This document shows positions 1 through 64,000 of a stretch of DNA of 64,000 nt, one piece after another. Below the pieces are notes generated by a model that was not told the origin of the DNA, did not search any database, and was given only the letters and a program-made list of their open reading frames with translations. The DNA is from Phlyctochytrium arcticum (Eukaryota; Chytridiomycota; Chytridiomycetes; Chytridiales; Chytridiaceae), in NCBI GenBank assembly GCA_025602905.1, contig JAHLKI010000001.1, positions 1,488,001 to 1,552,000 of the forward strand. Reading direction: 5' to 3'. Within the stretch, counting starts at the first letter, position 1; each line of letters starts with the position of its first letter. The translations under genes were made by a program, and so were the position numbers.

Positions 1-919
1 TCAAGTAGATTGATATACTGTTTCAGGTGGTCAGCGCCACTTAAGCTAAAATATGCCTCGAAAACGTACCTCTGGAGATCAAACATGGAGTCGTTCTCCA
101 CGATGCTGATCTTACCACGATGCGCGACTGCCTGGGTGACTTTACCCGCCTAATGCACAGCATTTGTTTAGACCCTGGTTATCCCAACGGTGTTCTGTCA
201 AATATACCTTGTCTTGCAACTTGACGTACACAATCAAACCAACGTCCATGGGGTCAGCTTCAATTTCGAATTTGAAGGGAATTGTCGCGTTGGAGTTCAC
301 AGGAACAAAGGTTTTGTAGTGCAGGCTAGTCAACTATATCCAAAATTTAGAAAACAGCCAAAATCTTGAAACGGATCAGCTTCACGCACGTTACGAAGTA
401 CTCTTGCCGAATTGGTAGGGTCGACAAGGGCTCCCGAGACATTAATGACAGTGTAGTTCACTTCACCCTTGTTTTCGATGTGGACGCTTAACGGGATTTG
501 CTCGCCAGCCGGGATCACTACACAGTAGGTCCAGTCAACCAGGATCATGGGGATGTCATTCGAACAGAACTTACTGCCAAAGCGATGACGGGTGAACTCA
601 TGCGAAAAAGTAAGGCCATCAACACTGTCGGGATCATCGGTGGGAGATGAGGCGGAAGTTGCAGCGACTAAAGGAAAGACTCAGTAAATATGATGCCCTC
701 ACAAAGAAGCGGGACGAGTGAGATCACGCAAAAGGGATCCCGCGATATCGCCAATAGACGTTGATTGCCTGATCACCAACACATTCCCAAGTCAATCAAT
801 AGCGTGCCCATAGAACCAGGCATGGCACGAACACCCTTTGCAGATCTCACGCGGTCAAGGTTCTTACCCAGACAACTGGCGACCGCGATCCACCCCACAA
901 GTTTCTTCAAATTGAGCAT
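1..919 (-). CDS. Translocon-associated protein subunit alpha (TRAP-alpha/SSR1), 3' end off the window
   Basis: This is an ER membrane protein of the Sec61 translocon, where the TRAP complex assists insertion of secretory precursors. Spliced reading: exon 1 (919-868) starts MLNLKKLVGWIAVASCL, a signal peptide. Exon 2 (from 667) is an acidic Ser/Asp linker followed by the GEQIPLSVHIENKG beta-sandwich start. Later exons carry TVINVSGALVDPTN and VPVNSNATIPFKFEIEADPM, matching the TRAP-alpha lumenal domain order. Introns begin GTAAGA, GTAAGT, GTGCGT and probably GTACGT, and phases join in frame at the first three. The expected C-terminal transmembrane segment would begin at the left edge and is mostly cut off. 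The 344 bp between this start and the MCM5 start is a divergent promoter region. The family call rests on remembered motif order, not a search. Confidence 0.75.
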
Positions 920-1263
920 TCTGCCTTGGGTTTTGAAGAGTCTTCACAGTTCCAAAATAGGCAAAAGGTGTGCCTTAGTTTCTTCCCGCTCGGCTTTGTC
1001 GAACGCTAGAAGTATAGCCCAAAATTGAATGAGGATCTGGATACGATGATGGACCTCTTGACTGTCCTCTGGTCAATTTGCCGAGGGCGGCTCGAATTGA
1101 CCAGCCACACACGAAATCGCAGCTAGGGTTTCGGACATTTCGGACATGCGGAGTCTGGGTTGGTCCTTGAGCTCCTTGGAAAGCTGTTCGTCGCAAGGAG
1201 GGCATTTGTCACAAAGCTCGCTAATTCCAACACTTTACTCTTTTCGACCCTTCTTCATAAACC
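920..1263. promoter_or_regulatory. Divergent intergenic region between TRAP-alpha and MCM5
   Basis: This 344-bp gap separates two divergently transcribed housekeeping genes, so it must hold both promoters. No clear TATA box or repeated operator is visible. The MCM5 start has a good context (ACCATGG). Confidence 0.5.
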
Positions 1264-3985
<2,722 letters not shown>

Positions 3986-4589
3986 GGATTTGAATGGACA
4001 ATAATGTTTCGATGCTTTGAGGCGTCCGTTTTGTATTTATGTGTTCTTCTTTCTGCGTTGTATTTTTTGTATTTTCTGCGGTTGGGATTTGTCCTTTGCT
4101 GACTGCATGTATATCATCTTTCATTGGCTACTGTGCGCGTGAAATGGTTGGATTTCTTGTACCGAGCGGACATTTTTACAAGATGATACTTAGGGACGCG
4201 GGTTCGCGCGAAAATTGACACCTGTCAAAGAAGGGCCTCTCTGAATTTTGGCGTGTGTGGGGTAGCAATTTTCTCGTTTCACAACTGTGGGCGAGCTAGA
4301 GAACGTTTTTTCACTCATAGAGCGCGTACGGTGAAAAGGTGTGAAGATTGATGGATACAAAGATTTACGATTACTTCCTTGACCATCTAGGCTAGACCTT
4401 TCACTTGTCCATTCTTTTGCCTTTATTCGTTTTGTATCTGCCGACTCTTTCTTTGTTCAAATTGTTTATACCATGCAATAGTAGTGTCACGATTCTTGTG
4501 ATCCTACCCAAGCCCGACTGTATACTGTTCCTGGTAATGACCGTCTTCAGTTCCCGCCCAGCAGACAGGAGCCCGGATAATTATCCGAA
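3986..4589. other. Convergent intergenic spacer
   Basis: This 604-bp spacer lies between the 3' ends of MCM5 (+) and the F-box gene (-). It is AT-rich with several T-runs that could serve both 3' ends. No conserved ORF or repeat is seen. Confidence 0.5.
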
Positions 4590-5430
4590 CTACTCTAACG
4601 CAAATGGATCTGGCGCGAATTCCCGCCACCAACCATTCCCGTCTCGTTGAACGTATTGAATGCTGAGATGCTTGGGCCTCGCCTCTTCGATTTTGGCCTT
4701 CATGGTGTGATAATTGACATTCACAAGAATCAGTTGGGTCAAGTGTGGACAGGTCTCGATCAGCGTCAGAAGGGTAGCGGCCAGAAACCTTCCGGACCTT
4801 AATTCCAACGACTGCAGCAATGGGGTTTCAGCGATGATTCGCATAACAAAGTCGTCGCACTTCGTCTGGTCACACTGTAGAACGAGTTCAGTTGGCCGCG
4901 AGCGATAAGGACTGAACTTGTGGCGTGTGAAGATGTCGTCCATCCCAGTGGGAGAAAATGCGTAATCTAGGCAAAGTTCTTCACTGTCATTCCATCGTGA
5001 TTAGAGTGCATGTCATCAACGGAAAAAACGTGATTCAGACTTACAAGTTCGGGCACCGGCCAAGTAACTGCCCCCAAAGGGATCTTTGGAATTCACGCCC
5101 ATATCTGGCGCCTTGATCATGGGCCCAATCGAGATCTATAATCACACGCACGTACTGCCCAAACTCTGGTCTATCGTCGAGGCATCGGACAAACTTCTCC
5201 ACTTGGCGCAGTCGTGATAGCCGAGGCTTGCGGAACAGATGGGGTATGGTGGCCCTTCGCCAGGACCAACAGACTTTGGAAAGTTTGCCAAAGGTGCGCT
5301 GGCGTTCACTATAGTTTCGAAACGTTTTTTCCTGAAAGATGTGGCCTAGGATCGTTAGACTAATCTCCGGGGGTAGTTGCGGTATCACAGCGTTGGGATG
5401 GTCTTGAATAACTTCTTGCCTGTCCATCAT
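4590..5430 (-). CDS. F-box protein with leucine-rich C-terminus
   Basis: Probably a substrate adaptor of an SCF ubiquitin ligase. Exon 1 (5430-5045) starts MMDRQEVIQDHPNAVIPQLP. It continues with PPEISLTILGHI and then SKVCWSWRRATIPHLFRKPR, the usual F-box pattern (LPxEIxxxIL, then KVCxxWR). Exon 2 (4983-4590) joins in frame across a 61-bp intron (GTAAGT to GACAG). It contains leucine-rich-like repeats (TPLLQSLELRSGRF, CPHLTQLILVNVNYH). Total length is about 259 aa, short for an F-box/LRR protein, so only two or three repeats are present. Substrate unknown. Such genes are commonly expanded in basal fungi. Confidence 0.7.
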
Positions 5431-6238
5431 GTCAAAAGGGGTCGAAAGGGTTCGTGTTCGAGGCGCTCGTCACAGAGAGGCATTTTCTGGCCTCCTCCAG
5501 GCTCCATTTTGACAGGTGGCTGGTCCGAGCCCATTCGAATCACACTCTTTCCCACGCGTCAGTGGCGTGTGGTGGGGGAAAACATAGAGATATATAGGAA
5601 AGTCGTTGCGGGGTGTTTTTCGCTTCCATTCTACAAACACAACTACAAGAACACGATGTACGAGATGCCTCTCGAATACTCAGGAAGTCTGGTCCACTCT
5701 TTGATCTAGCCAGCTTCGACTGCGCCATATCTCCTTACTTTCAACTTTGGCCGCAGCGAGTGCTACATATTCTACCATCAATCCGGAACTACTACCACAA
5801 AGGCACGCAATTACGCGCCTGCCATGAAGTCCATGACTACTGATGAACTCTTCTTTCTGTATTCCCCTGTTCGCTCTGCATACCTATACAGTAGTTATGA
5901 ATGAGCCGGCTGAGACCCCACCGTGGGAAAAATAGTGGCTACCCGCGCGTCATGGAATTTCGGTTACACATCATTACATGTCTGTTCAAGCCCCGTGGGT
6001 ACATATACTCGAGATAGCAGTTATATAGCGGTCGAGGATGACCCGACGTGAAGTCTGAATGCACGATGCTTCGTGCTGTTCCGTCCAGAAACGTTGAATA
6101 TGCAGTGGAGAAACGCATACCATGTTTATGCATCTTCTTCTACCCTTCCACAAAAAAGAGAAATGCGAACTAGGTCCCAGTGCCAAAGGTCCATTCCTCC
6201 AAAAAGAAAATACTATGAATGATATGTACACTTTTTTA
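5431..6238. other. Intergenic region, nothing recognised
   Basis: This ~0.8-kb gap lies between the 5' side of the F-box gene and the 3' end of the RBBP5 gene. Short open frames occur on both strands but none has a recognisable motif or splice structure. It probably holds the F-box gene promoter. Confidence 0.4.
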
Positions 6239-8123
6239 TTACACGGGTATATGCCATCGCCACTCGACCCCCTCCTCACTATCACTCCCCGTCGTTCCCC
6301 CACCCGTCAAATCTCCCGTCCCTGCAGTGCTTGCAGACCTTGGAACAGATCCTTTTCGTCGTCGTTTCCGCGAGACTTGCCGGCCCGATAAATCAATGGG
6401 GAGAGGAAGGCTTGTGGTGTCATCAAAGGCGTTGACGGGTTGGATGGTTGTGGGGTCGATGGGGAGCGGTGGGGGCGAATCGGGGGTTAGAGCTTGGGAG
6501 GGGCGTTTAGGTGGTGGGTCATCTGGCTCCTTTATTTCAAAATGTAAGTCTAGGCGAGGGAACAACAATTTTTTAGGGGAAAGGGTTTACCTCATCAAAT
6601 TCACTCTCCCGCTCATCATACTCATCATTATCCTCCATCTCTTCAAAATCCGGTGCAAGCGCCGAATACTGCTGCATGTGCCCAGCACCCCAAATGTAAA
6701 TATCGCCGGACGCACCTACGGAAGCCAGAATGGGTTTGTAGGGATGAGACGAGACATCTACTAACCCGTCTTTTTCACCCTCGAGCATTTTGATGAGGTT
6801 ACCAACATGCCGGTTCCAAATGAAGATGTGGTGGGTGTGTTTTGCTAGTGAGCCTGGAAAGAGTATTTAGATGGATGGGGTGGAGAACGGGTAAGATTTT
6901 TTTTACCGCCAATAACGTATTCTCCGTAGGCGCTGAAGCAACAGTGGGCCCATTGACTTCGATTGACTGAATCCATGAATTTTTGTTCATGATCCAGGTC
7001 CAGGGTCTCGCCAATCTCCTTGGTTGTTGCAACAACCTTGTCCTTGACCAGCGGTCCATCTTCTTCAGAGTTCAATTGAATGTCACCCGTCTCGTTCCCA
7101 TCCCCGTCCTTGTCGTCATGATTCAACTTGGCCACCCTCGGCAAAACCACAAAGACGCGGATCGTCCGATCATTCACATTGACCACTAGATCTCGCCCTG
7201 TATGAGCAAACTGCAGTGATCGAATACCAGCACTTGTAGCCCGCTGAACGATATTCGTCATCTTTCATTCATAAAAAAAGGCATTAATAAACAAATGAAC
7301 ATGAGTCGTTTTTCATTTTTAGTTTACCGTCAGCGTCTTGACGTCCAACACAACAATGGAACCTCGATGGCAGCCCAGGAGTAGAACTTGTCGTGTTGGT
7401 TCAAAACAGAGACAGGTCAGGCGTTCATCACAGGTCTATTCTACCCATTAAAAAACACCCAATGAGTAAAACAGGTTCCAAAATACGTAGTGTTAGATGA
7501 AGTCTTACGCCAAGAAACTGCAATGGATCATGAAACTCGGTTGGAAACACTGTCCTCGTTTCCTTTCGTGGGTGTTGCGGGGATATCATGAATGTCGGTG
7601 CGGGGGGTAACCGGATGACTGTGACCATCCCACCCTGGGTCAAAACCGCCACCAGGTTGGGAAACAAAGGATGGATTTGGCCTGCCAAAACCGGACTCTG
7701 AAACTTGAATGTCCGTACCCGCCGTCCAGTCGTCAAATCCCACAGTATACTATTCCAATCCGCCGAGGATGTCAGGATGTACCGGCCATCCCGACTCCAC
7801 GACACATCACTGAGATCGGCGACATGCCCGGTCAGGACCCGGGATAGCCCGCGGGTCTCCATGTCCCAAATGAGGCAGACGCCTTTATGTGTGCCAGCAG
7901 CGAGATGGGTGCCCTTTGGGTTGAACCAGCAGGAGGTCAGCCCATCGGCGTAGGTTAGTTTGTGGGATATGAGTTCGGGGGATTGTTGGTTGAAGGGATC
8001 GAGGATTTCGAGATTCATTGTTGGTGGTGGAGTCTGCTGCTGTTGCTGTGTTTGGTGGTGGTGGTGGTGGACTTGCTGCTGCAGCAGCTGCTGCTGTTGT
8101 TGCAGCTGCAGCTGCTTTGACAA
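6239..8123 (-). CDS. RBBP5: COMPASS subunit RBBP5/Swd1 (WD40 protein)
   Basis: This is a core subunit of the Set1/MLL COMPASS complex that methylates histone H3 lysine 4 in the nucleus. WD40 blades are seen in order: TSCWFNPKGTHLAAGTHKG, VCLIWDMETRGLSRVLTGH, DVSWSRDGRYILTSSADW, then GIRSLQFAHTGRDLVVNVND, CCFSAYGEYVIGG and DVSSHPYKPILASVGASGD. The acidic signature APDFEEMEDNDEYDERESEF (about 6.6 kb) corresponds to the WDR5/ASH2L-binding end of RBBP5 and identifies the family. There are about five exons. The family start MNLEILDPF lies at 8018. The frame stays open upstream to an ATG at 8123, adding a Gln/His-rich stretch encoded by CAG/CAC repeats, so either start is possible. The C-terminal tail is proline-rich and unlike the animal tail. 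Confidence 0.88.
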
Positions 8124-8552
8124 ACAGTGGGACGCAGCAGACGATTTGCGGGTGCGAACGCCGAGAATATTGAAAAAGACTTCTGGCTATAGTGGTAGTA
8201 GTATGCTATTCCTATACGGAGTCTGGCGGGTTGCTTTTTGGTTAACTGTGTTGGTAATTCGAAGTCGATTTCGGTCAAGATGTGAGATCGTGTCTCAAGT
8301 CTGGTTTTTGAATTTTTTGCGCAACTCCGCTCAAAAACGCAGATCGCGAGTGATCATCTCCGTCTTCCTCACTTCCAAGATCGTGGAAAGATCCTCTGTC
8401 TCACTCTCTCTGTCTCGCAATACATGCAGGGCAACAAGAGACGAATGCGGCAGTAGTCACACTCCGGGATCTGACTTTCCTTATACGACTTTATCCATTC
8501 TCAGATTCCAGTTTTTTGCCTCCAATCAGACAACCCATGGATGGCTGACAGG
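8124..8552. promoter_or_regulatory. Upstream region of RBBP5
   Basis: This 429-bp stretch runs between the RBBP5 5' end and the minisatellite. It contains pyrimidine-rich segments (ctctgtctcactctctctgt near 8400) that may belong to the promoter or 5' leader. No gene is recognised. Confidence 0.4.
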
Positions 8553-9131
8553 TAGCTGCAGAATTGATCCGACGCACGCAACCACTCTTCATGGACATAT
8601 CGAACAAGGAAGGACGCTCACAGTTGGATACCAAAAGGGGACGGATACATTTGAGAATACCCGCGAGTAGCTGCAGAACTGATCCAACGCACGCAACCGC
8701 TCTTCATGGACATATCGAACAAGGAAGGACACTCACAATTGGATACCAAAAGGGGACGGACACACTCGAGAATACCCGCGAGTAGCTGCAGAACTTATGT
8801 CGACGCACGCAACCGCTCTTCATGGACATATCGAACAAGGAAGGACACTCACAATTGGATATCAAAAGGGGAGGGATACTAGAGAATACCCACAAGTAGC
8901 TGCAGAACTCATCCAACGCACCCAAACCGCTCTTCATGGACATATATCCAACAAGGAGGGATACTCACAGTTGGATACTCAAAGGGGACGGATACATTTG
9001 AGAATACCCGCAAGTCGCTGCAGAACTGATCAAACGCACGCAAACCGCTCTTCATGGTCATATATCCAACAAGGAGGGACACTCACAATTGGATATCAAA
9101 AGGGGAGGGATACATTTGAGAATACCCGAGA
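8553..9131. repeat. Minisatellite, five tandem copies of a ~115-bp unit
   Basis: Units begin near 8553, 8668, 8783, 8897 and 9015 with tagctgcagaac (tcgctgcagaac in the last) and end near 9131. Period is 114-118 bp. Each unit contains caacgcacgcaaccgctctt, a gacatat segment and a rich AAAAGGGGA box, and ends gagaatacccgcgag. Copies differ by a few substitutions and small indels. The open frames across it differ between units and are not a conserved gene. Confidence 0.9.
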
Positions 9132-9608
9132 GGGCGTATTAGCACGACTGAATATATATATATATAAAGTCATATTTCTGTGGCCGGCCACAACCCCTTT
9201 CCAAGGAGCCTTACCAATACAGAAGCGCGATTTACTTTCCGGACTCTCTTCCTTTGTTATTTCGATTTTTTTTTTTAAAGAAGATGGAAAAGGTTTAGAG
9301 ACGGGATAAGATTTTTTTCTTTTTTCAAAAATGGGTGTTCTTCCCAACTCGTCACGTACTCTATACCTCCCAACACAATCACACTCTCGGCAGGTAGACA
9401 TGAACCCAGTTAAACTTGACTCCACGCCATTTACGTTTTGTAGGTTATACACCCAGATTGGACGGGAAAAAAGTAGGCGTGGGAAAAAAAAAACCTTTTG
9501 ATTCCACCAGAAACAAAGCGTATGATGTTAAATAAATGTTAAATAAATGTGTGTGTGTGTGTGTATATATATATGTACAGGGGGGTGTTGATGTATGATC
9601 ATAAATTT
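9132..9608. other. Intergenic region with simple repeats
   Basis: AT-rich spacer with an (AT)n run near 9152, poly-T runs near 9270 and 9310, and a GT/AT microsatellite near 9548-9574. No gene is seen. It probably contains the TRM11 3' end. Confidence 0.5.
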
Positions 9609-11713
9609 CTATTTCAATTCATTAAAAAACTTTTCTCGAAACCGGGCATGTCCGGGTTCAGATTTCTCTGTCGTGCCTCGTTTCACCTCCACCTCCACCT
9701 TCAAAGTCGTCGTCGTCGGCGGCGTCGGCATCGTGGTCGTCGGCGTCGGCGTCGTGGTCGTCGGCGTCGGCGTCGGCGTCGTGGTCGTCGGCGTCGGCGT
9801 CGTGGTCGTCGGCGTCGGCGTCGGCGTCGTGGTCGTCGTGGTCGTCGTGGTCGTCGTGGTCGTCGTCGGCGTCGTCCCCGTCGTCCTCGATACATGACCA
9901 CTCCCAGGAGCCTCAGCAATTTTTTCCATAGTAATCAACCGTCGACTCCACTTTCCAAACGCCTGTTCGGAATTCGCAACCAGTTTTAGCAAAGGATGAG
10001 CCGGCACATCTCCCGGATCGTATTCATCCGGTACAGTGGGTAACCAGTACACCAATCGCCCTCCCATTTCCAAATACGTGGCCGCAAAGGAGAGTAAATC
10101 CGTGATCAGTTCGTGCATTTCGTAGGGTTGCATTTGGGGGTACCGGGGTAGACCGTTGGGTTTATACGGGGTGGGGGGGAAGAGGGAGCGAGGGTTGTGG
10201 CCGATTTTTTTGGCGCCCGCGCGAACACCGTAGGGTGGGTCGGTGACGATGGCGGAGAAGTAGGTGTGGGGTCTATAGGATGGGTGGGCTAAATCGCTGA
10301 TAATGGAGTCGAGGATCCGATGGGAGAGTTGGTATTGTTTTGCATTAGAGGCGATATTGCATTCAGGCGATTTCCCCCGGATTTGACGGCCGTCAATGTC
10401 GGCGCCCATCGTGAATGCGCCATAATGGGCACAAGTGATTAAGAAACTCCCCGTTCCGACAAAAGGGTCCAGCACCCAACTTCCTTTCCTGACAAGAGCC
10501 TGGTTGCCCATGACTAAAGAGAGTTCAGCGTCCATGGACGTGGTTCCCAAATACCCCCTGTTTTTGAGATTATATTTCCAAATCGTCGATCGATCCCCGT
10601 TCCCAATCCAAACCCCGAAAAAGAGACGTTGGAGTGACCCCGGTGCACTCCGATGTAAGGCATTAGGCGACCCGTAATCTTCCAATAACGTAAATGTCAC
10701 ATCCGGGTTTTTGAGATCAATGCCTCCTTGAAACGGTAAAAAACTAAACCGCTCAATGTGGGAGACTTGCTCGGGAACTGATAGTGTTTGCCCGTAGGTG
10801 TGGATATTGAATTTGAAGGTGGTTTGGAGGTAGGGGGCGTGGAGGTCTGAGCGGTCCCGGATTTGGTCGAATAAAGAATCAAAGGTGGTGGATTCGGCCC
10901 AGAGGCGGGATATGGATTGGATGAGGATGGCTCTTTGGATCAGTTTTTTGGCGTCCGTGTCGCTCAAAAGGTGGAGCTTCATGTATGGGTTCTATTACAT
11001 TCTATTCTGTTAGTCTACTATTTTCATCCTCACATCATCCTCTCCCTCTCCTCACATCCCGTTGCTCTCACACATATCCCCCTCATTTTGCGTAGCTTTA
11101 AGCGTTCCTCCTCGCTCCCGCTCGCATGTCTGGGCCAAGTACTCCTCGCTTCGCTCGGGACCTCCTCGCTCTGCTCGCACTTGATTTTGCTTCGCAAAAT
11201 CACTCCTCGCCCTTCGGGCTCGTCGCTCAGCGCCCATCCATTTTTCCTTTCGGAAAAATGTCTGGGCCACTCCTCGGCCTCTGGCCTCGGGGGCCCTCCT
11301 TGCCCTACGGGCTCGTCGGGATCGCTCCCGCTCGCCTTTTTTCCCTCGCCCTCGCTTCGCTCGGGCTTCGGGAAATTTGTCTCTCTCGCGCGGGCCCTCC
11401 TCGCCCTTCGGGCTCGTCGGGATTCCTCCCCCTCCGCTTCGCTCGGGGTCGTCATAAATGACTTTGCTAGTCCTCCGTACTCACATCATTAAAATAATCC
11501 CCCTCATCCAACTTGAAAGCAACACCCTCCAATTCGGCCAGAGCCTTCAATTCTATTATAAAGTCACACAAAAAGTCTCAGTGTCGCATTCAATTCAACA
11601 AAACGAATGCAATGCAATGTAGAAATACCCTGAAGCCTAAAATCGGCATGAGATTGAGCAAAGTGGATAATGTAGGGAAGGTAGTTGTCGTCGTTGTTGG
11701 CGGGAGTCGACAT
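9609..11713 (-). CDS. TRM11: tRNA (guanine-10-N2)-methyltransferase catalytic subunit TRM11
   Basis: Methylates G10 of tRNA in the cytosol together with the small activator Trm112. Exon 1 (11713-11629) gives MSTPANNDDNYLPYIIHFAQ followed by SHADFRLQ, the typical N-terminus. Exon 2 (11552-11485) gives LKALAELEGVAFKLDEGDYF. Exon 3 (10991-9609) gives NPYMKLHLLSDTDAKKLIQR onward. Splice phases fit. The Rossmann core has VLDPFVGTGSFLI (SAM binding) and VTDPPYGVRAGAKKIG (catalytic DPPY). An alternative ATG at 11797 would add about 28 unconserved residues. Oddities: intron 2 is 493 bp and filled with GC-rich hairpin repeats, and the C-terminus ends in a Thr/Pro tail encoded by a microsatellite, then a basic segment. 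Normal family members end soon after the catalytic domain. Confidence 0.9.
9702..9889. repeat. GTC/GGC microsatellite coding for the TRM11 Thr-Pro tail
   Basis: Hexamer and trinucleotide array (gtcgtcggcgtcggc type) on the plus strand. On the minus strand it reads in frame with TRM11 as a run of threonines broken by Thr-Pro pairs. All six frames are open across it, which produces spurious arginine-, valine- or glycine-rich ORFs. Confidence 0.9.
11100..11460 (-). repeat. GC-rich hairpin-repeat element inside TRM11 intron 2
   Basis: A mosaic of short hairpins with GAA loops occurs on the transcribed strand: GCCC-GAA-GGGC, TTTTGC-GAA-GCAAAA, the stem-loop TTTTTCCGAAAGGAAAAA, and CGAGCGAAGCGAGG. 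Blocks such as GGCCCAGACATTTTTCC and AAAAATGGATGGGCGC recur in the intron of the PTP gene at 17.5 kb in the same orientation relative to transcription. Long open frames on both strands here come from composition and are not genes. Confidence 0.8.
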
Positions 11714-12225
11714 TTTGGTAGTAGTAGTAGTAGTAGAGCACACCAGTTGCCCAATTGCAACAATTGTGCCAAATGCCAATTGTGCCAAAATGCCCAAAAG
11801 TGCTGCTCAAACTTGAGACTGCGCCACATGTCATTAATCCTAAAACAGTAAATGAATAAAAGCCACATCATGTATCCGGAATGAGGAAATGGAGTTGAAA
11901 TTTTTGCGGTATCGTCCGGAGGGTGCGGTTTGTGTGTGACAAGTATGTGGAGCCGGCCGTATTCTCGGGTATATGCGGGGGTGGGAGGATCGTCGGGCGG
12001 GACCATGTGAGTATGGGTGTGCTTCTGAATAGAAGCTGTAGTCGTAAAAAATGCTAGAGCCATGGTCTCTCTCTCTCTCCAAATATTTACATTCATAGCT
12101 GTTTACTGCTTACTCCCTCCCATCCATGTCCAGCACAAACTGCCACAGACAGCAGAGTGGCAGTGAGTGATTGGCTGATGAGAGTGGCAGTGAGAGAGCG
12201 ATCCCAGAGCCAGGAGCCGGAGCCG
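11714..12225. other. Intergenic region upstream of TRM11, left flank of transposon copy 1
   Basis: Contains the TRM11 promoter and a minus-strand open frame near 11840-12082 with no recognisable domain. A CT microsatellite lies at 12068-12079. Duplicated gagtggcagtgag motifs lie at 12,155-12,195. The transposon TIR begins at 12226. Confidence 0.4.
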
Positions 12226-15200
12226 CCCAGGGCGGACCTCCCAGCTTTAGTTAAATCAACCCTGTACTAAAAAGGAAATAATTGCGCTGCGCTGCTGAGG
12301 TAATACGCGATCTCCGCCAGCGTCAAAAGCACTCTCCAGAATCTTTGACCAGCATTGCTGCTACTGGAAAGCTCCAAAAGATGGCCTACCGGCGCGACAT
12401 TTCGCTGAACAAGAAGTATGAGTATCAGATTCATTTGTGGTACAAGCTTCTTTGGCGCCATTTTGTAATGGTTACATCGTGCCAAACGAACATGATTGGC
12501 TATTATTTCCCTTCTTTTTTTGCTGCTCCTGAGCAAGAGGCCAGCTGGAGATAAGTATTGGCATTCACACAGATTGTTTTTGGGCCTATATTCTAACTCG
12601 GAATCGAAGGTCAAGCCCATACGGTGTATGCGAAAGCCTCAGGCTGCAAGTCAAGATGAGCGACACCGACGCGATTCTCGATAGTCCGCGAGTCTGTGAA
12701 CTGAAGAGGGTGAAGAGGAAATCACAGCGGGTAGTGCTATATGCTGCTGGATGTATGAAGTGTCGGTGCAAAGAATCTGGGAACTTCTACGTTCGTGATC
12801 TTTCGGATATTGCCTTTTTACAATCGCATGGATCGAAGCTGCATTATGATAGCAAGGAGAATTGGATTCTTCAAGCAGTCTTCTGTAACAGATGCTTCAA
12901 GAGCTTTGCTGAACAGCATCCTGAAAGATTCGGAAGAAGGACATTGGTGGAGGACGAGCCTGCTGTGAGCCACCACACTGATGCCGGTACACAAACTGAT
13001 ACTCCTCACATTACCATTGTCGCAACACTCCCAACTCCCACCCCCACCCCCAAACCCAAACCCATCAACATCAAAGAATCCACAAAGTTATTACGCGAAA
13101 ACCCTTTCACCTCTCCAATGCCGTTTGCAGCCAGTCTGGAGGAGTTTATCGACCATCTCGACTCGAACTGTGACCAACTGGCAACCAAGATGGCGACTTT
13201 TCTCGGGTTTGAGGCCTCTTCATGGAAAACAGATTTGGGTAGACGAAGGCGCGTGATCATGGTGGCGATCGCAATGCAGGCTGCTAGCTTGCTAGACCAT
13301 ACATCCTCAATTAATTATGTCAAACAGCACGTTCTCACCACCTGCAAATCTCTCACTGACACAGACAAGGAGCTGTTGTCTGCACTGAACCTGTCATTTG
13401 CACCAAGGCACTGGCGGAAAAAGATGATAGTTACCGTGGATCAGAGCAAGGTCGACTTGGAGGCTAGAGTCGCTAGCGGTGCGGAAGTGATCATTCTCAA
13501 ACTTGACGATTTTAATCGCGTTCGCGTTCGAGGAAGCCCGGGATCAGCGAACACTTCCAAGTTCTCAGAAGCATACACCCAGGCTAACCTGGCTGTCAAA
13601 TTCTATCAGAAGGCTCCACCGAATGTCTCTGAAAACTTTGGTGAAACCCTTGCCCCACTCCCAAGACCAGAACAGCCTTACATCGACTTCAGTGTCATGT
13701 CGGATCCCACCAAAACTGATGCTGAAGACTTTGTTCTGGCTTCGTTGCCCTCATCCACTCAATACTCATCATCACTCAACTATGTTGACCACTTTTTGGA
13801 GTCTTTGGATGACCGAAAATTTCGAACACTTTATCAATTCGACCTTTCAACAAAAGCGGCGCAATTGAAAGATTTCAAAATTTTCGCTGCCGTCCCCAAT
13901 AAGATGAAGACCTGGCAGGATGTCCAAACTCTGGTCCAACTCATGATGGATTTTGTCAGTGAATACCCAAACGGATGCACGTGGGTAGTAGGGGACTACT
14001 ACGTGTGGGTCAATGTCCTCAAGGTCATTTGGGGGCAGCCAGGGCGGAGTCTCCGGACAGCGTTGCTCGCGTGGCCGGACGGCATGCATATCGCCCTCAA
14101 TGCACAGCAAGGTTTGTGGTAACTGACTTATGGTCTGACAAATTATTAACCGAGCGTCTATAGCTTTGATTCTTTGGAACTTTGGGCTCTTTATGCCCAT
14201 TTGGGGTTCCGCTTTCCCAAATTTCACTGTCTCGGTGGTTAAAATGAGGCCGGAAAGGCGGGTGATGCTTCTCTCGATGATTTTTTTGGCTTAGAATGAA
14301 TGTCGTCAAGAGATGAAGGCACTGTATGAAGCACGCAAAGACCAAATGACAGATGTGCAGCGAACTTTTGTAGAGGCATTGCTGCGCGTTTTCGACGAGG
14401 ACCTACCTATGGCACTTGACGCCGGCAATGTTATGGCATCTGGTGATATGGGAAAATACCGTGATGTTTGCACGCGTCTCCTCCCATTCTTTATCAGATA
14501 CGGGAAAAAGAATTATGTCAACATCATCCTATACATTCTCGGCAACCTTCATTACTTCAAGGGTATGAAAAAGGAGGAGGTTTTGAGAGCCCTCCGCAGC
14601 TTCCTCCCCTGGGCAAGCTCGGAAGATCTGGAAGTCTTCCACTCCGTTATTCGTGCCGCCTTGAGACCGTATGATTCGGAAAACTCCGCTGTTGTAAACA
14701 CGATGTTCATTACCGCTGTATCCGACATTGGGGCATCCGCGTTTTTAGCGGAAGCAGCGAAGCAGAACAAGCTGGAGAAGGAAAGGCGCATCGCCCACTC
14801 GCATCTCATGGGCTCCTTTCCTGCCAGCGATGCATCGCGGGGTACCGCAGCAAGTGGACGCGCAACCTATTACAATGAACAGCTCGCCACCATGGCCACG
14901 TATGTCACCAAAATATTCGAGCGAGTCATGGCGGTCGACGGGAGCTTTTCAATTCAAGGCAGTAAGGAGAAGCAACACTCGGCCTCGCAAAAGCTCGTGC
15001 CGGGTTACCAGCTGATGAGTGATCACAGTCTCACCGACGCCATGGAGGCTAGTCCTCCTAAGCGGAGGAAAGAGAATGGAACTTTTTCTTTCGTAAAACC
15101 GGCTCCTGGGGTCTTGGCATTTATCTCAGAGAGAATTCTGCCTTTGCCTTTTTGGAGTGCGGATTTAAACCTTGGTTCCATCACGAAGCTGGAGGAATAC

Positions 15201-16208
15201 CGTGCCTATGATTTTGTCAAGCAGCCCGAAGACCGCCAACCCCGCCAACCAGTCGCCGACAATACTCCCAATGCCCCGAACCTTGAAGACCGCCAGCCGC
15301 TGGGCGACATTACGCCGAAGCCAAACGCGAGCGCTTCAAAAGTCAAGCCGGATAAGATAGAGTGGCTAACCGTCGACTCTCCAGTTTCTAAAATCATTCC
15401 CGCCTGTCATTGCGATTCTTTCCAGCAAGATCCGTGTGAGCATCTCATGCAAGAGATTTGCGTAAAGCATTGGAAAAGTTGGGTCACCAATTTGGCTTGC
15501 ACATCTGGAGAAGTCGAGTTGGAAGACGATGATGGCGATGACGAAGAATGAGGTGAGAATTACCTTTGTAAACTGCCTTTCCCACATTTCCTGAACAAAA
15601 GATACTTCCAGATCTCAAAGTCATCACTCCTCTGCTTTAACCACCTCACATTTGGTCGGTCATTCTTCAAGCATTATCTCTTTCTCTCTACGCTTACATC
15701 CTTTCACATTCACAATCTGTCACTCTTTTATAAATACTTTAATCTGTCCCCTTTATTTCAGCACTTTTCAGCCCTCTTCTTCTGTTTCACCATCATGTAT
15801 CAACACAATTTCATTCTTTGCCCCATCAATACTATCTATTGGGGATCTTACCTGCCCCAGAACTTCGTAAACACCTTCGTGTTGAAGCAACCCGCTTGGC
15901 AGATGACTTATATATGTATATTCAGCAACTATTCAACGTTTCAGCCGCCGAGGCGATGTGCGAAAAAAGTTAGAGACATCTTTGTGGAAAAGGTGGGGGT
16001 CAAGACATCAGATGTTACATGATAAAGACAAAATTGTATATCATTTCCATATGAACTTCATATACAAAATCATCTTCAAATACTTGTTAAAAATCGTTCC
16101 TGCAATCCCGGGCCAGTCGGGAGAAAGCTCATATACAAACTTGAAAGAAAAAAAACTTCGGGTAAAGACTATACTTCATTTAACCATATCTGGGAGGTCC
16201 GTCCTGGG
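12226..16208 (+). mobile_element. TIR DNA transposon, copy A1 (3,983 bp)
   Basis: Bounded by imperfect terminal inverted repeats of 31 bp (27 identities) beginning CCCAGG and containing CGGACCTCCCAG and GTTAAAT. The left TIR is 12226-12256; the right TIR ends at 16208. A second copy of exactly the same length lies in inverse orientation at 54175-58157, with very few differences. No target duplication is visible here (left flank CGGAGCCG, right flank GCAGTGGG), unlike copy A2, so this copy may have been rearranged after insertion. It encodes one spliced transposase gene (12656-15551). The ~600-bp 3' noncoding part (15552-16207) holds no ORF of note. Confidence 0.92.
12656..15551 (+). pseudogene. 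Transposase of element A1, inactivated by a nonsense codon
   Basis: Two exons, 12656-14111 and 14164-15551, joined across a 52-bp intron (GTTTGT to TATAG). This copy has TAG at 14292-14294 where copy A2 has TGG, truncating the protein at about residue 527 of 947. Other differences from A2 are few (for example RVFDEDLP versus RGFDEDLP, VCTRL versus VCKRL). Visible parts: an N-terminal Cys-rich segment (CMKCRCK then FCNRCF), a central region with LKLDDFNRVRV, WVVGDYYVWVNVLK and WPDGMHIALNAQQ, and a C-terminal CHC-x8-CEH motif like a SWIM zinc finger. The central pattern (D, then GD, then H-x-x-x-N) resembles the DUF6589 family of fungal transposon-like proteins. That assignment is an inference. 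Confidence 0.8.
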
Positions 16209-16604
16209 GCAGTGGGTGATGAGTGTAGGGAGAGCAGTGGGTGAACATAGAAATGTGTTCCGAGGGATGCTCCTGCTGTCTGTCGATCGATCGAGTGTGA
16301 GTAGTCTGAGTCGTGAGAGTGTGCAGTACTGACAAGAAAAGCTAGGGCTGGAATGAAACGAACCCATGGTTCCCCGAGGGAATGGGCGGCGTTTTATAGA
16401 AGGGGCGCGCGCATCATCACTGGACTCGGAGGCAAGGCAAAGCATCAGCGACGTCACTTGTTTTTCTCTCGCTCGTTTTTTGTTTTCGTTCGTGTGCTTT
16501 GAGCATCCATACGATACACACACGGTTTTTCGTTGGGCATTTAGCATTGGACTATATACTCGAGACACACACACACACACACGCTAAAGCACGAAAGCTA
16601 AACA
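16209..16604. promoter_or_regulatory. Upstream region of the rhodanese-PTP gene
   Basis: This 396-bp stretch runs between the transposon end and the PTP start codon. It contains pyrimidine-rich stretches and a CA microsatellite (16564-16582) just before the ATG at 16605 (ACAATGG context). No other gene is seen. Confidence 0.45.
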
Positions 16605-19600
16605 ATGGCGTCGTCGTCGCTCGTCTCGCCACTGCCGCCAGTCTCGCCGTCGTCGTTGCAGGCGTCGTCCAGAGACTACTTTTCCATGGGTGCGTTCTTT
16701 GACATTGTTTGCATTTTAGCCTATATAGCTAACTCCCGACTCCCGACAGTCACCCGTGCATCAACCACCCAGCAGCAGCAGCAGCACCACTCACTCCCTC
16801 TCGAAACACCCTACTACACTCCCATGCCCTTTCCCCAAACCCCCTTCTTCTCGGGATCATCTTCATCATCATCATCAGCTTCTCCCAACACTACCACCGG
16901 CATCAGAACAACCACCACTACTACCCTCTTGACTCCTGCCGCACATCAACCACCACCAGGCACCCTCAACCTCACCAACACTCCATCTTTATCCAGTACA
17001 TCATCAACCCCAGCAGCACCAACAGAAACAATGGCCGAATTCACCCCAGACCAACTAGCCCAACTCCTAGTAGCTCAACAAAAACAACAACAGCAAAAGC
17101 TCTTGATCCTAGACATGCGCATGTACAACCAATACTCTTCCAGTCGTATCACTTCTGCCGTCAACGTCTGTATCCCTACTACCCTCCTCAAACGCCCTGC
17201 CCTTAAACCAGATAAACTCTTTGACACTCTGGGCTCGGACCACGCAAAGTCTATTCTCAAAGATTGGTCAACTGCGGACCTTTTGGTGCTGTACGATGAC
17301 TCTACCTTCCTAGGACCTCTGTCTCCCCTATCTCTCCTCTCGAAAAAGTTGTTGCTTTCCAGTTCCGCTTCAGGACCTCGAGTGGCTTGGTTAAAGGGCG
17401 GATTCACCGCTTTCCAGCAATCTCATCCCTCTCTCTGTGAATCCTCTGTTCAAGGTATGTACTTATGACGACCCCGACGACCCCGACGAGCCCGTAGGGC
17501 GAGGGGTGGCCCAGACATTTTTCCAAAGGAAAAATGGATGGGCGCGGATGATTTTGCGGAGCAACATCGAGTGCGAGCAACAGCGAGCAGGACGCCGAGC
17601 GAAGCGAGGCAATTCTTGGCCCAGACATTTTGTCCGAGCGCGAGCGAGGAAAAAATGGATGGGCGCGGATCATCCGTTTTCCCCGAGGAGGAGGCGTGGG
17701 AACATTTTGCGAGCGGGTGCGAAGGAACAGGATTTTGCGGAGCAAAATCAGTTCGGGGTTCATATGAGGGTGCAACAATACGACGACGCTCGGGGAGGAG
17801 CATGCGTTTGACTAACTGACTCGATTGGTTCTGGGGGATGGATGGGATGGATGAGAGGTGATGGATGGATGGATGGAAGAGGGATGAGAGGGGATGAGAT
17901 GAGAAAGGGATGAGAGATTCAAGTTTGCTAACGACAGATTATGTTATTAGGAGGACCCACATCAGGATCAGGGGGAGGAGGACTTGCAGCACGTAAAGGA
18001 TTAGGCATGACTTTGAACCTGGGTGGCAACGGCAACAATGCAACAACAGCACAGTCAAAACAGCGTCCACCGATTGGCGCCGGCGGCGGAATCCGTGCAA
18101 TGTCCTTTACTGATGTATCATCAGGATCAGGTCCTCTAACTGCCCCATCCGCGCTCGGCGCCATCTCGAGTTTCCGTCCGCTCACGCGCCCCGCCTACGC
18201 TTCGCACACGTCCGTTTCCGCCGCCGACTCTTCCCAATCTGACGATTCAGACACTCACATGTTTAGAGATTTACTCCCCCTGGATCAATCAAACAACCGC
18301 CATATCCCGCGTTTCTTAAGAGACTTGTTTACAACACCCGACATTAAAGGCGCCATTGAAGCCAATTTCTCAACGGTGGAATCCGCCGAACGAAAACGCC
18401 TCGAATGTGCGTTTAGAGCCATGTCGGCCACCGACCCGTTTTCCGTCTCGGATGCACTGGAAGCCGGTGCGACGCGGAATCGCTATAATAATATCTGGCC
18501 GTTTAATCATAATCGGGTTCGGTTACATGTTGATTCTTCTGACATGGATACTACTACTTCTACCGAAGTCTTATCACCAACACCAACAACAACAACGAAA
18601 TGCTTTCAGGGCGCTGCAGTCCCTATGGCCCGATCTGGTTCCGCTGTTATTCCCGCTTCCTCTGCTCCCCCTCTACCTTCCCACATCAAACCCTTGAAAT
18701 CTTCAGTCCAACAACGTCCCACATCCCTCTTTGACGCGTCACATTCCATCCCACCCATCATCCCCCTCACCAACACTTCATCATCAACCATTACCGTCCC
18801 GGGAGCAGACTACATTAACGCCTCACATATCCTCTCCCCCGCCGGCCACCGAAACTACATTGCAACCCAGGGCCCCATCCCCTCCACATTTGCCGATTTC
18901 TGGCGCATGACATATGAACAAAAGTCCCAAGTCATTCTCATGCTCTGCGCGGACGCGGATGTTCAGAGAGGAAGTCAGACCTGTCATACCTACTGGCCCG
19001 ACACTGAAACGACGTACGAGTCCATTACTGTGACCAAAGTAAAGGAAGTCCGGGTTCCGTGGAAGGATTCTGTGCCTGATCAAGGCGGATGTATCCTTCG
19101 GTTATTCCGCCTGTCACAAGGAAAACAACCTCCATTGGAGACGTGGCAAATCCAGTATTTGGGATGGCCAGATCACGGTGTGCCCTCCCACCCCGATGAA
19201 ATGTTACGAGTCCATTACCTCCTCTCTACCCTACTCTCCCGTCTACCGGAACCAAGCCCCGTCATTGTCCACTGTTCGGCAGGTGTAGGTCGCACCGGAG
19301 CGTTCATATGCGTCGATGCCGTTTTAGCACTTCTTACGTCTCTTCCCTCCACATCTCCCATTCCCAACCCTTTCCCGCCTTCAAGTCCCACCACCACATC
19401 GACATCTTGGTCAACCGTCAACCCCATCCTCACCCCATCGACATTTACGGCCGAGACACCCCACGATATGGTCCTGGCCGCCACCCACCATCTCCGCTCC
19501 CAACGGGTTTTAATGGTCCAATCTCTCTCTCAGTTCGGGTACTGTTATCAGGTCATTGGACGGTGGTGCGCCCTCCAATCCCTCCCTACCACTACGTCTG

Positions 19601-19746
19601 CTTCGTATAAGGAGACGGTGGGAACGGAAGGCGTGGATTTAGTCCTGGGGGAAGTGTGTCCTCCCCGGGAGGAAGCTGCATTGTTGGGAAAACGGGAGCG
19701 GGTTGGGAGTTTGGATACGGTTCAAGTTGGAGGCAAGCGGAGTTAA
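16605..19746 (+). CDS. Rhodanese-domain protein tyrosine phosphatase (Ptp2/Ptp3-like)
   Basis: A classical tyrosine phosphatase, likely a MAP-kinase phosphatase as in yeast Ptp2/Ptp3 and fission yeast Pyp1. The N-terminus is Ser/Thr/Gln-rich (residues ~1-150). A non-catalytic rhodanese domain follows (LLILDMRMYNQYSSSRITSA through RVAWLKGGFTAFQQ). After a Ser-rich linker comes the PTP domain: YINASHI, RNYIATQGPIPSTFADFWRM, the WPDHGVPSHPDEM loop with its general acid, and the P-loop VIVHCSAGVGRTGAFI with catalytic Cys and Arg. The distal QSLSQFGYCYQ motif corresponds to the Q-loop. Exons are 16605-17454 and 17951-19746; the 496-bp intron is filled with the GC-rich hairpin element also found in TRM11. 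A short extra intron (GTGCGT at about 16690 to GACAG at 16749) is possible because that stretch is open either way. Confidence 0.9.
17466..17800 (+). repeat. GC-rich hairpin-repeat element inside the PTP intron
   Basis: Shares blocks with the TRM11 intron element in the same sense: TATGACGACCCCGA, GACGAGCCCGTAGGGCGAGG, GGCCCAGACATTTTTCC, AAAAATGGATGGGCGC and ATTTTGCGGAGCAAAATC. The segment starts 11 bp after the 5' splice site. Downstream of it (17820-17930) is a GGATGGATGA-type simple repeat before the 3' splice site. Confidence 0.8.
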
Positions 19747-21104
19747 TCTTTTTTTTACTACATTTTTTTTTTTGTATTTTTATTTTCTTCTGTGTGTTTA
19801 CTTTTTTTTGTATATTTGAAAACTCCTTACTTAATCTTTATTTTATTTCTTCTTTGACCCATTTTGTGAATTGATGTATCTTTGTGTGTGGGAGCAATGT
19901 AGGATTTTTTCCGGGGTGAGCATTATGGCTGGTTGATATACGGTTGGTGCGGGGGAAGTGGTATATATATCACATTTTTTGACGGGTCTCGAGCTATAGC
20001 GATGTTTATCTCTCATGCGGGAAATCGGTTGCGGGTAGGTGGGAAAGCTTTGCTAAATTTCCTACGGTCTTCATCACCCCCCGGAACCAAATGCCCGAGT
20101 TCCGTTTGTCTGGGGTGGTATATATATTTTTCCAAGGATATACTTTATCTCTCTATCCGCCTCGGGTTCGTCGCGCGTGAGGGGAGTCATCTTGGTTGTT
20201 TCTTATGAGTAGTTAGTAGTAGGAGTAATGGATGGTGTTGAGCACGATCTGCGGTATGATCATCATGTAGATTTGTTTTTTCTTGGGTTCCAAAGTTGAT
20301 CTTTCCTATTATGAAATCCCAGTCGCCTCTCCTCTTACTGAGTCTACTCCAAATTTCTGTTATGCCATCAGATTTGATATTACGATGGACCTTTTATAAT
20401 GGATCTATATTCATTTGTAGGATGAAAAAAACAACACAACTTGTACTCAATCTTTGTAGTAGCAAACACAGTTCATCAAAGGGTCATTAGCAACCCGCTT
20501 CTCTCTTCTTCTTTGAAGCGAGCCGGCCCTGTATTAAAGAATGACTTGCCCCGAAGCCCATCCATCTGTGCTGGCACGACCAACCGCCTTGAGAGTTATT
20601 GGCGTGTGGGAATATGGCTTGTATTTTCTTTTTTTGGATATTTTTAGGTATTATACACACATACGCTTTGCGCAGCAGCTGGAGAAAAATGGAAATTTTC
20701 TCACGCGCATCGCGCGGCGTTACGTTGGACAGGGGACGAAAAACCCTTGGAAAATGATATGATTACACACCTCCAATTTGTTCGTTCCATCGTTGCATCT
20801 GTCCCTCCAACTTTGCAGTTGACATGTCAGGCAAATAGCGCAGCAGCACTCAGCGCAACCCGAGTTTTACAATAGGGAGGCGCAGTCATTGTAACATTAA
20901 GTAAGCTGATCCGACCTGGCCGTTTTACTGTACGTTTTTGCAAAACATTCGTTCACCATCTGTCCATTTCCACGCGATCTTTTGCACTACACACCTCCAG
21001 TAAACTCTCGAAACTCACCTCAACCGGTATGGGAAGGAGACTCTGTGACTTTATCCGAACCTTTTCTGACAGGATCTTTAGTATTCCGACGCGCAAGTGA
21101 CAGC
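19747..21104. other. Gene-poor interval
   Basis: About 1.36 kb with T-rich stretches just after the PTP stop (19747-19830, a likely 3' end region) and AT-rich spacer. Short open frames have no recognisable motif. Nothing else is seen. Confidence 0.5.
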
Positions 21105-21788
21105 ATGCCGCCGAAGAGGAAGGTGAGATGGGCATCTTGATCAACTTGAACATCAAGCGCCGCTACAGTCTACTGATCGTAATTCCTTCGTCATTTGCCT
21201 TTTTTCTTGAACCTCGGAAATCCTCAGGTTGTAGGCTCACGCGTTTGGTTCTATGAAGTGCCTGGAAGAAAGAACGGCAAGTGGTACTTTATACCCGGCT
21301 GTTTTGGTTGTGGGACCAAGAACTCCTCACGATTTTACAAGTTTGGATATGACGAGCTTGGTAAGCTGGCGATGAATGGTGTGAAGCCTCAGCTTGCGCG
21401 TAGGGCCGCTGCCCCGTATGCTTGCGAAGGGTGTCGATCTCGATGGTATAAATACGGATTCTTCCGACCTGTGGAAAGTGTACCAGATGAATCGCCGGAA
21501 GCAAATGCAGATGAGGATGAAGCCGTAGTCATAATGGTTGATCATGATGAGCCGGAGAACTTGGATGCCATCACCATTATCACTCCTTCGAAACCGGATG
21601 AAGAGGATCCCGCAACGGTCAATGACTTGAATAAAGCCATGTTGGACTTTATCAAACGTCCTTTCGACGGGAATCCCTTTGTCGATGTCGATGGATTCAT
21701 TGCGGCATACCCACGTCTGTACGAGCTCAAGGCCACCTCGATTGGCTTCAAGGACACACCACTTCAATCCGTGGTCTACAGGGACTGA
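21105..21788 (+). CDS. Cys-rich protein of unknown function, ending at a palindrome
   Basis: Exon 1 starts at 21105 (MPPKRK, possibly a nuclear-localisation-type basic start), followed by GTGAGA. A TCAG acceptor near 21228 leads to VVGSRVWFYEVPGRKNGKWY. Two CxxC pairs (PGCFGCGTKN and YACEGCRSRWYKYG) suggest a zinc-binding fold of the kind seen in transposon-borne DNA-binding proteins. The C-terminal half is acidic. The stop codon (21786-21788) overlaps the first bases of the perfect palindrome at 21786-21853, so the true C-terminus may have been cut off when that palindrome arose. No family recognised. Confidence 0.5.
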
Positions 21789-21853
21789 CACGGTGCATAT
21801 TGCCACTGACCACCCACCCGGGTGGGTGGTCAGTGGCAATATGCACCGTGTCA
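21786..21853. repeat. Perfect 68-bp palindrome, left end of the methyltransferase element
   Basis: Reads TGACACGGTGCATATTGC and onward to a CCCACCC-GGGTGGG centre, then mirrors perfectly. Each half is a copy of the 33-bp terminal repeat that recurs singly at 24669-24701 with two mismatches. Two element ends therefore meet here head to head. Confidence 0.95.
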
Positions 21854-22439
21854 CTGCATTGATGTCTATATAGGGATTGAATAGCTGCATACAGTTTAAT
21901 GATATAGTTTAAAATTGACACGTTTTGAACCGTGTCAAGCGTGTTGTAATACTATGTGTGAGCAGAGTATGTATTATTGTGATCATTGTGAGGAAGACGA
22001 AGTAATGCTAGCTTATATACCAATGGAGTGAGGAAGGACTACGAACACTATGTACATCTATATGAAACACTGAGTACAGTAGAGTTGCGGTCACCTTGTA
22101 TGTGACCGTCCAGCGGTGACGCCTCAGATGGCCGTTACTGATGAACCAGCGGCCATGGTTGCACAACACCGACTTGATAGGGATCTGTTCGTTTCAGTAT
22201 CTAACTTCTAACTACTAAAAAATGTTGGGTATGACTCATTGGGTGGCTTGGCCTGCTAGACAGTTGGACTTTCTCACAATTCCAAATCAAAGGATGAAAC
22301 AAAAGAACACCAAGGGTAGTCAGACTCTGCTTAATTAACAAACTACATGTATTGTCAAGCGAGATTGCTGTCGCGAAGCGAGGCTCGCCAACCGCTAGTT
22401 CTTAAAAGAAATTTTAAATATTGCAAAAGGACATACATA

Positions 22440-23363
22440 ATGAGCGACGAACTTGCAATCCAAGAAGCATTAATTCACCCAGAGTACTTGCAACTCAACC
22501 CAGTATTCAAAATCGAGTGGTTAGAGACATGCAAGGCACTCAATACAATAATCAGCAACAAGTTGTACCGGCCCCGTTATGCTTCACTGGAGATTTATCT
22601 ATTTGAACGTTGGAATCAATCTACCTCTAATGGATATCGAGTTTCGAATACGGGAAAAGTGTTGAAAGAGTTGGAGCAAGTATTTTCGCACGATCAACTT
22701 CCAACTTCAATTCAACTATGTCTGGCAGTGAAGAAGCAAGCTGCAAGTCGTAGTTTACCAGTTACAGAAGTATGGCGAAGAATACTAGCTCATTTTCGGA
22801 CAAGAGACAATGTAGTCACATCAGAGTTGAATGACGTATTCTCCGAGACCGAAGTACTACTTCAACTTTCACCAATTGAGCAAGAACCGCTTCCGTCGAC
22901 ACCACCATCACCTCCATCGTCTCCTTCATCATCAACTAGCTCGTCTACCCCTACTGACGGATCTCAATCACCCACCACTTCATTAAAAAAAAGATTAGGA
23001 TGTGAAAACGAATTTAATTCTCCTGCGTGGCTCATTGAAGCAATTGAGCGCTTCACGGCACCGGATGGGATAGACCTGGACCCATGTACGAATACTGAGA
23101 GTATTCTGAGGGCGAAACGTACATATGGGAATCAACGAGACGGATCATTCATCAATGCGTTGACATTAGAGGATTGGGACGAGTCAAATTGGTTATATTT
23201 GAATCCACCCGGAAGCGCATTGTTTGATCATGAGCGTGGACCGAAAAACTGTTCCAATTTGATATCGGCTTTCCTCAAAAAATCATATGAGGAGTTGGAA
23301 AAGGGGAATATAAAACGTATCATCGGCATTGTACCAGCAGGATCCGCTCGAGGTTGGGTGTGA
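22440..23363 (+). CDS. Phage-type (Dam-like) DNA adenine-N6 methyltransferase
   Basis: 307 codons from ATG 22440. Residues ~1-135 are an unrecognised helical N-terminal region, followed by a Pro/Ser-rich linker (about 145-180). From about residue 195 it matches the phage DNA N-6-adenine-methyltransferase family (Dam, PF05869 type): NEFNSPAWLIEAIERF, DGIDLDPCTN, AKRTYG, WLYLNPPGS (the NPPY-like catalytic motif) and IIGIVPAG. In that family an aromatic residue usually follows NPP; here it is Gly, so activity is uncertain. The ORF stops just after RGWV, earlier than usual. This family is normally found in phages and bacteria; in a fungal genome it suggests lateral acquisition by a mobile element or virus. 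Confidence 0.7.
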   Translation: MSDELAIQEALIHPEYLQLNPVFKIEWLETCKALNTIISNKLYRPRYASLEIYLFERWNQSTSNGYRVSNTGKVLKELEQVFSHDQLPTSIQLCLAVKKQAASRSLPVTEVWRRILAHFRTRDNVVTSELNDVFSETEVLLQLSPIEQEPLPSTPPSPPSSPSSSTSSSTPTDGSQSPTTSLKKRLGCENEFNSPAWLIEAIERFTAPDGIDLDPCTNTESILRAKRTYGNQRDGSFINALTLEDWDESNWLYLNPPGSALFDHERGPKNCSNLISAFLKKSYEELEKGNIKRIIGIVPAGSARGWV

Positions 23364-23693
23364 CAAGCTGAGCTAGTCAGTATGTTTACATCTGTGCTTC
23401 ACGCGTCGCGCGTCGTGTACGCGTTCCTATTACTATGCCGTTGACCGTCCTTTTCATCTGATAGTTAGCGGTAGCCTTTTGTACATAGTCTTCCCCTGTA
23501 TATAGTCTTGGTCCTCTGGACATCCCCTGCTTTTCTCTGGCTTTATTCTACCCATTGAATTTTACTAAGACATAAGTTAAGCCCAACAACACTGAACCAA
23601 CGAGTCCTGTTTTATTGGGGAAGTTTGATCTATGAAAAGTCATTGACATGTTCGGTCAACAAGAAAGTCAATTGGCAACGTACAGCCGCAAGC

Positions 23694-23876
23694 ATGTCAA
23701 GAGCGACTAGCAATCCTAAATCACGCAACGCAGGCGATATTCTCTCGCGTGTGATATTCTACATGGACAGCGATCCGTCTTTTCCATATTCGGAAAGATT
23801 TGTTGAAGTATTCGGTGAACATGGATTCATACCCGGCTACAATATGAAATGTTACCATGTAGAAGCAAGCGGCTAG
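23694..23876 (+). CDS. Small ORF of unknown function between the two methyltransferases
   Basis: 60 codons (MSRATSNPKSRNAG start, GYNMKCYHVEASG end). No family recognised. It lies 0.33 kb after the adenine methyltransferase and 0.15 kb before the C5 methyltransferase on the same strand. It could be the remnant of a larger gene. Confidence 0.3.
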   Translation: MSRATSNPKSRNAGDILSRVIFYMDSDPSFPYSERFVEVFGEHGFIPGYNMKCYHVEASG

Positions 23877-24021
23877 CGGCAATAGTAGCGGCAAGCGCCT
23901 CTTCTGAATAAAGAAAAGACTAGTCTTTCTTATAATCAGAAGCAATTATTTGTGTATAAAACGCGACAGTATTTGTTATCACCTTTTTTTATATTACAAC
24001 ATTTCAATACTGTCTCAAACA

Positions 24022-24669
24022 ATGCTGGTACGAATAGCTACTGATTTCTCTGGTATCGAAGCGCCCATCGTCGCACTCCAGCAACTTGGAATACAATACT
24101 CGCACGAGTGGAGCTGCGAAATGGATCCACGGTGTCAGGATATGATCGCCGCCAATCATTCACCCAAACTAGTATTTGAGGATATCACCACCAGAAACCA
24201 TAACGAGTTGCCAAAAACAGACATTTATGTCGCCGGCTTTCCTTGTCAAACTTTTTCCACGCTCAGACATTTGAACCGGAAGACACCGGTAGAAATGCCT
24301 GACTCTATCAGGGCAAATCTGTCAGATCATTGTATTCAAACTATTCATTGCACGAAACCCAAAGTATTCATTCTTGAAAACGTTTCACGATACATGACAT
24401 TTGGACGTAAAAAGGGCGAAAAAACAGGCCCGAAATTCAACAATCTAATTGCCGAACTCAACAGAGATGACGATTATTCGATTCACTATGCTATTCAGAA
24501 TACAAGAGACTTTGGCATACCTCAAAATAGACGCCGTTTGTATATAGTCGGAATACGGAAAGACTGTCAAACGAAACCATTTCATTTTCCAAAACCACAT
24601 CGACATGTACCACGGTTATCCGCTTTCTTACACGACAAAACAATACATCCATTGAACCCTGAGAAATAG
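24022..24669 (+). CDS. C5-cytosine DNA methyltransferase, C-terminally truncated
   Basis: From ATG 24022: motif I RIATDFSGIEAPIVAL, motif II WSCEMDPRCQ, motif IV YVAGFPCQTFSTLRH with the catalytic Pro-Cys, motif VI VFILENVSRY (ENV), and motif VIII IPQNRRRLYIVGIR. The protein ends at 215 residues, where a typical Dcm-type enzyme continues with the target-recognition domain and motifs IX-X. The stop codon touches the right terminal repeat at 24669, so the truncation coincides with the element boundary. It looks prokaryotic/phage-like in its compactness rather than like DNMT1 or fungal DIM-2. Probably inactive in this form. Confidence 0.85.
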   Translation: MLVRIATDFSGIEAPIVALQQLGIQYSHEWSCEMDPRCQDMIAANHSPKLVFEDITTRNHNELPKTDIYVAGFPCQTFSTLRHLNRKTPVEMPDSIRANLSDHCIQTIHCTKPKVFILENVSRYMTFGRKKGEKTGPKFNNLIAELNRDDDYSIHYAIQNTRDFGIPQNRRRLYIVGIRKDCQTKPFHFPKPHRHVPRLSAFLHDKTIHPLNPEK

Positions 24670-24701
24670 GTGGGTAGTCAGTGTCAATATGCACCGTGTC
24701 A

Positions 24702-25470
24702 ACCATAGTTCCTGATCCACAACAGCCTCCAGAACAAGAGTGGGAGACGTTTCCTTCCCTGTGTACTGTCCGGCCCAAGCGGACGGGCAATTTTTCCAGG
24801 GCCAATGCATGCAGTCCAAACTTCCCAGCATCCCCGGGAATCCGCGAGCTGCATTCATCGCAAGCAGTCGTTCAATGTCCGCTTGATTCGGAGTACGCAA
24901 ATACTCGTCCTCATAAATGTCCACGATAGCACGAGTGAACCTCTTAAGAGTCTTGATCGCGGTAGTTTCGCTTATTCGAACGTATTCATCGATGCTGTCC
25001 GCGGCACACCCGTAGGCCAACTGCCGGATGGCAGCGGTGCATTTCTGTATGGGTGAAAGTCCCAACAACCTACAAGCATCAGCCTTTTTAACGAAATACT
25101 TATCATACTGTTGCACTGCTTCAACAATCTTCATGAACCGAGGCCGCCGCATGCGGAACCGCCGTCGAAAAAAGTGCTCGCCGTAGATCGGATTCTCGCC
25201 AAAGTAGTCTCGCATAAGCCGTTCCTCTCCACCCTCCCGATCCCTGTCGATATTGGGCATACGTCCAGGAACCGAACCGCCGTGCTTGCCAACGATGTCT
25301 TTTGCGAAGATGATTGACTGAGCTTCTTGGATCATCACTTGTTCTTCTTCATCGTGCTCAAAATGTCTTTGTAAAAACGAAAGTCCTATACCCTCAGAAG
25401 ACTGGGAAGAGCTGGAAAAAGCGGAGGAGTTCTGAGAGGAGTCAAATCCCGATGATCCGTTGTCAGACAT
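24702..25470 (-). pseudogene. PIF/Harbinger transposase, N-terminal part only
   Basis: Starts MSDNGSSGFDSSQNSSAF at 25470. Diagnostic features: FRRRFRMRRPRFMKIVEAVQ, LGLSPIQKCTAAIRQLAYGC, SIDEYVRISETTAIKTLKRF, and the first catalytic Asp in FPGMLGSLDCMHWPWKNCP followed by EAVVDQELW. This is the ALP1/DDE_Tnp_4 pattern. The ORF is cut after QELW by the terminal repeat of the neighbouring methyltransferase element, removing the remaining catalytic residues. The complementary C-terminal part of such a transposase is found at 49769-50240 on the other strand. An 18-20-bp palindrome (CTGGTCAGATCTGACCAG, 25618-25635) just upstream may be near the Harbinger end. Confidence 0.85.
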
Positions 25471-25635
25471 GCTTGCAGTTAAAGTAAGTGGTGGTAAAAT
25501 GTGATTGATCTTGTAGTCTAGTATCAACATAAACAAATACTTGGCTGATTTTCGGCACGTCCAGCAGCGGAAATGCTGACAAATCACGTTTAGGCAGGGT
25601 TTACACAGAGGCAGATTCTGGTCAGATCTGACCAG

Positions 25636-27683
25636 ATTTTGCGCTATTTTTAAAAATGTGCAAATTTAGCCAAGATTTAATCACACCGGTGGAAGAAATT
25701 CTGCCTACATTTAGTTTAGTCACGCGTTTAACCACCAACGGTGGAGATGCTCTAACCGCGATTACGCAGTCAGTCTTAGTTATTTTCCGCGGTTTAGCAT
25801 TGCGCGTTATCAAAAGAAAAGAGCTAGTTAAGAGCCCAAAGACCATATAGTTTAACGGCTTCGCATATAAGAGCCTGCCGCAACCTTAACGCGACGTTGC
25901 GATATCCCTTTAAAATACTGAAGCGCGCCGCCGTAACAGAGAAGGCCAACTAGGGGCTTCCACGGAATCGCACCTTAGCGAGCACAATTAAAGTTGTGTC
26001 AGTAATAGAGAGACAGAAGACGAGATGCAAAGCGTGAAAATTAGGAGGGCCTCGACGGTTAGCACCGGCAGCGGACTGGATGAAATAGTATCTGGAGCAG
26101 CGGACTTGAAAGAGGCGTTAGCGTTATCTTGCTACTTCGCTCAACCCGAAAAGCACGTGGGGCGCTGTGAGCAGAGAGCGACTGAACTATAGAACCCTTA
26201 AGCACGTACGCGTTCCACGTGACCACCGTATCACCCACTTGTTCCTTCCTATCCACCGGCCTAGACCTTACCAAAAACGACCCTCCCGTACCACATCTAC
26301 CTACCCCTTCCTAAGACACATACCCCTTTCCACAAATATTTACCAGGACGGTAATCATCACCCTTGATCTAAGGCCTGGGTCCGTATTCGATTTACAACT
26401 CTAATACGGCGGGCACCACAAAAAACACCCGATAGAGTTGAATGAAGGGGAAACGGCAAAGGGGCAACGTTCAAATAGGCAAAAGTGCCTGCGGCTAGGT
26501 ATCCATACTCGTTTTTGTGGACCAATAAGATAGAAAGATAGGAATCGACTTAGGGAAAAACCGGAACATAGAGGAATCGTTGCGGATTATCGTCGAACTT
26601 AGTTTTCAGTTAGAAGTTCCCCCTTCTTCACGGGTTCTTTGGGACTCGTACCATTTTCTATATAAACCCCTCTACTTTTCTGTACCTTTTAACGAGATCG
26701 AACTTCAATATATTGATTCTTTTATAAAGAATCGGTCAACCAAATCAGCTACACCACCGTCATTAAACATCGCCTACTGACACTAGGAATTCAACACTTT
26801 TCGTACCGTGCATAGGTTCCCATACTACAGACGGATACCTGCACCGTTTCTCACACTTGTAACAATAACGTTAACTATTTTGTGGGATGTGGTCTACGTG
26901 GAAGTCTCAGACCTTTGCCCATCGGTCATAGATTCGGGGAGTCGAAAAGATTGCAACATTGTCAGTCTCCCCGAAGCATATTTGTTTTAGATATGGGAAA
27001 GTTGCGGAGGGACTATATCAGCTTAGATTGCAGGCTTGGCAGTATAAGTAGTATCTGTTGAAGCTGGTTAGAGTATGAATAGGGAAAGGGAAGGAGGATG
27101 TTGTGAAGAGGGAAGAAGGCAGTGGGTGGAAGTGCAATCAGTGAAACGGAAACACATTTCCAGGAACAACCAGTAGGAGCGCTGTGTTTTCTGCGGGCAT
27201 AGACATAAGTACTGCCACTTCGAGACTAGATGCTTCGTGGAATTTTTTACCTATGTACTTCATGGTTGTGCAATGTTTATGAGATTAGCTGCTCCGTGGC
27301 AACCGTTACACTTGCACCAGCTCAGTGGACAAGGTTGTACGCTACGTTGGTGGCACTGGCTGTGGCGGAGTGGCCCTCAGGGTTCAGGTGGTGAATGCAC
27401 TCAATTCAGGTCAGTCGATCGATTGAATTAGAGAAGCAGGCCGACATTCCGTCCTTGAGTTGTCAGCCTCCTATTGACCACCGCGTTTCATGTTAAATCA
27501 ACCAGAGTTGATTACGCATCTTTCGATCATCTGCAATCATCTTATGGTCCTTGTGGCTTCGTTTCGTTACTTGGTCCACTGCACTGGTTACGTCAAGTCA
27601 ACCCTAAGAGCTGCTCTGAAGCACATACTTCTCCTTACCCACCACCCCTGTACTTTCTCTGCAGTATTAGAAGCAAAATTCAG
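25636..27683. other. Gene-poor interval with likely decayed transposon DNA
   Basis: About 2 kb without a recognisable gene. Small open frames on both strands lack family motifs. Near 27.18-27.25 kb one frame reads RCVFCGHRHKYCHFETRC, reminiscent of a zinc knuckle from a decayed retroelement, but nothing around it supports a call. The last few hundred bases should include the promoter of the cyclase gene. Confidence 0.4.
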
Positions 27684-30600
27684 ATGGCATCAGGCAACAA
27701 TCGTCGCGTGACAGTGTTCGACACCGATGCCGTCCCAAGCGTTAGCACCGGTCCAGGCCGCGTTGCTTCCACATCTGACTCGGAGGGTGAGGACAGTAAC
27801 GAAAGTCGGGAAGGGGGAGGCGGAGGGAAGCACGAAGGAAATCGCGGAGGGAAACCCAAGGAGAAGCGCGAAAGCGGACGCTCGTCTCATAGCCTTTCCA
27901 GTCGCGAGCTGGCTGCCAAGGTGCCAGACCTGATATCTGCATTGCGGGGATCTCGGGAGGCACTCATGGCTAGTCAGAACGAGTTGAGCAAGCTGGAGGC
28001 CAGTCGTGGTGATCAAGGTTGGTCATCAAGCCAAGGAATGAGGTGGTGATTCTTTCTCAGCAGCAGCATCTCAGATAACGAGACCGAATTTGAGGATCGA
28101 GAATCGGAAGTTGTGACCTTTTCGGACCATGCAGTGGAGGAGGATGCGGACCATTTCCGGAAGAATATGAAGACGGCTTCAAAGAAGATGTTTGGTGAGA
28201 AGCCGGATGTCAGGTTGACGTACGGTCAAGCTTTCCCTAATTTTCATGTTACCTGCGGCAATAGAGGTCCTCCGGACAGAAGCAAGCGGCATCGAAGAAG
28301 GAATCCTGGTACGACATCCCCTTTCTCCACCTCCATACATACAATAAAATCATCCATCTTCCTTTTTATATAGAGGGCGGAAACAGAAGTCATCCGCAAA
28401 ACGCGCGAAGGCTTCCAGATTAAGCAAAATGATCATGCTATCATGCGGCTTACCGAGATCCAAGCGGTCGAATACTCGGCGGCAGAAGGCGCTTTCAAAA
28501 CTCACTCGGCGGCTCGCAAGGAACGCAAAGCGGGGAAAGTGATCCAACGCAAGATTATGCGCGATACCAAAGTTAGAGATCTCGCTATCGTGACGCTGAA
28601 CTTGGCCAATGCGCAGTTGGATATCGTGAATGATATGCTGAAGTTTAGAAGGAAGCAGTATGATGCCAAAGTGGAGCAAATGGAGGTAAAGCAGGGAGCG
28701 GGGCAGTTCATTATTATTAATCGCATTTCTAAGAGACTTGCATATCTGCTACCCTCTTACATCTATTTATGTAGGCAATGCATTCGAAGAAGCTCCGGCA
28801 AATGGCGTCCGCACACGAGCGTCGCATTGCATGTGAAAAACAATTGGCCTATTTAGAAATGTCGCATATTCAGGTTAGTGCTAGGTGTATCATTACCGGC
28901 TTCCACCCGCCACCGCAAGGGTTTTGTGCTCAGCTCATTCTTCATCAAACCCCTTTTAGGACGAAGTGATCCGGCAAGCAGTGGTGAAAAAGACTCAAAT
29001 GCGATCGTCTCATCAGCGCGCGACCGACAAACGCTTGATCGACCAACTCTTAGCGTGTCAGGCTGTGGAGCTTCGTCAAGCAAAGGCAAAATATGAGCTC
29101 GAAACGATAAGCTATGAGGAAGAGCAGGTCTTGATTGCCGGTGACTTGAAGGTCTTGAGGGAAATGCAAGCCGTTCAATACAAAGACTTGAACAGTGAGA
29201 AAGAAAGGTGATTTGTTGTTTTCAGCACGTCGAAATGGAGGATGCGTGGATATGCTCCTAATGTTTGGATACTTGATTCTTCTAGATTGCTAGAAGTCCG
29301 AGAGAGGGTCAATGTCAGACTGCTTGAAAATCAACACGAGGCTACAATGAAGAGGTTGTCTTTCAATCAACGTCTCAAAATTCACAAAGCCAAATCAGCT
29401 CAAACAAAAGAGTAGGCTGACTTCGTTTACTGCCGGTAGAGCCCCATAAAGACAGGTTTACTCACAAAATCCCTCCTTCACAGGATCAAAGCGACCCGCG
29501 CTCAAATGGGTGTCAGCGGATTGTCCACCCCCAGTTCCGGTGCAAGCGCTCAGCATAGCACCGCACAATCTGGCATTTCAACACCCAAGTCTCGCGGTCT
29601 TTCCCGTTCTGGATCCAGCGAATCCGTGGTAACAGATGCATCCTTTGTTTCCAACGATACCGTCAAAACCCAGGATATGAACGAGGCCAATGTGGACAAC
29701 GACCCAGAAGTCATTGCCGTTCAAAGCGGAATTGCCGCTATGAAACTGGCGCACCGAAACGCGAGAAAGGATATGCGAGCGGCTAACAAAATGAAATTGG
29801 ACAACTTCCTTGCTGCTGCTGAGCAACGAATGCACGATCTGGAAGCGTTGCATGGGCCTGAGATTGAGCAGTTGACCATGAGTCACCAGTTTGAGATTTC
29901 GACTGCAAAAGCCGTACAGGAGAAGGAAATTGCGATGGAGGAAAGCGTGTTGGATTCCGAGGCCAATGCGTTATTGGAAAGGAAAACTTTGAATTACGTT
30001 TTGAACGCCGTGGAAGATGGTAGGAATGGGTGCATTTGCGATATTATCAAAATGTGCAAGAACGAACCATGCTAACAAATCGGCTTTTTGGGGGCTATGC
30101 AGGAATCATCAACATGGACCAAAAGGGCCGCATCACGCGAGTGAATTTAGCAACTGAAATCATGTTCGGTAAGGGACTCCTTCCTAGTGCTCGGTCGGCT
30201 CCCAGCCCCTCAAGTCTGTCCTTGTTGCTGATACTTCAAATCTCACATCATAAAAATCCATCATCAGGACACGGGATTGAAGATCTTTTGGGCAAAGACA
30301 TCCGTACCCTAGTTCCCGTGGAATGCCGCAAAAATGGTAAAGGGCGAAAAGTGACTGGTAAACGTGCAGACGGAACCACCTTCCCTTGCCACGTTGCTAT
30401 CAGTGAGGTCGTGGCGGAAGGTGTCCATTTGTTTACAGGCATTTTGAGGGATGTGACTCAGGAGGTGAGCAGGAGATTCTTCACTCAGTGGGTCTACTCA
30501 CTTCGCCGGGCTCGTCTCACTGGTTTCGTATTTCCTTCGTCCACCGGCAGCTCGCAGAAGCAGCTCATGCCAAAGCCATCGATGCGGCGCGCGAGGCTGA

Positions 30601-31531
30601 GCTTGAAGCTGCTAAGGCACAGGTATACTCCCAATTTCTCCACTTGTAGTTCGCATGACAATTTAGATGTTCGGCTCATGAGTATTTCCTTCGTCAAGGC
30701 TGATGAACTCCTCCAGAGGATGTTTCCCTCAACCGTTGCGACTCAACTCCTAACTGGGGTCCCCGTAGCCCCTGAGAATTTTGCTTCCGCTACTGTTTTT
30801 TTCTCCGATGTGGTCGGATTTACTGAAATTGCGACAAAACGCTCCGCAATCGAAATGGTCGATTTCTTAAACGACTTGTATGGAGCATTTGATGCGATCA
30901 TCAGTCAGTATGATGCCTATAAGGTTGAGACAATTGGTAAGGCCGAAGTACCATACTTCTGTTTTTCACAACCCCACTCCGCCTGATCGCAAGAGCAAAC
31001 TCTTTTGCAGGCGACTGCTACATGGTCGTTTCCGGCGTGCCCCGCAGCAACGGCGACCTCCACGCTGGGGAAATTGCCAAGATGGCCCTCCATTTGGTTT
31101 CCGCTGTCAAAGACCTCCAATTCCGCGGTGACCCGGACCTGCGCATCAAAATCAGGGTCGGGTTATGCACCGGCCCAGTAGCGGCTGGTGTGGTCGGGAG
31201 CAAGATGCCTCGCTATTGCTTATTTGGGAATACTGTTAATGTCGCGAGCAGGATGGAGAGTACTGGGCAACGTGAGTTGAAGAACGAGAAAAATTCTTTT
31301 AGGCCCATTGCAAAGAGTCATAAAATTAATCCCGTTCTTTTGATCATCCCTTCACACTACAGCTATGCACATTCACGTAACGGAATCGACTTATACTGCC
31401 CTAAATAAATTGGGCGGGTACAATTTATCCCTCCGCGGGGATACTCAAGTCAAAGGGAAAGGGTCAATGAGGACGTATTTCTTGCATTCAAAGGATGATT
31501 TCGAGCACAAAGCTCCTGTCATTGATGTCTG
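27684..31531 (+). CDS. Class III guanylyl cyclase with coiled coil and PAS domain
   Basis: Makes cyclic GMP from GTP. A low-complexity N-terminus (27684-28010) starts [15 protein letters not shown]; an upstream exon cannot be excluded. A long charged coiled-coil region spans several exons (about 28.38-30.0 kb; for example [20 protein letters not shown] and LVLREM-type heptads). A PAS domain follows ([19 protein letters not shown] to [11 protein letters not shown], 30.1-30.46 kb). The cyclase domain (30.7-31.5 kb) has [16 protein letters not shown] (metal-binding Asp), [17 protein letters not shown] and [17 protein letters not shown]. The Glu in ETIGD and the Cys in RYCLFG are the residues that select guanine over adenine. 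About ten introns. No membrane segment or rhodopsin domain is visible, so it looks like a soluble enzyme. Confidence 0.88.
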
Positions 31532-31633
31532 AGTTTTTAATAATACATCTCGTGCGCAAAACCACAAACCAGTTGACACAAATGAGAACTTCCAGTCAAT
31601 CGTTTCAGGCAGTACACCAACACAAACGAAAAA

Positions 31634-33355
31634 ATGACATCGAGAACTGTATGTGCCACCGAAGAAAGCAAACTTGATGAAATTGTTCCCACTGCTTCGA
31701 GTGCCGTTGCGTCGGCCTCATCAAAGGAAAAGAAGAGGAAGAAAACCGTTGAAAGGATGGGGAGGTCCAGCAGTCTTGGAAATTTGAATCTTCATTTGGA
31801 TAATCGTCTTCAACCAGTAACCAAATTGGAATACGCGGATGAAGAGCGGATCAACAAATTGCTTAAATCACCACTGCTTTCACCGAAAGATCGAGGTTTG
31901 TTGACTTCGTATAAGAAACAACGAAAGAAGAAAGATTTCTTCGAGGTACGGTACAATTACAAACAGCCCTCCCATTTCGGACGCTTGTATGCGAACGACG
32001 GAGAAAGGGCCCTTGTTGGACACCAATGCCTATCCAAGGACATTCGAAAATACATTACGAATGGGTACTATGCAGATATAGATGTCGTCAATTGCCAACC
32101 AACAATCATCAAATTCCTTTTCAAAGTTCTCAAATTGAAATGTCCTGTAGATTTGGAGCGATATGTCGCTGATCGAGCAGCAGTCTTACGCGAAAACGGA
32201 GTTACTGATAAGAAGATAGTAAATAGATATCTCAACAAAAAGAAAGATAACGCCCCATATCCTTTTCTCAAGAACATTCCACAGGAAAGTTTACGGCGAA
32301 CTCATACCCCGACTCCAAGAGTCCGCACCGTTCAAACCCCTATGGAGATGGATCGACGCTTCAGATAAGAAATACAATAAAGAAGGTTCGTTTCTTGCTT
32401 ACGTAGTCGTCACTGCGGAAAACGTCGTGCTCGGTGTCATGCATCAATTTTTTACAAGCCGGACCTTCTACCCCGACGCGTTGATTTTTGACGGTATGCT
32501 AGTAAAGGACGATTTTAGAATCAACGCCGAACTTTTGAACGAATGTGAACGCTTCATCTGGGAGAAACTCGGCATCGATTTACGTTTAGCCAGGAAACCG
32601 ATGGAATGCGAGGTGGACTACGAGAAGGAGATCGCGGTCGATCTCAGCAATGTGGTGGTCGACAATGACCCAGAACTCTCTTCGTTGATACAGGGGGCCC
32701 GGAGCGGCACAAGCGGCCGTCTTGCACATCTGGCGTTCTACCTGATGAAAGGCAAGTATATCTGCATCCGTCGAAAACAGTGGTACAAATTTGGTCCCCA
32801 TAGATGGAGGGAAATTAGTGGGTGTCCAAGCATGGACGCTATGCATATTATGATCGACCCCATTGGTCGTTGGTATGACTTGTACATTTCCGAGTTAGAG
32901 AGGATCTCCGGCGAGACCGATGATGCAGGTGAAAGGCAATATCTCCAGAATACGATTGAAAAAGTTCAAAAGGAGAAAAGACTACGCATTGAAGCCATTG
33001 AAGATGTCGCAGTCAGGGTCAAGATGATCAAGATCTGGAAGACCTCATGGATGCCTACACGAGCAATGTCGTCTTCGACGAAAAACCATATCTACTCTGT
33101 TTCGAGAACGGTGTTTACGATCTCCTCAACGATGCCATCCGACCGGGTTTGCCGGAGGATTATCTCAGTATAGGAGTCCCGTACGCCCTACCTGGTAATA
33201 CCGATCCTGAGATTGATGGAAAACTCGATACACTGCTCGAAAGCATCTTTCCAAACGTTGATCTTCGCGACTATGTCATGAAAACCATGTGCACTTGCTT
33301 GGAAGGAATTGTAGCGATCTTAAGGAATCGGCTACTGAGGATGATGTGTGAGTGA
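31634..33355 (+). pseudogene. Decayed SF3 primase-helicase related to the one at 41.6-44.0 kb
   Basis: Three frame segments in order (31634-about 32285, about 32290-33030, about 33030-33355) line up with the intact protein at 41567-44044. Matching pairs include YADIDVVNCQPTIIKFLF versus YHDIDQVNSIFTLIAHLF, NKEGSFLAYVV versus NREGSFIAQVT, PDALIFDGMLV versus VDALIFDGGMI, and CFENGVYDLL versus AFTDGVYDLV. Two frameshifts separate them, and the homology ends just before the position of the Walker A motif, so the ATPase core is missing. It begins about 100 bp after the cyclase stop. It is the relic of a second, related virus-like element. The N-terminal GRLYA...DIDxVN pattern recalls primase-helicases of large DNA viruses. 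Confidence 0.7.
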
Positions 33356-34195
33356 GGGTGTGGTAGAGATAGCGTGAGAAAAAAGAGTAAGGGTCAGATG
33401 TGCAACTTCCCAGGTTGCGAGAGTTCGGGGTGTCTTATTGTAGCTTGCAGTGCAGAGGAAGAAAGAAAGCTAGCGAGCACATGCACAGACGCATGGCTGC
33501 CTTTTATACAAGAAGAAAATAAAAAGGAAGAAAAAGACATCACGTGTAATGGTGGACAGTCGTTGGCTGAAACACCAACGCGACCACCGGATGTATTGGC
33601 GCAACGCGCTGCGCAGCAGCGCGGTAGCGCAGTCACTCATCAAACCACGAACCCGCTACACCCCCCTCAGACTCGACGGTCTGAGTTCTTGGAGAGAACG
33701 CGAGTCTAAAGATCAGGGTTTGTGTGTCAGCAACAAGGTTGAAGTTTCCGATTACCAACGCAACCTCACCGGGCCTCCATACACCGGTCTCGCCAGACGT
33801 ATATAGATACCACGCAGTGCAAGTGAGGCAGACCGGACACACGCCAAGACGTCTGGTCACTTGAGTTGTGAAGGGGCACGTATCCAGCAATCTTGCTGTG
33901 GCACGAGTGAGGGGCTGTGATTGACAGCTGTCCCGAGACTCCCTTTGCAGATTGTGCAAGTTCAGGTGTGTATGTGTTTCCTTACGTTGAAGGTTATAAC
34001 GCGTAATAACGGGAAGACCTTAGTGTTGTTGTCCCGGTCTTTCATCATCAATGCATTGACAATGCATCCACTCGGCTCAGGCCTACCAGAGTCCTGACGG
34101 GCAAGACGCACCGTCAGCAAGGGGCAACCTTGGATGTAATCTCAACGATGTTGAGATTGTGCACGCGTGCGTTATGTCATGATGCAGGGTGGGAA
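33356..34195. other. Spacer between the helicase relic and an LTR-like segment
   Basis: 840 bp. Open frames on both strands lack motifs. A GC-rich short palindrome (gcgcaacgcgctgcgcagcagcgc region, ~33598-33622) is present. No gene is supported. Confidence 0.4.
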
Positions 34196-34558
34196 TGTTG
34201 TGACAGCTCGGCGCTGTCTGTTGTAGTTCGGTCATTTGGAACTGCCCGAACCCCGCTAACCGTCAGCCTCAATGCGGACTTGATTTAGGATACGTAGAAC
34301 CGAAAGCGCACTCTTAGTAATAGACATATGTAATTGATAATTAGCCGAGACCGCATTGCGGAGTTTCTGTACTTAGTTTAGCCAGTAGACCTCTGTTGAT
34401 TTTGTTATAAAAAGGGCCCCTGTCCTCGCCCCAGAGCGGGAGGACAGACCCGGACCTGAATACAACTAGTTTCTCTACGACCTATTCTGCCTGTCCCTGT
34501 TACTGTTAAACTGTTTGAGCAGTGTTAACATGTTTTTTCCTGTCTCGGAATGTTAACA
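34196..34558 (+). repeat. Probable solo LTR, opposite in orientation to the adjacent polyprotein
   Basis: Runs from TGTTGTGACAGC to GAATGTTAACA (TGTT...AACA ends). In the plus sense it has TTATAAAAAGGGCCCC at about 34406 as a TATA box and CCTGAATACAACTAG further on, as in fungal Ty3 LTRs, and is followed by GGCGCATCGAG, which could be a primer-binding site. The Ty3/gypsy polyprotein next to it reads on the minus strand. Orientation and exact ends are inferred; no second copy is in the window. Confidence 0.4.
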
Positions 34559-34611
34559 GGCGCATCGAGTCCGTGATTGACGGAGAAACACATATTCCTG
34601 TTCATCACAAC

Positions 34612-37600
34612 TTACGCACTTCTGCGCTTTTTGCGTTGTGATCGATTCAATGGGGCTGTTGCTGACTGACTGTCAGTAGCCACGGCTGGTTCTTGGGCCT
34701 TCTTGCGCTTTGCCGGTCGCGCAGATGGACCTTTCGCTACTGAGGGGTTTGCTGTTTCCCAATTTCTCAGTGCGTCGGTTTCCTCGAGGTTCTCACGCGG
34801 CTCCCAAGTCGCGTCCTCGGGCCCAAAGCCTTCCCATTGAACAAGGTACATCCGCTTACGGTGACGGACCTTCTCGTCCATAATGCGGTCTACGAACCAT
34901 AGTTCTTCGCTGTTAAGCAGCACAGGTTCGGGAGCATCCTTCGTGGCACGATGGGCTATAGAGCCTGGTTTGTGCCATGCCTTCAGGATGTCGACATGAA
35001 ATGTCGGGTGTACCATACGCATTGGGTGCGGCAATTCCAATGTGTAAGTATCGGGATGCGGACCGGTTCCTTTGACCTTGAATGGACCGAGCCAATCTTG
35101 GCGGAGTTTTTCCGGCAGCTTCCCTAACGCTGGGATATGAATTCCCTTGCGTTTAAGCAAGACTAAATCGCCTCCTTTGAATGCAAGCGGCCGACGACCC
35201 TTGTCGTGGTTTCGTGCTTGTGCATCCTGTGCATCGCGTAAACGCTGTTGCACAACCCGTTCGATCTCCTGGACGGACTCAACAAATTTGGAAACTTGTT
35301 CCTTTGTTGGTTTGGAAACGTCCTGTAGACCTTCTCGGATATGGTATCCAGCGGATACCTCGGGGAGACGGCCTTTGTCGATCATGAACGGGGCATAGCC
35401 GGTGCTTGATGGTGTAGAGTTCAGGTGAAATTCCACTAAAGGTAGAATGTCAACCCAGTTCTGACCATCCCCGTCTATATAGGCCTTCAGCACGTTCTTG
35501 ACAGACTTGATCTTGCGTTCGCATTTCCCGTCTGTCTGCTGGTGTCGAGCGGTTGCGACTTCTAGCTTAATGCCTAGTGCGGCAGTGAATGCTTGCCAAA
35601 ATTCAGACAAGATTCTGCTATCGCGGTCGCTGACAATGACCTTGGGAGCACCTTCGTTCTTGAAGAAGTGCTGTATAAAGAGAGACGCGAGCTCTGAACT
35701 TGAAACCTCCACGTTACAAGGGATCAAGTACACACGTCCTGACAGGTAGTCAACAATGACAAGGGCGGCATCGTAGTAATCGCCGTTATGGCTAGTCCTT
35801 CCCCCCCACGATTCCGTCCTCGGCAGTGAGACAAAGTCCATGCCAATGGTGTGCCAGCGCTTGTCAGGCACTGGGAGCGAGCGTAACAGTCCTACACCTC
35901 GTGCGGGACTACGGAATCGTTGACATGTCGCACAAGTGCGGACATACTTTGCAACGTCCCGTTCCATAGTGGGCCAATGGTATTTTTGCAATAAGCGACC
36001 AAATGTCGTATGCTTACCAGTGTGGCCACCGGTGACCAACGTATCATGGTATTGCGCAAGCAAAGCACTACGTAGGGCATCGGGCACGTACAGGCGATCC
36101 TCGTACCGGAGCAACGTCAATGTTTGACCTGTGTTGCTTCTCTCCGGAAGGACTTCCACAGAGTATCTCCGTTCTGGAACGGTCATGGTCTCTGGCGCAG
36201 AAGCCTTGTCTTCGAGAGTCTTTTGCATCTGAAGAGCAAAATCGTCTGTAAGTAACAATTCAGCCCAGACTGACATGTCTACGGGGAGTTCGAATTGTTT
36301 TGTCGCCTGTGCAATCTGTTTCGATGCACGCTTTTTGGCACGCGCAGCATTGACCGTCACTACAAGACTAGACTTGTCGCGAGGTGTGCTGGCGGAATGC
36401 ACGGCGATGGCGTTCAGGACCACGCGCTGAGCGCAGTCCGCACATCGCGGGGCATAGTATGGGTTTCGGCTCAACACATCGGCTACCGTATTCCATTCAC
36501 CGGGAAGATACTCGATGTCAAAGTCAAATTCCTGAAGCATTTCGACCCAATTCGCTTGTCGCCGACTCAAGTGTTGCTGATCCTGTAAATAGATCAGGGA
36601 CTTGTGGTCGACGAACGCACGAAAGTGACGTCCCAATAGGAACTGTCGATTTGCCTTCAAGGTTTTGACCAGAGCGAGTAACTCCTGTTCGTGAACGGGG
36701 TATCGTGTCTCCGCATCTTGCATCTTTCGCGAAAAGTACAAGACGGGTCGCAGTTTAGGCAGATTCTTGAATCCGTGTATCGTCGTAGGGAGGGGAGACG
36801 GCATCGGATCCTCTGGGTCAACTGGTTGAGCAAGCCATCCACCGATGGCGAAGCCGGATGCGTCCGAGAACACATAGACTTCTTTCGCAGGATCATACGG
36901 AGTCAGAACAGGAGCCGTTGAGATTTTTTCTTTCAACGTGTTAAACGCTGAAATCTCTGCATCACCCCACTTCCACGGAGTATTGCCAGATTGTAGCTCC
37001 GATAGTGGGTGAGCGATCCTTGCGTACTCGTCGATGTATGCCGACAAGTAGTTTGTCAAACCAAGGAAGGATTGAATATCTTTGAAGTTTTTGGGCGTCG
37101 CGAAACTATTCACAGCGGTGACTTTGCTCTCAGCAATTCGCACACCGGAGTGACCCAACATATGACCACAAAATTCAACCTCCTGTACAGCCCATGAGCA
37201 TTTCGATGGTTTGACGTACAGGGCGCTTGATTCAAGAGCTTTCAAAACACTTTCGACGTGCTCTTGATGTTCTTCAAGCGTATCCGAAAAGACAAGGATG
37301 TCGTCAAGGTACGAGATGACATAGTCATCGTACATGCTCCCGAAAACTTTGTTCATGATGCGTTGGAATGTGGCGGGTGCGTTGGTCAACCCAAAGGGCA
37401 TGACAACGTACTCGAAATGTCCAAATCGCGTCTTGAATGCCGTTTTCTGGATATCACTGGTTCTAATTCGAACGCAGTGATAGGCATCCTTGATATCAAG
37501 AAGAGAGAAGTACTTCTTGCCTACGGTGCGGTGACGCAGCTCTCCTAGATGCGGCAATGGGGTACGGTCCTTCTTTGTTTGCTTGTTCAACCCCCGATAG

Positions 37601-40026
37601 TCGATACAACAACGCAAAGTCCCGTCCTTCTTCGCCGCAAATAGAACAGCTGCACCCCATGGACTTGACGAATGTCGAATCCATCCTTTGGCAAGTAACG
37701 TCGTAATCTGACGCTGAAGTTCTTCCAGTTCGCTTGGGCCCATGGCACGCAAAGGAACTGACAAAGGTTTCTCTACGCCATCGATTTCAATCTTGAAATC
37801 GTCCTCGCCACGAGATGGTGGCAAGGTGCGTAGTTCTGAGAAGACCGTCTTCTTGAATTTCTTGAGTATCGGCAGCAGTGGGGTTTCCTCAGAAATGGAC
37901 GCCAACGGATCTTCATCCGGAGCTTTTGGTCCGTGAGCCGAACTGCTGGTACCGGAGCTTGCAGCCGCGGTAACGCGCGCGGAGGCTGGTGCGGCTCGGA
38001 CGCGCCCGTTTCCGTCGATCCACTGGAGAACGTCGACGTTGACTGCGAATACCGAAACGAATTCCTTCTTCCGCATAGCTCGTAGAAATTTCTCGGCCTT
38101 GAGGTGAATCTTGACATCCTTGACCGACGCGAGAGATGACTTGAGGCGGGGAGATTCGAGTGGGCAGTCGAATGTTCGCAGGTGGGCGGCGTTGCAAGAC
38201 GGGCGTACTTCCTCACGTTTCCGTGATACGGGTCTTGCTTCGCAAATCCGACGCACGCCCTCAAACATGAAAGACATGCGCGGGCGTTGGTCGACTTTGT
38301 CGATTTGGAGTCCTTCAAGATCGAGGATGAAAGGGAGTCCGACAATGGCATCTACTCTGAGCGGCGCGACAATGAACGGTAGTTCACCGAACGAGCATTT
38401 GACGCGGTCGCAGTAGAGATCCAGGTCGCCGATCATCATTCTTTCGGACTTGAAGGTTTCTCCATCGTCACCCCATTCTACTTCAATAGCAGAGGATGGA
38501 CGATATGTTGGAAATTTGTGCTGTCGAACCCATTTGTCGTTGATCATTAAGGTGTCACAACCTGTATCAACGAGGATTCGTGCCATTTTGCCATTCAGCT
38601 TCGCATGAACAACAAAGGCATGTTCAGCAATTACTGGTTCAGGTCCACAAGTAACACGTCTCGGAGCATACCGACCGTCATCGTAGGAAGCATCAACCTG
38701 AGTAGCCCGGACCACGCCAGACGGCTGGGATAAGGTTGGATGTTCCATAGATTCGGGTTGGTTACCATTCGGCGGTGAACCTGGGTTTTGAACTTCATCA
38801 GTAAAACTGGACACAGAGTTGAGGGAGACCGATTTTTTAGAATTTGAAAAATGTAATACAGAAGAAGCTGATTGAGCTAAACTAATGCTATGTGATTCTA
38901 TCGGTGCCTCGTCCGACGTACGACCTGCGTCGTTTCTGTACGTCAAAACTAATTTTTTGGGTTGCGGTGTTTGGCTTGGGGGCAGCGTGCCGTCCAGTGA
39001 TGTAGCAATGGCGTTGGGGTTGTCCCGACGCTGTTGCTGCTGGTTGCCGCGGGAGTTGGCGCCACGGCTGGATGAGCCGGAAGGTCCGCCCTTCTGGTAA
39101 GGTTTTCCGCGGGAGTTCGCGGCGCTGACGTTGGCTTTGGGGCTTTTTCCGCCGCCGGCACTCGGGGCCTCGGTGGCGGGCCCTTTGCCCTTCTTGTCGG
39201 CCGATCCGCCGGCAACAGCTAGGTATCGCCCGTGGTTGTCGCATCCCCAGTCTTGGAGATATTGGGCGGCAGCCGATTGGATCTGGGTCAGGGTGGCCGA
39301 CCTGTTACCTCCGTAGACGTGCCGGACCAGGCGGGACCAAAAGTCACCACCGCGTTCCATTCCGTCCCGGAAGTCCCGACGCACTTCTTCCTGGTCCGTG
39401 TGACCACTGGCGGCGGTGAGCTGGGCCGTCAGTTTGTTGAACTCCGCCAGGTAGGCAGAATAGGTTCTGCAGGTGAGCTCGCGCAGGCTCGCCAGCGTGG
39501 ACTCCCTGGGGTTCCGGGGTTCGAAACGTTCACGGAGAACGGCCTCGAATTCCTCCCTGGATCTGGGGCGGTCCAGAGGTGTCAACGACGAGAACCAGTC
39601 CTTGGCGGTTCCTTCCAACGATCGTTCGATATAATCGACGAATTCCTCGCCGTGTCGTTGGGTCTGGCTGGCCGGCGACGTATCCAGGTAGGCATAGTGC
39701 TTGTGAAGGAAATCGCGAATTTTGGCAGGTTCCGCATCCTTTCCTTCCCCCGAAAACGTCGCTTGTTCGGCTTTGCGCTGGAGGGTTTTGTTATGCATCG
39801 CCTGAAACGATGCACTGCCCTGGTGGTCCCGAACATCGCCATCAGACGTCCTGTCGGCTGGGCCGGACTGCAATGATGCCACCTTCTCATTCAGAAGAGT
39901 GATCTGCGACATCATGTTCTTGAAGTCGGCGGCGCTGATGGTAATCTGCGGCTCTGTCGGTTTCTGACCACCTAGGATGCGAGCGGCGCCCGGCGTAGCG
40001 TTTCCCGAAAGGGACATTCTCGCCAT
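34612..40026 (-). CDS. Ty3/gypsy chromovirus Gag-Pol polyprotein, intact ORF
   Basis: One open frame of about 1,804 codons from ATG 40026. Order: Gag (DFLHKHYAYLDTSP, EGTAKDWFSSLTPLDRPRS; no CCHC zinc knuckle found), aspartic protease (ARILVDTGCDTLMI), reverse transcriptase (FSLLDIKDAYHCVRI, VISYLDDILVFSD), RNase H (YVFSDASGFAIGGWL), integrase zinc region (GGHTGKHTTFGRLLQKYHWP then CATCQRF) and core (VSDRDSRILSEFW, RHQQTDGKCERKIKS), and a C-terminal chromodomain (YLVQWEGFGPEDATWEPREN). Pol order RT-RH-IN plus chromodomain defines a chromovirus. The start lies only ~29 bp from the 78-bp palindrome at 40055, so no 5' LTR is present. It was truncated there or the adjoining element inserted at that point. 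Confidence 0.93.
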   Translation of the reverse strand: MARMSLSGNATPGAARILGGQKPTEPQITISAADFKNMMSQITLLNEKVASLQSGPADRTSDGDVRDHQGSASFQAMHNKTLQRKAEQATFSGEGKDAEPAKIRDFLHKHYAYLDTSPASQTQRHGEEFVDYIERSLEGTAKDWFSSLTPLDRPRSREEFEAVLRERFEPRNPRESTLASLRELTCRTYSAYLAEFNKLTAQLTAASGHTDQEEVRRDFRDGMERGGDFWSRLVRHVYGGNRSATLTQIQSAAAQYLQDWGCDNHGRYLAVAGGSADKKGKGPATEAPSAGGGKSPKANVSAANSRGKPYQKGGPSGSSSRGANSRGNQQQQRRDNPNAIATSLDGTLPPSQTPQPKKLVLTYRNDAGRTSDEAPIESHSISLAQSASSVLHFSNSKKSVSLNSVSSFTDEVQNPGSPPNGNQPESMEHPTLSQPSGVVRATQVDASYDDGRYAPRRVTCGPEPVIAEHAFVVHAKLNGKMARILVDTGCDTLMINDKWVRQHKFPTYRPSSAIEVEWGDDGETFKSERMMIGDLDLYCDRVKCSFGELPFIVAPLRVDAIVGLPFILDLEGLQIDKVDQRPRMSFMFEGVRRICEARPVSRKREEVRPSCNAAHLRTFDCPLESPRLKSSLASVKDVKIHLKAEKFLRAMRKKEFVSVFAVNVDVLQWIDGNGRVRAAPASARVTAAASSGTSSSAHGPKAPDEDPLASISEETPLLPILKKFKKTVFSELRTLPPSRGEDDFKIEIDGVEKPLSVPLRAMGPSELEELQRQITTLLAKGWIRHSSSPWGAAVLFAAKKDGTLRCCIDYRGLNKQTKKDRTPLPHLGELRHRTVGKKYFSLLDIKDAYHCVRIRTSDIQKTAFKTRFGHFEYVVMPFGLTNAPATFQRIMNKVFGSMYDDYVISYLDDILVFSDTLEEHQEHVESVLKALESSALYVKPSKCSWAVQEVEFCGHMLGHSGVRIAESKVTAVNSFATPKNFKDIQSFLGLTNYLSAYIDEYARIAHPLSELQSGNTPWKWGDAEISAFNTLKEKISTAPVLTPYDPAKEVYVFSDASGFAIGGWLAQPVDPEDPMPSPLPTTIHGFKNLPKLRPVLYFSRKMQDAETRYPVHEQELLALVKTLKANRQFLLGRHFRAFVDHKSLIYLQDQQHLSRRQANWVEMLQEFDFDIEYLPGEWNTVADVLSRNPYYAPRCADCAQRVVLNAIAVHSASTPRDKSSLVVTVNAARAKKRASKQIAQATKQFELPVDMSVWAELLLTDDFALQMQKTLEDKASAPETMTVPERRYSVEVLPERSNTGQTLTLLRYEDRLYVPDALRSALLAQYHDTLVTGGHTGKHTTFGRLLQKYHWPTMERDVAKYVRTCATCQRFRSPARGVGLLRSLPVPDKRWHTIGMDFVSLPRTESWGGRTSHNGDYYDAALVIVDYLSGRVYLIPCNVEVSSSELASLFIQHFFKNEGAPKVIVSDRDSRILSEFWQAFTAALGIKLEVATARHQQTDGKCERKIKSVKNVLKAYIDGDGQNWVDILPLVEFHLNSTPSSTGYAPFMIDKGRLPEVSAGYHIREGLQDVSKPTKEQVSKFVESVQEIERVVQQRLRDAQDAQARNHDKGRRPLAFKGGDLVLLKRKGIHIPALGKLPEKLRQDWLGPFKVKGTGPHPDTYTLELPHPMRMVHPTFHVDILKAWHKPGSIAHRATKDAPEPVLLNSEELWFVDRIMDEKVRHRKRMYLVQWEGFGPEDATWEPRENLEETDALRNWETANPSVAKGPSARPAKRKKAQEPAVATDSQSATAPLNRSQRKKRRSA

Positions 40027-40054
40027 TTCGAGCGGCAACACATCCGAAGCACGA

Positions 40055-40132
40055 CTGTGATAGTGCGCTAGTTCTTTGACCGAATTTTAGTATATACTAA
40101 AATTCGGTCAAAGAACTAGCGCACTATCACAG
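40055..40132. repeat. Perfect 78-bp palindrome, left end of the 23-kb element
   Basis: Begins CTGTGATAGTGCGCTAGTTC, centre TAGTATATACTA, and mirrors without a mismatch. The outer 12 bp and the central 12 bp are identical to those of the right-end palindrome at 62946-63009, but the middle of the arms differs in sequence and length. The inner side is followed by repeated CCAACTAT units (40141-40190), also present inside the right end. Confidence 0.95.
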
Positions 40133-40556
40133 GGCCGGTCCCAACTATACCCAACTATGCGCCAACTATGGGCCAACTATGCGGCAACTGTGAAGCCCGC
40201 TATGTGACCTTATTATAAAGCCGCTTCTCCACTATGTGACCTTATGATAAGGTCGCCCCCATCAAACATCGAGCCATCTTACACATCATGAATCATCCCT
40301 CTCCATATTTCATCGGGTGGTGCCGCTTGTCACGGGAAGGGACTTCCATATTACACCGGTGTAATACGATCTTTACACCGGTGTAATACGCTGATATACG
40401 GGACTTCCAGAAAATTCACAAATTTCTTCTGTCAAAATTTCACACCTTACAAGTCGGCGAAGAATATTCTCGCTACATCCATCATCCATCATCGGGTCGC
40501 CGAAGTATTTTCACTTTGATTTTATTCACATCTCCCCGCTACATGTACAAATATTT

Positions 40557-40907
40557 TTACAGTGATACATCTTCTTCCTGTTTTATATTATCCACTATCT
40601 CCTCCATATCTAATACATTTATCGTTTTCCACCACACATCCGTCTCCACTGTATACTGTTCTTGTAATTCCAATGGTAGAGATTTTCCATCTACTCGCCT
40701 CGTCTTTCTTATATCGAGTCGCAGATGTTTCAATATTCGACCTTTCCTAATCTTTATTTCCGTTATTCCCTTTGCCTTCATGTGTGTCTTGACCTTTTCC
40801 AAGATTGTCGCATGTCGCTTTATCAGTGTTGATGCTTTCCGGTATTCCTCGGAATGTTCCAAGTCTATCAATTCTTCCGCCTTCTTCTCAATAAATGTCG
40901 CTTCCAT
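40557..40907 (-). CDS. Small basic/acidic protein, left-arm copy (116 aa)
   Basis: Starts MEATFIEKKAEELIDLEHSE. It is homologous to the right-arm protein at 62320-62661: KIRKGRILKHLRLDIRKTRR with RVDGKSLPLEL here corresponds to SIKDGNKMKTLFFNIRKMNR with RVDVRSLPMDI there. Helical N-terminus, then a short conserved R-x-V-D-x-x-SLP motif. No known family. Keeping both open frames while diverging suggests selection. It lies in the subterminal region, as small DNA-binding or terminal proteins often do in linear elements; that role is a guess. Confidence 0.6.
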   Translation of the reverse strand: MEATFIEKKAEELIDLEHSEEYRKASTLIKRHATILEKVKTHMKAKGITEIKIRKGRILKHLRLDIRKTRRVDGKSLPLELQEQYTVETDVWWKTINVLDMEEIVDNIKQEEDVSL

Positions 40908-41051
40908 TCTTCTCCTGCGATGATTGATATTGTCGAATGACCTCTCCGCTATGGAGCGGCCTCTTTACGGGACTTTCAAAACCTTTATAACATTCTCTGT
41001 TATCGATATTACGAAATCTCGCAATACTATCAGGATCATCAGGATCATCAG

Positions 41052-41071
41052 GATTATCGATATTACCCCCC
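41052..41071 (+). promoter_or_regulatory. Element-specific intergenic motif, copy 1
   Basis: GATTATCGATATTACCCCCC, identical to the motif at 44639-44658 and near-identical to 45751-45770. It sits upstream of the minus-strand small ORF, preceded by tandem ATCAGG units. A shared regulatory or 3'-end signal of this element. Confidence 0.5.
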
Positions 41072-41149
41072 GATACTGCTATGCCCCTCTGTGTGTCATA
41101 TTTGAATGTCCCGATTCTGCAACTTCTACATATCGATATCATCCCAAAA

Positions 41150-41545
41150 AAAGGTGACACTTTTGGTGACACTTTTGGTGACAGTTTTGGTGACAGTTTT
41201 TTTTACTCCACGTCTCGAGTGAGAGACACTTTTCATTATATATTTCCCTCCATTTTACATGTAGGTGACAGAGATGACAGTTTTTTTGAGGTAAAGTCCC
41301 TGCGGATATAGTTTTTAGACTAATGATAAGTAGTTCACACGTTCTGTGAACTTCTGCTCACTCATAAAAATTCTATACAAAAAATAAACTTACAAAAAAA
41401 CTGTCATTTCTGTCACCTTTTTTTTCCCTTCATAGAAACACTACACAACTTTATTAATAAATTTTTATTTTCCTACATGTATCGAGTGGTGACAGTTTTT
41501 TTTTTACCTGTCACCAAACTGTCACCTTTTTGGAAAAACTGTCAC
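41150..41545. repeat. GGTGACA iteron cluster, left arm
   Basis: Ten exact GGTGACA/TGTCACC heptamers in about 400 bp: four in direct tandem spaced 11-13 bp at 41153-41200, one near 41264, and five between 41400 and 41545 in both orientations, usually followed by a T-run. A smaller cluster lies at the equivalent place in the right arm. The cluster lies directly downstream of the helicase stop codon. Confidence 0.8.
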
Positions 41546-41566
41546 CCCTCTTCATCAATCCCCGAT

Positions 41567-44044
41567 TCACTCATTCTTCCATTCTATCCCTACAAAGTAT
41601 CGAGTCGTCTTTGTTCGTTTCTCCGATACTACCGCTCTCAGTTCTTTGTAAAATGTGTTTCGCTCACAAAGAGTTGTGGATCCAACATTATCGGCCAGAT
41701 ACTTATCGTAGATTGCGGTTCTTTCAATTTTGTCCTCGGGGTTGTTTGTCAATTGGTAAGTCATTTTGAACCATTTCGCAACTGTTAAAGAATTCACCAG
41801 ATTCTTCTTCGTGTACTCATTGACCTCCTCTGGAACTTTTATCGAGAAATCCAAACTTCCATCTTTCTTTACAAACTTTGATTTAAAGAATCTCATTAGT
41901 ATGAGAATAAATGTGTCTCGATATTCTGGAGAGGAGAATAGTTTTTTAAGGTTTGGATTAACTTGACGAACAATTTGTTCATCTTCATCGTCGTCTAATT
42001 CAACGGCCATATCCTCTTCTTCATCATTACATTCTGCAAATGTAACGGTGTAAGGAATCATTTTCGCCGAAAGAGCAATAGCAGTATCGATACGGTCGAA
42101 TTTTGGATCTTCGTTTGTTTGAATATGGAGAGCGCCAGTCATAGGGAACGTAATAGGTTTGCCGTGAAGTGTCCGAACCGGATAAGGGTCATTTCCTCGA
42201 ATGATTTTAATTTCATCAGAAGCAAAAGATTGACCAACTTGAGGTTCAGAAGTAGCGAGGTATCTCTTACCAAAACAGTTAAACATTTGCGCATTTGGGG
42301 CATCACGTTGACCTTTGCTGCGAGTAGTAATATTTTCAGGTTTGATAAAGTAGAAATAAGTGCCAAAGGTAAATGTAATTAGCGTGGTTTCAGCACCTTT
42401 TCCATTTCGGCCACCTCCTTTTTGTACATAAAAGGACTCCTCGACAACCTTTCCATATAGACATCGTACAAGTTGAGCGATACGATAGTCACGTATTTTA
42501 TCGCATGGAAAGATGCTTGCAAAGAATGACGAGATTGCCTCTCTAATCTCCGTAACTTCTCCCCCGCTAGGGAAAGGATACCCGCAAGTGTGCAAAATGT
42601 AATCTTTGGCTTCAAAAGGACGAAACTCTCCTTTGACAAGGTCGTAAACGCCATCGGTGAATGCGAAAAGATGAGGATTTGAAAGAAAGAGTTCGATACA
42701 ATTGTCGTTTTTAATAGATAGTCGATCGACATTTTTAGCCACGTTTCCGGAGAAATCATTCATTTCGATTATTCGTTGAAATTGTTTAAACACATCTCTA
42801 AGGTCGTTGACATTTTGCATATCGTCCTCTGCTTCCTGGATAAGATATTTAAAGGAGGAGACCAAAGTTTCGGCAACTTGGATATTCAAATCACTTTCTC
42901 CAATTGTATCATATTGGCGCCAGATATTGTCTTTCCCGAGGATATAGAGAAATCCGCTTGTATGTTTCATGATACTATCGGCACATTGTTCTTCAATAAA
43001 CCATTTTGCCGCATTGAGATGTGTTGGGGCATAAAGTCGTTTAAAGTCGAAATATTTCCATTTGCCGGATGGTAATTTCCGAAGTTCTTCGAAATTTAGA
43101 TCTTCTTTTTGCTTTTTCTTGGGTGGCTCCTCATCATCATCCTCCTCATCATCTTCTTCCTCCAAAGGTTCATACTTCAAACGGAATTTCTCCAAAAACG
43201 CATCAGATACAACGAGTGGTTTTTCCGCCAGTTTAATATGAATACCACAGTTGTCAAAGACGAATTGTGAACATTCATCAAGTAACTCTTGAGTCATATC
43301 ATGGCCGTCCTGTTTCCTAATCATTCCACCATCAAAGATAAGAGCATCAACCGACCACCCCCTATCGGTAAAGAATTGATCCGTTAAAAGTGTCACTCTG
43401 TTTTCGAGGGTTTGGGTAACTTGTGCGATAAAACTACCTTCGCGATTGCCCTTAATAGTAGCATCCCGGGATGTTCTGACTTTTTCCCAAATGTCGGGAT
43501 ACTCGATTTCTAGAATGGGGCAAAGTGTGGTGTAAATAACTGAGTGTATTTCAGAAAAGAAAGGGTCACTGATTTTGCGCCCAGCGAATAGCATCATGGA
43601 AACGACCTCTTGTTTGTCAATTTTCTTTTCTGTTAAGATAGTAGAGCGATTTTCGACATAGTGAGTTAGAGCATCACAAGTGATAGAATGTTGTTTAAAG
43701 AGATGAGCAATTAAAGTAAATATAGAATTTACTTGGTCTATATCATGATATCGTCCTGCTGCTAGATACTGTCTGAAATGATTATCTCTTGCCTCGAGAT
43801 TCTGAAGAGACAGTCCTCTAGCCCATAATCGGCCAATTTGCTCTAGGCTCCCTTTTTCGGAATAAGCATACTCGGTGCGATAAAGATTTTTTCCAACTTT
43901 GCGATGCTTAAGAGCACGCAAACGGGTCTTCAGTTTGTGTAAAACGAATGGACTCTGAAGACAATATTTGATATGAATGTCATTGATATACTCGAATTTT
44001 TCGAGTGCGGTATCGCTTGATAATTTTGGACAAAAGTCAGACAT
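41567..44044 (-). CDS. SF3 (D5-like) primase-helicase of the 23-kb element
   Basis: 825 codons, intronless. The N-terminal half carries the conserved GRLWARG, RQYLAAGRYHDIDQVN, REGSFIAQVTQTLENRV and VDALIFDGGMI stretches of viral primase-helicases. An acidic Lys/Glu/Pro linker (about residues 285-320) follows. The helicase core has Walker A KGGGRNGKGAETTLI, Walker B region GKRYLATSEPQVG, and motif C ALHIQTNEDPKFDRID with the sensor Asn, in the order of superfamily 3. The C-terminus ends FVGIEWKNE. Likely the replication initiator helicase of the element. The right arm keeps only its last ~31 codons (61676-61768), and a frameshifted paralogue lies at 31.6-33.4 kb. It is divergently arranged with the HTH gene. 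Confidence 0.85.
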   Translation of the reverse strand: MSDFCPKLSSDTALEKFEYINDIHIKYCLQSPFVLHKLKTRLRALKHRKVGKNLYRTEYAYSEKGSLEQIGRLWARGLSLQNLEARDNHFRQYLAAGRYHDIDQVNSIFTLIAHLFKQHSITCDALTHYVENRSTILTEKKIDKQEVVSMMLFAGRKISDPFFSEIHSVIYTTLCPILEIEYPDIWEKVRTSRDATIKGNREGSFIAQVTQTLENRVTLLTDQFFTDRGWSVDALIFDGGMIRKQDGHDMTQELLDECSQFVFDNCGIHIKLAEKPLVVSDAFLEKFRLKYEPLEEEDDEEDDDEEPPKKKQKEDLNFEELRKLPSGKWKYFDFKRLYAPTHLNAAKWFIEEQCADSIMKHTSGFLYILGKDNIWRQYDTIGESDLNIQVAETLVSSFKYLIQEAEDDMQNVNDLRDVFKQFQRIIEMNDFSGNVAKNVDRLSIKNDNCIELFLSNPHLFAFTDGVYDLVKGEFRPFEAKDYILHTCGYPFPSGGEVTEIREAISSFFASIFPCDKIRDYRIAQLVRCLYGKVVEESFYVQKGGGRNGKGAETTLITFTFGTYFYFIKPENITTRSKGQRDAPNAQMFNCFGKRYLATSEPQVGQSFASDEIKIIRGNDPYPVRTLHGKPITFPMTGALHIQTNEDPKFDRIDTAIALSAKMIPYTVTFAECNDEEEDMAVELDDDEDEQIVRQVNPNLKKLFSSPEYRDTFILILMRFFKSKFVKKDGSLDFSIKVPEEVNEYTKKNLVNSLTVAKWFKMTYQLTNNPEDKIERTAIYDKYLADNVGSTTLCERNTFYKELRAVVSEKRTKTTRYFVGIEWKNE

Positions 44045-44114
44045 AATTGTTGTTATTGAATGTTTAGTAACTTTCCTTCTTTAAACAAGAGTTTTATTTC
44101 TTTAAATAACAATT

Positions 44115-44264
44115 AAACGCAACATCGACATTCAAAACGGTATTGGTCATAATCCATCACATACATCGAAATTCGAGAAATTCCGATGTAAACGCAACAT
44201 CGACATTCAAAACGGTATTGGTCATAATCAATCACATACATCGAAATTCGAGAAATTCCGATGT
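44115..44264. repeat. Two direct 75-bp repeats between divergent helicase and HTH genes
   Basis: Copies at 44115-44189 and 44190-44264 differ by one base (aatccatcac versus aatcaatcac). Each ends with an imperfect palindrome ACATCGAAATTCGAGAAATT-CCGATGT. They occupy the shared promoter region between the helicase start (44044, minus) and the HTH start (44357, plus), so they are good candidates for operator sites. Confidence 0.85.
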
Positions 44265-44356
44265 AGACGATGACTCTTTCAAACGCAACAAATGAAATAT
44301 TGATTCATATTTAAAAAGATAGTAAAATAGTATAGCATTATTGTAATATTCTCGCA

Positions 44357-44554
44357 ATGACTGGGTCAAAAAGCATTTATACAGCAGTTGTAACCTTTCT
44401 GGGAGAAGAACGAACGGTCGAAGCACGAAGCATTCGACAATTGGCTAGGAAACTCGGTGTGTCCTATCCAACAATTCATAAAATGCTCAACAATCGCGAA
44501 ACTACTCGGATGAAGGCTGTAATCACAGAAAGACCAAAGAATACAGAAACGTGA
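44357..44554 (+). CDS. Small helix-turn-helix protein
   Basis: 65 codons. ARSIRQLARKLGVSYPTIHK is a clear helix-turn-helix (Arg-Gln-Leu-Ala-x-x-Leu-Gly-Val-Ser, then a recognition helix), followed by a basic tail. It is divergent from the primase-helicase across 312 bp containing two 75-bp repeats, and could regulate both genes. The right arm has no copy. It could be the N-terminal remnant of a transposase-type HTH protein, but it has its own start and stop. Confidence 0.55.
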   Translation: MTGSKSIYTAVVTFLGEERTVEARSIRQLARKLGVSYPTIHKMLNNRETTRMKAVITERPKNTET

Positions 44555-44638
44555 TATCTTTAAGGGCTATGAGGAAAAGGGGGGGTCAAATCGATATTCT
44601 TGATAATCTCGATCGTGTAGGAACATTAGGAACATTAA

Positions 44639-44658
44639 GATTATCGATATTACCCCCC
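44639..44658 (+). promoter_or_regulatory. Element-specific intergenic motif, copy 2
   Basis: GATTATCGATATTACCCCCC, preceded by tandem GGAACATTA units and facing a partial inverted copy (GGGGGTCAAATCGATATTC, 44581-44599), so the region can fold into a hairpin. It lies about 85 bp after the HTH stop and before the next plus-strand ORF. Confidence 0.5.
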
Positions 44659-44815
44659 ACCTCCCATAAATGACCTGGGACATTTTGTAAAAACAAAGTC
44701 CAAACTCTGACATAATGTCGGACATTTTTAAAGTTTGTGTTATTTGCTAGACTTATCAGGATACAAAAGAACAACAAGACGACCAGAATCATTGCTTTAA
44801 CCCCCCATTCAGAAT

Positions 44816-45684
44816 GTACCGCACGGCTCTACAAACTCCAAATCTCATCGAGAATGTGTACAAGAACTTGAAGAAAATAGACGATTCTGTTTGGGCAATT
44901 GGTGAAAGGGCTGAACCAATGAGTGAGATTATCGAAAGATGGGCTCCAATTACATGAAACCGGACAGTACATATTCGAACATTTGGATTCTATTCGCGAA
45001 ATTCAAAAGTCTTTTGACCAACTTATGAAGATTCCCTTGGAGTTTGACGAAGAAGAAGAGGATGAGGCAAGACATCTCTACAATGAAACGGAACTCCTAG
45101 TATTTGATATTGTGGCAAACATTGACTCGGTTTCACCGGACATGTTTAAAAAACCGCCGACACCTACACCAGCACCAACACCAGCACCACTCCCTTCAAC
45201 CCAGCCAGTACTTCAACAAATGCCTGTGCCCGACCCCATACAAGAGATTGAGAATCCACACCCTTCGCCAAGTAAACATGAACTGAAGAAAAGGGAACGT
45301 TTTCAAAAGGAAAGAGAGAGTCTGGTAGACACCATGCGAAATGTTGTCAAATCTTTTAAAATGGATGGACATTACGAGAGCCAGGAGAATTTCAAACGCT
45401 TTTTCTTTCTCAATCTGTCAACACATACAAAATCACGAGGCACCAATAAGAAGATCACCAAAGAATCGGTTTGGAGACTATACGAAACAGTGATGGAAAC
45501 GGACGGATTTGTACAAGTTCATCAGTATTTCTGCAAAGAATGTGACAATTTCTGGAAAAGAGGATGCTGCGATAAGTACAAAAAGTCAACTCGTGGAAAT
45601 CGACTGTGGATTGTCAAGAATGCATGTTTTCCAGACAAGTTTCATGAGCATTGTCGCGAAGGCGCAAAATGGGGAAAATGTTGA
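44816..45684 (+). CDS. Unknown protein with Pro-rich linker and Cys-rich C-terminus, frame interrupted near 44.92 kb
   Basis: The first frame from ATG 44816 (MYRTALQTPNLIENVYKNLK) closes at 44959. The main frame runs on from about 44923 to 45684. Joining needs a frameshift or a very short intron; a GTGAAA...GAAAG intron of 38 nt would fit the phase but is unproven. The main frame has an acidic stretch, a Thr-Pro-Ala linker (TPTPAPTPAPLPSTQP), a basic segment, then HQYFCKECDNFWKRGCCDKY, a possible zinc-binding site. No family recognised. It sits between two copies of the GATTATCGATATTACCCCCC-type motif, suggesting one transcription unit. Confidence 0.5.
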
Positions 45685-45750
45685 AAGGTAGTTTCAAGCA
45701 AATCGTTAATCTTGATAATCTCGATAATCTAGGATTATCAGGAACATTAG

Positions 45751-45770
45751 GATTATCGAGATAACCCCCC
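45751..45770 (+). promoter_or_regulatory. Element-specific intergenic motif, copy 3
   Basis: GATTATCGAGATAACCCCCC, two substitutions from copies 1 and 2, preceded by ATCAGGAACATTAG. It lies between the 3' ends of the unknown plus-strand ORF (45684) and the minus-strand integrase relic, which favours a transcript-end role. Confidence 0.5.
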
Positions 45771-46276
45771 ATCCCCCATAAATCGTGCTTTTGCTTCTGC
45801 CGAAATATTTTCATCACCCCGCTCCATTTCGTTTGGAGAAAACCCTGTTGCTGTTGACTTTACCGAATTGATATTGTCAATAACTGTCTGAAGATTATTA
45901 ACCCATTTTTTATCATTATTTGACCCCATGATTTGATATAACAGACGTTTAATATCGCCTCCTCTTCTCTCAACGTACGCATTACTTTGCGGTCTGGCTA
46001 CTTGTGAATAAAAATGTTTGATTCCACTATCACCGAGTTCCCTTTTGAAGATCTGTTGAAAATACGCGCCTTGATCCGTTTGCATTATTGAGATTTTCTT
46101 TTCTTTCCTTCTCGTCGAGCCTTGTCAAGGCACTTCTTTAATGCTTCGGTCACTTCTTCTTCACTTTCGCCTCTAAGTGGAGCAGCATATCCTTTTAGCG
46201 ACATGGATGAAATGTAAAATGTTGTGTGGATTGTATAAATCAAATGTATTGTGATCTTTCCTATGTAAATGATCAA
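45753..46276 (-). pseudogene. Retroviral-type (rve) integrase, broken fragment
   Basis: Two frames. 46276-46085 gives SLKGYAAPLRGESEEEVTEA. 46085-45753 gives QTDQGAYFQQIFKRELGDSG with the second catalytic Asp, SNAYVERRGGDIKRL with the catalytic Glu, and INSVKSTATGFSPNEM. A frameshift separates them, and the N-terminal zinc-binding region and first Asp segment are missing. A second fragment of the same gene is at 49357-49768. The pattern (short PL segment, D-x35-E, then N-x-P) fits Polinton/Ty3-type integrases. Not functional here. Confidence 0.75.
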
Positions 46277-46581
46277 TTATTCGGTTCAAACTCGTAAATT
46301 GCTTCCCTATCGTCTCCAAAATCTCCAAGCGGAACCCACGAATTGTCTTGTGGGTTGTTATACCCGACCCACTTTACAAGGAATTCGACCCCTTCCTCTC
46401 CAACTACCATGCGAGTACGCTTGTCAATGGTGTAGTCTACCTCGTAATATCCTTCCTGAGTTGGTGGAGGATTGACGGGCTGAGCGGGTAATGGAGTCGT
46501 TTGTGCTGGAACAAGCCGCAAAGTGTATGCTGGAAATAGTCCTTGGAAGGGCGTTTTCCTTGAGAATCTATATGAATGCAC
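46273..46581 (-). CDS. Chromodomain ORF, left-arm copy
   Basis: Starts MHSYRFSRKTPFQGLF. A chromodomain occupies YYEVDYTIDKRTRMV, EEGVEFLVKWVGYNN, NSWVPLGDFGDD and YEFEPNN, with the aromatic cage positions Tyr, Trp and Tyr visible. A near-identical copy lies at 60811-61119 in the right arm. It is probably the C-terminal targeting domain of the element's integrase, now separated from it: it lies 5' of the integrase relic on the same strand rather than 3'. It shares its upstream region with the divergent Crinkler gene. Confidence 0.7.
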   Translation of the reverse strand: MHSYRFSRKTPFQGLFPAYTLRLVPAQTTPLPAQPVNPPPTQEGYYEVDYTIDKRTRMVVGEEGVEFLVKWVGYNNPQDNSWVPLGDFGDDREAIYEFEPNN

Positions 46582-46714
46582 TGTACTGGTTCTAATGCTA
46601 CTGCTCTGTCCGCTCCGCTACGTTTTGATATCTGTGCCACTGACATAAGCCACCTGTGGGGCGCCTGCAGTTGTTGAGTCGATGTTGACGGCAGGCAAAT
46701 TTCAAGAAACAACT
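46582..46714. promoter_or_regulatory. Bidirectional region between chromodomain ORF and Crinkler 1
   Basis: Contains TTTTGATATCTGTGCCACTG, then ACATAAGCCACCTG and CAGTTGTTGA. The same blocks, inverted, lie at 60660-60730 next to the right-arm chromodomain ORF and were upstream of Crinkler 2 before transposon A2 inserted. It is most likely a shared promoter. Confidence 0.6.
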
Positions 46715-48531
46715 ATGGCGACAATCTGGTACCAACTAGTCAATGCAAGCGGAGAGTCGTATACCACCCCAGACAAAGTCTCGCTTCCAAACGCCAACAG
46801 CGACGTTGCGGACCTGCGCGATGCTGTGAAGACAAAGTCGAAGCGGAAGTTGGAGTACTATGATCCAGACGACCTCCTCGTCTACGCCAACGTAGAAGCA
46901 CTCAAGGCCGACAAAGACGAACCCGAACCCAAGCATTCTATCGAAGTTGATAAATCGCTGGCATTGATATTATTGGAAGAAGCAGAAGGCAACTCGGCCA
47001 AGAACCCGCTGCTGATTGTGGTGCCGGATCGAGTTCAGTCGACAACGAGTGGTAAGGGAGGGATTCGACCTTCATTTCATAATACAGTTTCCTAAATTTC
47101 GCTTCTGCTTGAATGGCGCCAGAGGAAATCAGTGGCTTAACAACCGCACTGCAGTCTTTTGCAAGCGCTCAATTGGTTGAAGAATGCATTCAGTCTCAAG
47201 ACCAAACGTTGCTCCCATACCCTCCAGACAAAATCGAAAAACTTTACGTCAGGCAGTGCTATAAAGACGTTTATGAATTGCTCTTGACATCTATTGGTGG
47301 AGACGAGGAATCTTTTGCAATATCTGGGACACCAGGCATCGGAAAGTCACTATTCTTTCTCTACATCTTGTACCGCTTGATGGATGACCTTCGCCCGCAA
47401 ACTCTGCCTTCAAATCCCGAAACTCTGCTTTTCAAGCCGAAGCGGGTTGTTTATCAACAACGCTCCTCGTACATATGCTTTGATTTGCAGCAACAACGCG
47501 TTACCAGCATCACGCAGGCTCAGGCGGGCGCATTGGTTTTTGAACAACATACATTCTACGTTATTGATGGAAAGTCTGCGCCGCTCCTTTCAAAATGTGT
47601 TACACTGTTCATTTCATCTCCCCGTGAAGACTCGTTCAAGGAATTCGTGAAGCAGAAGAAGGCCAAGAAATGGTACTTGCCTGTTTGGACCCTGGCCGAG
47701 TTGCATACTTGTCGGCAGCACTGCTATACGGGCCTCCTCCCTGAAACGCTTCAAGAAAGGCATCGTATCTGTGGTGGAGTCGCTCGCTTTGTGTTTCATG
47801 CGGATTATGTCAATACAGTGGAAACGGAAATAAAAGGTGCTTTGGCTGATGTTGATGCTGTTCGCGGGGTCAAATATGTCGGAGAAACAACAAGGATCTT
47901 TCCACAATCACATGTGCTGATGCACATACTGGTGGGAAATGAGGAGGATGGGAATGCTTACCAGTTTACCGACTTGGATGTGGCGTCAAAGTATATCGGG
48001 GAACAATTGTGGATACGGCATTCTGCCCAAATGCTTACCAATCTGCGGGATATGTTCGGCGGTAGCCCCAACGAGATTTCAAGACATTTGTTTGAGATAT
48101 ATGGACATAGGGTTTTTTCTGTTGGTGGCCGAACTCTCAAATGCAGATGCTTGGAAAGTGGTACCGTTTCCCAAATTGCGTTGAATGCTTTCCATGGCAT
48201 ACGAACTCCGTTTGGATCAAATAGCATCCCTACTGCTGAAAACCTTCCGGGCAAATACTACGAACCAGCAGACGAAGATAATTTTCCAGCAATTGATTCT
48301 CTCAGTTCTCAGGGAATGTTCCAATTCACTGTTGCAGCCGAGCATCCAATTCGCGGGGTTCAAATTTTGCAAACATTGTGCAACTTGTACGACGAACCGA
48401 AACTCTACTTCGTTGTTCCTCGACATCGATTTGCTGCCTTTAAGAAGCAGCCTTTCAAAGCAAAACAGGGCAATCAAGTTGTGAACGAAATCCATGAATT
48501 GAAGCAATATGTTTTGGAACTCCCAGTCTAA
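46715..48531 (+). CDS. Crinkler (CRN) family protein 1 with P-loop NTPase domain
   Basis: Exon 1 (46715-47051) encodes the ubiquitin-like Crinkler header: IWYQLVNASGESYTTPDKVS, DVADLRDAVKTKS and DDLLVYANVEAL, ending NPLLIVVPDRVQSTTS, the counterpart of the HVLVxVP boundary motif. Exon 2 (47123-48531) follows a 71-bp phase-1 intron and encodes a P-loop NTPase (FAISGTPGIGKSLFFLYILY) of the RHS/CRN type, then a C-terminal region ending YVLELPV that may be nuclease-derived. 581 aa. An upstream in-frame ATG (46682) is possible; 46715 aligns with Crinkler 2. Crinklers act as host-targeted effectors in oomycetes and chytrids and are proposed conflict proteins derived from mobile elements. No signal peptide is seen. 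Exact role unknown. Confidence 0.82.
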
Positions 48532-49356
48532 TAGTAAACCTGTCGATGTATTTTTTGCAAGTTTGTTTCATTAGAAGAAGGATCTATTTGCTAACTTGGT
48601 CATAGGAAAATGAAAGTGCTCTCGGTAATGTCGTTTCCGTACTCGATAAGTCCGTCGCAAATAAGGAATGTTCGTATTATTTGTTGATGAAAATGTAGCA
48701 AGTGAGGCTCTTGTGTGGGAAAATTGCGGGTGGCGGCTGTGGCAGTCTGAAAACATCTGAGACATCAGTTCTGTAGCAGAGGGCAGTACTAGAGGCAGCA
48801 CTAGAACCAGTACAGTGCGTTGATATTTTTCTGAATCTTAATCCGGAACCTCAATTTTTCTCATGTACGATTCTGGAATCAGTGACTGTTGAAGCGTATC
48901 TAAAAAGGTGAAAGGGCAGGTCAACTTTCAATTCCGTACGTATGGGATACTAGCCCAACTTTCCTCTGACTGCAAGAGTGGATCTTAGAGTGGCGGTCGC
49001 AACAAATTCCGTATGCTTCATTGGACCGAAGAAATCGGTCAACGCTCACTCAGGCTGAAAAGACAAGCGATTGCTGAAATATGAAGCCTGTAATTTTGCG
49101 GGTTTGAATGAGAAAGTCTATGAAGTCTCTGGAGACACTAGGGACACTAGAGACATGAAGAGACCATCATCCTTATTCGATTAAAATTTGTATTTATGGA
49201 ACAAACTGGAAATTCAGACGAAAAAACTGCGGGTGTAATTTTGCGGGTTCTCAAAATTTGGAAGAAATGCCGTTTTAGGTCGATGAACGCCAGTTTTTGC
49301 CACGTTTTACACTTGTTTTTGCATGGTTTGCGTTTCATCGATAGAAATGGAGTGTA
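48532..49356. other. 3' flank of Crinkler 1 and central spacer
   Basis: No gene. 48683-48726 is an inverted match to 50629-50675 (3' side of the Crinkler 2 half). 48770-48820 repeats the CAGTACTAGAGGCAGCACTA block found at 60766-60812. The rest is AT-rich with repeated GCGGGT and GAAAAC stretches. Confidence 0.5.
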
Positions 49357-49768
49357 AAAAGCCTATAAACACCCGTTCTTCGTACTTGGCCACTTCCACA
49401 TGATTGACGGATTCACAAAAAAGGGATACGCACAACCACTTAGAGGCGAAAGCGAAGAAGAAGTAACGGAAGCATTGAAGAAGTGTTTACAAAAGGCTGA
49501 TGCAGAAGGTAAAAAAGTGTCAAGTAGGCAAACAGATCGAGGCGCACATTTCCAACAAATCTTTAAACAAGAACTCGAAGATCGCGGGGTGAAAGCATTT
49601 CTACAGTCAAGCGGCAAGACCACAATCAAATGCCTTTGTCGAGCGCCGTGGAGGTGATATAAAAAGACAATTATACCAAATCCTGGAGTCAAATGGAGAC
49701 AAAAAATGGGTGAATTATTTGCAAACCGTTGTCGATAACATCAATTCCGTGAAATCTTTGTCAACCGG
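49357..49768 (+). pseudogene. Second fragment of the rve integrase
   Basis: MIDGFTKKGYAQPLRGESEE (first catalytic Asp), VSSRQTDRGAHFQQIFKQEL, then after a frameshift near 49615 AFVERRGGDIKRQLYQILES and VVDNINSVKSLSTGFS. It is homologous to 45753-46276 and preserves the more N-terminal part lacking there. It ends abruptly at GFS where Harbinger sequence begins (49769). Confidence 0.75.
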
Positions 49769-50240
49769 ATTCTCCTTTGGAATGCCCGGGATCAACTACG
49801 ACATCACGGTGTTGGAGAATTCCCACCTTTTCCACGAGTTCCTTCACGATCGTGTGCATGATGTGCAGTTTTATGTGGAGGACACTCTCTTCACCACTCG
49901 TAAGTGGAATGTCTCCATCATCCCATTGGGACTTGATTAACACTATGTAGCGTATTACTTGGTAGACGAAATTTACCCCCCTTGGCCTACCTTGATTTCC
50001 ACCGTCACCCGACCCGTTGATGAAGACCTGAAACTATTTGCGAAGCATCAAGAAGCGGCCCGGAAAGATATTGAACGGGCCTTTGGCGTTTTGCAAATAC
50101 GATGGAATATCCTCCGGCAGCCTTCCCAGTTTTGGGACACGGAAACCATGGCCTTAGTCATCAAAGCAGGCGTCATTCTTCATAACATGATCATCAAGCA
50201 TGAAGGGGAGAGGAGTAGTATAGGTTGGCGGAAACTGTAA
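49769..50240 (+). pseudogene. PIF/Harbinger transposase, C-terminal part
   Basis: Begins FGMPGINYDITVLENSHLFH, continues to DTLFTT, then a 49-bp intron (GTAAGT to TGTAG) joins to YYLVDEIYPPWPTLISTVTR. EAARKDIERAFGVLQIRWNI carries the catalytic Glu, and VILHNMIIKHE is typical of ALP1-like proteins. It ends at 50240. The first catalytic Asp region is missing. It starts within about five residues of where the fragment at 24702-25470 stops, so the two halves complement each other. Confidence 0.82.
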
Positions 50241-50384
50241 CCGCATTTGACCACATTCACTTTCCTCCCTCGAATCTGATGTCATGTCTGCGCCACTTTA
50301 TGTAATCTTGGAGTCCGATAGAGTGGCATGACTGCGCGTCAATTGGAGAGACCTCTTCATCGATGTGTGAAAACATGGAGAGCC

Positions 50385-51070
50385 GTACTCCATGATTTCA
50401 TTTTTTCCAATTTCAGATGTTTTTGATTTCATCGAGACAACTCAAGAAAAAAGGGTTATTCTAATTTTGCCAAAATGGGAATGTGTGAAAAACACCCGTT
50501 TTCACCCTGTTTATGTCGATAAACCATCAAAATGGTGAAAAACATTCGAAAACCGTCAATTGGAATGACTTTAGCGACTTAAAACGGCACTTTTGCAACT
50601 TTACGCTTCACTGGTGAATGCTACCCGCAATTTTCCCACACACGCGCCTCACTTGTTACATTTTCATCAACCAAATTTACAAACAATCTTCATTTGCTAC
50701 AGACTAATCGAGTACGACAACGTTACAAGTGATGCACTACATGAATCTTTGGTCAAAAGTACACCCGCAGTTTCTTCACTTTTCGACCTCACTTGCTACA
50801 TACTTTCCACTTTCTGCTTCTTTCAACAATTTGTCTCCATAGCCTCCGGAGGGTAACCAGAGGGAACACTGATATTCAAGAGAGTAGCGAGAGTAGACCG
50901 CTGTGGTAAAGTCGTTCAAACTGTTCTACCGCGGATTCATCGAATACGAAATCTTCGATTGGCTTGGAAAAGGTCAATGATGCATACACAATACTCGGTC
51001 TTCTCTGGCCCACTCCTCTCAAGATTCCAACGTAGGAACGACTATTTTCAGTTTCTCCGATCTAGTCGCC
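50385..51070 (+). repeat. Direct repeat unit 1, offset ~1.15 kb
   Basis: Recognisable shared blocks with unit 2 (51545-52215): the GTTTATGTCGATAAAC region, CTACCCGCA...TTTTTCACA, TTCAAGAGAGTAGCGAGA, TAGACCGCTGTGGT, ATACACAATACTCGGTCTTC and TTTTCAGTTTCTCC. Considerable divergence. Noncoding. 50241-50384 and 51071-51544 hold no gene. Confidence 0.75.
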
Positions 51071-51544
51071 GAATCTACGGTCCTCCAATAAACTCCGTAA
51101 CTGACTGTTTGTAGTTGTATATTGAAAGAATATGTACAATGGTCCTAACCCGGGACTGTTGCGACATGAACAAGTTGAGTGGGATTAGATCCGCAGGATT
51201 TTCACTTTTTGTTGTGGTTTGTTACATATGTACACTCTTCTCAACTCCTTCTACACTACTCTCCATACCCTCCAAAGGCTACAGAGGCTCTCGTAGGTTA
51301 TCACACTCCTCCATCTACATCATTGCACCGCCACTTTATATAATCGTCGAGTCCGCTGGGTCCGATGGAGTCTATCGGTGTCTTCCAACCAATGTGAAGC
51401 ATGAATTGCCATCAAGTCCCATCAAGTGACACACTTTTTACACCCTTTCCAACTTTTACAGCAACTCACTACATGGTATGGAGGGAGTTATACAGTCAAG
51501 AATGAAGAACTCAGTTCATTTCCGAGTGTTATGTAGAGACGCTC

Positions 51545-52215
51545 TCCATGGCGGAAAAGGTTTTCCGAAATTTTCAATATTGAAATCATGCCAAGTGAAA
51601 AACGGTCATTCTAAATGTAACAAAATGGAAAGTGTGAAATACACTCGTTTTTGGTGTGTTTACGCCTGATTTATATCGATAAAACGTTGAAATGGCTGAA
51701 AACGTGGGAAAACTGTACAAAACCATGACTTTATCAACCCAAAATTCCACTTTTTCAACTTTTTCAGCACCTCCGAAATCCTACCCGCACTTTTTTCACA
51801 TAAGAGCCTGGCTTGCTACATTTTTTCACACTTTTCAATTCGAAAATCATTGATCTCTGCATACTATCCGAAGAGGCTACGTTACAAACAATACACAACA
51901 TATTTTCAACAAAATCACACCCCGTCGCTTGCTACACTACATATATTCACGTCCTTCTCGAACCGGTCGACTTTTCCTTCCACACTCTCCAAAGCCTCCG
52001 GAGGGAAACCAGAGTGAACACCTATGTTCAAGAGAGTAGCGAGACTAGACCGCTGTGGTGAAGTCGTTCAGACTGTTCAACTGCGGATTCGTCGAATACG
52101 AAAATCTTCAATTGGCTTGGGAACGGTCATTGGTGCATACACAATACTCGGTCTTCTCTTGCCCACTCTTATCTAAGGTTCCAACGGTAGCAACGACTAT
52201 TTTCAGTTTCTCCTT
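51545..52215 (+). repeat. Direct repeat unit 2, offset ~1.15 kb
   Basis: Second copy of the unit at 50385-51070, ending about 50 bp before the Crinkler 2 stop codon (52264). It is therefore the original 3' flank of Crinkler 2, with unit 1 a tandem duplicate. Confidence 0.75.
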
Positions 52216-52263
52216 CCGGAATTGATACTGATGAACTGGACCGAAGAACGGTCAGACCCGACA

Positions 52264-54145
52264 TCACGACAAATTCAGAATCAATGGTGCATCATGGCCA
52301 AATACAAACTGGCACGACGAGAAATCTCCGGGAGCAAAGAATACCGAAAGTCGATGTTCGTAACGGTCAACTCTTGCCGAGAATGAACCCTGCCGAAAGT
52401 CAACAACAACATAATCGTTCACACGAAGCGGATGGTACGGTCCTGAAGGAGAAAATCGGTCCATATGCTTGCCGATTTTATCCCCTTTCCTCAAAAGTTC
52501 GACTCCCCAGCGCAACTGCCCATTCAAATAAAAATCGATTGCGCCCGCAATTCGCTCACTTGGCTCCTCGCCACGCTCAGGAAATACGGTCGACAACTCG
52601 GGACATATTGCGCACGATGGTGGTGTAGATGCGGCAAGGGATTGCATGAAAAGATGTTGAAACGTGGCCTCCTTTGGAAAATCAACGCCACCAGGTGAAG
52701 ATGAACGAAGGATTGCGCTTGACATGTCAGAAATAGCCTGCTTCATCAACACTTTCAAATTAGCCGGGGCGCTGGGAGACCTTTTTGGGAAAAGCCACCG
52801 GCAATAGTATCGTTTTGCTAATGGAGAAGAGAAAGCAAACTTATTACTTACAACTTCGACAAGCAGTCCAACCTTCATCAAGAGGGACAGGTGATCTGTA
52901 GTCTTATCGTCTTCAAATGTCGGTTTCTCTAAATCGTCCGGGCAGATTAAACACTGCTGCAGAAACGTTCTCAAGCCTGAATCCACTGGAGCCGACTGTT
53001 TACTGCCGAAACATCGATTCACCTCAGGAAGAAAATCTTGTGAAAAATAGTACTGCACTATATTCGTTTCCGGCGGCGGCAGCGCATTCTTCACGAATCG
53101 CTGTTTTATAGCATCAATAGAAAGGCGGACTGCAGCAATCAGTCCGTTGCTTTCGTTGATAATGATGTTCTCAATCAGTTGAGTTCCGTAGCCATTGGGA
53201 AGACCAAAAGGTGGCGGTGCTCTTAGCATGTCAAGAGCCTCCTGCGAGGAAATTCGGAAATCTTCCCGCTTCAGCCGTCTAAGTGATGCCAACTCAACAG
53301 GACTTTCTTGCTGGCCCTCCAGCAGATGTGTTGCAGATATCACCAATCTCAGACGCGGAAATTTAACGATAACATCCTTAACTAGAGATGCCCACGCTTT
53401 AATGTTGTTGTACGTTGCTTGAGCATCATCCAGCCATATAAGGTAGTGGCTGGTAGCGTCCAATAGATACTCATGGCGTCCATCGAAAAGTTTGCCTCCC
53501 CCCAGAGCAGAAACAAACGTTTCGAAGTTGAAACCCGATGCTAGACACGAAACGCGAACGCAGTTCTCCCTTTCTCGCGAAAGCAATTGAAAAAGGGAAG
53601 TCTTTCCCGAGCCGGCCGGCGATGCTACGACCACAACCTGATTGTCGTTGAGTAGTTGATTAAGTTCAGTCAACAATGGAATACGATGAAGGTAAAAGCC
53701 GTTCAAGTTGACGCCATCGAGTGTGACGGTCCGGTCGATGGTTGCTGTATTGCGTCGTACTGAAGGACAGAAGTGTATGCGTTAGAATGCTATTGTCTGT
53801 AATTGCAATCGCTCCCTTACCACTAGTTGTCGCCTGACCTCGCTCCGGCACCACAATGAGGATCGGGTGGTCGTCATCCGTGTCTCCTAGCGTGTCCACT
53901 TTCCTGCCCGGCTTTAGCCCTGTCAGAGGCTTGTTTGCGGCAATATCGGCCTCAAGTGCTGCTTCGTTGGCGTAGACGAGGAGTTCTCCAGCGGCTACTC
54001 CGTGCATACGCTGGGAGTCCTTCCAGTTCTGCCAAATGGCGTCCCGGAAGTGAAAGACCTTCTTGTTCTTTTCGAGAGAAACAGCGTCAACTGTTGAGAC
54101 GGGATTTCCTTTCGCATCAACCAACTGATAGTAGAAGTCTTCCAT
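52264..54145 (-). CDS. Crinkler (CRN) family protein 2 with ATPase and nuclease-like C-terminus
   Basis: Exon 1 (54145-53821, ACCATGG start) is the header: DFYYQLVDAKGNPVSTVDAV, FHFRDAIWQNWK, GELLVYANEAAL, ending HPILIVVPERGQATTSG. A 61-bp phase-1 intron lies at exactly the position found in Crinkler 1. Exon 2 (53759-52264) opens with VRRNTATIDRTVTLDG. It then carries a STAND-like P-loop (VVVASPAGSGKTSLFQLL), Walker B SHYLIWLDDAQ and a sensor VISATHL. Near the C-terminus, IDFYLNGQLRWGVELLRKGD followed by KHMDRFS resembles a restriction-type nuclease core (Asp, then Glu-x-Lys-like). 606 aa, intact. Transposon A2 lies 29 bp upstream of the start codon and separates the gene from its promoter, so expression is doubtful. 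Confidence 0.8.
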
Positions 54146-54166
54146 GGTGATGCTGGATGTCACCGG

Positions 54167-54174
54167 CGATGTCT
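54167..54174. repeat. Target-site duplication of transposon A2, left copy
   Basis: CGATGTCT immediately outside the left CCCAGG terminus (54175). The partner is at 60654-60661, beyond the nested MULE. Confidence 0.9.
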
Positions 54175-54832
54175 CCCAGGACGGACCTCCCAGATATGGT
54201 TAAATGAAGTATAGTCTTTACCCGAAGTTTTTTTTTCTTTCAAGTTTGTATATGAGATTTCTCCCGACTGGCCCGGGATTGCAGTAACGATTTTTAACAA
54301 GTATTTGAAGATGATTTTGTATATGAAGTTCATATGGAAATGATATACAATTTTGTCTTTATCATGTAACATCTGATGTCTTGACCCCCACCTTTTCCAC
54401 AAAGATGTCTCTAACTTTTTTCGCACATCGCCTCGGCGGCTGAAACGTTGAATAGTTGCTGAATATACATATATAAGTCATCTGCCAAGCGGGTTGCTTC
54501 AACACGAAGGTGTTTACGAAGTTCTGGGGCAGGTAAGATCCCCAATAGATAGTATTGATGGGGCAAAGAATGAAATTGTGTTGATACATGATGGTGAAAC
54601 AGAAGAAGAGGGCTGAAAAGTGCTGAAATAAAGGGGACAGATTAAAGTATTTATAAAAGAGTGACAGATTGTGAATGTGAAAGGATGTAAGGGTAGAGAG
54701 AAAGAGATAATGCTTGAAGAATGACCGACCAAATGTGAGGTGGTTGAAGCAGAGGAGTGATGACTTTGAGATCTGGAAGTATCTTTTGTTCAGGAAATGT
54801 GGGAAAGGTAGTTTACAAAGGTAATTCTCACC

Positions 54833-57728
54833 TCATTCTTCGTCATCGCCATCATCGTCTTCCAACTCGACTTCTCCAGATGTGCAAGCCAAATTGGTGA
54901 CCCAACTTTTCCAATGCTTTACGCAAATCTCTTGCATGAGATGCTCACACGGATCTTGCTGGAAAGAATCGCAATGACAGGCGGGAATGATTTTAGAAAC
55001 TGGAGAGTCGACGGTTAGCCACTCTATCTTATCCGGCTTGACTTTTGAAGCGCTCGCGTTTGGCTTCGGCGTAATGTCGCCCAGCGGCTGGCGGTCTTCA
55101 AGGTTCGGGGCATTGGGAGTATTGTCGGCGACTGGTTGGCGGGGTTGGCGGTCTTCGGGCTGCTTGACAAAATCATAGGCACGGTATTCCTCCAGCTTCG
55201 TGATGGAACCAAGGTTTAAATCCGCACTCCAAAAAGGCAAAGGCAGAATTCTCTCTGAGATAAATGCCAAGACCCCAGGAGCCGGTTTTACGAAAGAAAA
55301 AGTTCCATTCTCTTTCCTCCGCTTAGGAGGACTAGCCTCCATGGCGTCGGTGAGACTGTGATCACTCATCAGCTGGTAACCCGGCACGAGCTTTTGCGAG
55401 GCCGAGTGTTGCTTCTCCTTACTGCCTTGAATTGAAAAGCTCCCGTCGACCGCCATGACTCGCTCGAATATTTTGGTGACATACGTGGCCATGGTGGCGA
55501 GCTGTTCATTGTAATAGGTTGCGCGTCCACTTGCTGCGGTACCCCGCGATGCATCGCTGGCAGGAAAGGAGCCCATGAGATGCGAGTGGGCGATGCGCCT
55601 TTCCTTCTCCAGCTTGTTCTGCTTCGCTGCTTCCGCTAAAAACGCGGATGCCCCAATGTCGGATACAGCGGTAATGAACATCGTGTTTACAACAGCGGAG
55701 TTTTCCGAATCATACGGTCTCAAGGCGGCACGAATAACGGAGTGGAAGACTTCCAGATCTTCCGAGCTTGCCCAGGGGAGGAAGCTGCGGAGGGCTCTCA
55801 AAACCTCCTCCTTTTTCATACCCTTGAAGTAATGAAGGTTGCCGAGAATGTATAGGATGATGTTGACATAATTCTTTTTCCCGTATCTGATAAAGAATGG
55901 GAGGAGACGCTTGCAAACATCACGGTATTTTCCCATATCACCAGATGCCATAACATTGCCGGCGTCAAGTGCCATAGGTAGGTCCTCGTCGAAACCGCGC
56001 AGCAATGCCTCTACAAAAGTTCGCTGCACATCTGTCATTTGGTCTTTGCGTGCTTCATACAGTGCCTTCATCTCTTGACGACATTCATTCCAAGCCAAAA
56101 AAATCATCGAGAGAAGCATCACCCGCCTTTCCGGCCTCATTTTAACCACCGAGACAGTGAAATTTGGGAAAGCGGAACCCCAAATGGGCATAAAGAGCCC
56201 AAAGTTCCAAAGAATCAAAGCTATAGACGCTCGGTTAATAATTTGTCAGACCATAAGTCAGTTACCACAAACCTTGCTGTGCATTGAGGGCGATATGCAT
56301 GCCGTCCGGCCACGCGAGCAACGCTGTCCGGAGACTCCGCCCTGGCTGCCCCCAAATGACCTTGAGGACATTGACCCACACGTAGTAGTCCCCTACTACC
56401 CACGTGCATCCGTTTGGGTATTCTCTGACAAAATCCATCATGAGTTGGACCAGAGTTTGGACATCCTGCCAGGTCTTCATCTTATTGGGGACGGCAGCGA
56501 AAATTTTGAAATCTTTCAATTGCGCCGCTTTTGTTGAAAGGTCGAATTGATAAAGTGTTCGAAATTTTCGGTCATCCAAAGACTCCAAAAAGTGGTCAAC
56601 ATAGTTGAGTGATGATGAGTATTGAGTGGATGAGGGCAACGAAGCCAGAACAAAGTCTTCAGCATCAGTTTTGGTGGGATCCGACATGACACTGAAGTCG
56701 ATGTAAGGCTGTTCTGGTCTTGGGAGTGGGGCAAGGGTTTCACCAAAGTTTTCAGAGACATTCGGTGGAGCCTTCTGATAGAATTTGACAGCCAGGTTAG
56801 CCTGGGTGTATGCTTCTGAGAACTTGGAAGTGTTCGCTGATCCCGGGCTTCCTCGAACGCGAACGCGATTAAAATCGTCAAGTTTGAGAATGATCACTTC
56901 CGCACCGCTAGCGACTCTAGCCTCCAAGTCGACCTTGCTCTGATCCACGGTAACTATCATCTTTTTCCGCCAGTGCCTTGGTGCAAATGACAGGTTCAGT
57001 GCAGACAACAGCTCCTTGTCTGTGTCAGTGAGAGATTCGCAGGTGGTGAGAACGTGCTGTTTGACATAATTAATTGAGGATGTATGGTCTAGCAAGCTAG
57101 CAGCCTGCATTGCGATCGCCACCATGATCACGCGCCTTCGTCTACCCAAATCTGTTTTCCATGAAGAGGCCTCAAACCCGAGAAAAGTCGCCATCTTGGT
57201 TGCCAGTTGGTCACAGTTCGAGTCGAGATGATCGATAAACTCCTCCAGACTGGCTGCAAACGGCATTGGAGAGGTGAAAGGGTTTTCGCGTAATAACTTT
57301 GTGGATTCTTTGATGTTGATGGGTTTGGGTTTGGGGGTGGGGGTGGGAGTTGGGAGTGTTGCGACAATGGTAATGGGAGGAGTATCAGTTTGTGTACCGG
57401 CATCAGTGTGGTGGCTCACAGCAGGCTCGTCCTCCACCAATGTCCTTCTTCCGAATCTTTCAGGATGCTGCTCAGCAAAGCTCTTGAAGCATCTGTTACA
57501 GAAGACTGCTTGAAGAATCCAATTCTCCTTGCTATCATAATGCAGCTTCGATCCATGCGATTGTAAAAAGGCAATATCCGAAAGATCACGAACGTAGAAG
57601 TTCCCAGATTCTTTGCACCGACACTTCATACATCCAGCAGCATATAGCACTACCCGCTGTGATTTCCTCTTCACCCTCTTCAGTTCACAGACTCGCGGAC
57701 TATCGAGAATCGCGTCGGTGTCGCTCAT
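54833..57728 (-). CDS. Transposase of element A2, intact (947 aa), DUF6589-like core with SWIM-type finger
   Basis: Exons 57728-56273 and 56220-54833 with a 52-bp intron (GTTTGT to TATAG). TGG is kept where A1 has a stop. N-terminal Cys pairs CMKCRCK and FCNRCF may bind zinc; a Pro-rich linker follows (residues ~115-140). The core has VIILKLDDFNRVRV, WVVGDYYVWVNVLK, WPDGMHIALNAQQ and, across the intron, LILWNFGLFMPIWG. This resembles DUF6589 proteins (D-N near the start, GD, then H with a trailing helix), which I infer to be the catalytic RNase H-like fold. The C-terminal CHC-x8-CEHLM is SWIM-like, and the protein ends in an acidic tail (EVELEDDDGDDEE). The 8-bp duplication and CCCAGG ends go with it. 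Family assignment uncertain; transposase role well supported by structure. Confidence 0.78.
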
Positions 57729-58147
57729 CTTGACTTGCAGCCTGAGGCTTTCGCATACACCGTATGGGCTTGACCTTCGATTCCGAGTTAGAATATAGGC
57801 CCAAAAACAATCTGTGTGAATGCCAATACTTATCTCCAGCTGGCCTCTTGCTCAGGAGCAGCAAAAAAAGAAGGGAAATAATAGCCAATCATGTTCGTTT
57901 GGCACGATGTAACCATTACAAAATGGCGCCAAAGAAGCTTGTACCACAAATGAATCTGATACTCATACTTCTTGTTCAGCGAAATGTCGCGCCGGTAGGC
58001 CATCTTTTGGAGCTTTCCAGTAGCAGCATGCTGGTCAAAGATTCTGGAGAGTGCTTTTGACGCTGGCGGAGATCGCGTATTACCTCAGCAGCGCAGCGCA
58101 ATTATTTCCTTTTTAGTACAGGGTTGATTTAACTAAAGCTGGGAGGT

Positions 58148-58155
58148 CCGCCCTG
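58148..58155. repeat. Target-site duplication of the MULE-like element, left copy
   Basis: CCGCCCTG, part of the right TIR of transposon A2. The partner is at 60644-60651. Confidence 0.9.
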
Positions 58156-60643
58156 GGGAGCGTCTCGGGCGAGGTAATATCCGGTTCCAATCGCTCAGAC
58201 AACCAAGCCACCTCCGGACCGACAGCTCGGTAACAACGTCCAGACCAAGGAATTCGAAATACAAGTTCACAACATATATTGCCAACCAAAAAAGTTTAAA
58301 CTATCTATTCGCTCTTCTATCTTCTATTTCTAGTGCCATTTCCAAACTTGGGTTGTAGTCTGACTAGTATAGCCTTCTAATTGAGCTAAGAATCGTTCCA
58401 TCATCGCTTCAAAAATGGGGTTTGCTTCAAGGTGGTCCTCGAGCTTGAAATGGAAGCTTTGAAGTTGCTCCACAGCTGCCTTTACGCGGGTTTTGCGGTG
58501 GTTCTTCTTGACCTGCGCCGGAGTCACCACAATTTCCCTGACAGGCGCCGTTCCTCGGCCCCAATAAAGCTCAAATCCCGATTCTTCAAAATCTCCAATA
58601 AACCTTTCCCACGCGGCGTCGGTGAAAATGGTCTCCTCCGCGCACATGTCTTGGTGAAAGAGATGGACACACGGGAGCATATACTGGCGGGCAAACATGC
58701 AATTGCAGTCGAGGTTGTCGATTTGGGGCACTGGCTTACCCTTTTCGATGCGAACGGCGACCATCATAATCTGATCGACCACAAGACGTTGTAATGGATG
58801 CGGTAACTTTGCTAGAGCAGGATACTGGGCAGTGTGAGTCAAGCGCTTACGGCGGAACGTGTAATCTTGCTGTGCCGCGTTTTTAGCGTAGCGCTCGTTG
58901 ACATTCACAATAGTTTTGACCGCCCCACAAAGTGTAGCAGTTGGCTTGCCAACATCCTTTAATTGCTTGTGGTAGGACTCGAGAGCGTTGGTCGAGGTTA
59001 TCTGCAGGAGCACTGGCGAATGCTGCCTTGCACCCATCGACCAACATTCAAGATGATCCGTGTTGGTCCAGTTTCTTTTAAGATATGTCGCCATATGTGC
59101 AGGAGCTCCGGCGATTGCTTCGTCGACCAATTGACGGCAACCGAGGCGGGTCCTCTTATTAAGAGCATGCATCATCTTGGCGTATGTCGCACGGTGACTG
59201 GTCAAATGCTTCATAAACGTACGCATGACGTGAACCTGGAATAGTGAGCGTCAGTCTCTCTCCTCGTTAGCCTCTTTCCTGAATGCCACATTAAACAAGG
59301 AAAAAGCATGCCAAACCTTGCAATAATAAATACGGGGTGTTTCTTCACCAGCTGCCATGCCTGGAAAAGCCTTCCGGATGCCAAGGTTCTCAATATGAGA
59401 TTGGTCAATCATCACATTGTTTGGAATCCACTTCTTTCCAGTTTCAGCGAGAACAAGATTTCGCAAGGCATTAAGCCCAGAGTACACACCCTCGCCGTTT
59501 TCACGCTGAGCAAAAAATTGTCCGGCTGGAACCCAAGACCCTGTTTTATTCCGCACCATGCACGTAAATAGCCTCCAGTCCCAGCGGTTCGTCTTGTGGG
59601 TGGAATCCATCAACACAAGATAAATACATTCCTGCAGTACCTTCAATTCTTCTTTTCTGCCAAATGCTAATCCTTCAGTGGCACCAATTTCGTCAGTAGG
59701 GGCAACAAGAAAGCGCTGGGTGACATATCCAGCCTTTTGTAGTTCTTGTTCTGCCTCAACTACATCTGGATCCTGAATTTGCGATTCGGGGTTTGTTTTG
59801 AATTCAGGGTCTCTTCTTTTGGCATTCCAGACAGTTTTAGCTGTCAAAAGATCGACACCCAGTGTCGCGAAATATTGTGGGTCAAATTCCTTGGCAACCA
59901 TTACAGGTAAGACGCCTGCGATTTCCTTGGACTGGTAGGGCTTGAAAGCCTCGCTATTGATGATCTCCTGTGCAGCAGCGCATATTTTGCGTCGATCGAC
60001 GTCTTCCAATGTATGGTGTAAGTGCTTTGTTCCATACTGCGGCTGAAGGTCGACCGAAACCATGGCGGTCTGAGTATCCTCCACAACGCGCAATCCAACG
60101 GGACAATCTATAGGAATGTGAGTCGAAGTTACTCGTCTCTTGATTGAGCCAGTATCATCTTCACGGGGTCCCGAAGAATGAGGCTGTCGCTTCGCTGCCA
60201 TTCGACAGGTGTATATTGTCGTGACTTTAACGGACCTTCTCGTGCCGGCTGATGCTTTCTTGTTGAGTCTAGTCCACATGTTATCCGCCACTTGCCACTG
60301 CTCATCAAACTCTTTCTTGGTCAGTGTAAACTTTGCAGCGGGTTGGTAAAGTCGTTCTCGGACTTCTTTGAGGAGTAAACTGGACTGGGTCATTTTCTTG
60401 AAACAATTGGTTAAATAACAGACCAAAGGCATGTGTTGCTGTAACGTTACCTATGCACAGGACTATTGGCGAATTGTACAATTGCGATGTATCGTGAGAT
60501 CTTAAGAGGCAATGTGTGTCGGAGTCGCTTCGCGCACTTTGAAATTCGCGCACTTTGAAATTTTCGTTTGTTTAGATCTGACCGAGAGGTCGGCTTGTCT
60601 CCCGGCGATTGGAACCGGATATTACCTCGCCCGAGACGCTCCC
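58156..60643 (-). mobile_element. MULE-like transposon (2,488 bp), nested in the end of A2
   Basis: Perfect terminal inverted repeats of 39 bp beginning GGGAGCGTCTCGGGCGAGG, with further similarity inward (AGACAA). Flanked by the perfect 8-bp duplication CCGCCCTG, in the 8-11 bp range typical of Mutator-like elements. It carries a single spliced transposase gene. It sits within the last two bases of A2, so it inserted after A2. Confidence 0.95.
58330..60432 (-). CDS. MULE transposase with SWIM zinc finger, intact
   Basis: Exons 60432-59317 and 59235-58330, joined in phase 0 across an 81-bp intron (GTTTGG to TCCAG); 673 aa. The N-terminus is helical with a basic segment (TTIYTCRMAAKRQPHSSGPR). 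The MULE transposase domain has YLVLMDSTHKTNRWDWRLFT (first Asp), NNVMIDQSHIENLGIRKAFP (second Asp) and YYCKVHVMRTF. A C-terminal SWIM finger, LDCNCMFARQYMLPCVHLFH (CxC-xn-CxH), is the usual MULE ending. All motifs are present in one frame and the TIRs are perfect, so the element may be recently active. The next-nearest A2 transposase also ends in a SWIM-like motif but is otherwise unrelated. Confidence 0.9.
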
Positions 60644-60651
60644 CCGCCCTG
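60644..60651. repeat. Target-site duplication of the MULE-like element, right copy
   Basis: CCGCCCTG, partner of 58148-58155. It is followed by GG, completing the A2 terminus. Confidence 0.9.
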
Positions 60652-60653
60652 GG

Positions 60654-60661
60654 CGATGTCT
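60654..60661. repeat. Target-site duplication of transposon A2, right copy
   Basis: CGATGTCT, partner of 54167-54174, directly after the duplicated CCTGGG end of A2 (60648-60653). Confidence 0.9.
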
Positions 60662-60810
60662 GCCTGCTTTTGGTTTCAACAATTGTCTGCAGGTGGCTTA
60701 TGTCAGTGGCACAGATATCAAAAAGTAGCGCGTGGGCGGCGTGAAAACATCGGTTCTGTACAGAGGGCAGTACTAGAGGCAGTACTAGAGGCAGCACTAG
60801 AACCAGTACA
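60662..60810. promoter_or_regulatory. Displaced promoter of Crinkler 2 / upstream region of right chromodomain ORF
   Basis: Holds the inverted counterparts of the Crinkler 1 upstream blocks (CAGGTGGCTTATGTCAGTGG, CACAGATATCAAAA) followed by tandem GGCAGTACTAGA units (60766-60795). Before A2 inserted, this stretch directly preceded the Crinkler 2 start. Confidence 0.65.
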
Positions 60811-61119
60811 GTGCATTCATATAGATTCTCAAGGAAAACGCCCTCCAGGGACTTTTTCCAGCATACACTTTGCCGGCTTGTTCCAACACAAACGACTCCA
60901 TTACCCGCTCAGCCCGTCAATCCTCCAACAACTCAGGAAGGATATTACGAGGTAGACTACATCATTGACAAGCGAACTCACATGGTAGATGGAGAGGAAG
61001 GGGTCGAATTCCTTGTAAAGTGGGTCGGGTATAACAACCCACAAGACAATTCGTGGGTTCCGCTTCGAGATTTTGGAGACAATAGGGAAGCAATTTACGA
61101 GTTTGAACCGAATAGTTGA
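60811..61119 (+). CDS. Chromodomain ORF, right-arm copy
   Basis: 102 codons, near-identical to 46581-46273 over the chromodomain (YYEVDYIIDKRTHMV, EEGVEFLVKWVGYNN, NSWVPLRDFGDN). The first residues differ because of an indel (KTPSRDFF versus KTPFQGLF). No integrase follows it in this arm. It is either the C-terminal piece of the lost integrase or a free chromodomain protein. Confidence 0.65.
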   Translation: MHSYRFSRKTPSRDFFQHTLCRLVPTQTTPLPAQPVNPPTTQEGYYEVDYIIDKRTHMVDGEEGVEFLVKWVGYNNPQDNSWVPLRDFGDNREAIYEFEPNS

Positions 61120-61375
61120 TCATTTACATAGGAAAGATCACAATACATTTTCTCGTAATAGGATGCATCGGAAAGGAGAAAAAATCGTAAAGTTTCGCCA
61201 TAGGATGCATCGGAAACGAGAAAACATCGGAAAAAATCATCGGTTTAGCAAAAGTCGTTTAAAAGGAGATTAGAGTAAGAAAAAGGTGTTTTAGACACAA
61301 AAAGGCAAAAATGAGAGATTTAACATATGAAAAGTGCCAAACTGCGATGTAAAAGCCGCGAAAATCAATTGTTTC
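61120..61375 (+). repeat. Short tandem GGATGCATCGGAAA repeats and spacer
   Basis: ATAGGATGCATCGGAAA occurs at 61158 and 61200 within GAGAAAA-rich DNA. No gene. The equivalent left-arm position carries the integrase relic instead, so this arm has lost that segment. Confidence 0.5.
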
Positions 61376-61452
61376 AAAAGTGGGTAACGGAACGTTTATA
61401 CGGGGGAACCCTTTAAGAGTACGGCGTTATAAACGTTCCGTTACCCACTTTT
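61376..61452. repeat. Fold-back repeat with perfect 25-bp arms
   Basis: Arms AAAAGTGGGTAACGGAACG...TATA (61376-61400) and its exact complement (61428-61452) flank a 27-nt loop. It is not found in the left arm, so it could be a small fold-back insertion or a structured site. Confidence 0.85.
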
Positions 61453-61675
61453 TGTCGTTCCAGTAAAATGGAGGGAGTCAGATATGTTCCAGGGTAGTTT
61501 GCTCGAAGAATGGAGAGAAAGCAGAAACGGTATTTAGACATATTACAATTGCTAGTTGTTTATAGAGTTTTGTTATCATTCTTTTAACAATTCGCGCCCC
61601 TAGGTCGTTATCGTCTACTATTATAGCAAACCGCATTAACTTAATATATTGCAACAAAAGAAACGGTATTTCGCA

Positions 61676-61768
61676 AGAAACAAATTTTACAAAGAACTCC
61701 GAGCGGTGGTGCCGGAGAAACGAACAAATTCGGCTCGATACTTTGTAGGTATATTATTGAAGAAGTGA
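61676..61768 (+). pseudogene. C-terminal remnant of the SF3 primase-helicase, right arm
   Basis: 31 codons, RNKFYKELRAVVPEKRTNSA then RYFVGILLKK and a stop. It matches the last residues of the left-arm protein (RNTFYKELRAVVSEKRTKTT, RYFVGIEWKNE). Everything N-terminal to it is missing, showing that the right arm once carried the full gene or received only its end in the inverted repeat. Confidence 0.85.
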
Positions 61769-61792
61769 TTGAATCGGGGATTGATGAAGAGG

Positions 61793-62170
61793 GGTGACAG
61801 TTTTGTGGAAAAGGTGACAGTTTTTGTGACAGTTTTTTTTTGTACCTGACACACTCGATACATGTAGGGAAAGTGAAAGTTTATAATAGATTAGTGGTGT
61901 GTTTCTATGGAGTAAAAAAAAAGGTGACAGTTGTGACAGTTTTTTTGTATGTTTATGATTCTTATAAAATTTTATTTTGAGTGAGAGAAAGAATAATGGA
62001 TATTCTTCTTCTCACTAGTCTAAAAACTATATCCCCAGGGACTTTACCTCGAAAAAACTGTCACAACTGTCACCTACATGTAAAGTGGAGGGAAATAGAT
62101 AATAGGAAGTGTCTCTGACTCGAGACGTGGAGTAAAAAAAAGTGTCACGAAAAGTGTCACCTTTTTTTTG
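61793..62170. repeat. GGTGACA iteron cluster, right arm
   Basis: Five exact GGTGACA/TGTCACC heptamers plus several GTGACAG variants, usually next to T-runs, in the same relative position as the left cluster (after the helicase 3' end). TACATGTA-type boxes (61858, 62071) match those at 41260 and 41473. Confidence 0.75.
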
Positions 62171-62319
62171 GGATGACATCGATATCGATATGTCTTATCC
62201 AGAAATGAATTCAGAATGGATATCGATAACAGAGAATGTTATAAAGGATTGAAAGTCCCGTAGGGAGGCCGCTCCATTATCCGAATTATCCGAATCAGAA
62301 TCATCACCACTCGAGAAAG

Positions 62320-62661
62320 ATGGAGCGATTGGAACAACGAGTACTGGACTTTATCAATTTGGACATATCGGAGGAATTCAAAGCAGCGGATAGAATCGTG
62401 AAGAAGCATACAGCGGCTCTGGATTTTATCAAGGAAGAGATGAAGAATTTCGAAATAACCAAGGTGTCAATAAAGGATGGGAATAAAATGAAGACATTAT
62501 TCTTCAACATTCGAAAAATGAACCGAGTGGATGTGCGGTCTTTACCAATGGATATACGAGACGCCCATATGAAGCCGTCAGTTGTATGGATGAGAAATGT
62601 TTCAGTAGAGGAATTGGAGGAAGCCCAAGAATCACTGCCAAAAAGGACAAGATTGGAGTAA
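62320..62661 (+). CDS. Small protein, right-arm copy (113 aa)
   Basis: Starts MERLEQRVLDFINLDISEEF. It is the diverged homologue of the left-arm protein at 40557-40907 (see NIRKMNRVDVRSLPMDIRDA). It keeps a full open frame although the arms differ strongly at the DNA level. Subterminal position, reading outward toward the right palindrome. Function unknown. Confidence 0.6.
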   Translation: MERLEQRVLDFINLDISEEFKAADRIVKKHTAALDFIKEEMKNFEITKVSIKDGNKMKTLFFNIRKMNRVDVRSLPMDIRDAHMKPSVVWMRNVSVEELEEAQESLPKRTRLE

Positions 62662-62945
62662 AGGCTTTTAATAAATCGTTGTAATAAATCGTTGTAATAA
62701 ATCGTTGTAACAAATTGAAAGTCCCGTAAATGAGCGTATTACACGGTGTAATGAGCGTATTACACCGGTGAAGACTTGTAAATGGGGCGAAGAATATTCT
62801 TCGCCGACTTGTAAGGTGTGAAATTTTGACAGAAGAAATTTGTGAATTTTCTGGAAGTCCCGTACACAGCGTATTACACGGTGTAAAGCCCGGTGTAAAG
62901 TCCGGTGTAATGTGGCCCATAGTTGGCCCATAGTTGGAATCTCCC

Positions 62946-63009
62946 CTGTGATAGTGCATAACCAAATCCCATAGTATATACTATGGGATTTGGTTATGCA
63001 CTATCACAG
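62946..63009. repeat. Perfect 64-bp palindrome, right end of the 23-kb element
   Basis: Begins CTGTGATAGTGCATAACC with core TAGTATATACTA, mirrored without mismatch. Outer and central 12-mers are as in the left palindrome; the intervening 14 bp per arm share no sequence with the 21+ bp of the left one. Confidence 0.95.
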
Positions 63010-63120
63010 CCATAATGCCCTCATTCGCGATCTCATGCAGATGCAGATCAGTCAGGTCTGGTTATGCCTGTTGTTGTTTCACTTGAAATCACAAGTTTGA
63101 CTAGTTTACCCTAGGCAAGA

Positions 63121-63755
63121 ATGGAAACCACCACTGCCGAAAGTTCTCGCGTTACTTCATTTGTTGGATCCTTCATGGCAGCGGCACGCACACCAGAGGG
63201 ACAACGTGTCATTTCTCATTTGACTGGTCCGGTAGCAGGTATACTATATCAGCATTTGCCCTCTCCATTCGACATGGCGCTGCAGAGTCACAGATTTGCC
63301 GAAACTAATTCAATGAAATAGGCGCATCCAACTCCCATGCCACAGCTGCCCACAATAGTGCACCCTCAACAACAGCATCAGCATCAGCATCAGCGGCGTC
63401 AGCAAATCGTCCCATCCCCCCGTATGTGATGGACCGCAGCCTCCGAACAGTGAAAGACGCGTGGCTTGAGTATGCAGAAGGGTTTGAGAGGTCGAATGGT
63501 GGTAGGTCCATCCGTTACATGGACACGACTTATGGATCCGTGTGGAGAAGCTCGCAGCGTCAATGGTATTCGCGCAGGAATCAGTTGTGGAAGGCCATCA
63601 AGGCTAGGGCTACCATCAGCAACTTAACCGAGCTCGAGATTGCAGTAATGATGGACCATGAAAGAGCGTTCGATGGAACAGAACGGCGAAAGCCTGCTAT
63701 TTCCCTGGCTCACTATCAAGACATTACTCTGAAAGGAGCAGCTTCTGCGGAATGA
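63121..63755 (+). CDS. GCR1_C-type DNA-binding domain protein
   Basis: Exon 1 from ATG 63121 (METTTAESSRVTSFVGSFMA). A probable ~82-bp intron (GTATAC at about 63239 to AATAG at 63320) joins in frame to a Ser/Ala-rich linker (STTASASASAASANR). The domain follows: SLRTVKDAWLEYAEGFERSN, DTTYGSVWRSSQRQWYSRRN and LWKAIKARA. The W...G...W(R)...YSRR arrangement is the GCR1_C fold known from yeast Gcr1 and from Crypton-type and other fungal transposon proteins. No tyrosine recombinase is visible in the remaining 245 bp of the window. It could be a domesticated or transposon-derived transcription factor. It lies 112 bp outside the 23-kb element. Confidence 0.7.
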
Positions 63756-64000
63756 TGGTGTGTTGCCCTTGACTATATTGCATTAGTGTGGGACCTAATC
63801 TGCAACTCTTTTAGTCGTAGCTTGTCTCATCAGCATCTTGCCCTGCCTTTGTCCATCTTTGAACTTCTCGTGCGGTTTCCCATTTTTCAGTTGTTAGTTT
63901 TTGTTTGATTAGCTTTTCCTAGCTCAGCTTTTAGGCAGTTCATCTCTAGTCTTTTCTCTCTTTCTCTGTTCTCGTTCTCATTCCCTTCCCCATCAGTTTA

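Follow-up and report, generated by a model that had tools for sequence, protein, structure and literature searches.

Polintons have their ends copied by a protein-primed polymerase, parvoviruses and poxviruses have terminal hairpins that occur in flip and flop forms, and the telomere-resolvase systems of phage N15 and Borrelia rely on a palindromic site that yields hairpin ends. Polinton-like viruses of the Spizellomyces punctatus group are likewise integrated in chytrids, and a capsid protein of the elements described here was 68% identical to SPPG_02195; the hexon of the MELD viruses (GenBank third-party records, e.g. Powellomyces chytrid fungus MELD virus 5) was 66% identical to the capsid protein of our element C17. 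Some integrated relatives are reported to have terminal inverted repeats and target duplications of 5–7 bp (Bellas and Sommaruga 2021, PMC7805220, as far as accessible); the accessible main text of that paper contains neither 'palindrom' nor 'hairpin', whereas the repeats here end in palindromes. Maverick/Polintons share with the present elements a double-jelly-roll capsid protein, a retroviral-type integrase and a packaging ATPase (family features in the accessible part of PMC11071308). They differ in their protein-primed DNA polymerase, which is absent from the bounded elements here, in the hairpin-like tips found here, and in a typical duplication of 6 bp (PMC12220804, accessible part) vs 5 bp.

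In the portions of the virus literature that we searched, no description of palindromic or hairpin ends of this type was found, some virophage papers that mention 'hairpin' (e.g. PMC7031253, PMC6723459) lying outside that search. 'Palindrom' was absent from the accessible text of the virus papers that were word-searched, and 'hairpin' appeared a single time, in the title of a reference cited by PMC11071308. IMG/VR returned no relatives by helicase, ATPase or capsid alignment. The core palindrome pattern matched 17 IMG/VR contigs, none within a palindrome of >30 bp, and the end pattern matched 0 and 2 contigs, both with 13-bp arms and 21-base spacers and judged unrelated.

Make-up of the window stretch

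The window is a 64,000-nucleotide stretch of Phlyctochytrium arcticum (GCA_025602905.1, contig JAHLKI010000001.1, positions 1,488,001 to 1,552,000). An earlier note had described its positions 40055-63009 as a single virus-like element of 23 kb, bounded by perfect palindromes, whose combination of an SF3 helicase, a chromodomain and Crinklers had no described precedent known to it. Both palindromes were confirmed (Table 1), with arms of 39 and a spacer of 0 on the left and arms of 32 on the right, and CTGTGATAGTGC as outer motif and TAGTATATACTA as core are common to both. Single-strand folding gave z-scores of -21.0 (left) and -15.1 (right), and in each case 0 of 200 shuffles folded equally well. 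The D5-type (SF3) helicase, the chromodomain and the iterons, the last as short direct repeats within the left-hand inverted repeat, were also recovered. The Crinkler assignment was weak: the plus-strand frame had a weak PF20147 match (46682-47095) and the minus-strand frame at 53666-54163 had none.

The claim of a single element failed. The five bases outside the two ends differ (ACGAC vs GCCAT), and the last 355 bases of 40055-63009, together with the adjoining 296 bases of host DNA, match at every position (651/651) the right end of the C42 element, a 32.5-kb insertion with its own left end and a matching GCCAT there. The left end of 40055-63009 is that of a different insertion, and the interior is filled by host transposons and Crinkler-like genes. 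A unique 23-kb element was ruled out by the missing target duplication and the right end common to C42. The helicase, the chromodomain and the Crinklers do all lie in the window, the Crinklers weakly, and Crinkler-like stretches partly recur on C79, C26, C45 and C24 and inside the C42 element; an element of a new kind is nevertheless very improbable, because the shared insertion already contradicts it, host transposons are nested within, and relatives that share these ends belong to the Polinton-like viruses. What the window holds is a composite copy with Crinkler-like genes as cargo, and the chromodomain in Polinton-like viruses is the tail of the integrase. Within the window, capsid-piece and ATPase searches gave no match and the integrase search found remnants only.

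Table 1. Features of the window stretch (window coordinates; E, E-value).
Feature	Position	Strand	Remarks
Left terminal palindrome	40055-40132		Perfect, 78 bp; TG...CA boundary 40056-40131; end type also on C22 and C44
Left terminal inverted repeat	40133-41661		Short direct repeats D1-D11; inverted-repeat blocks 82-96% identical; inverted-repeat arm within 40397-41661
Primase-polymerase-like domain fused to D5/SF3 helicase	41567-44044	-	825 aa, open frame; PF08706, E 1.4e-8
ORF	44923-45684	+	Common to palindrome-ended C5 element; no Pfam match <0.01
Retroviral-type integrase core, broken remnant	45753-46213	-	rve_3, E 0.0026; C1:1533783-1534213, 72-73% identity to C4 integrase
Chromodomain ORF	46273-46617	-	PF00385, E 7.2e-7; overlaps inverted pair with 60690-61150 (arms I1, I10, I11)
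Crinkler-like ORF pair	46682-48531	+	Weak header PF20147, E 0.12; P-loop body, RHSP P-loop E 0.018; region 89-91% like C79 and C26
Second integrase-core remnant, broken	49388-49775	+	rve, E 2.1e-4
Second Crinkler-like ORF pair	52264-54163	-	nSTAND3, E 0.0063; header by eye, no Pfam match; region 97% like C45
Host transposon inside element, DUF6589-type ORFs	54172-58165	-	DUF6589, E 3.3e-4, under its cut-off; ~4 kb repeated elsewhere at 98-100%
Host MULE-type transposon inside element	58154-60655	-	40-bp inverted ends (I12); MULE, E 5.9e-6, just under cut-off; 2.5 kb repeated elsewhere at 96-99%
Helicase C-terminus relic	61574-61762	+	Inner edge of right inverted repeat; C1:1549574-1549762, 46%
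Right terminal inverted repeat	61677-62945		Outer part identical to C42 right end; inverted-repeat arm within 61677-62864
Right terminal palindrome	62946-63009		Perfect, 64 bp; type differs from left; arm sequence in 11/53 palindromes from fetched loci, this one counted
Host flank	63010-63305		Common to right side of C42 element; begins with C42 duplication GCCAT

Palindromic ends and the viruses between them

A search of the assembly for further palindromes, proposed in the earlier note, revealed a genome-wide class of element ends. Each end reads TGTSAYAGTGC, a variable stem and a tip, followed by the mirror image, and 116 such sites were found (18–48 bases between motifs) vs 0 for a control pattern. 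Arms were perfect in 48 of 53 palindromes from fetched loci, which had 16 distinct arms. Among palindromes of the SACAGTG kind, 67/68 had perfect stems of 20–33 nt around a centre of 0–7 nt, with 29 different stems when the imperfect one is counted; two GTT/AAC stem families together accounted for 10 sites. Arms are near-identical within a palindrome; stems vary between elements, and in some cases one element has different stems at its two ends. Four elements with inverted repeats diverged by 1.3–6.6% had 0 mismatches in 243 arm pairs vs 9.3 expected (P = 7e-5). The two end palindromes of C42 differ from one another yet each is perfect on its own, which indicates that copying takes place within an end. 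Imperfect palindromes included copies with one mismatch (C4:1108570, C25, C45) and one with indels (C4:1158961). Terminal inverted repeats of 1.1–2.3 kb were present in C3, C4-A, C4-B, C4-old, C6 and C13; none were found in C2, and C5 had short blocks only.

Exact 5-bp target duplications abutted the TG...CA boundary in 14 of the 20 pairs of facing ends that were examined, and all 14 were different. The six pairs lacking one were the window, C4-B (4/5 bases), C5, C6, C44:78539-82619 and C8; a further pair, C15:186997-204123, lacked it too and had a left palindrome without a recognisable repeat. Short palindrome-ended elements with target duplications were also present, and some palindromes had no recognisable element on either side. 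Two palindromes separated by 0.9 kb on C23, an arrangement repeated on C7, were rejected as a mini-element, with mismatched flanks and repeat-like sides facing outward.

The family between such ends can be firmly assigned to the Polinton-like viruses. Relatives encode a double-jelly-roll capsid protein, a packaging ATPase, a retroviral-type integrase with chromodomain (rve E 2e-13, Chromo E 7.9e-14) and a primase-polymerase-helicase. The structure model of the capsid protein (L083:2270-3517; pLDDT 77.1, pTM 0.77) matched PBCV-1 (E 4.7e-15), Sputnik (1.4e-11) and mavirus (2.3e-10) in Foldseek; its Pfam match was Capsid_N alone (E 0.017, under its cut-off), and one homologue carries the name hexon. 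Capsid matches lay inside 5 of 14 bounded elements (C3, C4-A, C4-old, C17, C44) and were lacking in nine. The packaging ATPase (L055:6984-7691) is of the A32/FtsK type (Pox_A32, PF04665, E 5.8e-10), and an ORF within the capsid gene cluster (L083:821-1606), judged by eye, is a putative minor capsid (penton) protein, with no Pfam match. A C4-A protein matched both PF09250 (E 6.9e-20) and D5_N (E 4.5e-11). The window type has the D5_N match and a putative TV-Pol part, suggested by invariant Arg and Asp positions in a protein alignment when compared with the description in the accessible part of PMC2579912; its RxxxK motif is inexact. Protein-primed family B polymerase (PF03175) had 14 matches in the genome, 0 of them inside the 14 bounded elements.

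The earlier note had named helicase copies that lack palindromes as an observation that would refute its reading. Helicase homologues occur in other chytrids as well; among the 16 loci here of ≥80% identity (short relics left out), 12 had a palindrome within ~2 kb whose element side carried the helicase. C16 had a half palindrome matched at 1.5 kb, C67 and C4:1116997 had palindromes at 5.5 and 8.3 kb, and the end belonging to the C24 helicase is hidden because a palindrome-ended insertion interrupts that gene.

Several virus matches occur as mirror pairs across the genome, and in the C10 element (duplication CAGAC) helicase matches are placed mirror-wise. Inverted dimers were rejected as proof of hairpin replication: 6 of the 7 centres fetched had no mirror arms in 1.4–1.5 kb, and the mirror pairs were therefore set aside as evidence. 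The C24 centre had 645-bp arms 97 bases apart.

Probable hairpin tips and other possible origins of the palindromes

Some tips are non-palindromic and are found in either orientation relative to the element, with both orientations in 5/5 stem families having at least two oriented elements. The clearest case is CTT in C11 vs AAG in C49, with the same stem and interior; this is the only family where three substitutions would be needed, and in the other four one A/T base of the tip is all that differs, for which one substitution could suffice. Independent flipping as in parvoviruses predicts concordant ends in half of elements, and was not encountered here: among six duplication-bounded elements with asymmetric tips, orientation was alike at both ends in five (5/5 concordant, chance 0.03, small numbers) and the sixth, C13 outer, had tips A and C. 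Such concordance calls for coupled inversion or for homogenisation of the inverted repeats. The chytrid elements further differ from parvoviruses and poxviruses in their unrelated gene set and in tips that are duplex palindromes in proviruses.

We consider it probable (roughly 60%) that the palindromes mark the tips of Polinton-like proviruses whose free DNA is hairpin-ended, the hairpins being used in both replication and insertion. The earlier note had likened the ends to fused or resolved hairpins, a likeness supported by the covarying perfect arms, the non-palindromic tips and flip/flop. The free genome would be a linear molecule whose hairpin tips have half the length of a palindrome. Nicking by the integrase that the element encodes would take place at the base of each stem, where ...ACA meets the interior (often GGGG...), and the freed 3' end would be joined to the target at positions staggered by 5 bases, after which host gap filling could copy the ~60-nt hairpin strand to a duplex palindrome and also make the duplication. 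During replication, the folded 3' end may act as primer, or the dumbbell may be copied as a single-stranded circle. Replication through a hairpin would keep the arms identical and invert the tip, and hairpin tips would provide a means of end copying for a primase-polymerase-helicase that works without a protein-primed polymerase. This mechanism, read from proviruses alone, is likely but unproven. A more specific version is offered tentatively, as a possibility: that the elements are integrating DNA viruses of eukaryotes whose hairpin telomeres are themselves the integrase substrate, that the dumbbell serves as a single-stranded circle during copying, and that insertion turns each hairpin into a duplex palindrome. 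If the primase-polymerase-helicase copied the dumbbell in this way, both tips would invert together, strand to complement.

Alternatively, the palindromes could be duplicated binding sites for the integrase or a replication initiator, held symmetric by selection or cruciform repair, with a free genome that is open-ended or circular. We regard this as unlikely. It fits the occurrence of TGTSAYAGTGC in both halves in opposite orientation, the shared tip orientation of one element's two ends, as expected of simple inverted repeats, and the two perfect palindromes kept by C2, whose helicase match contains stops. Against it, some old copies are asymmetric (C4:1108570, C25, C45, C4:1158961), with stops in the helicase of C4-old and in the integrase of C25, so that the chromosome does not always maintain symmetry, the 29 stem kinds covary over their whole length, beyond any motif, and tips invert between elements.

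A telomere resolvase as in N15 or Borrelia, in which a tyrosine-recombinase-like element protein would cut the palindromes of head-to-head dimers and rejoin them into hairpins, appears quite improbable. The palindromic site is alike, but no dedicated nickase or resolvase was identified among the element proteins, and asymmetric tips of 3–7 nt seem ill-suited to a symmetric resolvase cut. The candidate is a conserved ORF of ~340 aa (L055:1172-2197, L083:4974-5999) with 14 matches at 13 genome loci, nine of them inside or adjoining palindrome-ended elements (the capsid piece has 47 matches), whose C-terminus, judged by eye, may resemble a tyrosine recombinase. This ORF had no Pfam match and no match in the window, and because its AlphaFold model was not confident (pLDDT 36.8) the resolvase was kept as no more than a rival reading.

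Long-read assembly artefacts, suggested by contigs C5 and C22 terminating inside a palindrome arm and by the 4.9-kb inverted flanks of C6 (99.9%), were rejected: the ends recur and have target duplications immediately beyond them, inverted reads that arise as artefacts would not keep to a sequence boundary, and some damaged copies are imperfect.

In the accessible parts of the literature examined, we found no explanation of how ends are copied in Polinton-like viruses and virophages that have a primase-polymerase-helicase only. Hairpin tips, if true, would offer a simple answer to end copying in both groups. They would also connect the Polinton-like branch, in lifestyle, with viruses that have hairpin ends, and the integrase would then have to act on a hairpin, not on an open end.

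Palindromes and composite origin of the window stretch

Two perfect palindromes with zero spacer lie at 40055-40132 and 62946-63009 of the window, as the earlier note had reported, but its claim that they bound a single 23-kb element was not upheld. Over 651/651 bases, the right end together with the adjoining host sequence is identical to C42 (C-numbers denote contigs of the assembly), and the C42 right end matches the target duplication of C42's own left end. Because the right end is common to C42, itself a duplication-flanked pair, the left end, of a type also present on C22 and C44, came from another insertion, and the stretch is a composite and no virus copy. It contains integrase-core and chromodomain remnants, two Crinkler-like pairs (both weak) and two host transposons. 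Elsewhere in the window, a second D5-type helicase, more distantly related, survives in pieces (31817-33313; 29-42% identity) as the remains of another virus-like element, the 4-kb transposon of DUF6589 type found inside the stretch recurs at 12226-16208, and a gypsy-type retroelement with a long ORF from gag to chromodomain (34612-40041) adjoins the left palindrome on the outside.

The window corresponds to C1:1488001-1552000, and database relatives of its helicase at 83-97% identity are annotated as Phlyctochytrium arcticum, the chytrid host. A search of the genome (31.5 Mb, 91 contigs) found the window helicase type at 16 loci with ≥80% identity. The earlier note had set helicase copies without palindromes against its reading; at 12 of the 16 a palindrome was fetched no more than ~2 kb away on the outer side, half a palindrome was matched at 1.5 kb on C16, the distances were 5.5 kb on C67 and 8.3 kb in the C4-old element, and the sixteenth copy, on C24, is interrupted by a palindrome-ended insertion.

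A genome-wide palindrome class with target duplications

The palindrome core TAGTATATACTA occurred 51 times genome-wide vs 8 times for the reversed control. Fifty places were listed and all were fetched; TGTSAYAGTGC and its mirror flanked the core on both sides in 47; of the remaining three, two are contig ends and the third is a rearranged copy on C22. The wider pattern TGTSAYAGTGC-N18-48-GCACTRTSACA gave 116 sites (control, 0), including 68 of the SACAGTG kind (listed as 40 + 28), and palindromes of 102 bp, longer than this pattern admits, terminate C17:4304-28126 on the left and the right. Two contigs, C5 (1444034) and C22 (445938), end inside a palindrome arm, which suggests that the palindromes stop assembly. 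GTT/AAC-tip palindromes, some within duplicated blocks, lie close to the ends of several contigs and are possibly subtelomeric. Four palindromes (C29:40270, C15:186997, C26:144573 and C6:97321) lacked both a flanking duplication and any inverted repeat that could be recognised to the left or right. Recombinase-site-like 13-bp arms, TGTCATAGTGCTA, with a 21-base spacer in two IMG/VR viral contigs (L114:3165-3211 and L115:5433-5479) are probably coincidental.

Exact 5-bp direct repeats adjoined the TG...CA boundary externally in 14 of 20 facing end pairs, all 14 mutually different. In the first scripted set they were found in 7/12 facing pairs (34 ordered pairs compared; chance expectation 0.03), leaving out an eighth match that pairs the C4-A left end with the C4-B right end; a second set gave 4/5 pairs, and three were found by eye, of which C58 is weaker than the others, its flank being a tandem repeat. 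No exact duplication flanked the window pair, C4-B (flanks TGGTG/TTGTG, an inexact pair), C5, C6, C44:78539-82619 or C8. Adding C15:186997-204123, where the flanks do not match and the left palindrome has no recognisable repeat, makes the count 14/21. The host flanks of the C6:103483-127749 element (loci L019 and L020) are mutually inverted, with 99.9% identity over at least 4.88 kb, and C15:729592 shares 25 bases on the left with this flank. Short elements with palindromic ends and 5-bp duplications (C25:139557-141303, ~1.7 kb; C7:648173-652802, ~4.6 kb; and C13 outer, C13:606105-628141, ~2.9 kb excluding the 19-kb C13 element nested in it) are probably mobilised in trans.

Features of the palindromes and palindrome-ended elements (L-numbers are separately read loci)
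Feature	Location	Detail
C4-B element, read in separate pieces	C4:900741-925880	primase-polymerase-helicase; 340-aa conserved ORF; HNH-AP2 ORF; broken capsid gene; penton-like ORF
Replication-protein architectures (three)	L012:645-3197; L023:6868-9348; window 41567-44044	
Conserved ORF, ~340 aa	L055:1172-2197 (+); L083:4974-5999 (-)	
Duplications by script, first set	C2; C3; C4-A; C4-old; C13; C32; C42	GTGCC; CATAG; TTGTG; CAGAA; AACCT; CTGAC; GCCAT
Duplications by script, second set	C10; C44; C25; C7	CAGAC; GAGGA; GAGAG; ACAGA
Duplications by eye	C17; C13 outer; C58	TACTA; TGGTT; GAGCC
GTT/AAC-tip palindromes	C7:801 and 1690; C23:433192 and 434081	further sites near contig ends

Arms, tips and a proposed hairpin-ended genome

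In the fetched loci 48/53 palindromes were perfect, with 16 distinct perfect arms; the five imperfect ones were two in C4-old and one each on C25, C45 and C22. At 67/68 SACAGTG sites the stem was perfect, 20-33 nt long, and enclosed a centre of 0-7 nt; the 68 sites share 29 stem sequences, the imperfect one included. Decay is not uniform, because C2 keeps perfect palindromes although its helicase match has stops. Left and right inverted repeats diverge by 1.3-6.6% in C3, C4-B, C13 and C42, where 243 arm pairs held 0 mismatches vs 9.3 expected at repeat-like drift (P = 7e-5). The two ends of C42, and also of the C5 and window pairs, differ in palindrome while each is perfect; therefore, copying occurs within an end.

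Palindrome centres were often non-palindromic (CTT/AAG, GTT/AAC, CTTACA, GAGTT, TTAT), like an unpaired hairpin tip. The same stem carried both tip orientations relative to the element interior in C11 (CTT) vs C49 (AAG), C58 vs C30, C10 vs C20, C86 vs C84, C29 and C27, and C7:618069 vs C44, C15:204077 and C85, the last repeating the C44 right flank and hence non-independent. If inversion is denied, three substitutions are needed solely at C11/C49. Of six bounded elements whose tips are asymmetric, 5 had the same orientation at both ends, and the remaining one had A and C. If a dumbbell were copied as one single-stranded circle, the complementary circle would bear both tips inverted and so account for the concordant inversion. 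The competing explanation is homogenisation between inverted repeats.

We infer that a hairpin-ended free genome was nicked at the stem base and joined to the target. In such a genome, the left-tip strand would run from the interior through TGTSAYAGTGC and the stem to the tip and back to ...GCACTRTSACA, and nicking at the junction of ACA with the interior would release a free CA-3' end. Chemistry at a CA-3' end is expected of a retroviral-type integrase. Joining to the target with a 5-base stagger, followed by gap filling, would yield a full palindrome bounded by TG...CA with a 5-bp duplication, matching the observed ends.

Viral genes between the ends

In C4-B, a retroviral-type integrase with a chromodomain was recognised by rve (E 2e-13) and Chromo (E 7.9e-14), the ATPase is of A32 type (E 5.8e-10), and fibre-like ORFs match the N-terminus of the avian adenovirus fibre (E 1.9e-5). 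Cargo near its right end comprises an F-box protein (L013:2618-3022; E 3e-4) and, judged by eye, a receiver-domain-like ORF (L013:2141-2572). The C17 stretch 15800-22000 keeps the gene order of C4-B, with an ATPase, a penton-like ORF, an open capsid gene, an integrase and the 340-aa ORF. The predicted C17 capsid structure (pLDDT 77) matched capsids of the double-jelly-roll type from PBCV-1, iridovirus, Sputnik, mavirus and phage PR772, and its closest proteins beyond the host came from other chytrids or unnamed sources, one being annotated as hexon of a Powellomyces MELD virus. Capsid matches fell within 5 (C3, C4-A, C4-old, C17 and C44) of the 14 bounded elements, which are facing palindrome pairs with an exact duplication; the others are decayed, short or carry different genes. 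None of the 14 genome matches to protein-primed polymerase lay inside these 14 elements. Replication proteins comprise a D5_N helicase in the window (C4-B at 92% identity), AEP Prim-Pol with D5_N in C4-A and DUF5906 in C13; replication modules are swapped among elements with like ends. The 340-aa ORF, an unproven candidate tyrosine-recombinase-like protein judged by eye, gave 14 matches spread over 13 loci, of which 9 lie within palindrome-ended elements or next to them; the capsid piece had 47 matches. Mirror-image pairs of virus genes with exact centres (C10:1765-24523, C18, C40, C24, C9 and C1:1326219-1341732) resemble inverted dimers, or else inverted repeats of great length.

Polinton-like viruses of chytrids are already known, from the S. 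punctatus group (PMC7805220) and from the MELD virus records among our database protein matches, as are TVpol-helicase fusions in Polinton-like viruses (PMC4642659). The virus papers that were word-searched made no mention of palindromic or hairpin tips beyond one reference title, and among the titles listed by literature searches, mostly of papers outside subscription, none concerned them; the tips are counted as new for this reason. The viruses are thus of a known kind, and their palindromic ends are the new part within the literature searched.
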